In this document: in pieces, positions 1 through 64,000 of the stretch
How the letters are laid out: every line of letters begins with the position of its first letter
Position numbering within the stretch: position 1 is the stretch's first letter
Assembly: GCF_026151205.1 (NCBI RefSeq)
Contig: NC_087074.1
Location: forward strand, 3,410,001-3,474,000
Length of the DNA: 64,000 bases
Source of the DNA: Bolinopsis microptera
Lineage: Eukaryota > Ctenophora > Tentaculata > Lobata > Bolinopsidae
Direction: 5' to 3'
Made by a program: the position numbers and the translations under genes
The notes under the pieces: generated by a model
The model's input: the letters and a program-made list of their open reading frames with translations, nothing else
What the model was told of the DNA's origin: nothing
The model's database searches: none

Positions 1-499
1 AATAATTGTACGTATTAATCCATTAAAATTCAGAATCACTTCTTCATAATGTGAAATAGACTTAAAAGTCACAATTCTTATAAATAAAAATTATTTAACT
101 TACGACGTCGTGAATTGGTGACGATGGCGTTGAAAATATTGCAACATGACAATATATTATCAGTAGCCCAGCTAACGATTCTAAATGTATTCTAAAGTAA
201 TGGGCGATTTTTCAAAAGAATACAAACAAGGAAAAGAATATAAAATTAATATTGAAGGTGATGTTTGAGCAATCGCTAAACATTAAAAATATGTCGTGAT
301 TTAATGATCATCTCAATAATCATTAAATCACAGATTGAACATATTAAAGTTTCATTTAAATTACACAGAAAACAAATTTAGTTGTTAGCACTTTCATTAA
401 CTGTCACATGTTCAGCGCAATCTAATACGATAATTTAACCACACAAATTCCCTTTCTTAGCATGTTCAGTGCAAATCTAAAACACAATTTTTTCAGGCA
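1..499. other. AT-rich upstream flank of the GPCR gene
   Basis: No open frame, RNA or repeat that I can support. A pyrimidine tract followed by cag at 494-496 is a 3' splice site that opens the first visible GPCR exon three bases before its ATG. A 5' UTR exon could therefore lie here or further left, or the site could accept a spliced leader. Confidence 0.5.
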
Positions 500-2558
500 A
501 TGGTTCCTGCGGTGTTTGACGCGATATTCGGGGTGATGGCGATGTTCTGCTTCCTGATCGGGTGTTTAGGGAACGCGGTGTCCCTGGTCTACTTTCTGAA
601 GTGTAAAGGAAAGCTGTTCAGGATCACTCAGATCCTCTACACCTACATTGCCACAGTTGGTAGGTGATGACATTCGAATCATATTTATCATTTTTATGCA
701 CATTTTTAACAAAATAACCGAGATCAGAAAGGTTTTAATTTTTGAGGATCCTATCAATTATATGACTTTTAATCCACCTTAAGAAACATTTACCCACCCA
801 GACCTACTAACGAGTATCATGATGCTGCCAATAGCCGCCTCCAGTCTCTCACAACGGAAACCTCTCCTCTACTCCAACTCTGTCTTCTGCAACATACACG
901 GCTTCCTGTGGAACATCACCAGTCGGCTCAGTATCTTCCTAGTGATGATCCTGAGTCTGACCCGGACTGCCTTCCTCACCATGCCCTTCAAGAAGATGAA
1001 CAAACGAGCTGTACTGCTCTCTATAGTCGTCTACTGTGTTATACAGGTACGTTGTTACTCTTTTTTCCTTGTAGTCACTTCATTTTGTTTTTTTATACAG
1101 CGAATTTATTCAACTGCTCGCAGATGCGACATGTAGAAGCGACTTCATAAATCTCAAAGCTTCACTATATAATATTCATCCGCAACATTTCAGAGTTTTG
1201 ATTTTTCATTCATTTTAAATTCAATAATATGCAATTGGTGCAATGGCATTCTGCTCGGTCGAAGCATTTTCGCGTAATATTTTTCAGTTAAATACTAATT
1301 TATGGTGTTTTATGAACTTTAAGATTATTATGAACTTTGAGCTTGGTACTGGTAGACATTTATCTTAGAAATAGAGGGAGTACTCTGAGACAGCTTGTCA
1401 AGATATTTCTGCATTTTTATTTGGGCTTAAGTTTGCATTTATGATATATTTTCAAGTAAATGCAATGGTTATTATATAGCCGAAACACAATGGGCTTTTA
1501 AACACGACGAGAATTTAATGACTTTAGCAAAACTGTTAACTTTGAGACTACTGACTAAAAGGTTTTTACGTCAAGGATGCATATAGAACCACCCTTTCAT
1601 ACAGCAAATTGTTGAAGCAATACTGTTGTTATAAGTTAATATAATGTAATGTTACGTAATACTTGTACCAAAACATTTAAAATATGCACTCAACCTCGAG
1701 CATCTTTCAATCTCAACACCAAATGACGCTTTTTCTCATTTCTTCCAACCGGAAGTCACAGATCGGCAGAGTTTTCTCAGAAATTTAAATCTGTCAAGAT
1801 CATAAATCGATACAGCTCTCTAAAAAATAAGTGATCGTATTCGATCAAAATTCATATTATGCCAATTATATTAAGCTCAATATGTAATAGAAAATATCCC
1901 CCAGATGGTGCAAGCTGCAATTCCCTACATGGCGCACGTGGTTTACTCCTACGAGGTGTACCACGTGAGATGCACGTGGTACATATTCGACGTGACACCC
2001 AGCCTGACCATCTCTCACCTCCTCCACGTGCTCCTGGTGGTGATCCCTATACTCCTCCCCATCTTCCCCGTCATGATCTCCTGCATCATCTCCACACGGG
2101 CCATGTTCATGACGGTCAAATCCCCCGCCGCACTCACCTCTCGCAACAACACCGTCCGGGGGAAACACAAGAGAAAAGCCACCGTCACCATCATCGCCAT
2201 CACCGTGGTGTACGTGGTTTTCAATCTGCCGCCAAGCCTCACTGCTATTGTCATGCTGGTGGATGAAAACCTCATGAACTGGGACAGGTTTTACTTCTTC
2301 AGCAACTTCCAGGAGGTCCACTGCGTGGCCCTCAACGCCTGTCTCAACCCCATCATTTATCTTATCACGATGAATCAGATGAAACTGTTTCTCATCAGTG
2401 GCTTCGGAACCGCCAAAAATCACATCTCCGCCTACGTCAGCTCGGCCCTTCATGAGAATCATCACAATCCGAATAAGATTCCTCGTTCTAGGATTCAGCT
2501 GGATAACGAGGAGCAAAATCAAATGCAGGTGGAGGACCCAAGGAAATCTTTTCCTTGA
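500..2558 (+). CDS. Class A (rhodopsin-like) G-protein-coupled receptor, 3 exons, about 352 aa
   Basis: Plasma-membrane seven-helix receptor; ligand unknown. Exons are 500-659, 802-1046 and 1905-2558, with GT-AG borders and matching phases (1, then 0). Joining exons 1 and 2 rebuilds TM2 with the Asp of position 2.50 (residue 54). Other landmarks are the GN pair of TM1 (Asn25), the TM3 cysteine (Cys83), its ECL2 partner (Cys158), FNLPP in TM6 (241-245, in place of CWxP) and NPIIY in TM7 (283-287). The DRY motif is replaced by TRT (107-109). The residue matching the opsin retinal lysine is Ala277, so this is not an opsin despite the neighbouring photoproteins. Only about 7 residues precede TM1, and a splice acceptor lies 3 nt before the ATG, so a further upstream exon is possible. 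AATAAA-like signals follow at about 3025 and 3122. Confidence 0.85.
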
Positions 2559-3330
2559 ACTATGAAATTTCAATAATTTCGTGCCGTGCCCACATTTGAG
2601 GGGTGATAAATTAGTATCAAACAGAATTCGCTTTCTGTAGTAAGCGACAGGACTAAACTAAATCAGTGGTAAACTTTAGAGATTCTGCTTATACTATTGC
2701 CAATAGTATTGGTTATGATGTAGAACAATTTTATTACGAGACAAGTTTATTCTAAACTTGTGCTTAACGTTTGGAAACTCTGGAACCTAGGATCAGTAAG
2801 CACCAGTAGTGACCCTATTTCTGTTTTTATTGTGTAAATTCGTCGTTATTAAGTGTATCAATAATCAATATCTGTGGTATGTATAACGGAGTGTTTATTA
2901 TCAAAAGCTCGCGATTTGGTAAAAATTGGCACAGCAATGACGAGATGTTTCAACCTTCGGTTAGACCACATGGGCGGCCCTGTAGTCAACACTGTGTCCA
3001 TCGTGAAACATCTACAAGCGAGATGAAATAAATTTGATAATATTTGTTAAGGAATGTTTCAATTCCCTGGTTTTGTTTATTCAATGTTTAAATTTGTTCA
3101 ATGTTTATTCAATGTTTATAAAATAAATTATTTGTATAATATTCATGGCTGTAAAGGTGTATTTATGTTATAAAAATTTGTTCATTTCATTCGAAAAAAA
3201 AACTTACTTTTATTTATTACTGTGTATACAAATTCAAATTATTGTTTAATTTGAAGTACAATTCAGAACATCAAACTCTATTCAGCACAACTCAAAATAA
3301 CTTGCGAAAAAATAATAATGGTTGACGTAC
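2559..3330. other. GPCR 3' UTR and AT-rich sequence within the PRDM locus
   Basis: Contains the likely GPCR 3' UTR with AATAAA-type signals near 3025 and 3122. On the minus strand it is intron following PRDM exon 5. No zinc-finger codons are visible, so the rest of the PRDM gene lies beyond the left edge or between GPCR exons, where I see none. Confidence 0.5.
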
Positions 3331-6300
3331 CTTTACTCTGGTCAATGAGAAGGGGTAAGCCCAGATACAACTTATACTCGTCCCCATACCACACTAGTAA
3401 CTCCTCTCCCGGCTCGATAGTCTTGCATGCTCTGAAGGATATACAAACATTAGTCCACAAACCCATTACTCTATTAAATACGAGAGCATTAAAGTAGGGC
3501 CGTTCGTGATACCTAGGATCAAATTAGTTTCACAGGAATTATTAACGGCACTATAATACTAGACACGTGAGGGAATGTGTCCAGCAAGGCACCACTTTCG
3601 TCGAGTGGTCACACCTTGAGAAATCGCTCTGATTTGGTATTTCATCAACACCATTTGAAATCCACAGCTACAGTATCAAACAAATTAATCAGATTGAGCA
3701 GGAGGGTCCTACAGGCTGCATAATATTCGAGCTTTTCGTGGAGCTAGGTGTGGACTGGCTACACCTGGTTAAAGCACTTCCATCCTATTACAGAATAATG
3801 TGTAATAGTAATATAAACTATAGTGAATTTAAAATATGATGTAATTTAAGCAGATCGCCTGTATAAAAAGTGAGCGACTCAGTATAACTTACCTAAAATA
3901 GATGTGTCCGAGATGTTGGAAAGCTGCCATGTTTTGTTCTTCTTCTGACCGGGCACAGCTAATGTACCTCATCCAGTTGGCTAGGGAGGAATCGTTGCCG
4001 TCCACAAAATGTGATATCTCACCGTTCGTGTCGTACACCTGAGATATAAACGTATGTGAAACATGTCTGGAAGTAAATTCATGTCTATAAAGTGATCTTA
4101 ACATTGAAAATGGATCTGAAGAACCACTTCCAAAATTGATGACCGTAAACGAACAATTTAATTACATCCTACAGCTGTAAACCCCTTATTTGCCGTAAAC
4201 CCTGGTCCCCCGACCACCAAAATGTTTGAAAAATATCAACATTTTTAGTGTGATTGATACCACGTGGTACTTGACTTGATTGTCATTATCATAAGCCGAC
4301 TAAGTCAGTTCCGGGTTGCTGTGCAACGTTCTGAACTAGGTATGCTACAGAGAATGGCCTAAAATGCTCTTAGAAAAACGTTAAAAAGATCTCAGATCCA
4401 CAGCGCACTTAGCATGAGGAGCGATTAATTATCAGAGTCCTGATAAGGTCAGTGAATAGTTGAAGAGTACCCTACATTCTACAAATGGGGTACCCTACAT
4501 TCTACAAATGGGGTTCCCTACATTCTACAAATGGTTGAGTACCCTACATTCTACAAATGGTTGAGTACCCTACATTCTACAAATGGGGTTCCACGAATTA
4601 GCTCTACTCCATATTTGGAAGATTAGGACTTTGTTAACATGTGACCTGATGTTTAACGGTATTATAACAAAGCCCTCCTATAATCTATCGCACTGTTTAA
4701 GGCTTATCACAGGATAAATTGGATGTTCTATTGACTTAAAGATGCAGTTTAGCATATGATTATGAACCGAAACTTCAAAAGTCTGCGATACCCGTTCAAT
4801 GCATATGAAAGATCGTACTCTCTTCGTTTAAAGTTGATAGGGAATTTTCAAATCAATAGGGAAAAAACCAATCTAGCTCCAATTACACCGATTAAAGTTA
4901 CGTTATTTATATATAGATATTCGAAACTAATGATTAATAAGTGTAATTGTATTACACTTCTTATTAAATATCTTCCTGTCACGAATTATTGATATCTACT
5001 TATAATTTGATATCACTAAACCCTGATACTGATAAAGATATTCCGGGGAAAATAAACCTCAATTAAAAATGTTGATATACGAAGATCGTAAGTAGGAAAT
5101 ATATTAATCGTGTCAATAATTCAATAAGGATGCAATTAATCAAGAAAGGGTATAAAAGCCTAGGATAACAGACATTCAGCATAAACCTTTTTCCTCTACA
5201 GTTTGTTGAATAACAATCGAGCTGAATGCTTTTTAAGTTATTTTCTGAAATCTTTCCATTTTGAATAAAGATTTTATTTCAACGAATCATTATTTTCAAC
5301 ATTGTCTTGTAGTTTTCACTATAGGATACTTTTGAATAACTAAAATAAATATTTTGCAATTAATCTCTTCCTTCTATAGTTTGGCTCAAGGAAACTATAT
5401 CAAATATGCCTCTGGACGAGACCAACAACGAAAGCTACAGATACCTGAGAAGTGTCGGAAACACCTGGAAGTACAACGTCGAGGACCTCCACCCCAAGAT
5501 GTTGGAACGTCTGTACAAGAGGTTCGACACTTTCGATCTCGACACTGACGGCAAGATGAGCATGGACGAGATTATGTACTGGCCCGACAGAATGAGACAG
5601 CTGGTCAACGCTTCTGACGAACAGATTGAGAAGATGAGAGCTGCCTGCGACACCTTCTTCTTCCACAAAGGAGTAAACCGAGACACCGGTCTCGCACGAG
5701 AGGACTGGGTTGAAGCTAACAGAGTCTTCGCTGAAGCCGAGAGAGAAAGGGAACGACGTGGAGAAGGATCTTTGATTGCCCTCCTCTCCAACTCTTACTA
5801 CGATGTCCTGGATGATAATGGTGATGGTACTGTCAATGTTGAAGAGCTCAAAACAATGATGAAAGCCTTTGATGTACCCCAGGAGGCTGCCTACACCTTC
5901 TTCGAGAAGGGTGATACCGACGGGACCGGAAAGCTGGAGCGACCTGAGCTGGTCCATCTCTTCAGAAAGTTCTGGATGGAGCCATACGATCCCCAGTGGG
6001 ATGGTGTCTACGCTTACAAATACTAAGCAAAGAAATAACTTTCAGACTAAATCTTTAAATGGAAACTTAAATTAAACATCATGCACACTTTGAATCCCTT
6101 AAATCTCATTTTCGCTGCAATTTTCTATCGCAATTTCAGTTTCCTGCCTTCCTTCCGCAATTTCGAGTTTTCAGTTTAATGATCAGTACAGTTTCTAATT
6201 ACAATTATCATGACTATTTTATCTAGATCTTGAAGTGTTTCACATCAACATTGCGTGCGTTATTGCTTTCCCATTACTACTAATTCGAATTCTCGTTTTC

Positions 6301-9300
6301 AATGAAAAATGTTCTACCATAAATTATACTCCCTCGTAAATTATGATATATCCGATATTTCAGAATACTTTAGTACTTTGTAATCGTGCTGACCAACATT
6401 TATCTCCAGTTTAGCTCAAGGAAACTATATCAAATATGCCTCTGGACGAGACCAACAACGAAAGCTACAGATACCTGAGAAGTGTCGGAAACACCTGGAA
6501 GTACAACGTCGAGGACCTCCACCCCAAGATGTTGGAACGTCTGTACAAGAGGTTCGACACTTTCGATCTCGACACTGACGGCAAGATGAGCATGGACGAG
6601 ATTATGTACTGGCCCGACAGAATGAGACAGCTGGTCAACGCTTCTGACGAACAGATTGAGAAGATGAGAGCTGCCTGCGACACCTTCTTCTTCCACAAAG
6701 GAGTAAACCGAGACACCGGTCTCGCACGAGAGGACTGGGTTGAAGCTAACAGAGTCTTCGCTGAAGCCGAGAGAGAAAGGGAACGACGTGGAGAAGGATC
6801 TTTGATTGCCCTCCTCTCCAACTCTTACTACGATGTCCTGGATGATAATGGTGATGGTACTGTCAATGTTGAAGAGCTCAAAACAATGATGAAAGCCTTT
6901 GATGTACCCCAGGAGGCTGCCTACACCTTCTTCGAGAAGGGTGATACCGACGGGACCGGAAAGCTGGAGCGACCTGAGCTGGTCCATCTCTTCAGAAAGT
7001 TCTGGATGGAGCCATACGATCCCCAGTGGGATGGTGTCTACGCTTACAAATACTAAGCAAAGAAATAACTTTCAGACTAAATCTTTAAATGGAAACTTAA
7101 ATTAAACATCATGCACACTTTGAATCCCTTAAATCTCATTTTCGCTGCAATTTTCTATCGCAATTTCAGTTTCCTGCCTTCCTTCCGCAATTTCGAGTTT
7201 TCAGTTTAATGATCAGTACAGTTTCTAATTACAATTATCATGACTATTTTATCTAGATCTTGAAGTGTTTCACATCAACATTGCGTGCGTTATTGCTTTC
7301 CCATTACTACTAATTCGAATTCTCGTTTTCAATGAAAAATGTTCTACCATAAATTATACTCCCTCGTAAATTATGATATATCCGATATTTCAGAATACTT
7401 TAGTACTTTGTAATCGTGCTGACCAACATTTATCTCCAGTTTAGCTCAAGGAAACTATATCAAATATGCCTCTGGACGAGACCAACAACGAAAGCTACAG
7501 ATACCTGAGAAGTGTCGGAAACACCTGGAAGTACAACGTCGAGGACCTCCACCCCAAGATGTTGGAACGTCTGTACAAGAGGTTCGACACTTTCGATCTC
7601 GACACTGACGGCAAGATGAGCATGGACGAGATTATGTACTGGCCCGACAGAATGAGACAGCTGGTCAACGCTTCTGACGAACAGATTGAGAAGATGAGAG
7701 CTGCCTGCGACACCTTCTTCTTCCACAAAGGAGTAAACCGAGACACCGGTCTCGCACGAGAGGACTGGGTTGAAGCTAACAGAGTCTTCGCTGAAGCCGA
7801 GAGAGAAAGGGAACGACGTGGAGAAGGATCTTTGATTGCCCTCCTCTCCAACTCTTACTACGATGTCCTGGATGATAATGGTGATGGTACTGTCAATGTT
7901 GAAGAGCTCAAAACAATGATGAAAGCCTTTGATGTACCCCAGGAGGCTGCCTACACCTTCTTCGAGAAGGGTGATACCGACGGGACCGGAAAGCTGGAGC
8001 GACCTGAGCTGGTCCATCTCTTCAGAAAGTTCTGGATGGAGCCATACGATCCCCAGTGGGATGGTGTCTACGCTTACAAATACTAAGCAAAGAAATAACT
8101 TTCAGACTAAATCTTTAAATGGAAACTTAAATTAAACATCATGCACACTTTGAATCCCTTAAATCTCATTTTCGCTGCAATTTTCTATCGCAATTTCAGT
8201 TTCCTGCCTTCCTTCCGCAATTTCGAGTTTTCAGTTTAATGATCAGTACAGTTTCTAATTACAATTATCATGACTATTTTATCTAGATCTTGAAGTGTTT
8301 CACATCAACATTGCGTGCGTTATTGCTTTCCCATTACTACTAATTCGAATTCTCGTTTTCAATGAAAAATGTTCTACCATAAATTATACTCCCTCGTAAA
8401 TTATGATATATCCGATATTTCAGAATACTTTAGTACTTTGTAATCGTGCTGACCAACATTTATCTCCAGTTTAGCTCAAGGAAACTATATCAAATATGCC
8501 TCTGGACGAGACCAACAACGAAAGCTACAGATACCTGAGAAGTGTCGGAAACACCTGGAAGTACAACGTCGAGGACCTCCACCCCAAGATGTTGGAACGT
8601 CTGTACAAGAGGTTCGACACTTTCGATCTCGACACTGACGGCAAGATGAGCATGGACGAGATTATGTACTGGCCCGACAGAATGAGACAGCTGGTCAACG
8701 CTTCTGACGAACAGATTGAGAAGATGAGAGCTGCCTGCGACACCTTCTTCTTCCACAAAGGAGTAAACCGAGACACCGGTCTCGCACGAGAGGACTGGGT
8801 TGAAGCTAACAGAGTCTTCGCTGAAGCCGAGAGAGAAAGGGAACGACGTGGAGAAGGATCTTTGATTGCCCTCCTCTCCAACTCTTACTACGATGTCCTG
8901 GATGATAATGGTGATGGTACTGTCAATTGAGACTAAAAAATGTGAAACCTTTGTACAGGAGCTGACTTCCAGAGGGATACCTACGACGAAAGCGGAGCAC
9001 CGATGTCCATCTCAAATCGTGAGCCTACTTCCATGGAGTTCTGCTATCATCATTCAAAGATAACACTTCAATTAAATTAATGAATTTAAATTAATCTGAA
9101 ATTTTTGAACATTAAACTCTTTCTGCATTCATATCAATTCAAATCTCTGCTTCCTCAAATTTCGGTTACATAAATTATATCCTTCTAATTACAATTCATA
9201 TTCAGAATATATATTTGTAATTTCAACAAATTTCTCATTTTCAGAACTATATATATTCGAATTCCCAAGAAAAAGTTCTACCTAAATTATCACGAAATAT

Positions 9301-12300
9301 GAATACCGTTTCAATACATTTTGAAGTCTGACAAATTTCCCATTTATCTCAGAACTATGCAAATGCTCGACGAGACAATATGCCCACGAACTGACGAACA
9401 CTGAGTAAAGCACTCACAACCCAATGTTGGAACTCCAAATTACTTCTCCAAATGCGGAAAATGACAGCACGATAGGGCCTCGACCAAGACATGGTCAACG
9501 CTGAACGATTCGAAGATGAAGCGCGACGACCTCTCAAAAGGATAAGCACCGTCTCGCAGAAGGAGCTGAGTAAAGTTGGACGAAAGAAAGGGAAGACTGA
9601 AAGATTGAGCTTGCGACCCCAACTCTCTACACTCTAGAAAGGTGATGACCGACTGGGAGGAAACTAGTGTGAAGCCTGTTACTCCAGAGCTCCTGTGCGA
9701 GAAGGTAACGAGACCGGAAGCAGGAACTACTAGCAATACTTAGTCTAAACTTATGAACCCTATAGTGTCACCTTGATACTAATCAAAATATTTACTAAAT
9801 TTAAAGAAACTTTATTAACCTGCCTTCGAATCTTAAATTCATTTAGGTCATTTATCGAATTATTACCTCTTTCTGATTCGTTTCGTTTAAGATCAAGTCG
9901 TAATTCATTCATACATTTTATCAATTAGTTTTCAATAAATTGTCATAATTTTCCATACTATTGAATTATTTTACATATTTTCCATAAATACTTCTGTAAT
10001 TGACATTATCTCATTTTCAGAATATATTTAATCTGCCTCACATTCCACAATTAGCTAAGATACTTAATATGCCTCGGACAAATACAAACTCAGATACTCA
10101 CAGATGTGAACGTTGACATAAATGGGCCCTCCGATTGACTTCAAGAGTTCAACTTGATTACTGCGCAATGAATGGACGAATTGACTGGCCAAAATGACAC
10201 GTCACTTCTGAGAACAGATTGAGAAGATGAAGCTGCCTGCGACACCTTCTTCTTCCACAAATAACCCCGGTTGACGAGACAGTAACACGGAGTAGCAAGA
10301 CGAGTGAAAAGCTGAAAGTGGAGGATCTGATGCTCCAGAAGCCGTGACACTAGATTCCTTGAATATAGATGCTGATGATAATGTGATAGACTAAATGAGA
10401 GCCAAAGTGAACCATGATGACCCATCAGAAGGTGTACGACGTCGGAAGTGGTGACCGAGGGACTCGAAAGTGCGATGGGCCATCTCCCAAGTTGTGCCAA
10501 AGATACACAAGAATCTCGTATCTTAAAGGATTAAATAAACAGAAACTTTAACCCTAAATCTAATGAATATTAGCATTCAGTCCTCTTCCCCAATTCTCAT
10601 TTCGAATTCATGATTTATTCATTTCACTATTTCGATTTGAAGTTTCAATCAATTGCGTCTTTCTAATTACTACATTCATTGTTATCAATGAAGTTTACAT
10701 AACGATTATTCTTCAGAATTATTGTAATGCTACAATTTGATTCTACAATTATCAATGCAAAAAGATCAACACAAACTAATCCCTCGTAAATGGAATAAAT
10801 ATCAATTCAACTTAGATTTGAATCGTTCAAATTATCTCATTTGCTAAGGAAATATACAATTGCCTCTGGCCGACAAACGAAAGTTAGTTGAGCAGTTCGA
10901 AAACTGAATACCAATCTACTCCACAAGGAGTTAACGACACAGAGACTTTGCATTCTCGACCTGAGCAAGAGATGGACGAGATTTGTATGGAACGACAGAA
11001 TGTACCCTGTCAACCTTCTGACGATAGGAAGATGAGTAGTCGTAACTTTACTCAACAAAGGAAACCTAATTCCCAGAGCAGGACTAAGGGTTAAGTAACG
11101 AAGCTTTGGCGAACCGACGGCAAAAGTGGAGAACGATCAGTAGGATCGTTTATTACCAACTCAAACAACTCACTAAATGTTATGGATATAAAGTGAGGTC
11201 ACATTTGAACCAATTATTCAATTGCATGAAGTTTATGTTACCCCGCATGCTGCTACAGTATTCTCAGAGTATCGACGACGACATTTTCGACTGAGTGTCC
11301 ATCACAGCGTCTTATTCGAAGCTACAACCATCCGGTTAGAAGATGTACTTACAAATATAAGCAAAAATAACTTTCGAATCTAAATGAAATAATTAACGCA
11401 CCAACTTGATCCTTTAATTCATTTCTCAATATTCTCAGCCGAGTAGGATCGCAAATGTACAGTCCAGCCACCTCCAGATTGACGCAGGTTCGCTTAATCT
11501 ACATTCTGAGAAAGATTATCAGTACTGCTATCAGACTAAGGTTACCAACTGCTTGCGTTAGAATAGCTTGCTCGACCATTACTATCCCAATGGTGTTCAA
11601 CAAAATGTCAAAGATTATACTACAATTCGAATATAAGAAGTCGAATGGAAGTCTTTAACTCTCCAACTTTACTCCTTAAGCTCATGACTTGCAAATTTTG
11701 AACGACAAACAAGATCAGCCATTACCCAGGTCGCACACTCTGAGTAATGATCGACGCGAAACCAGATGTACTGCACAGTTCAAATCTTGATGCCAACTGA
11801 CCAGAATGGCAGTTTCAATACTAGCAAAGAATACTTCAGAAATTTCTAGTAAACCTTACATCATACAATTGAATAAACTTGCTGGAATTTTCTATCCAAT
11901 GTCAACTCTCCGCTTCCAGGTTTAGTTAATGTTAAGCAACAATTCAATACGAATAGAAAGCTGAAGTTACATCGAATGCGTCTTTGTTGCCCATCTACAA
12001 TTCGAATTCGTCTCGATAAAATGTTCAAATTATACTCCGTAATGTTAATCCGAAATGAGAACTTTGAATCGTCCCAACATAGCCCAACTTTGAGGAAGTT
12101 CATATCACGACGGAAACGGACACCGAACAAGGCACTTAGAAGTCGAAATGGAGCAACCGAGACCCCACCAGAGTTGGAACGTTAAATACAAGAAGTTGAA
12201 CTTTCAACTAAACTTATGGCAAGATAATGAGATTATGCAATTGAAGACTAAACTGTCAATTCCTTTGACACAGATGCAATCGAAGAGCTGTCACGACTTC

Positions 12301-15300
12301 CTTCCACAAGATACAGCAGCTCTCAAGATATGGTGAAGCTAAACAGTCATCGCTAACTAACTAGAAGGATAAACTTTAATTGCCCTAATTCTTCCATTTA
12401 TACTAATTGATTCGTTCAAAATGTTCTAACATATTAATCCTTTCGTATATCATATATCCGCTTCATCTTGAAGTGATCGTAATAGCTAGACCACATTCAT
12501 CTCTCATTTAGCTAAGGACATACACACAGTTGGAGGTACCTACAATCACTAAGTACAGAATTAACCTTCAATAAATTTTAAATGAACTAACCGTGATCAA
12601 TTACTTATCTGACTGCCAATACATGGATATTGCCGGACGGACCACATAGAGTGTGACCTTACAAAGAAAGGACGTCGAAATGTGAACAGTGCGAGCAGAG
12701 AAGACTGAAGTTGAGCCAACTCTACTTCATAGGAGTAGCCAAATGAGCTTGTCCGGCGTAACCGAGATCGAGCGAACTACAGATCAGATTGGAGAGTAGT
12801 GTCACACAAAAGCAGAATCGCTAACTTGATAAACCGCACTGACCTACTTCTCAATTCTTGATTCAGTCTTCTTCATAGCATAATCATTATAAATTATAAC
12901 ACGATGCATCATTCTGCTAGTCCTCCATCGATTCTTTAAATTACCAATTTCCTAAATTATCAATCTTTATCTATCTCCTTTCATATCAAAAAATCTAAGA
13001 CAACGATACAGACTGAATCAACCCTGAAGAAACCGACCACCAATAGCTGTAAGTGTGATCACAGAGACAGCATTGACCGACAGACTTCCGAAGTGGAGAT
13101 AACTGCCGACTTCTTCTACGATAAGAGAGCTGCGACTTAAAGAGTACGAGAGAACGGAGGTTGCTCTTCCAACACAGGAGATATATGACTTCAATTAGCT
13201 AAAATGAGCTTGTCACCCAACCTTGAGGGACGCGGACAAGGACGCGACTCGACGCCATCCCGTGGGCTACATAGATATTCACAACTAAGAAAAACTCGAC
13301 ATTATAAACATCATGCACACTTTGAATCCCTTAAATCTCATTTTCGCTGCAATTTTCTATCGCAATTTCAGTTTCCTGCCTTCCTTCCGCAATTTCGAGT
13401 TTTCAGTTTAATGATCAGTACAGTTTCTAATTACAATTATCATGACTATTTTATCTAGATCTTGAAGTGTTTCACATCAACATTGCGTGCGTTATTGCTT
13501 TCCCATTACTACTAATTCGAATTCTCGTTTTCAATGAAAAATGTTCTACCATAAATTATACTCCCTCGTAAATTATGATATATCCGATATTTCAGAATAC
13601 TTTAGTACTTTGTAATCGTGCTGACCAACATTTATCTCCAGTTTAGCTCAAGGAAACTATATCAAATATGCCTCTGGACGAGACCAACAACGAAAGCTAC
13701 AGATACCTGAGAAGTGTCGGAAACACCTGGAAGTACAACGTCGAGGACCTCCACCCCAAGATGTTGGAACGTCTGTACAAGAGGTTCGACACTTTCGATC
13801 TCGACACTGACGGCAAGATGAGCATGGACGAGATTATGTACTGGCCCGACAGAATGAGACAGCTGGTCAACGCTTCTGACGAACAGATTGAGAAGATGAG
13901 AGCTGCCTGCGACACCTTCTTCTTCCACAAAGGAGTAAACCGAGACACCGGTCTCGCACGAGAGGACTGGGTTGAAGCTAACAGAGTCTTCGCTGAAGCC
14001 GAGAGAGAAAGGGAACGACGTGGAGAAGGATCTTTGATTGCCCTCCTCTCCAACTCTTACTACGATGTCCTGGATGATAATGGTGATGGTACTGTCAATG
14101 TTGAAGAGCTCAAAACAATGATGAAAGCCTTTGATGTACCCCAGGAGGCTGCCTACACCTTCTTCGAGAAGGGTGATACCGACGGGACCGGAAAGCTGGA
14201 GCGACCTGAGCTGGTCCATCTCTTCAGAAAGTTCTGGATGGAGCCATACGATCCCCAGTGGGATGGTGTCTACGCTTACAAATACTAAGCAAAGAAATAA
14301 CTTTCAGACTAAATCTTTAAATGGAAACTTAAATTAAACATCATGCACACTTTGAATCCCTTAAATCTCATTTTCGCTGCAATTTTCTATCGCAATTTCA
14401 GTTTCCTGCCTTCCTTCCGCAATTTCGAGTTTTCAGTTTAATGATCAGTACAGTTTCTAATTACAATTATCATGACTATTTTATCTAGATCTTGAAGTGT
14501 TTCACATCAACATTGCGTGCGTTATTGCTTTCCCATTACTACTAATTCGAATTCTCGTTTTCAATGAAAAATGTTCTACCATAAATTATACTCCCTCGTA
14601 AATTATGATATATCCGATATTTCAGAATACTTTAGTACTTTGTAATCGTGCTGACCAACATTTATCTCCAGTTTAGCTCAAGGAAACTATATCAAATATG
14701 CCTCTGGACGAGACCAACAACGAAAGCTACAGATACCTGAGAAGTGTCGGAAACACCTGGAAGTACAACGTCGAGGACCTCCACCCCAAGATGTTGGAAC
14801 GTCTGTACAAGAGGTTCGACACTTTCGATCTCGACACTGACGGCAAGATGAGCATGGACGAGATTATGTACTGGCCCGACAGAATGAGACAGCTGGTCAA
14901 CGCTTCTGACGAACAGATTGAGAAGATGAGAGCTGCCTGCGACACCTTCTTCTTCCACAAAGGAGTAAACCGAGACACCGGTCTCGCACGAGAGGACTGG
15001 GTTGAAGCTAACAGAGTCTTCGCTGAAGCCGAGAGAGAAAGGGAACGACGTGGAGAAGGATCTTTGATTGCCCTCCTCTCCAACTCTTACTACGATGTCC
15101 TGGATGATAATGGTGATGGTACTGTCAATGTTGAAGAGCTCAAAACAATGATGAAAGCCTTTGATGTACCCCAGGAGGCTGCCTACACCTTCTTCGAGAA
15201 GGGTGATACCGACGGGACCGGAAAGCTGGAGCGACCTGAGCTGGTCCATCTCTTCAGAAAGTTCTGGATGGAGCCATACGATCCCCAGTGGGATGGTGTC

Positions 15301-18300
15301 TACGCTTACAAATACTAAGCAAAGAAATAACTTTCAGACTAAATCTTTAAATGGAAACTTAAATTAAACATCATGCACACTTTGAATCCCTTAAATCTCA
15401 TTTTCGCTGCAATTTTCTATCGCAATTTCAGTTTCCTGCCTTCCTTCCGCAATTTCGAGTTTTCAGTTTAATGATCAGTACAGTTTCTAATTACAATTAT
15501 CATGACTATTTTATCTAGATCTTGAAGTGTTTCACATCAACATTGCGTGCGTTATTGCTTTCCCATTACTACTAATTCGAATTCTCGTTTTCAATGAAAA
15601 ATGTTCTACCATAAATTATACTCCCTCGTAAATTATGATATATCCGATATTTCAGAATACTTTAGTACTTTGTAATCGTGCTGACCAACATTTATCTCCA
15701 GTTTAGCTCAAGGAAACTATATCAAATATGCCTCTGGACGAGACCAACAACGAAAGCTACAGATACCTGAGAAGTGTCGGAAACACCTGGAAGTACAACG
15801 TCGAGGACCTCCACCCCAAGATGTTGGAACGTCTGTACAAGAGGTTCGACACTTTCGATCTCGACACTGACGGCAAGATGAGCATGGACGAGATTATGTA
15901 CTGGCCCGACAGAATGAGACAGCTGGTCAACGCTTCTGACGAACAGATTGAGAAGATGAGAGCTGCCTGCGACACCTTCTTCTTCCACAAAGGAGTAAAC
16001 CGAGACACCGGTCTCGCACGAGAGGACTGGGTTGAAGCTAACAGAGTCTTCGCTGAAGCCGAGAGAGAAAGGGAACGACGTGGAGAAGGATCTTTGATTG
16101 CCCTCCTCTCCAACTCTTACTACGATGTCCTGGATGATAATGGTGATGGTACTGTCAATGTTGAAGAGCTCAAAACAATGATGAAAGCCTTTGATGTACC
16201 CCAGGAGGCTGCCTACACCTTCTTCGAGAAGGGTGATACCGACGGGACCGGAAAGCTGGAGCGACCTGAGCTGGTCCATCTCTTCAGAAAGTTCTGGATG
16301 GAGCCATACGATCCCCAGTGGGATGGTGTCTACGCTTACAAATACTAAGCAAAGAAATAACTTTCAGACTAAATCTTTAAATGGAAACTTAAATTAAACA
16401 TCATGCACACTTTGAATCCCTTAAATCTCATTTTCGCTGCAATTTTCTATCGCAATTTCAGTTTCCTGCCTTCCTTCCGCAATTTCGAGTTTTCAGTTTA
16501 ATGATCAGTACAGTTTCTAATTACAATTATCATGACTATTTTATCTAGATCTTGAAGTGTTTCACATCAACATTGCGTGCGTTATTGCTTTCCCATTACT
16601 ACTAATTCGAATTCTCGTTTTCAATGAAAAATGTTCTACCATAAATTATACTCCCTCGTAAATTATGATATATCCGATATTTCAGAATACTTTAGTACTT
16701 TGTAATCGTGCTGACCAACATTTATCTCCAGTTTAGCTCAAGGAAACTATATCAAATATGCCTCTGGACGAGACCAACAACGAAAGCTACAGATACCTGA
16801 GAAGTGTCGGAAACACCTGGAAGTACAACGTCGAGGACCTCCACCCCAAGATGTTGGAACGTCTGTACAAGAGGTTCGACACTTTCGATCTCGACACTGA
16901 CGGCAAGATGAGCATGGACGAGATTATGTACTGGCCCGACAGAATGAGACAGCTGGTCAACGCTTCTGACGAACAGATTGAGAAGATGAGAGCTGCCTGC
17001 GACACCTTCTTCTTCCACAAAGGAGTAAACCGAGACACCGGTCTCGCACGAGAGGACTGGGTTGAAGCTAACAGAGTCTTCGCTGAAGCCGAGAGAGAAA
17101 GGGAACGACGTGGAGAAGGATCTTTGATTGCCCTCCTCTCCAACTCTTACTACGATGTCCTGGATGATAATGGTGATGGTACTGTCAATGTTGAAGAGCT
17201 CAAAACAATGATGAAAGCCTTTGATGTACCCCAGGAGGCTGCCTACACCTTCTTCGAGAAGGGTGATACCGACGGGACCGGAAAGCTGGAGCGACCTGAG
17301 CTGGTCCATCTCTTCAGAAAGTTCTGGATGGAGCCATACGATCCCCAGTGGGATGGTGTCTACGCTTACAAATACTAAGCAAAGAAATAACTTTCAGACT
17401 GAATCTGTAAATGGAAACTTAAATTAACATAGTGCACACTTTGAATCCCTTAAATCTCATTTTCGCTGCAATTTCCATTGCATTTTTTATTTTAATCTCC
17501 TGCATATCATGATTGTATCTGTTTTTATTAATGATCTGATTAGTTTCTGATTATGCGCATTAAAGATGTAGATTATTTTATCCCAATGCTGAAGTTTATT
17601 AACATCGTCTCTCCCTATTCACAAAGTTTGAGTTTATCATTTCTGAGTTAAAATTATACTCTCCGCGGTCAACCAAATATTCTCTGCAGGGAAATACAAG
17701 TGGCCTCATAATTAATAAATAATGGGTTTGATCCATTTTTGAGCTAATAATCAATATCCAAGCTGAAACATCAATATTAAATGACAATAAAGATATACAA
17801 TATACAATAGTATACACTATACATCTTTAAAATAGTACATACCTCCCAGACGAGGCTGGTATCTTTAATCTTCTTTATGTCCTCCAGACTTATCACCTTG
17901 CCCTCGTAAGGTCCTACCCACATTCCTGGAATTTACATCTATAAATTTACCTCTACTACTAACAGGGAGCCAGGGAGGCTGCATACATTCTCTTAGAAAG
18001 CTGAAAACAATCTTGCAATATGAATTTTAGATCATATCTTGTCGGATATAGGATCTGTGGCCGTTGTAAATGCTTAAATGCTTTTTAAGTTTAACTTGTA
18101 ACACAGTAATACTAAGCACTTCATAGTATTTTGGCTCTTTAAAAAATAAAATCTACCCCATTACATACAGACAGCTGACCATCTACGAAATATTGATCGT
18201 TTTTATCTAGGAGGAAATGTCATATAGTGAAGAAAAAGCAACAGAATATTTACAGAAAATTCTCAAACATACCATCGTTAATGGCGGTTTTACAGCGGAC

Positions 18301-21300
18301 ACCAATACCGGAATTTGGAATCTTAGAGAGACATGGCTCCACTTCGTCGGGAAACTTTATCCTGTCGTTGGATACCTTCCTCATCATCTTCTTTATCGTG
18401 CTCTCTTCTTCATCTTTTCGTTTCAGTTGGAATTCCTGACCACCTGTATGTTTTTACATTTTAAACATTGCTGTATTCTTTTCAATACAGACTCAGACAG
18501 TAACAATGTGATAACACTGCTAAATGTGGTAATCATGACGTCACAAAATTAAGGATTCAAAGGCACAATCCAGCATTAACTTTATAAGGTAGCTATGTCT
18601 GCTATATATGCAAATCGCACTATCAATCCCCACTCACCAACCACAACCGGGCAATAGCGCTCATTCATTTTATCGTAGAGTGCTTTTTGTAAGTTCTAGA
18701 CATGCAAATTAGAAAGCACTCCTGGCGTTATATACACGAACATAATCAGACGAGGATCCCATTATAGAAATCACATGGCCAGATTACTGAAAGGGAAGCG
18801 AATCATATAATAGGGCTGGGCTTCAAGAAAATTCATAGGACTCTGTTAATTTGTCGATTACTTGTAAAGCCCAGTGGCAGAGGCTTTTGTTTGGGTAAAT
18901 TTACTGCTCTACAATCGAGCCCAACAAAGAAAGAGATGTGCTCCACCAGTGCAGGAGAGGCACGCTAAAAGCCGTCCTAGCTATTTGGCACTCTCATGTC
19001 AGAGAATCGTAACACAAGTGCAGCCTCGTACCAGCTTGTATGCCCCGTAAAGCTACATGTGCTACGCGAATGACAGAGCTTGCCATCCTGGACCACTGTT
19101 TTCTCAGAGGCGGTGGACAAAGGAGTTAAAGTACGAAGAGACGAAATATACTTTATATTTACTACTGCTCTAAAATTTCTTGTAAAATAGAGACGTAAAT
19201 ATAATGAGACTCTTCTAGCTAGTCAGATATAAAATTATAAGTAAATTATTATGGAATATTATATGAGATATTATTTAAATTCTAGAGATAGGCTACCTTC
19301 ATGTATTTAGGAAGATATCATGGGTGAATATTGGATAAACAAAAAGGTTGGATCAGACGACAGCCTAAGTACGGTCTGTTAGCCTTGTTTTAAGTTACAA
19401 AATCGTTCCTAATAACCTATACTATCTCAGAGTTTGGTTTCAATTAAGGAGTGGCTGCAAGTTAATAAAAGTAAGAATAAAAAGAGATACATTTTCCACT
19501 CCAGTTAGAATCTTTCACACCGTACCCGTTGTTAAAGGTGATGATCGTTCTAGCATTTCACAATTATTCTCCGCAGATCTCCGTCCTCCAATCAGCTGCG
19601 AGCTCCTTTGATAACATGAATAATCACGATATGACTGTAACCTCATGCTTCTACCCTCGTGACAAACTTAATATTTCACAAAAGGTTAATCAGTGTCGAC
19701 ATGAGCTGATAGTAATACTTAGATTGATCCGCAGCTTCAAGAAATAATTATTACGATTAGATAACGGTTCGAACTTTCCAATAATTCAATATCACGAGCT
19801 CTCACGTTAGGTCTGACCGTGAAATAGGACCGAGCTATATTATAATCATCCTCCCAAGCACAGTCTCGTGATCGGACATCAGTATATTTTACTGACAATA
19901 GCCGCTCAGTCTTTGTTTCCCCTCAGGTTTCATAATCTCGAGATTAAAATTAAATTTGTGGTGAAGCAGCCCACGATTCTTGACACCCCCGTGCGATTTA
20001 CTGAGTAGTCATTAGACTGAGCGTTGATTGCATTACAGTTTCAGCGCAGTTGAGAGCCGGCACGTGCTTTGTCAACCACTGCCCGGTGCAATGATCACGT
20101 GATCAGGACAGTCACGTGGGCAGAGTCACGTGGGCGAGCTTTTGTGTTTCATTGGACGGTGAGAATCATAGAAAGCACATTTGTACCTAGTGCCGGTAAA
20201 ATCTGCCGTGAAATGCTGGAACTCTGGTCAAGATTCATTTGCTTGATTGCATAAATCCACCAGCTAATCAATTTTAAATGTGGTTTTGTAATCGTAGTGT
20301 TCAATACCGACTTTTCAGGTCAGATACAGTGACTTTCAAAGATTAAAGCTCTAATAACGGTGCTATTTCACAAGCTCTTCATGAATTTAGGGGAAATGAA
20401 TCAGCTACCATACTAGCGAGCGAAGCTTAACTCTTTCACCTCAACCCGCACATGTTCAGCCATGCTCAACCACTGAGATCCCTATATATTAGCTTGCGAA
20501 TAAACAATCTTATAGATATCCTAAGATAAAAAGTTGATTGAACCCCCAAGTTTTATTAAGCCTGTCAGTTGACAACTTGAAAACCGTGAGAAAAGTCACA
20601 CCACGTGTCACAAGCCAAGTGTAGTTACGCTCAATCTATCAGAGCTCATATGATCAGTGATCTGTAGGTTTTACCCTCCTGCCGGGATCCCACTAAAGTT
20701 TAACAATCTTGTGGGAAGATCTGACTTAATGCTCATTTAATTGTTCACTGATGAGAAAGATGAAGTTATGAGCACTATTATAACTAGATGGGATACTCAG
20801 CTGATATGCGCTGCATACTCAATCGAATACTCCAATTCTGCGAAACATCAATGCAAAATGTGCTACTACATACATACATTGCGAAATTTAGAAAAATAAG
20901 TTCGGCTTTACAGTTCAAATCTTACCATACTGATATCTGCTTTTACGGGATTAGGCTAAAAAAGTTTAAGTATAGTTTTCGGTTCCGTTTAAGTCTTTAC
21001 TATTTCAACAACAGTGACGTTACTATAGTTAAATTGATATTCGTCCGCTGCCTCTGCATTTATGGCGCCAACTTGCCTACTTTTCTAGCGACGTCTGTGA
21101 TTATTTGCTAATCACGAGGAGAAGGGACTGAAATGTTTTGTTTTGCGCCGACACTGGCAGATTTTATTCAAACGTAGTAAAATGAAGACAAAATGAAGTT
21201 TCCTTTGATCAGCCCGATCCGGCAAATCCTAATAAAGACTAGAGCCGTGACCGTCGAGCAATTTGTTTTACAATGAATATTGTTTCTTCAACTTTATTCG

Positions 21301-24192
21301 GAGCGATATTGAGAAAGCACACACCCCGACACCGAGCACATTGCTGTAACAGATTGCTGTCACTTTAGCTTTATGTCGTACAGTAAATCACACCTCCCCG
21401 CTTTGGACCGTAAAATAGCAAAAAAGCAAAAAGCTTCTCAAGTTCTTTGCAGTAAATCAATGTTCAATATGGATTTTAATAAATGCATATTTATTTTGTA
21501 AGTGCTTTCTCTTTGTCAATCGTGTGATTGTCGGGCGAGAAGAACTGTAAAATCATCAGAGGCCTTTGTTATTAGAGAGTCACGAGGGAGCCATGATACG
21601 TGCTCTGTGAGTTTAGAGATAGCTGCTGAGATTTACTAACAATAAATCTCAGGAGCTTGAGCTTACAAAAATAAAGCAGATATCTTACTTTCTAAGACAT
21701 TGCATTATCTTCATCACTACTACTACTATGTCGGAGCTAAGTCCGATCTACGCCAGAAAACCCCCTCCATATATCCCTGTCCCGCATCAGGGTTCGCAGT
21801 TCCTCTTTAGAGTTTGTCCCAACTTCCTTCAGTAACATAGACAAGTAGCTTTGTCTTGGTCGGCCTTGCTGTGCTCTACCGTGCGTAGGTTCCCATAAGA
21901 CTAAATCACTGGCAAGTAGCTCAGGATGTCGGATGCAGTGTCCCGCCATTTTTAATCTCCTGCTTCGTAACTTGTTTGACAGCCTTGGGAGGCTACCATA
22001 CAAAGTTATATTGCTGACCTTGTCCTTCCATGAGATACCCAGCACCATACGCAACATCTTTGTGTATGTCCCGTCCAAACTTTTCTCTTGAGCCTTTGTC
22101 AGTGTCCAGGTTTCTGATCCGTAGAGCAGTACTGATTCACAAGCCTTACGTAACGCGTTTTTTGTTGTTGTGGAACACAACAAGAAAATTGAAAATAATC
22201 TTGTGCGAGGGTAGGGACCCAGATGTCGTTTCTAACCCAAATAAACTTTAAGGAGGCTTCTCATCAGTAGCCGCACCTCCTTACTCGGTTTCTGAACTGG
22301 AATTCTATGGGCTTCCAGACGGCCAGACCGAGTATTACCATCCCATTCTTCTAGAGTTCATCACAAGAAGCACCCATCTTGAAGATCTTTGACACCCAGA
22401 CACACCCCATTGGCGAACAAACTTTAGATATAATCTTACATGCTCCCGAAGGAATCCCTGGTTTATGGTCTTTCTCATATAAAGGTTGGCAAACTTTGGT
22501 GAAAAACTTTACATTTAGAATTTAAATTGTAAGGAATACTTTAATAGCTTACATTTTATTGTTTTTCAATACCTACCAAACAGTTCAAATCCGTTATAGT
22601 TAATACCGGCTCTTAAATTCAAATCATGATAAGTGAATAAGCTAAGACGGGATATTTTGAACTCTACAAATATTATATACAATATGTTTCCTAAATATTT
22701 CAGATTTATCTACGTTAGCATTCATGTTTTATACAATTTCTGTTCATTATATAAATTTTAATTAATAATTAAAATCCAAAGCATCCCATGTCTATAAACA
22801 GAAAAAACAGGTTTATTAATTATTCCCATTTTCTAAAAGATCAGAACCACCACAGACCCATATAAATTGTGCTGATCCAGCTAATCAGCTCTGAGAGAGT
22901 AAATATTGAAAATAAGCGACTTTTTAAGTTTATATTGACGTTTCACGTGCAACTGTAGTAAAATTCAATCAGACAATGAGAACATAGGTTTAACATAGTT
23001 GTTTATAACGGTACATTAACATGCACTACCTATAACACTATGTTCATTGAGCCAGGTCGAAATGGCCATGGCTGGAGTTAGGAATGCGTCGTGGGAACTT
23101 AATGGCGAAGACTATGATTAGAGGATCAAAACATCGGTAAATAAGACGGTTGAAACTTGAAAGAATAACTATTATAATACCTTTTTTTTTTCAAATCAGA
23201 CATGGAACATAAATGAACACCTTAAAGATTTGATAAGTGGCCTAAAAAAAGGTAGGATACATAAATAATAATAGCTTTTTCCACCCTGCTCTATCAGAGG
23301 CTAATATATTCTTAATCATCTGTACAAATCGTCTGTATTTACAAAAACACAATTCATGAAATCATTGGTCAATTAAGTAAAAAATACATATTGCCAACTG
23401 CCTTGAAATGATGACAGAAATTTTATTTCATGGTTTACGAATACTTGAATCGAGATGATGGGCGAGCTGCATTGGGCTGGAGGTTTCGTGGAGGAATCCG
23501 TGGAGGAATCCGTGGGTGGAGTTGGCAATATGACTAGATTTGGTTCCCAACTTATGTTTAAACTATTCAGGTAAATTCGAGTGATAAGTAAAAATAAGAA
23601 ATTGAGGACAAGTTTGAGGGTTTGTATAACTCAATGAATTGTTACTTGACCACTGATAGGGAGAAAAGGTAAATATACTTTTACAATGGACAATTAATAT
23701 TCTTCCAAACGGTACTGCACATACGTTCCTATATCGAAGTTATGAGTTAAAGTGTAGCTGGTTAGCTAAGAACAAGTTCGGACCACATAATTTCGGACGT
23801 TACTTTGTCTTGCGGACTCATAAATTTGCGGACTCATAAATTTGCGGATTCATAAATTTACATGGACTCAAAGAAGTTGCCTCGCCAAGGTACCGCATGT
23901 GCTGCGGAGAAATTAGAATCGATTACTATGCAGCCTCATAAAACAAACCATATAACTTGAATGGACTGACTTTTGCAGTAGTGAAACTGCTTGTTTAGCA
24001 TGCAGCGATTGCCCGGATGCCCCTAGTTTACATTGGGTAATGAAATCTGGAAAATAACAAGAAGTATGGTTGAAATTACTCACGAGAAGGTGAAGAGTTT
24101 CCCTCGTTGGAAGAGGTTGACTGCACAGGTACAGGCGAGAAGCCATACATTAGTAGCTTGAGGATTTCCTCAACTTTCCTCCCGGACTCCAT
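3331..24192 (-). CDS. PRDM-family protein with PR/SET domain, first five coding exons (partial, continues left)
   Basis: Nuclear chromatin or transcription regulator; PR/SET domains of this family can methylate histone lysines. Exons in order are 24192-24084, 18443-18273, 17925-17843, 4038-3893 and 3431-3331, with phases 1, 1, 0, 2, 1 all matching. The ATG sits in an ACCATGG context. About 203 residues are visible. The PR/SET domain starts near residue 67, with IPNSGIGV (78-85), GPYEGK, HFVDGND, ANWMRYISCARSEEEQN (within 142-160), PGEELLVWYGDEY (177-189) and LGLP. This most resembles PRDM7/9/14-type PR domains. The Tyr of WYG and of DEY, part of the active site in active PRDM enzymes, are kept. 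Zinc fingers expected downstream are outside the window. Intron 3 (4039-17842) contains the photoprotein cluster in antisense, and intron 1 contains a LINE relic and a CACGTG cluster. Which PRDM paralogue this is remains open. Confidence 0.88.
4105..5150. other. Intron sequence left of the photoprotein cluster
   Basis: AT-rich PRDM intron 3 sequence with no gene that I can support, apart from the short tandem repeat listed separately and the photoprotein promoter at its right end. Confidence 0.5.
4467..4590. repeat. Tandem repeat, about 24-bp unit, five copies
   Basis: Five head-to-tail copies of a unit with core accctacattctacaaatgg, differing only in the linker (gggt, ggttc or ttgagt). Located in PRDM intron 3. 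Confidence 0.9.
5148..5185 (+). promoter_or_regulatory. TATA-box promoter of the photoprotein array
   Basis: TATAAAAG at 5151-5158 in a GGG...CC setting, with a likely transcription start near 5180 and the first photoprotein ATG 225 nt further on. No comparable TATA box is present in the 409-bp spacers between array units, so this may serve the whole block or only copy 1. Confidence 0.6.
5379..5405 (+). promoter_or_regulatory. Predicted 3' splice site and 26-nt leader of photoprotein copy 1
   Basis: Pyrimidine-rich tttccttctatag-like tract ending in AG at 5378-5379. The next 26 nt to the ATG match the other copies except for one base, whereas everything upstream differs. Internal copies have ctgac then ttatctccag at the same distance (AG at 6408-6409 for copy 2). 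Homology breaking exactly at an AG is what a real exon border looks like. Confidence 0.55.
5406..6026 (+). CDS. Calcium-regulated photoprotein, ctenophore type (copy 1)
   Basis: Binds coelenterazine and oxygen, and emits blue light when calcium loads its EF-hands; acts in the cytosol of photocytes. 206 residues, the usual length, in one intronless ORF. EF-hand loops are at 44-55 (DLDTDGKMSMDE), 136-147 (DDNGDGTVNVEE) and 170-181 (DTDGTGKLERPE). The second EF position (about 87-100) lacks calcium ligands, as in all known photoproteins. The W-rich C-terminus ends in Tyr, the ctenophore hallmark, unlike the terminal Pro of hydrozoan aequorins. An ATTAAA poly(A) signal lies about 45 nt after the stop. 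It is antisense inside PRDM intron 3 and is the only copy with its own TATA box. The family assignment is firm from sequence likeness. Confidence 0.95.
   Translation: MPLDETNNESYRYLRSVGNTWKYNVEDLHPKMLERLYKRFDTFDLDTDGKMSMDEIMYWPDRMRQLVNASDEQIEKMRAACDTFFFHKGVNRDTGLAREDWVEANRVFAEAERERERRGEGSLIALLSNSYYDVLDDNGDGTVNVEELKTMMKAFDVPQEAAYTFFEKGDTDGTGKLERPELVHLFRKFWMEPYDPQWDGVYAYKY
6436..7056 (+). CDS. Calcium-regulated photoprotein (copy 2)
   Basis: Encodes the same 206 residues as copy 1. Its upstream spacer has no TATA box but keeps the acceptor-like AG 26 nt before the ATG, preceded by a branch-point-like ctgac. This copy would need a read-through transcript with splicing, or a TATA-less promoter in the spacer. 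Confidence 0.95.
   Translation: MPLDETNNESYRYLRSVGNTWKYNVEDLHPKMLERLYKRFDTFDLDTDGKMSMDEIMYWPDRMRQLVNASDEQIEKMRAACDTFFFHKGVNRDTGLAREDWVEANRVFAEAERERERRGEGSLIALLSNSYYDVLDDNGDGTVNVEELKTMMKAFDVPQEAAYTFFEKGDTDGTGKLERPELVHLFRKFWMEPYDPQWDGVYAYKY
7466..8086 (+). CDS. Calcium-regulated photoprotein (copy 3)
   Basis: Nucleotide-identical to copy 2 in both coding and spacer sequence by eye. Last complete copy of the left block. Confidence 0.95.
   Translation: MPLDETNNESYRYLRSVGNTWKYNVEDLHPKMLERLYKRFDTFDLDTDGKMSMDEIMYWPDRMRQLVNASDEQIEKMRAACDTFFFHKGVNRDTGLAREDWVEANRVFAEAERERERRGEGSLIALLSNSYYDVLDDNGDGTVNVEELKTMMKAFDVPQEAAYTFFEKGDTDGTGKLERPELVHLFRKFWMEPYDPQWDGVYAYKY
8496..8930 (+). pseudogene. Photoprotein copy 4, broken after residue 144
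   Basis: Identical to the intact copies through EF-hand 3 position 9. A 2-base loss after gtcaat then brings a TGA stop, and the following sequence (gagactaaaaaatg) is only a gapped likeness of the consensus. Loses EF-hand 3's final Glu pair, EF-hand 4 and the C-terminus needed to seal the chromophore cavity, so it cannot be a working photoprotein as written. It marks the sharp left border of the eroded stretch. Confidence 0.85.
9363..9745 (+). pseudogene. Photoprotein relic 5
   Basis: Begins atgctcgacgagaca, after a battered tttatctcag leader. Includes gacatggtcaacgctgaacga, a gapped form of the residue 61-72 region. Many frameshifts; no open frame. Confidence 0.7.
10069..10545 (+). pseudogene. 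Photoprotein relic 6
   Basis: Begins atgcctcggacaaatac. Contains a perfect 31-bp match to the intact gene at about 10231-10261 (codons for residues 79-88, ACDTFFFHK) embedded in heavily gapped sequence. An island of perfect identity amid such damage is unusual for neutral decay. Confidence 0.75.
10859..11360 (+). pseudogene. Photoprotein relic 7
   Basis: Begins attgcctctggccgacaaac (start codon lost). Ends with acttacaaatataagcaaaa, the gapped image of the AYKY-stop end of the gene. Full of frameshifts. Confidence 0.7.
12158..12400 (+). pseudogene. Photoprotein relic 8, central part
   Basis: accccaccagagttggaacg (residues 28-35 region), then cacgacttccttccacaaga and aactttaattgccctaattc, follow the intact gene in order with deletions between. 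Further start relics are near 12535 and 12980. Confidence 0.65.
13668..14288 (+). CDS. Calcium-regulated photoprotein (copy 5 in the assembly, first of the right block)
   Basis: Same 206-residue protein as copy 1. Its full upstream spacer is preserved, but what lies beyond at 13305 is eroded sequence, so no TATA-type promoter is visible for this block. Confidence 0.95.
   Translation: MPLDETNNESYRYLRSVGNTWKYNVEDLHPKMLERLYKRFDTFDLDTDGKMSMDEIMYWPDRMRQLVNASDEQIEKMRAACDTFFFHKGVNRDTGLAREDWVEANRVFAEAERERERRGEGSLIALLSNSYYDVLDDNGDGTVNVEELKTMMKAFDVPQEAAYTFFEKGDTDGTGKLERPELVHLFRKFWMEPYDPQWDGVYAYKY
14698..15318 (+). CDS. Calcium-regulated photoprotein (right block, second)
   Basis: Identical to its neighbours at protein and, by eye, DNA level; 409-bp spacers on both sides. 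Confidence 0.95.
   Translation: MPLDETNNESYRYLRSVGNTWKYNVEDLHPKMLERLYKRFDTFDLDTDGKMSMDEIMYWPDRMRQLVNASDEQIEKMRAACDTFFFHKGVNRDTGLAREDWVEANRVFAEAERERERRGEGSLIALLSNSYYDVLDDNGDGTVNVEELKTMMKAFDVPQEAAYTFFEKGDTDGTGKLERPELVHLFRKFWMEPYDPQWDGVYAYKY
15728..16348 (+). CDS. Calcium-regulated photoprotein (right block, third)
   Basis: Identical unit; no private substitutions seen in the coding or spacer part. Confidence 0.95.
   Translation: MPLDETNNESYRYLRSVGNTWKYNVEDLHPKMLERLYKRFDTFDLDTDGKMSMDEIMYWPDRMRQLVNASDEQIEKMRAACDTFFFHKGVNRDTGLAREDWVEANRVFAEAERERERRGEGSLIALLSNSYYDVLDDNGDGTVNVEELKTMMKAFDVPQEAAYTFFEKGDTDGTGKLERPELVHLFRKFWMEPYDPQWDGVYAYKY
16758..17378 (+). CDS. Calcium-regulated photoprotein (right block, last)
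   Basis: Identical coding sequence, but its 3' flank carries the first differences of the block (gaatctgtaa for aaatctttaa, aacatagtgc for aacatcatgc) before homology is lost. It is therefore the outer edge of the repeat. PRDM exon 3 begins 465 bp further on, on the other strand. Confidence 0.95.
   Translation: MPLDETNNESYRYLRSVGNTWKYNVEDLHPKMLERLYKRFDTFDLDTDGKMSMDEIMYWPDRMRQLVNASDEQIEKMRAACDTFFFHKGVNRDTGLAREDWVEANRVFAEAERERERRGEGSLIALLSNSYYDVLDDNGDGTVNVEELKTMMKAFDVPQEAAYTFFEKGDTDGTGKLERPELVHLFRKFWMEPYDPQWDGVYAYKY
17431..17842. other. Diverged end of the last array unit and right end of PRDM intron 3
   Basis: The first about 100 bp are a decayed spacer. The rest is AT-rich and without features until the PRDM exon 3 donor (gtatgtac on the minus strand) at 17842. 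Confidence 0.6.
20061..20155. promoter_or_regulatory. Cluster of four CACGTG E-boxes with an inverted CCAAT
   Basis: CACGTG at 20061, 20096, 20113 and 20127, and ATTGG at 20151. Such boxes are bound by bHLH-zip factors of the USF/MYC/MITF type. In PRDM intron 1, so possibly an enhancer or internal promoter. Confidence 0.45.
21737..22190 (-). mobile_element. 3' fragment of a non-LTR retrotransposon (C-terminal RT region)
   Basis: About 148 codons in one open frame matching the region after the RT core of LINE proteins: LLYGSETWTLTK, then AGHCIRHPE, GRPRQSYLSM and a stop. The 5' part is missing beyond about 22190, as expected from truncated target-primed insertion. A (GTA)n-like tail follows the stop (21716-21727 on the plus strand). 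Lies in PRDM intron 1; no sign of activity. Confidence 0.75.
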
Positions 24193-27060
24193 GGTTTATC
24201 TGCTGATTGAAAGTGGTGTCAGGTTTGTGGTCCTGGTTATAAAAATAAGGCTCACATTTAGATCACAACAAAATCACTCGCTAGACACCTGCTTTAACAG
24301 TTTTCAAAACGTAAACAAAGGCATACAAAATAGAACTAAAATTAGATTTCGATAAAATCGTAGACGTTCTCTGATAATGGGTGCCATAGAAACTGCTGTT
24401 ACAGTACGTGCTCAACACCGCAAGTTATACGTAAAACACGAATAAATCTTGACGATCTTGTGGACGCCACGTCTATTTCTCTCTCTGTAAAACAAAGTTC
24501 AGCATAAAACTCTCGACCACAAGAGAAACTAATACTAACGACACTCGATCAAAATTAGACGATTTCACGTGTTAGAGCTGAGTTGGACGGATCTCACGCC
24601 CACAGTGTGCAGTAGAAACTTGGCGAGAAGTGGAACGAATTAACTGGAGCTTAACCAAGAGCGTGCTCATTTTCGACCATGGTTAGACCATGATTCCAGC
24701 CCTGTCACAGGAAATTAAGAAGTAAATCCTTTGTCGAACTGTCGGCAAACGCGATTTACAAACTTACAAATGGAAAAGCTTGTGTAGTGTAGTTTAAAGG
24801 CTTAGGTAAAAACTGCAAGGTGTTTATCAATATCAACGTCAGCACGTGATAATCGCTTCTAGCAAATTCTGATACTGAATTGTGGCGGTAGCGCCGCCCA
24901 AGTTAAGTCTAACAGTGGTTGATTACTGGTACGGTCGAGCAAATTCATTATGTGTGATGTGGGTGGCCAGACGATCGGCGGATTTTACTTGCGGCTTTTT
25001 AATCTCGATGAAGACTGAGAGGACATAATAGCCGCAATGGATGAATGCAAATTGCTGCCTGTAACTTTCTAAGGGTAAACCAAATTGTAACAGATGATCG
25101 GCCTTACAATTGAGACAACCAGTTCTTCATAATGTATTAGTTCTTTGGAGGGGTATTATAATGAGGCATCAGCCGCAAATATGCTGTGTCTCCGTGTGGG
25201 ACGAGGTATAAACGGAGAGCGGCAATTCAACACAACGCTACCTGCCTTAGAGAAAGAAATCAATGATAAATGCGCTGCGCTTACAAACATGTGTTTTGAA
25301 GATCACGTGATCTGGAATCACGCGCGCTCGTGTAACCACGTGATACACGCTGGAGAGATCAATGGTCGAGTAAATCGAGCGTGTGCCATGTGTTGCGTCA
25401 TCAACCCCCTCGCTCTTACTCTGCCCTGTAACTTCGCTTTCTGTTGTTCCCATCTCTAATAAAACTCGCAAATTGATTCTTTGTATTCGTGGTCAAGAAC
25501 GCTGCCGGCGATGTACGTGCTACTGTAACTGTGAATCAACACTTACGAAGGTTGAATATTTGTGCTGAATCTGCCGTATCGATGTTGGTAAGTGGACCCT
25601 ACAACGTAGTTTTATTGTTATTATTATGAACCAAGAACGTTACTATTGGTAGGGAGGTGACATGCACATTCTTTAAGACTCCATAGAGTCTTTATACCCA
25701 CCACTTGTCTATAGAGTAAACTTCATTATTTTAATGTGTTTTGCACAGCCACTATTGTGACTGTTATAGCATTTGCTGATGAAAACCTGTTTCAAATTTT
25801 AGTTCGGAAATTCGAAATTGCAGTTCCAATACCATGATACAATTATAGAGAGGTTACTTTTGCATATAACAGCAAATTTAATACATTTAGGTAAAAATGA
25901 AATGCAAAATATTATGTTTAGAGCCAGCTGTAAACAATGTAAACTTAATTATGATAAACCGCCAATACCTATAAAGATATAGTTGACAGTCAGCGGCGGG
26001 CCTTGGGAGGTGCTTCTATATCACGACATAATATTAGGCGAATGACTTACCAAGTATCAACATAACATGTCCTTTAAAGCTTTAATGGTTATTGGAAAAA
26101 CGTCCGATAGGCAGATTACGACAACCATACTCCCAGGGTACTTATCAGGCGGCGTGGGAGGTGCTGCTATGTACGTATCTGTTTACTGACTCTTATTGTT
26201 ATGTTATAGGCATCACAATAAAAGATTCTTCTTCAACTCTTCAAAGGTCGGCTAGAATCCACTAGTCAAAGTAGATAGATCATGAGATTGCCTAAGGAAA
26301 CGCGGCATTCACTCAAATGCACCGAGTAAGCTAATGATTTTATTACAGACTTGTATCTTGATTCAAGTCTATAAGTTGGTCGCTAAATGCTGGAAATTGA
26401 AATAGAATAACGTAAAAAGCTTGAAATTTAGCGGCCAAATGTTTAGTAGGGAGACGGGAGTACCTTCTTATAGAGTTATAGTCTGTAGCTTCGCTATAGA
26501 GGTGCTAAAGTCTTTACTTTCTCAGGCACAGGTTTATCCGATCTGGAGGCAGCTAGTTACTGTAACAGCACCAGATTTGTTTACACAGCAGGCAATTAAC
26601 AACTTTTCCAGTTTCGATATTCTAAATAAATGGAGACAACAAACTTTATTCAGTAAAGTTACTGACCTAAACACTTATGAGATGTAGTAGTTGTACAGCA
26701 ATGCTAAGGTAATGGGACTACTAGTGCGGACCCTCTACCGGCCAAACCTTGTTAACAATGCTGTAGTCAAGGTACGGTGAACGGTATTTAAAAGCGCTTA
26801 AGGGACATGAGTCAAAGTGGTAGAGCAACCTCATGTATAGTGAGGAAATGGTAAAATATAAGGTTTTACGAGATGCGTTACGTACCGTCTAGCTAGGGTC
26901 TTAAAGTTAAACAGCAGTAGGTAAGCCATTATATTTGAAGGCCGAGGTACTTATTAAGTTTATAAGAACTACAAATAGTACCCTTATATTTAACGATAAA
27001 TTGATATAATAATAAATGATTGTAATATTTTTATTGAGGCACATGCCACCCCATCGCGGG
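24193..27060. other. PRDM upstream region, no gene recognised
   Basis: Carries a CACGTG pair at 25304 and 25337 about 1.1 kb before the PRDM ATG. Scattered short ORFs have no splice or domain support. The stretch 26000-27000 shows nothing that I can name. Confidence 0.4.
25304..25342. promoter_or_regulatory. Pair of CACGTG E-boxes upstream of PRDM
   Basis: gatCACGTGatc at 25301-25312 is a 12-bp palindrome; a second CACGTG is at 25337. Position fits a distal promoter element of the PRDM gene. Confidence 0.35.
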
Positions 27061-27064
27061 TTTA

Positions 27065-27091
27065 CTACTACTACTACTACTACTACTACTT
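27065..27091. repeat. (TAC)n microsatellite
   Basis: About nine tac repeats following gcgggttt. Similar trinucleotide runs tail the LINE fragment at 21.7 kb, so this could be the end of a worn element. Confidence 0.8.
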
Positions 27092-28353
27092 ATATTTAAA
27101 ATGTGAAGATTTACTGAACAAAATGATGAGAATGAAGTTTCTTCGGAAAACTGGAAAAGTCATGTGCGATCTAACGCCTGTTTTGTACTTTAATCGGAAA
27201 AATTAACAATAAAGTGTTCCATTTTGCATTAAGATGTTACATAGATCTCGTAAGGCCGAACATGAGTTTTAAAATTTATAGTGCGGTGTTTAGTAGGGAG
27301 CATCACGCCCACGGGACCTTTTACAAAGATCTTAGTAAATGTATAAAAATCATATTCAAAATAAATTTTCAATGAAATAATAACAAAAACGGGCACTTGA
27401 TATTCTGAGAAAATTCGTCATGTATTCGCTAAGGTTGAGTAATAAGGTACTTACTTTGCAGTTGCAGATTTGCAAGCTCAAGAGTTATCGAGAGATCATA
27501 GATGAAGTTCATATACTCTAGTAGCAGGTAGGGGTTGAGGCTGCACTTCACTGTACAGAGTTTTTTATACTGAATCGGGTTAAATAGGTCATTGGTAACT
27601 CAAATCACCGAACGGCACATGTTGTGTCGCTAGTCCCAACCCTGTGGGGGCCACGCCCATATTTCACATTAGGCGCAATGGACACGTTCATTGAAGTTTG
27701 AGGACATTGGTAAATTTTTTAAATAGCGTTTTCGACGATAGTGGCTTAATTTTAGCATCTATTAATCTAGCATGTTCAAAAGCTCTGAACATTAGCCACG
27801 TGACCCATACTCCCAGAGTTGAAACACAGTTAATAAACTGCGGAGTGAATAAAATGCTATACAACAAAACAGAAGGTTCCAACCATACACTCCACCTACT
27901 GATCCTAACCACCCTAACAACTCTCTATTTCTCTCTCTTAAACCCTCCTTCCCTCACTCTTCGTGGTGCACAAAACCATTCCAACCTATGTATGTCCCCC
28001 CTACGGGTTCCACAAGCCCAACGGTACATAGTTAGACGAAAAACAGGGAAGCCTTGATTGCCAGATCAAGGACTGCATCAGTAGCAGCGAAACACGGATA
28101 TACCTTCTCCCTTACAGTCAGCGAGCGGACAACAACCTGACTGTGTCTTGTAGGCATTACCACACCACCTTCGCTATTACATCCGCTCGCCCGTATTCAC
28201 TGACACATGCCACACCTGGGTTTAGTATGAAGATGTACGCATATTCACCCAAGATGCAGCGATGTCTCAGTTTAGCGAGTTGAAATACAGCAGCAAACTC
28301 ACAGGAAAATATATCAGAATCATCAGTTACAAACCTGCCACCGTTTCGGGGCT
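27092..28353. other. Stretch without a recognisable gene
   Basis: Short open frames at 27698-28057 and 28157-28363 lack domains or splice context. The right part may belong to the transposon relic that follows. Confidence 0.35.
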
Positions 28354-28886
28354 TTAATCGCAATAAAGTTTCCTGTCAGGCGCCCCAGCAGTCCACCCTT
28401 GGACCACCATCTGATCCGACGAGATAACGTTTATGGTACCTCTAGATGTTAAGTGAACTCTCAAGCTCCAACCTTCCTGAACTCCCACTCCTTCTTCCTT
28501 GATAAGTTGATAACAAGTAGATCCATCTGGAACAGTGAGCTGCTTCTTTCCCACTATCCCGTACTTGTTTCTTCAGCTCTCTTCCTTTAAAAGCAATTCT
28601 CCTCGCAGCTCAGCTCTCTCCAAACTCTGAGCAACCACACCCTTGCTCCAACTTCAACCGCAGCATTATAACAGCACCATCCTTTTGTTTGAATCTTAGT
28701 CTGAAGACTGCTGTACCGGTCGAGTTTGTACTCATGTGATTCAGCGACCCGCTCTTCAGATGGTACCGTTAGTTCCCACCAAATAACCGTCTTTGCCGAC
28801 CTTGAGAATATCACAAGGTCCGGTCTCAGCCGTGTTTCCACAATCTCACTGGGAAACTTAAGCTGTCCCTCAATGTCTGACAGCAC
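28354..28886 (-). mobile_element. Decayed transposon-associated domain of the ELTVPxEER type
   Basis: About 100 codons containing RPDLVIFS, then WWELTVPSEERV and GWCCYNAAVEVG. This matches a domain found again and again near reverse transcriptases in marine invertebrate and fish genomes, with a PD-(D/E)xK-like Asp...Glu pattern (D of RPD, E of ELT). The reading continues in a shifted frame toward 28354 (KEAAHCSRW-like), so it is broken. No intact element is seen. Confidence 0.5.
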
Positions 28887-29311
28887 TATCCAATCTCGAG
28901 ACTCTCTCAGGATCCCAAAACCACGACTCTCCCAAATAAAATTTATTGTTGTCAGGCACTATAATGTAAGAAATTTCACATTTTTGTGACTGTGTTAACA
29001 GGTTAACCATAGCTACCCAATTAGCATTCTTTGGTCTAAAATATAGTAGATTAGGTCAATCTAACAATTATAATACAACATTGGTTAAAGGGCAGGGATC
29101 GAACGGTTTTAAAGCAATATTTCGTAAACTTCGTCACACTCAGAATACGATACCTCTTTTTTACTGTGAGGTGTCCTAAAAACCTTTTAACTCATTATTT
29201 GATGGTTCTTCTACCGATCTTAGCCATAAAATATGTTGTTTTGAAAAATTAGCTAATACAATTTTGCTTTGTTACCGAAATGTGACGAAATTCACTTTTC
29301 CTGCCCTAACA

Positions 29312-30540
29312 TTACTTACTTTGAGTTCTTTGAGTAGGTTTGGCTGGGATCGCTTCAGGACAAGCCCGACAACAGTATCGAGTACGTCCTCCTATTACTC
29401 CACTGGGGTCTTTTTGTAAGTACCATTTCAAGAGTGAGTTGTTGTTAGTAGCGGTGTATCCTTTAGTCGGAGGCGTGTCGGGGAATTCTTTAAGGAATTT
29501 AGCCAGTGATGATTTTAACGGGTCCAAAGTAGAGATGGAATTTATTTCTTTGGGAAGAAGATTCCACAGCTGTGCCGCTTTCACTCCAAACGAGTTTTCA
29601 TAGTGAGTTGCCACAGAGCGTTGTGATTTGTTGTTCAGTGCCGGTACAGTGGCTTTTATTCCATGTCATGGGTTGTTTTTGAACAGCATGCCAATATCAT
29701 TTGGGGCCATGCCATTGAGAATTTTCTATGTGTGGATCAAGATGTAGCTTTCTCGACGCCTCTGCAATGATATGATATTGAGTTTCGTGAGACGTTCCCA
29801 GTAGTCTAAACCACTGCATCCGTTAATGCGTCGGGTATATTGTCGTTGAACGTTTTCTATAGACTCTGTGAAGAGGGTAAGCATTAAAAATGGTGATCTG
29901 GCCTTGAAGACGCTTAGAACCCTGGATGACATAGTGCTTGCTGATTGGATCATTTTATGGACGTGGGGAGTCCAAGAGCAGTCGTTTGATAAAATCACCA
30001 CCAAGTCCCTGACAGTTTCTGCTGCAGGCTCAATCATTTGACCTGTTGTAAGACTGTAACTGAGCAGATCATTTGTAAATGGCAGATTTCGTAGCAGAAG
30101 CAAATTATTGAGCGTATAGTTGAGGATCTCAAATTTAGCTTCATTGAGCTGCATATTGTTTCTTCAAGCCCAAGCAATAACATTGAAGAGGTCTTCTTGT
30201 AGCGATGCTTTGGTGGCCAGGTCCAATATCTTGCCGGTGAGTTTGGTGTCATCAGTAAATAACTTTCCAAGAGAGGTAAGCAGTGCGTCCAATTGGTCAT
30301 CGATGTAGAGAATGAAAAGAATCGGTCCCAACACTGTACTATGTGGCACTCCACTTATCACCAGCTGGAAGGATGACTTAGTTCCTTCAACTTCCACTGT
30401 CTGGAGGCGGTTTGTTAGGAATTCACTTAACCACTGTAGCATGTTTCCATGAATTCCGTAACGTTTTGCTTTTGCAAGTAGTATGTTGTGGTCCACCTTA
30501 TCGAACGCTTTGTCGTAATCGAGGTATATAACAATTACTT
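29312..30540 (-). mobile_element. 5'-truncated, frameshifted CR1/Jockey-type LINE
   Basis: Reads right to left. RT motif A (LDYDKAFDKVDHN, near 30530-30490), motif B (SGVPHSTVLGP, altered from SGVPQGS) and motif C (LFTDDTKL, altered from FADD) sit in one frame at 30496-30164. After a frameshift comes LNEAKFEILN. The C-terminal block with QLWNLLPKEIN, FLKEFPDTPP and NNNSLLKW ends at 29312. The changed catalytic context and frameshifts mean it is dead. Confidence 0.8.
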
Positions 30541-31328
30541 CAGTATAAATTCAATGCGATACAAAATTAGCATGGGTTTCTAAATTTCCTGTATTATTAC
30601 CTCGATTAGAATATAATGTTACTTTATCACCATACCTATGTTTATAAACTAGTTATTTTGCCAACAAAGAGCAAATAAAGTTATAATTAATGATGCATAA
30701 TGATAGCTTGTAAACCCCAGAAGTTTCCAGTATCGTTATGGATTGTTACACTTACCGAGCCTGGTGACACAAAGCCAAAATCTGGGACCGGCTCAAAATT
30801 TTTAAAGAAATTAATGGCCTTCGTATCATTCATTCCTGTAGATTTGAGTGCGGAAGGGCGGTGAAAATTTCATAAGAGTTATGAAAAATTGTGATAAGAA
30901 TGTATTTTGACTCTGCACAGCTGTGAAGTGGAAGTGCATACTGCTGGTAGTGGCAGTTAAATGGATGTAAAATGTAATGTAGTACTATTCTATTAGTATT
31001 ACTGTAGCCCAAGATATATGTGCCAAAAGTAAAAAGTAAAAACTGAACAAGAAATATAAAATGTTACAAAAAATATACATTATTAAATTATAATTATACA
31101 TTATCAAAACGGTGGCTGTTCTTTACAAATTTTACTACTTTGAAGCTAGTCACTATAAGTATAACTCACTATACTAAAACAAAATTAAGGATTGAAATAA
31201 CCTAAAAACACCTTTTTATTACACGTGATCGACAACCACAATCAAGGGATATCAAAACACCCAAATAATGGATTGCCAGCAACTTTACGAAATTATCGTA
31301 ACTTTCTTATTTTACTATACTCTAAACT
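30541..31328. other. AT-rich spacer, no gene seen
   Basis: Between the LINE and the 3' end of the first DSL-sushi gene. Contains its presumptive 3' UTR only. Confidence 0.4.
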
Positions 31329-33376
31329 CTAAAAATCAACGTCCTCTACTCCAAGTTGTGAGTTGAGCTTAAGGTTAACTCTAATTTGCTGGCTGCTTGC
31401 TTCCTGTCCGGGACCTGACTGTCCAGCAAGATGTGGCTTGTCTGTGTAATCAGGCTCAAATCCCACTTCCTCAACAAACTGTGATTTGTGTTCTGATGAT
31501 ATTCCGTAACTTGGACTATGAAACTCAGAGCTGATGAAATAACTCGCAATGTAGTTCATGGTGAGTACCGCCGAACTGAACGTTACCAAGACTCCGGCCA
31601 GTACAAATAGTCCAATGTTTCTTAGACCTAAAAATATTTAAATGGTAACCCATTAAATACCAGTTAAATACCATAAATCTTACAGACCTTTGCGGTAGAT
31701 TTGTTTCTATACCTTTTATCTAACTGTACTCAAAACTTACGGTCTATTTTCTTGTCGATATTGTCAACTATTGGAATACAAGAGGGGACAGTCGAGTTCC
31801 AATTTCCAGTATCTAAACAGGTCATGAGGGGAGATGTGGAGAGATAGGAAAGGTAGGGACCCTGACAACTAAAAGTGAGAGTGTACCCCACTTCCAAAGA
31901 GTCTGTTTTGTAGGTCGACGGAACTATCGTGGAGTTGGCTTCTTGGACAGAGGGGCAACTTTCTGGAGAAGCCTCTAGGAAGGGTAAAAATATTTCAAAT
32001 TATGAATTCATCCACAGCTTAACATCAACTACCCCTGGTTAGGCTTTACCACATTTTGACTCATTTACTGAACATTTAATTGTAAAAATACCTGTATCGC
32101 ACTCCGCACCTGTCCAGCCAGGTTTACACTCCTTGCTCCCGTCCTCCTGGTTACATGTGTACTTGTCCGTCTCCGCACAGTGGAAACAGTTTGAAACTTC
32201 CTCGTCCATATTGTCAGGTGTTAGAGGTTTTCTGTAGTATTCAGGTGCACACTCAATCTGGAAATGTTATTTTGAGACCACTGTTGAAGAATGAAGATGA
32301 TAGATAATGGTTTATGAAACTTTATTTTTCTTTATTTGTTTCTTTGCACGACCGTATTGTGCTTACCTATCTTTAGTGATGGTAATCTTCAGAATGCTTT
32401 ACATGTTATGACATCAACATATTCTATAGGGAACTTAGATAATTTTGAAGATCATGATTTGTACGTACAGAAGTGGTTAAGTTAATAGAGGAGTGCTCAT
32501 CAGTGAGAGTAATAGTTACTGGACCCCATGTGTCGAATGTCCGCTTGTACATTAACCGGGCCATCATTACTCTGTCTCCGTTCGTCCTCCTGTGCCAAAC
32601 GTCTAGTAAGAGTAGTAGCTCGCTTATTCCCTACCGGAATTCAAAAGTTGGACTTTAAAGTTAAGACCATTCGAATTTGGATGCAAAATAAAATTGCAAC
32701 AATTTCCTTTACTTTTCAGAAATTAGATTGTAAATTTCTTATCAACTAGATCCTTAGATCATAAAATGCACAAAAATAATACTCTTTCAATGATATAACC
32801 TCCACGTTCTTTAGTTGTATAGCTATAGTCAGTTTTACTAACCTTTGTAACCGTTTGTTCCACCTCTGTTCCAGGAAAAGGATTGGGTATGGTTGAACCG
32901 TCTTGTATTGTTATCGTATCCGTGAAAATTATGTTGTCCTCGTTTACTGGGGGCGTCTCAAAGCTGTGATATACAGTATTTCGTTTACCAAAATAAGTCA
33001 CATTTAATAAAATTGGATTGGGCAACGAAGTTAAAAATGTTGTGAGAGCACGTTAAACCCAGTAGCTATTACATGCTGAACCATATCTACAGTTTTGAGT
33101 TTTTGTAAATTGTATTAATAATTTCTTAGCTTACGTAAAACTGATTGGTTTGATAAGTTTGAACTCAAATTCCATGTCACAAGGGGTCGCGTCCGGGTTG
33201 CAAAGTTGGTCGTCTTGAGCTTTAGAGTTGTCTTCGTTGGTGTACTTATTTAACTTCACTGTAACGAGGGTGTGGCCTCTGGCCGCAGAGAAAATAGCCA
33301 TTATTATTAAGAGATAGAGTTGAAGTTGGCTTAGTGAGGTTAAACGGGGGTAACATCTAAGCTGACGAATTTCCAT
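31329..33376 (-). CDS. DSL-sushi type I membrane protein A, 6 exons, about 407 aa
   Basis: Likely cell-surface signalling protein of Notch-ligand type; receptor not known. Exons are 33376-33135, 32963-32843, 32630-32469, 32257-32092, 31974-31741 and 31627-31329, with phases 2,0,0,1,1 all matching. Signal peptide about 1-34; N-terminal MNNL-like region to 175; DSL domain with six Cys at 178, 199, 202, 210, 219, 228, where the C1-C2 gap is stretched to 20 residues against 7 in its paralogues; one sushi domain (about 237-302, with MTC and GNWNSTVPSC); TM about 312-334; a 73-residue tail ending VEDVDF. Signal peptide and first MNNL part share one exon, as in the + strand paralogue at 55 kb. Start codon chosen because a good signal peptide follows it. 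Domain calls are mine from cysteine spacing. Confidence 0.82.
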
Positions 33377-34108
33377 TGAGCTTTAGATAGGCTGAAGAGT
33401 AGTCGATTTAGACCAAGAGTACGCGGTAACAGATCCAAACTGACCTCTCATGGACTCACAAAACTAAAAAAAGCAAAGTACTCCTCCACAGGACATATCC
33501 TTCGTCACGAAAGTAGAACAGTCCAACGGCTCAGACAAAGATGAATGCTAAGCTTAAAGAGCGAGACGTGATTCCCGGTCATTCCGATAGTATTTTTAGC
33601 GCCCGAAATTAGATTTAGGTGTTATTAAGTGTCTCTGGGTTTCTCGAGGTGGCCTGGATTACTCCCCACACGGGTAGGCCTCAACTGAATATTACCGGAG
33701 TGATATTTGTTCAGGGAGATCGGTACACAGTTATACACAGGTAATAAGTTAATGATGCCATACTATTACTTTATTCGTGAGACAACTGAATAACTCAAAT
33801 ACTATTCTCGATAAGACAAATAACTTTCATTCTATTGTTCACTTTTAGTATTATAGATTATGGTCACGTTTTCTAAAACATCTGTCAAAGGACTAAAAAT
33901 GATTTATCTAAATCTACACGATCACAATATGATAAATTAACATAGGATAAGATTCTTACTAAGAATACAAATACGTCTACAAAATAATATCAATAATAAG
34001 TTAAAGAAAATACAATTTACTGTTCTTCATAGCTATTTCTAAATCTATTGCTCCTATATCAATTCCATTTGCTATAATATTGATGTATCAAATTAAATAC
34101 ATTATTAT
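33377..34108. other. Spacer between DSL-sushi genes A and B
   Basis: Holds the upstream region of gene A and the 3' UTR of gene B. No TATA box or other clear element noticed. Confidence 0.4.
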
Positions 34109-37100
34109 CTAAAAATCATAATCAAATTCGTCGTGCACAAACCCCTGATTGAAATAACCATCATTTTTAACCGCTGATACATCGGACTCAGTATCTACAT
34201 GTCCTATACCTGTACTTTGTGTCGTACTTCTTTTCTCATTTCCATAAAGTTTCTCTTTAGAACTTGGTGAAATCTTCATTTTCTCCTTCTGTCTCTTGTG
34301 TGCAAAACAGTAGACAGTAATAAATGTGAAGAATGCCAGAAGTGTTATCCCAGCCACAAATAGTGCACTGTTCCCGAGTCTTCGTTCCAGATTATCTTCA
34401 ATTATTTCTGTTTCATTTTCTCCTAAGAGTAAGGGTATATATTAGTTCGCATATATACGGATACTTATAATATAATAGAAAATTTGAACCGAATTTTCAT
34501 AAGCAGCCTTAACTCCAAAAAATTCTCCACAACTACTTTTTGAAAAGAAATATTTGTCTGATAATTTCTAAATTTCCGGTAATTACCCGTTGCAATGCAA
34601 TCTATGAAACGTCTGGCCCCCTCCCGAACAGCCTCTCCAGAATAGTCCCTCCAAACCCCATCCTCATCACACTCCAGACCCTGGTACCTAACCAGAGGTA
34701 CGTAGTGAGGGGCACAGTGCGGGGTAGGTGCTGAACCGTTACCTGGCTCCGCACACGCGTTCAGGGAGCTGTATGTTAGTGATCCGTGTGTTGGTTCTTT
34801 TAACTTAGCACAGCTCTTACACGCATCTTCACCTGTTGTTAGAGGGGTTTAACGAGGGTTTGTGTGATTGTTAACAGCAGTTTCTAGTGTAGTGATAACT
34901 GAGCTGCTTCAACTATTCTCTCAGTGTAAACTTATGGCCTATCAGCAAGAGAAGTCAGAAGCTAACATATAAAGTAGTATCATGTTTCTGACATACTAGC
35001 ATATGTATCTTAAAATCAGATTAGCAGTGTACGTTTAAAGGTGCATTCTAAAACTTACGGCAGGTGGGAAGGTTGCAGCCCCAGGTCCCATCCTCCTGAC
35101 AAGTGATATTCAGATAACCCGCCCCAATAGAACTGGCATCCTGCCAAAGACTGAATCCTGAGTCACATGACAGTCTGACGGTTTCACCAGGGGAACTGTC
35201 TTCTGTGCTGCTGGACAGGAGGTGGAGGGAGTTTACTGTTGGACATCCTGAAATTATAAATTGTAATCTTAAGCTTTGGCCAGTTAAAGTTTCAAATGTA
35301 GCATTTGCAACATAAGCAATCTTTGAACACAACGCATAATCTAGCACCTTAATTAAATATAAGATCTTACATAGCAAATTGAGTCAGGTATTTGATCTTA
35401 CTCTTAATCTCAGTGCAAATGTTAGAGAAGTTATTGAAACTCCACCCCCCGTCACCCCCACATGTCAGCGAGTTACCCAGCACCTCCGTGTTCAGCTCAT
35501 ACTCCGGGTCACACTCGACAGTGACGGTGTCTCCCTCGTAATATGTTACTTGTGGCGTACTGGTCACTCTACCGTCCGTTATCACTAGTCCCGACGTACA
35601 TGTTACTTCTGGAAAGTTGAATCCTTTTATCAATTATCATTCCATTTGGATATCAACGAATGATCTTTAATCATTTGAAAAGCTATAACGTTCAAGGTTA
35701 GATTAACACGAGATCCTTGATTTTAAACTGCTCTGATCGTCGAATACCATTCCTCTAAGAATATAGTAACTGTTTTGTAATCATCTGAATATTAGTAACT
35801 GTTGTCCAAGTGCCACTTACTTTTGGTACAGACGTTAGTAAAATCCTGGTAGCTCCATTGTCCTGTACCCTCACAAGTTAACACGTTGCTCTGCAGTTGA
35901 GAGTTGAGCTTATACTCTGGATCACACTCTATTGTAATCGTCTCCCCCACTGAGTAGATTGCTTGCGGAGAACTGGTGACTGTTCCCCCCGTCATGTCCA
36001 GATCAGACGTGCAGGTTCCTGCGGTTATGCATTATCTAACTTTTGTAGGTCCCAAATCAGGTAAGAAAAAGTGTTTTTTTTTTTCTTCAGTATGACATGT
36101 GTTACCAGGATGAAGAATTAGAACATTTATACTTTGCGTACACTTACTTGTAAGACAGTCGTCCCCGGTCCAACCCCCCAGACAAACTGGATCTCCAGTG
36201 ACAGGATCACAAGTGAAGTGTCCCAAGTTATCATCTTGTTCTACACAGAATACACTGCAGTCAAAGTAATAGTTCTCTTCACATATCACCTGTTAAATGT
36301 CAAGTTATTGTTAAAATGCCCATAGCCTCCTTAGACTTCAATGCCCCGTATATGATGTTCATGCATCTAAGCCGAATTTATTGATGATACGGCCGGAAGA
36401 AGTTTAAATGTAACTGTGAGTTTTCAAGGAATCTTGATATGTTGATGGACATTTTAGTCGCTCACCTTAAAGCTCAAAGTCATGGTCAGAGAACCATCTG
36501 TCAAGGTTTTGTCGTAGATAACACCAGTTGTGACATCTTCTGTTAGCTCCAGTGTTGCCATGTTTATTTTACGGTTGTGTGAGTAGTCGTCAACTTCAAC
36601 TTTTACACTGAACTGCACCAACTTTTTCTGAAACAAACTTACGTGTATTTAAAGTAGCTTAGGTTATATTATACTACAAACTTAATGTTTTTCCTAGTTT
36701 GCACTCAATAGTCTTATGGTCCTGAGAAAATCAATTTCTAAAATTATGGAACCTGGGAGGGAGCAGAAATGCTGACTGGGTTATTGAACTCAGTTCCAGG
36801 TTTATCATTTAAAGCTCCAGCTCCAGTTTGATCCAATGTTAAATCACCTTGTAGTTTGATATTGTCTGTTTTATAACTGAAACGATAAAACTCAATATCT
36901 ACAGAATCCTATCGCTTTTAAGTTTAATACAGTAACAGAATCCAGTAAAAAATTTGTTAAATGGCTTTTCTAAATATGGAACTTAATCAAATTATTTAAA
37001 AAAATCTAGACAGACTCACCGGTGCAAATCAGGTTCTAGGAATTCAACTTTTATTTTGATGTCACAGAGACTGTCCTTGCAAGTAGATCCATCAGATAGT

Positions 37101-37376
37101 TTACTGTCTGGGGTTGAAAGTGTCTGGAAGACGACCTCTACCTGGCCTAATCCTGCAATCTAGTTGGAATTATGATTAGAACTTTCTCCACAATCACCCA
37201 TTAGATTAGAAAAATATAATGATCTTTGCTGCTTTAAGCATTACAAAACGTCGGCGAATGTTCTGATTTACCGTCTTGGATTGTAGAATCTATTTTACCT
37301 GAGAAATGAGACATTGAATGAGGAATATATAGAAAAACTTGAAGGATCGAACTCTCGACTCTCGTTTCTGCATCAT
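34109..37376 (-). CDS. DSL-sushi type I membrane protein B, 10 exons, about 599 aa
   Basis: Exons are 37376-37299 (signal peptide, 26 codons), 37159-37020, 36876-36753, 36627-36466 (MNNL-like), 36289-36148 (DSL), 36018-35821, 35608-35402, 35247-35059, 34832-34587 (four sushi-type modules) and 34422-34109 (TM and tail). Every junction is in phase. The DSL cysteines 171, 179, 183, 195, 204, 213 have the spacing of Delta/Jagged (C-x7-C-x3-C-x11-C-x8-C-x8-C), with CSVFC and GHFTC, both typical of true DSL domains. The fourth sushi module is atypical, with extra cysteines. TM about 514-536; tail ends NQGFVHDEFDYDF. EGF repeats, always present in canonical Notch ligands, are absent. Confidence 0.88.
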
Positions 37377-39900
37377 AACGTCATTGATCAAAAGCGTCAA
37401 GAAGTCTTAAAACTCAGCGGCAGGGTTAAGCATCTTTTAACACTACAATCATACTGAAACGGAGATTATGAAAAAACATTTTTCCCTGAAACTTAAGATT
37501 CGAAGGGCCTAGTTCAAGATAACGTCATCAAAACAGAACAGGTGGGGCGTATCAGTTTATAACCATGTACTGTGTCTAGTGGGACAATTGACCGGCAAAC
37601 TTCATTATTTGATTAATGTTATCTGGTCACCTGGGGTCCCGGTACTTCAAACTTACGCCTGGGTTGAGACCTGAGTGCTGTCAGAAATAACGCTGACCAG
37701 TGTACTGGCACCTGGTTTCAGAGCTTAGGTGAAAGCACCCACGCGCCGGTGGACTGCACCACGATAGCACCACGATAGCACCACGATAGCACATGGGTTG
37801 GGTTGGTTGTGTTTATATCAGCTGGACCATAAGACCATGGAACTGGAACACCCGGTTCCCATTCAGAATTTGTGAGAACTACGTCTCATTCAAATTCTTA
37901 TATTGGTAACAGCTGATATGTTTATTGGGAATGGTAAAACTGTGTAATGAAATTTCCTAAAATTCTAAAGCACGCCATTTCAATTTGTAATTACTTGGAA
38001 ATTAATATCCAAAAGGGATCCTAATTAGGAAAACAAGGGAGGAAAAGTTTCTGTATCGTCAATAAGATATGCTGGGTGTTAAGCAGCGTCAGATTGGCAA
38101 GCAAAGTTTTCTGCTAAAAACTGTTATGTCGAGATCTGAGCTAGTGCTAATATCTCACTCTTACCCTCATCTTCGCAAACAAACAACACAAATAAGATCT
38201 TTAGTTCATCAAAATTCAAAGCATATAATGGATGTAAAAATAGACACTCGAATTGTGGAGAGATGTAATATTTTGAACTTGGTTCACGAGACTTTTCTCT
38301 TTAAATTTAAATACCGACTCGAAAAAAGTGCATTTTTGCCGTTTTAATCAGTTTTAGTTCTTGCTCCCACGTAGTAGGCCATCAGAAAGGGCAGTTAAAA
38401 CTTAATTTCAAGATAGCAACAAAGCTCCCTACTGAAAAAACTCGATGAAGTTTTATGTTGGTGTCGTAGTTCAAGTCAAGGGTCAGCGTGGTAATGAAAT
38501 GATAGTTCCAAGATAGCTGTAGTCGACGAGTAACTAAGGCTTAACGAAATTAACCAAATCAGTGAGGCGGTTCAAATCAGGAAATTGGAACTATTTTTTC
38601 TGAAATTTGTAAGTGAATCAGTGGCTGAAGCCAATATTCATCCATTAAAATGTGCCTAACTTTTTGTGTCTGTGTGTGTGTGGCAAATAATGAGATTATG
38701 ATATCATGATTTAGTGCTGTTGATGCAATAGTGTGGTGGATTTGGATAAGCCAGTTAGAAATTAGAAGACTAGTTCCGGACAAAATGAGAGAATATAAAC
38801 TTTTATGTAGTTCAGATAAGAAATAACCCAGTTTACCAGACTGGTACGTGGTTATGCGTAATTTAGAGTATGCGATAAAAAACATTTCACCCTCTTTATT
38901 GCTGATTCATGCTGCCATCAGATATACCAATTTTTTGGGTAAATATTCAGAATATGATTAATAACTCATTCATATTCTGGAATTCAACTTAATGAATGGG
39001 TAGCTGGCTACACTGTAATTAGCCGACAGAAGTACAGTCAACATAACGATAAAGGAAGGATTGAAAGTGAGTGGGGTAATGCGGCACCAAAGGTTTACCG
39101 AGGCAGTCAGACTCAGCTTTCTAGTCCACCAGACTTTGCTGCGGCTCCACTTTAATCTATTGTGCGGCATGCAAAATTTGTGGACTTCACTGTTTCCTTT
39201 TTTAAGTGCCCTAGAATGTCACCAATCACGTACTACACATGACACAAAACAAATACTGGTGTTTATTAATATGAAGGTTAAAAACAAATGGTTGTATTAA
39301 AACCAATGAACCACAAATCAGATCCATTTCTGAAGTCGAATGTGGTCGAATATATAAACAATTATAAAATTATTCATTTAAGAAACATGATGGCTTCAAT
39401 TTGGACTCGGCTCCGTTTCTTCGTGTTCAGCTTTTAGTTCCATACTTTGTATCTGATTTTATAATCGCAGCTTCATTTTAATTTCTTTTATTGATCCCAA
39501 TGTGCAGTGGTGGATCAATCAGAGTAATGGGTCATTACCCATAGTTACCCATAGTTACCCATAGTTACCCATAGTTACCCATAGTTACCCATAGTTACTA
39601 TCATGTTCTGTTTTTTTAATTTAAATTGTAACATAAGTGTTACTTTTTGATTCTGCTCAAGTGAAAAAGTAAGGGCACACCATTTTGAGAAATAAAAGTA
39701 AAATGTTAATTTTACTAATTAAAATTCAACATAGTGAATCATTACCTATTTTATCAAGCTATTGTTAATTGTCGGATGATCTAAATCTAAATCTTTGGTC
39801 AAAATATTCTAAGCATGACAATGAATAAATTTAATAATCTATCCTATCTGATGTAAAAAAGTCTGGATGTTTAGGAGTCTGGAATTCATAAGAGTATTGG
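37377..39900. other. Spacer between DSL-sushi genes B and C
   Basis: No gene seen. Contains three copies of gcaccacgata (37755-37790) and six copies of gttacccata (39531-39597). Small plus-strand ORFs (38069-38347, 39061-39300) lack any support. Confidence 0.45.
39531..39597. repeat. 11-bp tandem repeat (gttacccata), six copies
   Basis: Direct repeats of ttacccatag. Resembles neither vertebrate telomere repeat nor the other repeats in the window. Confidence 0.85.
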
Positions 39901-42900
39901 TTAAAATTCGTAATCAAATCCATTGCCTGTAAATCCGTGATTGACATAAGCAGCTGTTGGTATCAGTCCGTTGTTATTCTTAACGACAGGGAAATTTTGT
40001 GTACTCTGTACATTTCCAATTGCAGTAGATGTAAGTGTTCTCATTTGTCTTATCGCATCCTCTGGCACATAACTCTTCCTTCTTGGAGACACTTTCCTCT
40101 TCTCTTCTCGCTTCCGATACAGAAAACAGTAGAGGAAGATGATGCCGAAGAAACTAAACAAGGTCATAGCGGCGATTATCATTGTGCTTCTGGCTAATCT
40201 TTTTTTCAGCGCATCCTCACTCACGTTGATGTCAGAATCGCCTGCGATATATTTTGTAAAACCAACCTATTATGCAACTACAATTATAATTGTCAACATG
40301 AAACATCCAAGGAGCAAGCACTGATCAATATTGGTAATTTAGCTGAATATGTTTCGGAACATTGTTTCAACAAGATAACTTAAAATATCACAGGAGAACC
40401 TCTCTACGAGTAACATGTCACCTGTGGGGATGCAGTCGATGAGGAGTTTACCCCCCTTCTTCTCGACACGCTGACCAGCTGAGTTAACCCATTCCTTGTC
40501 CTGACCACACTTTAGTCCCTGATACCTCACCAGAGATGTGTAGTGAGGGTAACAGGCAACACTGACAGTTGAGTTGATGTTAGCGTTCAGGCAGTGGTTC
40601 ACGGAGAGGTAGGTTAGTTTGCCGTGTTTTGGTTCTCTTAGTCGGCTGCACCCTCCACACCCACCTGAGGGGTGTTATAATAGTTTCATAAAGAAGTGTT
40701 AAGTGCTCAGTTTTATAAGTACTGAGACTGAAGAGTGGGGGGGGGGGTGAAAATAGAACCTTTATGTCCTAATTCTTCTCTCTGATAAATTATGAGTATG
40801 TAGATTGTAGATGACGTCAGCGATTAAAATGAAATTATTGACATCACCCACACACTTATCGGTACTGAAGTATCGCTAACATTTTAATTAACACTTCAAA
40901 TTTTTGTCGTTAGTTGCGTGGCGACATATAATTTAAGAATATACTTAAGCATTCTGCAGGACCCCTTCCCACCTTTATCCTCAGTACTGTTAATCTATTA
41001 AAATCCACCCGAATGTCCGTTACCAAATATTAATAATACACATTCATTGTTTTAAATAAGTAGGAAGATTTGAGAATATCAACTCACAAACAAAATATTG
41101 ATCATTGAACGTAAGTCTCCAAGATCTCCACTAGATCTTGATATTTTCTGCCACTTATTCATTCCTTAATCTGATTACCCCTTCAAATTAAGTATACTCA
41201 GGAAACTGATAGGAAATAAGGGCCCTTAATTCACAGTATCAGACACAGGGACACGCGGTATCCAGATAACCCTCCTAAATCTTATGGTAATCTTCTGTGT
41301 GACCTTGAGAGCAGCCAGTGTGATTGGAGAATGGGTGTTCAATCTGTTCATTATGACGTTGCTAGGTGAAATGTCATTATAATGTTACGTTAGATATGGG
41401 AAGATTGAGGATGGCACAAAATCCATTGATCTAGGAACGGAGAAGGCAAAACAATCACTAAGAACAATTGTCCACATGGTCATGAGATACTGTCCTGCTG
41501 AGTGCTGAGTCTGCCGACTTTGAATTCTCTAACCTTATGTTAAAAAGGTAAACTAGTAAAAGGACGTTTAAAACTAAAAAGTTTTAACAATGGGCTTGGT
41601 TTAATCTAAAATAATAAAACACTGGAGCAGGCTGAGTGTGGTCTTATTCTCAGCCGTTAAAAACATGTTTAACGTTTGGCTGTTACTCGCCAATATGTTT
41701 TAACTCTTGTTATCCGCTCAAAGTTTACCTACTTTTGGTGCATATCTTTGCAAAGTCGACGAAGCTCCAATTTCCGTCTGCCTCGCAAGTCAGCACATTA
41801 CTTTGTAGATGAGGATTTAGCTGGTAATCCTCATCACACTCAATCTCAATCGTATCGTTCTCTTGGTAGATTGCTTGCGGAGTACTGGTGACTTTCCCTC
41901 CCGTGATATCAGGATTAGCCGTGCATGTTCCTGGGAGTTTAGAACTGAAACCTCGTCAGAGTGATTAATAACTGAACCAAAAACCTGTCATAATTATAAG
42001 TATCAGTCTTGAAGTTTTATCATTATGTCGCAGATTGCAGGAGTGAGTTATATTATACAGGCCTAATAATGCCTATAATGCATGTGGCCCCCTAGTTATG
42101 TTTTCCCCACTAATTACTTGTAAGACAGTCGTCCCCGGTCCAACCCTCCAGACAAACTGGATCTCCAGTGACAGGATCACAAGTGAAGTGTCCCAAGTTA
42201 TCATCTTGTTCTACACAGAATACACTGCAGTCAAAGTAATAGTTCTCTTCACATATCACCTGGAAAGGAGCAGGAAAATTAAAAATTCTGCGTGTCATTT
42301 AGATCGAGGTCGAAATGATAACTTTGAGGTAGTTTAAAACAGTGGAAATAGAGTTTACCTTGAAACTAAGTGTTAGATTTACAGAACCCTCCATTAATGT
42401 TCTGTTGTAGATAACACCAGTTGTTACATTTTCTGTTAGCTCCAGTGTTGCCATGTTTATTCTACGGGAGTTTGAGTAGTCATCAAGTTGTATCTCGACA
42501 CTAAACTGCGTTACTTTGTCCTGCAACGAACTTGCATTTATTTCAAGTAGTATAGGTTATATTTTGCTATGATTAAGAATTTATTGCCCTCTATTTTGCG
42601 TTCTTTAGTTGTTATTTGCTATTTCCTTAGAGTATACTATCTATACATTAATTAAATTATTTTACTTGAGATGGAGCAGTAACGTTGATTGGGTTATCAA
42701 ACTCAGTTCCAGGACTATCATTTAGAGCTCCTGCTCCTGTCTGAGGCAGCGTTTGAGCACCTTGCAGATCGAATTTGTCGGTTTTATATCTGAAATAATA
42801 CAAATCAATATCCCGGAAATTACAATAACACATTCATTCCTTCAAATTAAAATGAATGGTCTGCAGCAACAGCATTCAATAAAGCAACAAAACTACGAAA

Positions 42901-43403
42901 TTGAGGTGGAAGATTATATTTTGGTTATTCTTAGGATTAAAATTTGAATTTGATCCGACTCACGAATTCACATTAGGCTTCCTGAATATAACTTTCATTT
43001 TTATTTGACAAGTCCCATCTCTGCACGTAAAACCGCCAGATAGCTTACTGTCAGAAGTAGACAAAGTTTGAAAAACAGCCTCCACTTGTCCCAAACACGT
43101 TCCCTGGGTAATTTTGATTTATTTTTCAAATTCGTGTGATTCTGGTTTATCATTTGAAAAATAGATCTGTATCAGAAAACTTGTCCAAGAGGCCACATAT
43201 TTAATTCTTATATTATGGTCGCATATTATAATATTCTATGATAATTTATAAATTATCAAAGAATATTATAATATGCAACCATGATATAAGAATTAAAGAT
43301 AAGACTACCCAAGAGATTACATTACCTGATTGATAAGACTACTCAGGAAAAGAAGGTTGTATAATAGCTTTTTAGATTGCAGATCGAACTGTTCTCCTCG
43401 CAT
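39901..43403 (-). CDS. DSL-sushi type I membrane protein C, 8 exons, about 475 aa
   Basis: Exons are 43403-43326 (signal peptide), 43103-42964, 42789-42666, 42520-42359, 42259-42118 (DSL), 41930-41733 (sushi 1), 40664-40422 (atypical sushi) and 40241-39901 (TM and tail). The first five exons have exactly the same lengths as in gene B (78, 140, 124, 162, 142), showing tandem duplication. The second and third sushi exons of gene B have no counterpart here, and phase still agrees across the gap (A+GT). The DSL exon differs from that of gene B by one base (Gly to Glu before WTG). TM about 382-404; tail ends NHGFTGNGFDYEF. An unusual donor CAA|GTAAAA ends exon 3. Confidence 0.88.
43201..43296. repeat. 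96-bp imperfect palindrome in intron 1 of gene C
   Basis: Arms of about 47 bp (ttaattcttatattatggtc ... and its complement ending aagaattaa) meet at ataatttataaattat. A short MITE or foldback remnant. Confidence 0.8.
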
Positions 43404-45313
43404 GGTCGTCAAGGAAAGTCTGTGGGGCCCATGTTCGAACTATGATAATTAGGTGTAAAGTTTAACACTTCGTATTTATGTATAATTGATGCTAATTTGG
43501 TGCAACTTACAACATTACTATTCACTATATGCCGCTTATACTCAGATCCCACGACACTATAATCAGTATCATGCCCTCACCATGCTTGTATGCCCTGCGA
43601 CTATGTTTTCGATAATAACGCTAATATCTTAGTCAAGTCGTCCGTGAAAATTCTATCGCATTGTATTGAATTCGGATCCAGGCACCTGACTTTCGTGGCG
43701 CCGAAAGATGTAACTTGAAAATCAATGAAAAGATATGAAAGTTCCAGTTTCAAACATAACTTGGCACAATATGAGATATCAAATATGCCGACAAAGCTTA
43801 AGTACCTACGCGTGACCAATAAATATAATGGTACGTGAAATATGTCTAATAATTTTATTGGACCTTGACCTTTTAACAGGTACATCACTTTGCCTGGTAC
43901 GAAGAGATAAATGCCGATTTTCGCAGTAAGTATTTGATGAGTACTCGTTGAGTAGGCCTGGTAGTGGACCAAAATTAAACTGAGAGGCGCAGATAAAACT
44001 AAATATGAGTTCTGAACGGTATTTCCAACGTGAATTCTGAATTAGTATAGGACATTATGACCGACAACTTGGCCCTCTGGGATCCGGGGTCCCACGATGT
44101 CCGATGATCAAATCATGTCACTCAATCAGTGACGATTAATTATTATTTGATAATTAGTGATGTGATCCACTGAATGGTCTGCTTGCTAATTGTCTATGTA
44201 ATTAAATCTCCATGTGCCAAGTTGTCTGACAGCCGTCACTACGAGCTAGGTTTATGAGATATCCGTCATTAATCAAAGGAAACTGACTGGAAATTTATTG
44301 GAAACTGTGAAAATTCAAAATTTGGCTCGCAATGTGTCTAAATCTGAAACAGATTAAAACCTTGCCTTGAAATTGCAATTATCGTTTTTTCTTATATTAT
44401 TAGAACGAGAAATACTAAGAACACAATAAAAAGCTCTAGTAACGCAATTGCTGAACTGAAAATCATGGCTAAATAGCGTTTCTAATGGTAACGGAAAGTT
44501 ATTAATGATAAGGTACAATGGCAATTTAACAATGAAAAATCAGTTTGATCTGCTCCAACTTGGTGTTAGTGACACTTATTTTTGAGCCAGAAATTAACAT
44601 TCTCTGAAATTACTATCATTTACTGAAAATCGAATCATTGCCTGGAGTGATCATTTTGACAATGCTATCAAATTCGGGCTCACTTCAAATTTTCAAAACA
44701 AAATAATGGAGATATGAGCGGTGAACCCATACAATCGAGCACGGAAAATTGCTATCTGTAAAGGTGACAAGTGTGCCTAAATATTTGCCATTTGCAAAGG
44801 CACACGACAAAAAAGATAAGATTGTGCGGCTATTTTTATGTATTCTGTAATAAAATGAACGCCCAAATGTACCAGTAAGTGATTTCTTAAGAAAATCGTG
44901 TTCAGGAATTTTAAACAATAATCTCAAATTTCATCAGATTTGAATGAAATGAAGATCAGTATTATAGGTATCAGAAAGTTCATATCATTTACGGGGTTTG
45001 ATTAAGAGATGACAGTTCATTTGTCAAAAGATACAAAAGTTCAAAGTATATCGGAGACCTTATTTGTAACTTTCGTGCCCACGTGTTTAGAAGCCCTATA
45101 TTCACGAATCAATGTTCGAAAGTTCGAAACATTTATCAGTTTAAGTTCCCAGCGGTTAAACCATGGTTTTTCTCCTACAGTTCCTCGTACCATTCTGTAC
45201 TAACAGTAGTCCGGTGAGCCACTATCATATCATCAAGTAGTTGCAGGCACAAACTAATAATTTGAGGATGATTCCGACAAAACTGTACTAACAGGAAAAT
45301 AAATTATAAATTT
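43404..45313. other. Region upstream of gene C, no gene recognised
   Basis: Open frames at 43601-43972 and 44685-44927 (minus) show no domain or splice pattern that I can support. The first about 200 bp should hold the gene C promoter; no TATA box is evident. Confidence 0.4.
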
Positions 45314-45921
45314 TTAATCAATTATACGTAATAAACTGTTTTGTTTGTGGTCAGTTATCAAGTCGAGAAGAACCGCAAAGAAACCTTGACACAATAACAT
45401 GGAGCTAATAAACAATCGTCCGATCACACCATTCATAGGTAACCTGGCATTGTTGATGAGTTTTACTAGCACCTTTGAGCGGAGATGATGAATATACTCT
45501 GCGTCGATACCACCAATAAGATTACCAATGAAAACTGATTGATCCATTGCCGCCAATGGACCCCCATGACTCCATAGCGCATATGGCATGATTATTCATT
45601 ACTTACCAGCAGCACCAATAAAAATTACATCACTGTGGATGGTGCTAATGGCTGCCATTAAATTATTCTCTTTGCTAAAATGATAATGTCAATATTAAGA
45701 CATTAATATGACGTTATCATGCTCTGTAAACTTGTAAACCCTCTAACTCTTCAATTCATCTTCTATGACAACTGCAGCATGGAGAACATGTCTTGAAATA
45801 TTAGGCTATGATTATCACGGACAGTAATAATTTGGATTATTTTGTAAATAACTCACCACTCGGTAAGACGGTGTACAAGACCACAAGAGTCAACACGAAA
45901 ATCTTTAAATCTGTATTCCAT
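45314..45921 (-). CDS. Possible small three-exon gene, about 117 aa, unknown
   Basis: Candidate exons 45921-45857, 45674-45607 and 45534-45314 join in phase with GT-AG borders. The site before exon 1 (ttactcttactcttag) is a strong acceptor. The product would run MEYRFKDF to a stop after LLRIID, with a hydrophobic stretch FISSMLLCQGFFAVLLDL near the end. I recognise no family. Three short exons that fit can arise by chance. Confidence 0.25.
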
Positions 45922-46993
45922 TCCTAAGAGTAAGAGTAAGGCCGAACCGTAAACCAAAGCCTTCCCTATTCGGTGCCATTGCAGTATTAGATTAATATCT
46001 AATTAATTGATATCTAATGGTTTGCAACTTCTTGAACCGTCGAGTTTTTAAGAAGAGAACTCAAAAATGAAAAAGACTGTAATAATGCTGATTAAGATTT
46101 AAGACGGAGTCGGAAAAAACACGAATCTTCGCATCTGTGGAGCGATCACTGTCCTACAATAATAATACACACAATCACGTCTTATCTTTATAAAAATGAG
46201 CTCAAGGGGACCAGGCGATGAGAAAAGGAAACTACTGGTACCATGCATGTAAATATATTTGCAGTTTAGTGTGGCGCCATTAAAAATTTCATTTTTATAC
46301 TTAAAAAAGTCTTTCAGTCCTAATAGCTTTTAACCTTAAACTCTTAAAGTACAAAAGACGAAATTAAGGACCACAATATGCACTTTAGGTTAGGTGATAG
46401 GTATTAGGTACTGCCCAGTGCACACGGCAACTGCAAGGGCATCTTCACACACAAATTAACAAAGCTTAGATTAATTAATATTTATCAAACACAGCGATTT
46501 TTATTAAAGCCAGAATCGTGACCTATTTAAAACCTCTGACGAAACTCAACCCGAAGTCCGAAAACAGATTGTTTCGATGAGATTTCGAAGAAAGTATTAG
46601 TAAGACAATGAAAACTCGATAATTATGGGAGTATGAAGCAGGACTGTAACCCTGGTAGAATGAGCGCGCTTAAATTTATCCGACATAATTCGTGTCAGTG
46701 TGTAAGTACTTCAGTATATTATATGAATTTCTTCTGCCAGTTTACAGTCAGCCAGATCCCTGGATCCCTGGCAACGCGGCATTATCATGGGAGACACCAT
46801 TTTTGACAGTAAACATGATCATATTTATAGATGTAATTAATTAGGCATTGTAAGTAATTGAGATTTTCGGAATGAGAAAATTGCTCTTTTTTCTGATCTG
46901 AAAATTTTAAACATTTTTTTCTGTCCACATTTTTTTGATAATCTCTATATGTCTCATTTCGAGAAGGTGATAATTATATCACCTCTTACCTTC
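45922..46993. other. No gene seen
   Basis: AT-rich sequence with no coding frame, repeat or RNA that I can support. Confidence 0.4.
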
Positions 46994-47049
46994 TCACTGG
47001 TTCAGTTGGGTATAGAAATGGGCCATAACTCGTGCTGGCTGGTGGTATG

Positions 47050-47590
47050 ACACAGTGAGGGGCAGTCTCTCTGTCTTCGTCCGCTTCTCATTTAAAAGCT
47101 CTTCTCTCTGATCGAACTCAGTGAGGGGCAGTCTGTCTGTCTTCATCCTCTTCTCATTTAAAAGCTCTTCTCTCTGATCGAACACAGTGAGGGAGAGTCT
47201 CACTGTCTTCATCCTCTTCTCATTTAAAAGCTCTTCTCTCTGATTTAACTCAGTGAGGGAGAGTCTCACTGTCTTTATCCTCTTCTCATTTAAAAGCTCT
47301 TCTCTCTGATTTAACTCAGTGAGGGAGAGTCTCACTGTCTTCATCCTCTTCTCATTTAAAAGCTCTTCTCTCTGATCGAACACAGTGAGGGAGAGTCTCA
47401 CTGTCTTCATCCTCTTCTCATTTAAAAGCTCTTCTCTCTGACACAATGAGGGAGAGTCTCACTGTCTTCATCCTCTTCTCTTTTAAAAGCTCTTCTCTCT
47501 GATTTAACACAGTGAGGGAGATCATTGCAGAGTCTCATACTGTCTTCATCCTCTTCTCATTTAAAAGCTCTTCTCTCTGATTTAACACAG
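47050..47590 (-). repeat. 66-bp minisatellite, about eight copies, open on the minus strand
   Basis: Unit core ctcatttaaaagctcttctc recurs every 66 bp from 47087. On the minus strand the array is open as a 22-residue repeat (QREELLNEKRMKT then VRLSLTEFD or a variant). Copy 6 lacks part of the unit, and an insertion near 47525 breaks the period and frame. No start context or exon borders were found, so it is probably a noncoding minisatellite. Confidence 0.85.
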
Positions 47591-47854
47591 TTTACTGGTA
47601 TTGTTACAGGACACAGTCTCAGGCACACTTATTGTAATCTTTAACGTACTTTTGGGATCATTGTGTTTCCTCCACTCTTCTTGCCAGCTTCCAACTTCAA
47701 GGGAAACTGCATGAGGAATCTTGCGGAGTGGATACTGGATATGAACCAACTTTCGACCAAATTCAAATCATGGTTTCGAGATCAGATTCTTTTTGTGCTC
47801 AAACAACGAAGGTAATTTCTGGGAATTTCAAATTTGTATTTTTGATGAGCATTA
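47591..47854. other. Short unassigned spacer
   Basis: Nothing recognised between the minisatellite and the foldback element. Confidence 0.4.
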
Positions 47855-49640
47855 CCTTATCGGTCATAATTATATCAGGGACATTATTTTCACGCTGAAT
47901 ACCTTAGCGTGAATAATTATGTCCGTGAATATAATGTCTGTAGCATTAAGGGGAGATACACCAAAAACGTTTTTGCTCCGAACATCGATTTTATTTTATA
48001 TTACGGTTCAATAGACAAAAAGAATAAGATTGCACACCTTCAAAATTTTCTAAAAATATTCCCTCATCGAGAAAAAAAATATTTTTCTTTTTCGAAAATT
48101 TTTAAAATTTGGAGAAGTCTGTCACTGTAATACCGATAGTTCAGCCATTTTAAAAGTTTTTTGGCTGTTTTTTTTTTACTGAACATTACTTACACTCCGT
48201 ACAAGACAACCCTTTAAAATATTATATAATTAAACAATAAATGACCAAGTTACAGACCGAACAAGTAGAAAAAAGAAAAATTGGGATTTTTGCCTACCAC
48301 CAAAGTGTACATTTTACCACTCGCCCAGGTCATCAGATATCGCTTCAAAAATTCTTGTGAGTGTAGCTGATGATCATATCAAACTTTTTGGAACAGGATT
48401 TTGCTCAGTTTTGAGTTTTAAGGTATGAAATGTGGCCTTAAACGACTTAGTAAAATTCATCGTAAAAAAGGGCCAAACATGGCAGATTTAAGGCTTAAAA
48501 TGCCTATAACTCAAAAAGTATCAGTTTTTTTTGAAATAATTTTTACAGAATCGTAATCAGCTTGAGAAGACGAATCTTTTAGTACCAAATAGGTGATTTT
48601 AGAAGACAAATTGTCTTAAATAATTTTCCAGCTCGAACACAAGGGTTGTACAAATTGTACACATTTTTTTAAAAATTTTGTGTCTTGAACTATTATAAAT
48701 TTGGTACTAAAAGATCTGTCTTACCAAGCTGATAACGATCCTGTAAAAATTATTTCAAAAAAACTGATACTTTTTGAGTTATAGACATTTTAAGCCTTAA
48801 ATCTGCCATGTTTGGCCCTTTTTTACGATGAATTTTACTAAGTCGTTTAGGCTACATTTCATAGCTTAAAACTCAAAATTGAGAAAAATCCGGTTCCAAA
48901 AAGCTTTCCATGATCATCAACTACACTCACAAGAATTTTTAAAGCGATATCTGATGACCTGGGCGAGTGGTAAAATGTACAACTTTGGTGGTAGGCAAAA
49001 ATCCCAATTTTTCTTTTTTCACCTTGTTCGGTCTGTAACTTGGTCATTTATTCTTCAATTATATAATTCTTTCAATAGCTTCTAGTACGGAGTGTAAGTA
49101 ATGTTCAGTAAAAAAATCAGCCAAAAAACTTTTTAAATGGCCGAACTATCGGTATTACAGTGACAGACTTCTCCAAATTTTAAAAATTTTCGAAAAAGAA
49201 AAATATATTTTTTCTCGATGAGGGAATATTTTTAAAAATTTTTGAAGGTGTACAATCTTATTCTTTTTGTCTATTTAAAAATAATATAAAATAAAATCGA
49301 TGTTCGGAGCAAAAACGGTTTTGGTGTATCTCCCCTTAAGGTCCGTGAATAATAAATTTCGGTAATTATTTCCATTAATTTTTGTGTGTGTGTCCCTATA
49401 TAAATATATATGCGTAGATATGTGTGTAGCCGATTACTATATTAGCTTATTAGTATACTAGGACAAATATGATCACTCCTCAGTCACATTCTAGAGTTCA
49501 GAAAAAAGAGTAAAACACTTTGACTTATTAAAAAATCACCAATTTTTTGGAAATTTTTGGGCGTGCATGAGCGTAAATAATTATGTCCGTGAAAAATTTA
49601 GTCCGTGAAAATATGTCCGTGACAATTATGTCCGATAAGG
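47855..49640. mobile_element. 1.79-kb foldback element with TA target duplication
   Basis: Outer inverted ends start ccttatcggtcataatta and finish taattgtccgataagg-like on the other strand (about 40 bp, imperfect), with TA on both outer sides (47853-47854 and 49641-49642), the Tc1/mariner-type signature. Inside, arms of nearly 700 bp from 47948 (aaggggagatacaccaaaa) and 49338 fold back onto a small centre near 48640-48660. No transposase frame is visible, so it is non-autonomous. The motif ttatgtccgtgaa recurs several times next to both ends. Confidence 0.85.
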
Positions 49641-51608
49641 TAGTAAAACGTTACAATGTAACTTAACAACATTTGGAAACCGACACGAATAACAGATTAT
49701 GAGTCTAGAAATAATATAAAATATTGTTGCGAAATGTGCATGAGGTCAAAAGTGTTAAACTTTTTATCTTTTACTGCACAGCATAAATCTTTGAATTTAA
49801 TATGGAGTAATTCATTAATCAGGTTATAAAACATTAACAACCTAATGTTTCGTAACTAGCTAAAATTCGATTTCTCCCGTCCTGCTACCCAGAAGTAATT
49901 CTCTGAGAAGAAGTTAGTAATATGGCAATAGTTTGTTAATCTCGTTATTGAGTTACTGGGCACGGCCGGGGCACCGTGAGACCTGATTATCCCAAATTCA
50001 GGGAATTACTCAGACGGCAAAGGTTACAAATGTAAATACAAATATTAAGCTCTAAGTAACTCTGCTGTGTACTCGATTTTATTTTATTCCAAAATGAGCA
50101 TTTGATTGGTCATGTGACATCTATCTTGATAGGACTATTTTCACGCTTTGAGCTCCAAATTTCGAAATTAATATTCATAGCTACAATATTCAAACTCCAC
50201 ATATAAAAAATGTATCACATAAAATATTCCTGCAAAGTCCTGGTCACCGTTATAATCGTATTAAAAATGGTTTCTTCACAGAATTATGTAACTTTCCCGG
50301 TTGACTGACTTAGAACTTCTACTTTCCACTCCATCGAATAACAGGAAAGCAGCCGCGATAAAAAACCTCTAACTGTTTAGCTTCACTAAATTTCAGAAGG
50401 ATCACGACGGTTTACAACCGATTATGTTTCTTAGAAACACAAGGGGCCTTGTTGGTAGAACAAGGATTTAGTTTGTAAGTACCGCATGTGGAATTGGAAG
50501 GGTGGGCGGAATTGGGGAGCCATCAACTGAAATTGATTGCACTGAAATTGTCATCAAGCTAATGTATTTCTCAGTGCGCTCTGCATCTACATTTGTCCTT
50601 CCAGTATTTATGTCCTATGGAATAAAACAGCACACTTATGATCAGAGCATATTTGAAATTGCAATAAATAACAATAATGTTTCATTCGAATTCGTCCAAA
50701 TCGAAGCATTCATTAAACATTTATCCGTTATTTTAGTCTTCTAAACGATAAAAGCATTATACTTTATAGCGAACTTTTATATTTTCACTGGTCATGTTAG
50801 TCGTTGTCCAGAAAATTTATTCTGTCCTGAGTTCTGGGTGATTATCCCTGAAATCCTCCGGTACTAAGGAAACCCCTTTTAATTTGTGAAATTGTAATGC
50901 CGAAATGGATCCTTTTCATATAAAACATGGGATGTCTGGCTCCATTACCACTTAAATCCAATTCTCCACAGTACTATTTCTAGGGTTTCACCTCATACCA
51001 ATGAACGTGGCGTTGTAGAGAGATCTTTAGCCTCTTTCGCTCCCTTTTCCCTGTGAATAATCCTTACATTTAGCATATACCGATATCTGTTCAGACTCAG
51101 TGCTGTTTATTTCCCTTTCCGGTGCCACCTGATCAGCAAGCTCCAGGAACTGACTAGGACTGAGTAACCACCTACTTAGTCATCTGGCACTCTTTCAAGC
51201 CAGGGAGTCGAGAGTTAGTGTCATGATGATTCGAAATAGTAATACCATTTAGGTCGTTTAAATAAAGTTGAGCATGTGCCAAGTATGTTTCTTTTCACTC
51301 GTGATCCATGGTAATGTTTATTTTGAGCGTGAATCACCATCTAGCGTTCACCAATACCACCATATTGCCACGGTAACGTTATTAACCCATTGTTCCACTC
51401 CGGGTTTGTAATCCACTATATATAGACTTGTGTCGTTTTGCGCCACTCTAGAGTTGTGGTTAATAAAATGCAGAAGTACGTCTCAAAGTTACCTCCCGTT
51501 ATATTGTTATTTCGACAATTGTTCAGTCTGTGACATCAGTCACCATGATCCATAGTCTGACCAAGTTGGTTTGAATTGCGATCGTATTCGTAAAAGCTGA
51601 TGATGTTT
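49641..51608. other. No gene recognised
   Basis: AT-rich, with one 80-codon open frame (50502-50744) that lacks support. The right end is the likely 3' UTR of the four-TM gene. Confidence 0.4.
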
Positions 51609-53826
51609 CTACTTGACAAGCTTGGTGCTCTGTTCCTTGAGCTGTTCGAAGGTATCCCCCGTCTCTAGACCACTGTACTTAGCACTCACCTCCTCTCCGG
51701 CTCCACTTATCAGAGCATTGCTGATCTCAGCTAGTGAAGTGGAACTCTTGATCTGCACCAGCAACACCAGCAACTGAAATTTTATAGTTGTCAAGGGCTC
51801 AGCTGTGCAGGTGTCATTTTATACAAAAGTGTTTCTCGTTACACGAAATGTTATAGTGGTCTAAGTCTATATTCTAATCGTGATGTTTAGCTATGCACTC
51901 GCTATAACAACAACAACAACAACAACAACTCGCTATAACTTATCGCAGACTTCATAACACTCAGCATTATTTATTTGTTTATTTTGTGCATACCTGCATG
52001 AAGAGGAAAGCAATAGTCATCAGGCAAACCATAGAGGTAACCATCATGAGTCCCTTCAGAACCCCAATCTTATTCCTACAGTAACTGAGAGAAACAGTGT
52101 CCACTGTCACTCTGTTAATTTCTGTAGACTTCATCATCCCGCCCATCAGACAGACACATTCCATCTCCGTTTTCTTCAACGGGTCTGGCATTATCTGACA
52201 GCTTTGGGACTCAAAATACCTGAGAAGAGGGTTGTAACCATGAGCCATAAGGTATTATGAAGAGGGTTGTAACCATGAGCCATTAGGTATTACCATGAGG
52301 TACCTATTTAATTATGTATCCGGGGTAACTGGTATGCACCTTTACCGATTGTTGAAATTCGACATCTAGTGATCTAGCATCATTTAGCGTCATCTAGCGT
52401 CATCTAGCATCATCTAGCGTCATCTAGCATCATTTAGCGTCATATAGCGTCATCTAGCGTGAAATGACGCTAGATGACGCTAGATCACTAGATGTCGAAT
52501 TTTAACAATCGGTTAAGATCCACTGGTATTTGGTTACTTCTGTCTCTGAGCAACCCGACTGAGCTTACAATGACATGAATTGTTTCTTATCACTTCTCAT
52601 TTTTGACATGTTATCGGTGACCTATCGGCTACATTGTGGTCAGCGTGATAATGCAGATGTTAAATACTAACTTACTGGGAACCGAAAGCGGTGGTGAACG
52701 CCCCAAAAGCGCAAGTAACCATGGTTACAAGCAGTATAAGGAGGACACAAACCAATCTGAACTTAGATCTGTTGTTGTGTAGCGCGATTGTAAACACGCT
52801 GGAGGAGAGCAGGAATATCCCCGCCCAGACTGAAGGGGAGGTTCTTGATTAGGAGTTGTTCGTTAGTATTAGGAATAGTCGATCGCGGCTTTTGTGAACA
52901 TTGTTCTGTAACTTTATAAGATGTTGTGGTTGTTAAACCAAGATAGTATAAGATTTTGATAGCTTTATAACCAACGACTCAACTAGTCATGATTGTTGCA
53001 TGATCAAAGCCTACTGACATCAAAGCATATCGACTTTTTGCCTAAGCCGTATGCTCATAACATTTAGACCTTGTTACTTCTTCGGAAAAATGAACACATA
53101 TTTCCGTTCGGTGCTTCAACTGTGCAGAAATCAGAATCTGCTGACATTTTGCAGAAACACTGTGATTAGCACTTGGTCATGAGTACTAATATTAAGTCAT
53201 ATACTGGCTTAGCAACAGAGATAATCTGAGACGTACTTAGCATCGTGCTAGATAAATATGGGTGTGACAGAGAGGGCCGCACGGAAATAAAATTCTGTAA
53301 ACATGAACAATGTTTAGCAGCCTAGAATCAGATATTATGCTGCAATTATTCCGATCGGGTGTATACTGTGAATTATTGCACCACTTTTGACTCCTATAAA
53401 TTTGACTCACTAATTTCACAGATTCATCAAAGTTGGGAAAGTTATGTGATCTTAATTGGTGCTAATGCAAAGACCGTATATGTCATTATAAAAAAGGCGA
53501 GGATGCTTGATAAGCGTGCGATGAGCTTCATTCTACTGTATCATTCTACTTATGGTGCATCTTATTCTCCCCTGAATACCTACTTGGTAGTTGGTCGTTA
53601 CAATTTTCCCAGAGTACCTACTTGACACACAGCACTTCTAAATGTACCTACTTGGAGTGAATATAGAAGGTATGCCATGAACTGCGGAGTGTTCCCGCAC
53701 GTAGTAAGTCAGCCCGATGATGTACAGCGCACCGCACCCACTTGTCAAGGTGCACAGTCTATACGCCAGAGTGTCCTGGTAACTGTTCGGAACTAACTTG
53801 GCAAAGTCTGAGTTTTGAGCAAACAT
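51609..53826 (-). CDS. Four-transmembrane protein, MS4A/CD20-like topology, 4 exons, about 239 aa
   Basis: Exons are 53826-53652, 52829-52676, 52219-51994 and 51773-51609, with matching phases (1, 2, 0). Helices about 24-43 (LTSGCGALYIIGLTYYV), 60-75 (WAGIFLLSSSVFTIAL), 83-105 and 160-190 (ending FLFMQLLVLLVQI). The order of short loops, then a large cysteine-bearing loop between TM3 and TM4, and the phrase PIWAGIFLLSSSVFTIA, match MS4A-type proteins (compare YPxWGGxxxIISGSL in that family). Start is the first ATG (gccATGt); an in-frame hydrophobic stretch precedes it without an ATG. MS4A proteins modulate surface receptors and calcium entry in vertebrates; no role is shown here. A tetraspanin is less likely, since no CCG motif is present. 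Confidence 0.68.
51906..51928. repeat. (CAA)n microsatellite
   Basis: Seven to eight caa repeats in intron 3 of the four-TM gene, flanked on both sides by ctcgctataac. Confidence 0.85.
52345..52512. mobile_element. 168-bp MITE with internal 10-bp repeats
   Basis: Terminal inverted repeats of 34 bp (ccgattgttgaaattcgaca onward) with TTA on both outer sides (52342-52344 and 52513-52515). The middle is filled by about nine copies of a decamer catctagcgt or a variant. Inserted in intron 2 of the four-TM gene. Confidence 0.85.
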
Positions 53827-55054
53827 GGCTGAAGTTAAGGTAAAATTAAAACAGGGTTTGACGATCAGGGTAAGAAACAAGAATGCAGATGCAGTTAAGA
53901 GCAAGCTGGTGTGTTGAGGAATTAAGAGCAAGGTGGTGTTGGGGAGTACACGGTCGTTTCCGGGAAGTCTCTAGCTGCATGTAGAACCACGTGATTAGGT
54001 AGTACATGCGTATAGACGAGAGGGTCATTAACATTCAGTATCAATCAAGAGGTGACAAAAATAGATAGCCAACAAAATAGGCGAAAGGATTTCTTATACT
54101 GTTAAGTATTATCGTCCCATATAATTATAGTATAGAGTTTACAAAAACTCTTACAACAAACAACAAACTCTTACAACATAATATAGAGTTTACAACAACA
54201 TAAAAAAACTATCAAGAAATTTTGATTGGCGCTGAGAGGATAGATCTTCAAGGGTACGGGATCTACACGAAAGTCCATTGTTCTTTAAGCTATTAAGTTA
54301 ACAACTATTTCAAGAATGTGTGTCCGTTTTGAGTATACCTAGTTGTGTATAATACACAACTAGGTACTATTACTATGTATATATATATATTATACTATTA
54401 CTATACTACTACTAACTATAAGACTGTTCTCATTCAATTCCTCAAGTCTCATCTTATCTGCAATATTTACACATAGGTGAAGTGTGAAGAGCATGGGATA
54501 GTTTAGATCCACGTGATCAGTGAGTACAGGCGTTTAGATGAGAGGATCAGGGAGAGTTGCAGATTATTTATTGGTTTTCTGCCCAAAATGCGGGCCGGAA
54601 AGATTTTCTCTTGATCTCTTCATTGTATTTTGAACTTCCTGATATTTATTGCCAAACTTAAACAATAACTTCAGCGTAATTGAATTTAATGTTAATGGTC
54701 GCAATTTCTCACGACCTCTGGAGAGTTTCTGCGTGATCATTGGGCCAGATACTATGTAACCCTGGTTTTTGTGATTTAAAGATAAGGTACGTGTAACTCG
54801 CATGTTTTAACCTAACGTCCTCGCCATTTATATCCCTCCTCTAAATTTGATTTGTGTTGTATTGAGTTCATGGTGTGTTATATTGATAACGATGGAGTGC
54901 GTAAGGAACATCAACATTTATCAATTTCTTTAATTAAATTCTACGACACTGACAGGATATAAGAATGAACATGCAGTTACGTTGACTCTATCGCTTTTGA
55001 TGATTACGTTACCACGCGCTTCAACATGCGGAAACTTGTACACTTTTGCTTGCG
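53827..55054. other. Region between divergent four-TM and DSL-sushi D genes
   Basis: The two genes face away from each other, so both promoters should lie here. Contains a 31-bp palindrome at 54336-54366 and a TA-rich run (54375-54395). No TATA box could be assigned with confidence. Confidence 0.45.
54336..54366. repeat. 31-bp perfect palindrome
   Basis: tacctagttgtgtat and its exact complement around a single central base. Could be a dimeric factor site or a transposon scar. Confidence 0.85.
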
Positions 55055-58000
55055 ATGACCTGCCTTTCGCTGCCTTCTCCCATCTTCTCTAACATTCTAC
55101 CACCCATCCTCCTACTGGTACTGACCTCTTCTATTCCTCCAATAGTTCAGAGTATCGCAAGAGTCAGCGTTACTCTTCACTCCTTCTCTAACCCTGAGAA
55201 TAAACTACTGGACGGTTCATATTGTAACAGTGATCAGTCGCCCTGTTTGCTTAAACTACTGGTTAAGTTTGATGCTCCTTTTGTTGAAAGGTTAGTTATT
55301 GTCTTCACAAGAAATTTCATTCTATCCAATAAAATCGGACCAATATTATTCAGGGTTGGAAATCAAAACAATCTACATAGCTGCCTTTCCGACCGGACGT
55401 AGCAGAAATTTCTAAATCCTGATATTCAATGACACGATGGGGGGAGCACTCGCCTTGCACCGGCTATCTCAGTTAAAATCGCTTTGTCGGTGTATATTAT
55501 GAGGCCTGTCACTGCGTGTACCCGCATTGAGGTGCAGTTAGGGTAGTTGGGGGTGCAACCTGCTTCATGTTATGTTTTGGTTGTATCCGCCAGGCCGTTC
55601 AAGCTCAACTTTGTAACGGTTAATCACTTAACTGGATTGTGTCTACAAATGTCAGCGTAGATCGTAATTAAGTAGGTCCTTACTTGATCCAACTTGCTTC
55701 CGTTGACTTTTCTAATGCATAAAATTGTAAAATATTTTATTACACTTTAAATTAATCGAATATCTTAATATGCCGTTCGAAGATTATTAATTACTTAAAA
55801 TTTTATTATTAAGTTAAAACCCGGTAATCAAGCTTTGTAAACAACAAATACCCTGAACCAGTCGAGTTACTACATTTACAAAGTCATTATCTCATAAATT
55901 TGAACCATATGAACGACAGAATTCTGCAGCCCTTGAAATGTTGAAAATCTTAAAATAAACTCTCCATCAGTTTTGTAACAAGCCAAGCGAAGTCGAGTGT
56001 GATAAATTTCCCGTTGGGAGATGATATTCTGACAAACGACCACAGACGTGTTCCTAATCCTTTCCCTGCTAATTCAACTGTCACTGATGTAAGCTTTTAG
56101 TTTTACAATGATATATTCAAATCTTTGAATTAATGATTTTAAACAGTTCCACTTTAAAAAGTTCCATTAAATGAATATAGAAGTCCCGCTATCGTCAAGT
56201 GCCAATATTAGTAACGCATGTGTTGGGTCTGTGAGCTTTTCCCTAAGCATTAACATTTCCTGACAGGCAATAAGACTGATAACATTCAGTGTACGAGCAT
56301 TCGACTTCTCATTCAACAGACAAGATGTCGCCAAGTTTTCCTTCAGCAACTTCGCACAGTTTGGAACTGAGACCTACATTTTAACCTCTGGATATTCACA
56401 GTTTAATTTAACAACCAATGTGGGTATCTTTTAACATTTGTAACATTTTCCTTCGCTCACTTTTTTATAATTAAATTGATGTTAAATTGATGTTAAATTG
56501 ATGTTAAATTGATGTTAAATTGATGTTAAATTGATGTTAAATTGATGTTAAATTGATGTTAAATTGATGTTAATGTAAAACAACCCTTACGCTTTAAATT
56601 TATTCTGCACACCGTTTCTTGTATTGACACATACATTATAAATATCTCCGGGATTTCGACGCGGGATCATATTATCACTCAGCCCGGCCCGCTGTTAGAT
56701 AAACATCTCAAGGTGATATCATCCCGCCCCGGAAATTTGTATAAACCCGGCCCGCTTTTTAGTCGTAACTGATGTTTATCATTCAATTCTCCGACTTACA
56801 ATAATCAATGATACTGCTGATTAGAACTCGATAATAGTAGAACAGTTAGACGCGCGATCACGTGGGCGCGTCACGTGCGTACCACGTGCCACCAATAGCA
56901 TACGCTGAGTCTATACCACGTGACACGAAAGCGCACCACGTGATATGAAACATCGTAACCGTCCACTTCTTTTACACGCAAATTCCTGGGAACGTTGCCA
57001 AAGCAGCTAATTCTTGGAATTTCTCCAACGCGTGGCGTGAGAAGTTGGCGACTAGCCAGCTACCCTTGTCCGTGCCCTAAAATAGTATTGTTTTGCTTGC
57101 TCTCCTTCCAGCTCTTGTTCCTGCTAACGTTCAAGCTATTGCTCCACTTACACTATGACAGATCGGTTTGACATTCAGATTCTAATGTATTTCTAAAGTA
57201 TAAATCCCTTGTCGAAATCGCCGGAGATAATTATAATCCATAAACACTTCACGCTCAGGGCTAAATAAATGTAATCCCTCAGCTGGCGCTTCGGGATTAC
57301 ATATTAACACAAAACTCGTGCGCTGCGCGCACTCGTATGTGTTTATCAGATCATCCCGCTAGCGCGGGATGATCTGTTATATAAACCCTTTGCGTGGCGG
57401 GTTTATGTTATTACAAACCTCACAGATAACATGTGAGACGGACTACTACGCTGACTGCTCAGTTCACTGCACCGAGACGGCCACATCTTCATGTAATGAA
57501 ACGGACGGCACTAAAGTCTGTAAACTTGGCTGGTCTGGCCCGGACTGCGATATTGGTTGGTGGAGTTTCAACTTCTGCATTGTTTCAGTCTGACTAAATT
57601 AGGTTAAGACATGTGACTGAAAACAATTGAGCCTTTAAACAATTAGATAATTTGCAGTCCTGTCGTGATTATGAAGACATTCTGAAGAGTGATTAAGTGG
57701 ATCGGTGTTAATTTGTGATTTCATGATATTTCTATGAAGAATTTTCTATGAAGACGGGAATGGCTTGATAAGAAACCCTGACTAATGAACTCGATACATT
57801 CTAGAGTTTAGCCCACTTCCACCGTAGTGTATGGTATATTGTATGCCGAACGTACTGTATTGCTTTATCGCTGAAAAATGATATCATATATTGAGTATTG
57901 ACACACAAGTACCTCTTTTTTTCGTTGGTTCTAAATAACTGCGATGAATGCTGTGAGACTTCCGGTTATTGCGGAAATGTTTTGTCTTCTACTCTTCATC

Positions 58001-60382
58001 CAAATATTGATAGGTAAACCTTGTTATTTTCCTTGCTGTCTTGTTGACTGTTTGAAATTAAACATCATAAAATGCAATGGTTTTGTAACGGGTGGGGACG
58101 GGTGGGTGGGGCTAAATTAATTTCACGCGTGACAGCGTTTTACCAACCTGCTTGCGTTAGCTAATTTTTGAAAATTGTGATTTGATTAATAATCAGTTCA
58201 TAATATGAGTATTGCTGAAAGCACAGTGTAAGGCCTATATATGATAATAATATATGTTATTAATCAAATCAAAATATAACTTTTTCAGAATACGCTGTCC
58301 CTTGTATGCCGAACACAAGTGCATTGCACGCCAGTTTTACTCCTAACAAAGTATCGTTCAACGAAAATAACGTTGTCACCGTAACCTGCGACCAAGGTTA
58401 CCAGCCTGCATTAACCAACCTGACTTGCTTGAAGACTGGGTCTTGGAATCCACACTGGCCTTACTGTCTGCAAATAGGTGAGTAAAATTCGCCCTGAATA
58501 AAATGTTTTGGTTTTTTATCGTTGGTATTCATTGCCCTCTGCACATAAACATTGGTCAACAATATCATTAATCAAGACTTTAACACTTTCAGAATGTCCT
58601 AAACTGTTGATTCCAAACGGAGATGTTACCCCGAACACTGTGATTCAAAACCCCTCTCCTATTGGGACTATTGCTAGCTTCACTTGCCTACCTGGTAACA
58701 CATTAACCGGTAACACAATCCTATCTTGTCAGAGTGACGGATCTTGGAATGGGACCGTTCCCGTCTGCAATGTTAACAGTAAGTATTTAGTAGAGTCGTC
58801 ATTTTCCTTGTTTTTCCTCAAACAAGCATTCCGAAATCGCTGAATTTAATCATATTCATTGTTCATCATGACGCCTATCATTTGATTTGAAAGCTCATTT
58901 TCTCCAACTTGTAGTGTGTCCAGACGTAAAAGGACCAGCATCAGGTGTGGGTTACTACTTAGCGAACCCTCCAGCCCGACATCCAGGAAACGTCTTCAAA
59001 CAAAGCTGTGGTCGGTCTTACGTAGGACGAGGCCCAGAAGAGAGGTTGTGTCAAAACAACGGGACATGGAGTGGTACTGCCATCTCTTGTCATCGCAGTA
59101 AGTTTGCAAGTTCCTCAGCTACCAAGTTACTGATTAGACTAGTTTATGAGTAGTTTATGATTAGACTAGTTGATGTCTCGACAGGTTTACTGTAAAGAAA
59201 AACAGTCAATGCAATTATGATGGCGTCTTTAAGATCAGTTCGAAGTTATGATCAGCTCACACCAGGTATTTTGAGATTCCTACAGCAATAACAATGCCAT
59301 TATTAAAAATGCCACATTCCAAACATCCTAGAGTGTTCAAAGTTTGACGACATGAACGGAAGGGTGGTGTACTCTACAGGAACACCATCAGAGGACACCA
59401 CTGCTACGTTTAGTTGTGATGAAGGCAGCAGCCTAGTGGGCGAGAGAACTGCTCGTTGTCTTGCTGATGGAATATGGAATATCACTGATGCTCCTAAATG
59501 TGTTCCAAGTAAGCTAGCAGCTTTATTTACTATGATAAACATATTACAGTGTTCAACTGGCTTTGGAACATTCTGAACATTCTGAAATCCGAATATTGCT
59601 CAATGTGTAAAAGTAAATAATGACTGTGGAAAGTTTGCGGTTTATTTACGTCAAACCACGCTTAGGTTGCAGTTTAGAATATGGTATTGATGGAAATGTT
59701 ACAGTATCTCCGTCGACCTACAAAACAGACTCTCTGGAAGTGGGGTACACTCTCACTTTTAGTTGTCAGGGTCCCTACCTTTCCTATCTCTCCACATCTC
59801 CCCTCATGACCTGTTTAGATACCGGAAATTGGAACTCGACTGTCCCCTCTTGTATTCCAATAGTTGACAATATCGACAGGAAAATAGACCGTAAGTTTTC
59901 CGATGCCAGAATATTATAGTAGATTCGTAGCATTAGTAGATTAGCAGCATTTTTCTGGAGAATAAATCAAATATTATCTTGAAATAAATTGTTTGCCACA
60001 TAAGGGTGACTACTATTATAAAGTATAAAGGAAAGTGTATAGCATAATATGAACATTAATTACAGGTCTCCTGATCTCTGGCCTTTCAGTCTTGTCCGGA
60101 GTACTAGCTGCCTTCGCTGTCATCATCTTCATCCTGTTCTACGTCAACAAGAAGGTTCTAGATAGAACCAGACAAATTCCCGACCAAGGATCACATAGCC
60201 GTCAATCTCAACGCTCGATTAGATTGAACCAAATTTCAATATCACAATCAGAAGGACCCCGAATAAATCCGAGAAAGTGCAGTGGACAAATGACATTTGG
60301 TTCAAATATGGCCAACAGTCGGAACACAAATAGAGTTTCCGTTGTAGGAATAACCAATCAGGCGTTTGTTGACGATTTTTGA
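55055..60382 (+). CDS. DSL-sushi type I membrane protein D, 10 exons, about 637 aa
   Basis: Exons are 55055-55290 (signal peptide plus MNNL start), 55971-56088, 56267-56419 (MNNL-like), 57426-57555 (DSL), 58289-58477, 58593-58778, 58915-59097, 59332-59508, 59666-59890 (five sushi domains) and 60066-60382 (TM about 534-559 and tail). All phases agree. DSL cysteines are 172, 180, 184, 192, 201, 210 (CSVHC, GWSGPDC). The order matches genes A-C on the other strand; gene A is the closest relative in exon plan. The tail ends TNQAFVDDF. The last sushi exon is almost identical in DNA to that of gene A, 28 kb away. Exon 2 could also start 12 bases later. A second signal-peptide exon at 57944 may give a shorter product or mean that two genes are joined here. 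Confidence 0.8.
56471..56571. repeat. 11-bp tandem repeat (ttgatgttaaa), about nine copies
   Basis: Perfect direct repeats in intron 3 of gene D, 50 bp after the exon 3 donor. Confidence 0.9.
56859..56942. promoter_or_regulatory. Cluster of five CACGTG E-boxes with a CCAAT box
   Basis: CACGTG at 56859, 56872, 56883, 56917 and 56937, with CCAAT at about 56892. The densest such cluster in the window; it lies 1 kb before the alternative signal-peptide exon, so it could be the promoter of the short form. Confidence 0.5.
57265..57412. repeat. Run of four consecutive short hairpins
   Basis: Inverted pairs in a row: tgtaatccc/gggattaca; aacaca..ctcgtgcgc/gcgcactcgtatgtgtt; cagatcatcccgc/gcgggatgatctg (13 bp, perfect); ataaaccc/gggtttat. 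The last ends 13 bases before the DSL exon acceptor of gene D. Related words (cggcccgct, atcatcccg, ataaaccc) occur at 56660-56765. Confidence 0.75.
57944..58013 (+). CDS. Alternative signal-peptide exon of gene D
   Basis: ATG followed by 23 codons (MNAVRLPVIAEMFCLLLFIQ, then ILI), with a hydrophobic core and donor ATAG|GTAAAC, ending in phase 1. This is the phase needed to join the first sushi exon at 58289. Use of this exon would make a secretory-pathway protein of about 448 aa with five sushi domains, TM and the same tail, without the MNNL and DSL parts. It may instead be the true first exon of a separate sushi gene. Confidence 0.6.
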
Positions 60383-62595
60383 AAAGATGGAATGAGTATG
60401 AACTATTGAGAATGCCAACAACTCTAACTGTAGGTGGATATAACTTAACGGATAGATAAGAACTGATAGCAAGATCAGTTCTACACAGTACACACTGATC
60501 CGAACTTTGAACTTGAAGTCCGGACAGTTCACAAGGGGAAGCTAGATTAAGACTTAAGAGTAATTTCAATCGATCAGCTAAAAGTGAAGAAGAGGTAACT
60601 CAAACTGGATTCTAGAAACTTGAGCCAGCTCACTGGTATTGCATATAACGATATTTTCATAGAGATAATTGTATCAGAAAACGAAAAAAAAGCTATGAGG
60701 TATGTCTGAAAAAATTAGCCAAGCTTAGCCTTAAGTCATTTACATTTTTGTCATTTACATTTTTGGTACAAATTTATCAAAATCGGAGAAAAAATGTTGT
60801 ACCAACATGGACCATGGCATTTATTCATTATTACATTGACGGGTATGCTCACAGTTACATGTCACATCTGTGATCTGCATCAGCAAAATTTATTTATTAC
60901 CCAAATCCCCATTTCAATTCCTTAACATTGAAAATGAACATCAGAGCTTAACATTTTGGAAATAATACCACCTATCCAACGTTGCTAAATACAACGTAAT
61001 TTTCGATGGATCACCATATTTTTATTGGATCGCCTTTAAATTTACGCATTACCCCATACCTAGCTGTGTCCTGTATAATATAGGTAACTAATACAGAAAA
61101 TTAGAAAGGCCATACCGAGTAATGAGCAGAGTAATATGATTTCCAAATGTCAATAATAAGTGTTTACTTTAAACATAAATTTAGATAAACTTAAACATTA
61201 AAGGTGTCAATGTTATGTTTTTATTTGGAGCATGATGATTATTGATGAGTGGTATTTTATTTGAAACGTATCACTATCAGATAACAACATTTCAATGTTT
61301 CCTCATTCTTGCTTCATCAAATTGTCATTTAAGATAATTTTAGAAATATTAAGTGGGAATGTAAAAATAATGATAAAAACATACTATATATAACGAATAA
61401 ATACATGTGACATGGCATACAATTATACATAAATGTCAGGACAGTCCGATGTAATTGTAGAACTGTAGTATCAAGTATTGAGTATAGGTCGCCTGATATG
61501 ACACGTACTCACGTATGGCTATGCTGCTTATTACCTGGCACGCTAATCCCTGCATTGTGCATGGGCGGTGCTCTTTTCAAGCTTTCAGAAACTTGCTAAA
61601 CCAGTATATAGCCCTGTGCACGCTTAAAAGATCTGACAGGTCGCTTGTTAGGCCGTTAGGAGTAAGGGGCCATTTACTTAGGACCTCCGCCAAAATCGCA
61701 GATTTTCAGACCACTCCCCAGTCCCCTCCCCCTGTCCGGGTGTGTCCGAATTTTCAAAACCACCCCCTTCCCCCGGACGTCCAAATTTCCAGCTACGTTT
61801 AAAAGTACAAATAAAACAACAAACAAACTCAAATTCATTCATGTTAATAAAATTTAAAGAGTTGAAATGAAATTCAAAGAGTTAAAATAAATGAAACTTT
61901 TTTCTTGATTCTGCCAAAATTTCCGGACCACAGACGTCCGGATTTTCAAAAACCACCCCCTCCGATCCCCCTGTCGGGATTTGTCCGAAATTGCATGATG
62001 CAATCCGCGCAATTTGTGGATTGGAGTGTGCCTTTCGGTAGAAATATAACTTGCACGTACCAAAGCACATTATCCCCAAATTAAATTGCACGCATTGCAA
62101 AAGCGTTTTAAAAACTTGCTTGAGCTTGGCTGTAAGCGTGCCTTTCTTTTATACTATAAGTTATAGTTATACTATGCGCGGCGCTCTTTTCGAGATCCTG
62201 CATGCAGTATGTGCTGCATACATTGCATGCATTATATATGAGAGGATCGAGCGAGCAATAGACTAGCGGCAAGCTAAATAATTTTAAAACTAATTCATGA
62301 GCAAAGTTGGAGGACGTCCGGACGTCGTCGCGCGAAGACGAGAAAAATAATTGTAGCGGAGCTGCTACATGCTAACGCGACGGATGATACTCGTTTAAAT
62401 GTTTGGGCCACGCCGGCACGCCGCGCCGAGTTGCAAAGAATTTTGAAATCTTCAATTACAAATTAATTGTTAATATAATAGTTTTATAACACTCTACATG
62501 CTCAAATTCTAAAATTTTTCTAATTGGACTCCTGGCAGTTAAAACCATAAATCGAATAAATAAAATGTATTTCATATTTTTGAACGCTGATTCTA
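60383..62595. other. Downstream of gene D, no gene recognised
   Basis: Gene D 3' UTR, then AT-rich DNA. At 61735-61800 and 61930-61990 two C-rich stretches share tttcaaaaccaccccct-type words with gtccgg flanks, a worn dispersed repeat. A copy of an inverted repeat lies at 62240-62275. Confidence 0.4.
62240..62275. repeat. Left copy of an inverted repeat pair
   Basis: gagcgagcaatagactagc and flanks match, on the opposite strand, the sequence at 63928-63960. The pair encloses 1.65 kb including the MITE at 62596. Confidence 0.7.
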
Positions 62596-63383
62596 GGTAG
62601 TGCGCCATCGACAGTGAACCGCGCGTGCCGACTGTAGGATGGTTTTTTAGCGCTAATTTCGGCCATCACAAAATTCTTGAAACAAATGCATATTGAGTAA
62701 CCTTCCCTTGATCCAATTTGAACAAAAATTGGTAAGCTTACTCATAGACTTACAAGGAAAGTGTCCGAAAAATTTAAAACATATCCAACTAAGGGGTGCA
62801 CGATAAAAAATAAACTTGCTCGGATTTTCAAAATTTTTGTACCATTGTTTTCTAGAGACTGTGGGAATTTTCACAGTACCAAATTTGTTTTACCTTTTTG
62901 GAATGATCAGTGAGTATCGCCTAGGTGCCATATTTGATGGTGCGCGGCTTTTGGAGCAAAATTAGGTGTAAAAGTCGCGTAATTTCAAATTTGACGAAAT
63001 TCGTTGATTTTTGTCGTATTATTCTGTCATATCTCAGGTTGCTGTATATGAATTATGCCGAAAATTTGTCAGAACCTTCCAATTATACTTAACTACCGAA
63101 CCTAATTTAGTTGGGAGTGATTGGCTTTGATTAAGAGGTCTAAAAATGACAAAATAGGCATAAATTCGTTGATAACTCAAATTCTGACCATCGAAATGGC
63201 TCAAACTAAATTAGGTTCAGTAGAACATAAGTGTTTACGTAAGCAGACCAAATTTCAGCTAAATTGTTATATGGGAAGTATTATAACTTTTTGATTGTTT
63301 CCAAAATAATGTGCTGGCCGAAATACGAGCCAAAAAACATTCAATGGTCAGCGCGCGCGTCTTACGGTCGATGGCGCACTGCC
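62596..63383. mobile_element. 788-bp MITE with TA target duplication
   Basis: Ends ggtagtgcgccatcgac and gtcgatggcgcactgcc form inverted repeats that extend imperfectly to cgcgcg, about 37 bp. TA flanks both sides (62594-62595 and 63384-63385). No transposase frame. Tc1/mariner-like by target site only. Confidence 0.85.
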
Positions 63384-64000
63384 TAATCCAACCATCAAAC
63401 ATTATGTTACAGCTAAAAGCAACGTATTTTGCCCCATTTTCATCACTATATCAACTTTACTGGGCCGCGCGCTCAGCCTGTCATTCCACCGAATTTCTAT
63501 TATTATATGAACATAATAGCCTGAGGTCCCCAGGTAATATTATAATCAACTCCGATATCCACCAAATTTATGACGATATTATATTGTATATAATAAGAAG
63601 TTGGCCTAATTTCTCGTTAGTATAGTGTATAGGGTTAGAGTTTTAGCATAATATGCTTCAGTTAGAGTTAGTATAGCCATAGGGTTAGAGTTGAGTCGGC
63701 GACAGACGCTGTATACCTCTTTTTATTTCGCGCGAAAGAAAAGATCAGAGGTAGGTATGATACAACGTGTTCACCTAACCATGTGCTTTCGCGCCACTGC
63801 GGGCGCGCTTGTTTTACCGCCGTGATCTGAGGTGGACGCGCGCTACTGCAAGCGCAAGGGCTCTGGATAGAGCAATACAACGTGTGTAGCAAGGTTATAC
63901 TTATATATTAGGGTCATGGTAATTTACCTAGCTTGCTAGTCTATTGCTCGCTCCTCTCACGTATATTATATTATATGAGTATGACTGAAGCTCGAAAAGA
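63384..64000. other. Right edge, no gene recognised
   Basis: Contains two copies of catagggttagagtt-like sequence (63620-63695), a GC-rich patch (63785-63860) and the right copy of the inverted repeat (63928-63960). No tRNA or coding frame found. Confidence 0.4.

Follow-up and report, generated by a model that had tools for sequence, protein, structure and literature searches.

A cluster of four genes (A, B, C and D) in the 64-kb window, the whole stretch of DNA analysed here, encodes what appear to be type I membrane proteins in which a head made of a C2/MNNL-like and a DSL domain is carried on a sushi stalk. The best explanation, to which we give even chances, is that these are real type I proteins with ligand-type heads, and that at least B and C most likely serve as cell-bound ligands for the Notch receptor of the genome. 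The cluster occupies 31329..60382, with A, B and C on the minus strand and D on the plus strand; these limits, given in the original prediction, are right, as the stop codons of A (31329) and D (60382) lie at the two ends. All four gene models, read from the window sequence, are open and have GT-AG introns (the GT donor of C exon 3 was read by eye). They share one layout: a hydrophobic stretch at the N-terminus is followed by a domain of some 140 residues and a single DSL, and then come the sushi domains, of which A to D have 1, 4, 2 and 5 respectively, and a single TM helix.

31329..33376, minus: gene A, 6 exons, 407 aa (SP-C2-DSL-1 sushi-TM)
33135..33376, minus: A exon 1, predicted signal and C2-like part 1
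32843..32963, minus: A exon 2, C2-like part 2
32469..32630, minus: A exon 3, C2-like part 3
32092..32257, minus: A exon 4, DSL with 7-residue loop (20.2 bits, under cut-off)
31741..31974, minus: A exon 5, sushi (98.4% identity with D exon 9 over 191 bp)
31329..31627, minus: A exon 6, TM and tail (hydropathy)
34109..37373, minus: gene B, 10 exons, 598 aa (SP-C2-DSL-4 sushi-TM)
37299..37373, minus: B exon 1, predicted signal
37020..37159, minus: B exon 2, C2-like part 1
36753..36876, minus: B exon 3, C2-like part 2
36466..36627, minus: B exon 4, C2-like part 3
36148..36289, minus: B exon 5, DSL (43.6 bits; 141/142 nt same as C exon 5)
35821..36018, minus: B exon 6, sushi 1 (Pfam)
35402..35608, minus: B exon 7, sushi 2 (Pfam)
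35059..35247, minus: B exon 8, sushi 3 (Pfam)
34587..34832, minus: B exon 9, sushi-like 4 (homologous to C exon 7)
34109..34422, minus: B exon 10, TM and tail (hydropathy)
39901..43403, minus: gene C, 8 exons, 475 aa (SP-C2-DSL-2 sushi-TM)
43326..43403, minus: C exon 1, predicted signal, weakly hydrophobic
42964..43103, minus: C exon 2, C2-like part 1
42666..42789, minus: C exon 3, C2-like part 2
42359..42520, minus: C exon 4, C2-like part 3
42118..42259, minus: C exon 5, DSL (48.9 bits)
41733..41930, minus: C exon 6, sushi 1 (Pfam)
40422..40664, minus: C exon 7, sushi 2 (Pfam)
39901..40241, minus: C exon 8, TM and tail (hydropathy)
55055..60382, plus: gene D, 10 exons, 637 aa (SP-C2-DSL-5 sushi-TM)
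55055..55290, plus: D exon 1, predicted signal and C2-like part 1
55971..56088, plus: D exon 2, C2-like part 2
56267..56419, plus: D exon 3, C2-like part 3
57426..57555, plus: D exon 4, DSL with 7-residue loop (16.8 bits, under cut-off; weak donor GTTGGT)
57944..58013, plus: putative alternative first exon of a sushi-only D form (ATG, hydrophobic stretch, ends in phase 1)
58289..58477, plus: D exon 5, sushi 1 (Pfam)
58593..58778, plus: D exon 6, sushi 2 (Pfam)
58915..59097, plus: D exon 7, sushi 3 (Pfam)
59332..59508, plus: D exon 8, sushi 4 (Pfam)
59666..59890, plus: D exon 9, sushi 5 (Pfam)
60066..60382, plus: D exon 10, TM and tail (hydropathy)

Across the C2-like and DSL domains, the exon ends fall in phases 2, 0, 0 and 1 in all four genes, although identity to B over the N-terminal part is only 27% for A and 28% for D. 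On this genomic reading A to D are real, related genes. For these models, read from genomic sequence, an artefact of gene modelling or assembly is very improbable, as it would have to produce the same phases in four diverged paralogues, a purifying pattern in B and C, and matches to curated Pfam domains. Four complete models with matching phases had been predicted; the open frames, splice sites and phases bear this out, whereas the model of D is less certain to be complete, since a putative ATG exon (57944-58013) lies between its DSL and sushi exons. D may be two transcripts. A division into two transcription units, one for a secreted C2-DSL protein and one, with its start at 57944, for a membrane protein with sushi domains only, would account for the hydrophobic stretch and fitting phase of that exon, and for the weak donor (GTTGGT) that follows the DSL exon, where read-through meets a stop 12 codons on. 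We nevertheless think it rather improbable, since the DSL-to-sushi joint is in phase 1 as in A, B and C, and the last sushi exon of D is nearly identical to that of A, in which the DSL adjoins the sushi exon.

By sequence comparison, B and C carry true DSL domains. Both have the exact spacing C-x7-C-x3-C-x11-C-x8-C-x8-C and exceed the curated Pfam cut-off of 24.2 bits (B 43.6 bits, E 3.6e-11; C 48.9 bits, E 8.1e-13). A (20.2 bits, E 7.2e-4) and D (16.8 bits, E 8.7e-3) retain the six cysteines yet score below it, so that the Pfam check proposed for the DSL domain in all four succeeded for B and C and fell short for A and D. The Notch-binding loop of the DSL is 7 residues long in A and D, versus 11 in B and C. 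Measured against the DSL of human DLL1, B and C match at 23/42 residues and DLL4 at 21/43, so that B and C are no more distant from DLL1 than DLL4 is. When the MNNL-DSL part of human DLL1 was compared with the 265-Mb genome, C (E 4.5e-7) and B (E 1.6e-6) ranked first and second of 34 matches, and all 11 PDB sequences matched by protein C at E < 1e-5 were Delta or Jagged/Serrate chains. Five Notch-binding residues of Jagged1 are named in PMC3415683 (F199, R201, R203, D205 and F207). In the alignment, F199 and D205 are conserved in B and C, F207 is Leu, and R201 and R203 are replaced; these replacements, and the missing part of the loop in A and D, speak against a ligand role. DSL domains also occur in proteins that are not known as Notch ligands, according to excerpts of PMC4810162 and PMC6040629.

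The domain of about 140 residues in front of the DSL is probably the C2/MNNL domain of the ligands, as judged from weak profile scores. The Pfam MNNL family matched neither proteins A to D nor anything else in the 265-Mb genome. A profile of the four proteins aligns with Drosophila Delta in a single stretch from the C2 start to the DSL end (profile 42-217, E 7e-10), with the DSL supplying most of the score. Compared alone with six known MNNL sequences (hhalign, profile against profile), the C2-like domain scored 19.65, a value reached by 0 of 200 column shuffles (maximum 18.2) and 0 of 51 reversed and rotated controls (maximum 13.0), at an hhalign probability of 2%. A first run with four MNNL sequences gave 19.97, and at least 1 of 200 column shuffles scored higher (maximum 21.3); a set of 66 rotated controls, of which one half were reversed and the other half kept the forward match, had a local maximum of 19.6, which is a tie, and matched the global score in 23 cases. 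The claim of a domain in the place of MNNL thus has modest profile support, set against the lack of a Pfam match and some controls that score as high. The corresponding exons of B and C evolve under constraint, to judge from their divergence (dS 1.25, dN 0.23).

As predicted, sushi domains stand where EGF repeats would be expected. Pfam Sushi (PF00084) is over its cut-off in all four proteins (A 1, C 2, D 5, and 3 stretches in B, where three of the four sushi-like exons pass), in line with the forecast numbers, and no EGF family of Pfam is over cut-off in proteins A to D. The absence of the EGF repeats of canonical ligands is an observation against a ligand role. By hydropathy, each protein has a hydrophobic stretch at its N-terminus and a single TM close to the other end, as the forecast signal peptide and single TM would have it, except that the stretch is weak in C (10-residue maximum 1.61, and no 19-residue window over 1.6). 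It is fair to say that EGF-based searches would miss such a class, but a DSL HMM readily detects B and C.

Single exons are nearly identical between paralogues. The DSL exons of B and C agree at 141 of 142 nt, probably by gene conversion on the strength of that match, and together with the sushi tract shared by A exon 5 and D exon 9 (98.4% identity over 191 bp) this exon-wise near-identity is suggestive of conversion. Sushi domains are common in recognition and adhesion proteins of immune, allorecognition and scavenger type. A to D may be cell-surface proteins of this kind that kept an old C2-DSL head after its Notch role was gone. The variable sushi number, the exon-wise near-identity, the shortened loop in A and D and the two changed arginines in B and C would all suit such proteins; however, the DLL1-like DSL domains of B and C, the order of the head domains, as in ligands, and the constraint on the B/C C2-like exons do not, and we regard this as a doubtful alternative.

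Elsewhere in the genome, a Notch-like locus on C9 contains ORFs over cut-off for two LNR, one EGF and one ankyrin domain, and no Delta with an EGF stalk was seen among the loci read. In three loci read (L007, L013 and L014) a C2-like head is combined with tandem DSL repeats, so that the cluster is not the sole ligand candidate; other candidates in the same genome are a further point against a ligand role for A to D. The heads of these three proteins scored 23.6 against the C2-like domain of A to D (47 controls, maximum 17.8; hhalign probability 1.9% and 9.6%). The L013 head is modelled as C2 at low confidence (pLDDT 50), and the five best structure matches of the model are Jagged C2-DSL chains. 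Sushi is thus, as read from the genome, one of two kinds of stalk. It is possible, if unlikely, that the role of working Notch ligand falls to the tandem-DSL proteins, built of a C2-like head, DSL repeats and a TM, or to L001, with A to D a derived side branch. Of 214 DSL candidates in the genome, 150 hits were scored, and 129 of these have another hit within 1 kb, as expected of tandem repeats, with 14 DSL stretches in L007; this clustering and the L013 model favour such proteins, as does L001, whose DSL has the top score among the scored hits (53.4 bits) and retains R203, and which shares phase 0 and phase 1 exon ends (by eye). On the other hand, human DLL1 ranks C and B ahead of them all, and the loops of the DSL repeats read in L007, L008, L010, L012-L014 and L017 are shorter, mostly 7-8 residues by eye. 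These tandem-DSL proteins, the short loop of A and D, the two-transcript reading of D and the probable conversion of the B/C DSL exon go beyond what had been observed earlier.

Under the preferred explanation, that B and C are Notch ligands, their head would bind Notch on a neighbouring cell, the sushi stalk would keep the head away from the membrane, and a short tail with lysine would permit endocytic pulling. With their shortened DSL loop, A and D would more likely be modulators, for instance in cis, or binders of something else.

Like Delta, Delta-like 1 and 4 and Jagged/Serrate, A to D are predicted type I membrane proteins with a short tail and an N-terminal domain at the MNNL/C2 position, and B and C have a six-cysteine DSL with a DDxxGH loop. 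Unlike them, A to D have sushi in place of EGF repeats and lack a Pfam MNNL match, R201 and R203 are changed in B and C, and the loop is shortened in A and D. DSL proteins without EGF repeats also occur in other non-bilaterians. In an excerpt of Gazave et al. 2009 (PMC2770060), Nematostella has DSL-only and MNLL + 3 DSL genes, which resemble the tandem-DSL genes found here, and an excerpt of PMC5684314 describes an Amphimedon protein with DSL and a predicted MNLL and no EGF motifs, likewise a ligand head without an EGF stalk; neither excerpt mentions sushi. C. elegans DSL-1 is a DSL ligand with a reduced EGF part but, in contrast to A to D, is secreted and retains one EGF repeat, with sushi absent from the excerpt (PMC3415683). 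Drosophila Uif is a large membrane protein of Notch regulation, and the phrases 'sushi domain' and 'DSL domain' are each matched once in the excerpt of PMC3340373; by its title it is an EGF-repeat protein and a Notch antagonist, unlike A to D.

The presence of photoprotein genes identifies the animal as a ctenophore. Ctenophores have Notch, and a definitive Delta has not been found in them according to excerpts of PMC4335385 and PMC8166818, in agreement with the earlier remark that their Notch ligand is unsettled. B and C are concrete candidates, and a ligand-like head on a different stalk may help to explain why Notch-activating signals have proved elusive in comb jellies. We tentatively propose, at somewhat less than even chances, that the ctenophore Notch ligand is a C2-DSL head with an interchangeable stalk, sushi here and DSL repeats elsewhere in the genome. 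If so, EGF repeats would be dispensable for a Notch ligand, and would either have been lost or replaced in ctenophores or have been added to the head in other animals. Should ctenophores be the sister group of the other animals, the signal to which their Notch responds would bear on the beginnings of the pathway, and the cluster raises the question whether a ligand needs the EGF stalk with which it is usually described.

The original prediction of four gene models with matching phases was borne out; all four were rebuilt from sequence.

Rebuilt DSL-sushi genes (window coordinates)
Gene A: 33376 to 31329, minus strand, six exons
Gene B: 37373 to 34109, minus strand, ten exons
Gene C: 43403 to 39901, minus strand, eight exons
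Gene D: 55055 to 60382, plus strand, ten exons

Internal joints of the models are GT-AG. Exon ends of the C2 plus DSL part carry phases 2, 0, 0, 1 in each gene; for the sushi exons the end phase is always 1. As head identity to B is only 27% (A) and 28% (D), the phases common to all four are good evidence for real gene models.

By eye, the window also contains a gene for a multi-helix membrane protein between C and D (51600-53970, minus), a large inverted repeat with arms of ~0.65 kb, possibly a mobile element (47930-49330), reverse-transcriptase-like ORFs with a YIDD motif (29729-30550, minus) and an ORF like a rhodopsin-type GPCR (1875-2555, plus). Near-identical photoprotein frames lie in tandem at 5364-17375, spaced ~1,030 bp apart; one is broken near 8927, and a different stretch lies in between. 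Berovin and Mnemiopsin 1 were both matched by the one frame tested, the latter at E 9.9e-128 across 205 residues, which identifies the animal as a ctenophore.

In Pfam searches, the predicted DSL domain exceeded the cut-off of 24.2 bits in two proteins (B, 43.6 bits; C, 48.9 bits) and fell below it in the other two (A, 20.2 bits; D, 16.8 bits). The sushi domains passed the cut-off in all four proteins, and MNNL was matched in none of them. When protein C was compared with the Protein Data Bank, the top eleven sequences were Delta or Jagged/Serrate (E 9.1e-12 to 2.3e-6), followed by complement sushi proteins. A profile of the four heads gave a single alignment with Drosophila Delta from C2 through the end of DSL (E 7e-10), its score coming mostly from DSL. 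Counted residue by residue, B and DLL1 agree at 23/42 positions of the DSL domain, and DLL4 and DLL1 at 21/43. Since neither EGF repeats nor a Pfam MNNL domain was found, the A-D proteins are, on their sequences, not canonical Delta or Jagged.

The Notch-binding face of Jagged1 comprises F199, R201, R203, D205 and F207, according to the part of PMC3415683 consulted. At these positions B and C have Phe, Val, Gln, Asp and Leu: two residues are kept, one change is conservative and both arginines are lost. In A and D the same loop has 7 residues instead of 11. The C-terminal four residues resemble PDZ ligands, as a resemblance only; the same excerpt places PDZ ligands in some vertebrate ligands too.

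C-terminal four residues
A: DVDF
B: DYDF
C: DYEF
D: VDDF

Two pairs of paralogues share near-identical, exon-sized tracts.

Near-identical tracts (window coordinates)
B/C: 36144-36292 and 42114-42262
A/D: 31732-31922 and 59709-59899, inverted orientation, 28 kb apart

B and C agree at 141/142 positions of the DSL exon, compared with 61-77% identity in exons 2, 3, 4 and 6, and their C2 exons differ mostly at synonymous sites (dS 1.25, dN 0.23). Zero synonymous changes in the DSL exon, with dS above 1 on both sides, argue for gene conversion and not constraint alone. The A sushi exon and the last sushi exon of D share a 191-bp tract at 98.4% identity (88% over the whole exon). Judging from these patterns, both pairs are likely products of gene conversion.

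Other proteins compete as candidates for the same ligand job. The genome (264,652,675 bases, 232 contigs) yielded 214 DSL candidates, of which 150 were scored, all with E <= 1; L001 ranked first (53.4 bits), then C and B.

DSL loci elsewhere in the genome
C3:8854857-8854991: L001, top-scoring DSL exon among the 150
C7:6458974-6462096: L007, tandem-DSL protein, long open frame
C2:7703-7710k: L013 and L014, tandem-DSL proteins, long open frames
C11: L008, tandem-DSL protein, long open frame

At L001, an upstream exon resembles the third C2 exon and, judged by eye, the phases at the DSL exon match those of the cluster; a long CTC-rich repeat follows, and no stalk was identifiable at the locus. 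A neighbouring hit lies <1 kb away for 129/150 scored hits, as tandem-DSL frames would produce. L007 has 14 DSL stretches across 800 residues, a C2-like head was read in L007, L013 and L014, and at the end of one L014 frame are a TM stretch and a repetitive tail with tyrosines. DSL-only genes are known in Nematostella (PMC2770060, in part). Human DLL1 MNNL-DSL gave 34 genome matches with C and B on top, and Pfam MNNL gave zero across the genome. No EGF-stalk Delta occurred among the genome hits read, a subset from a search that does not bridge introns.

For two ctenophores, the portion of PMC8166818 consulted reports Notch, presenilin and Su(H) but not Delta or Jagged; that of PMC4810162 cites a Pleurobrachia Delta, with Mnemiopsis lacking diagnostic domains. 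The 'Delta-like proteins' of earlier papers may be some of these tandem-DSL proteins. No DSL-sushi protein appeared among the literature matches listed, and A-D are DSL proteins on a stalk that those matches do not describe.

A Notch-type locus lies on assembly sequence C9, where ORFs on one strand encode, in order, EGF, two LNR and ankyrin hits, all over cut-off. The other LNR locus, on assembly sequence C2, appears GlcNAc-phosphotransferase-like by eye. For A-D the observations comprise a parts list, and the steps of a mechanism are borrowed from knowledge of Delta and Jagged. By that analogy, the head would bind Notch of a neighbouring cell, the sushi stalk would act as its spacer, and the tail, which has 3-8 lysines in A-D, would be ubiquitylated and endocytosed, pulling the receptor open; A and D would serve as modifiers.
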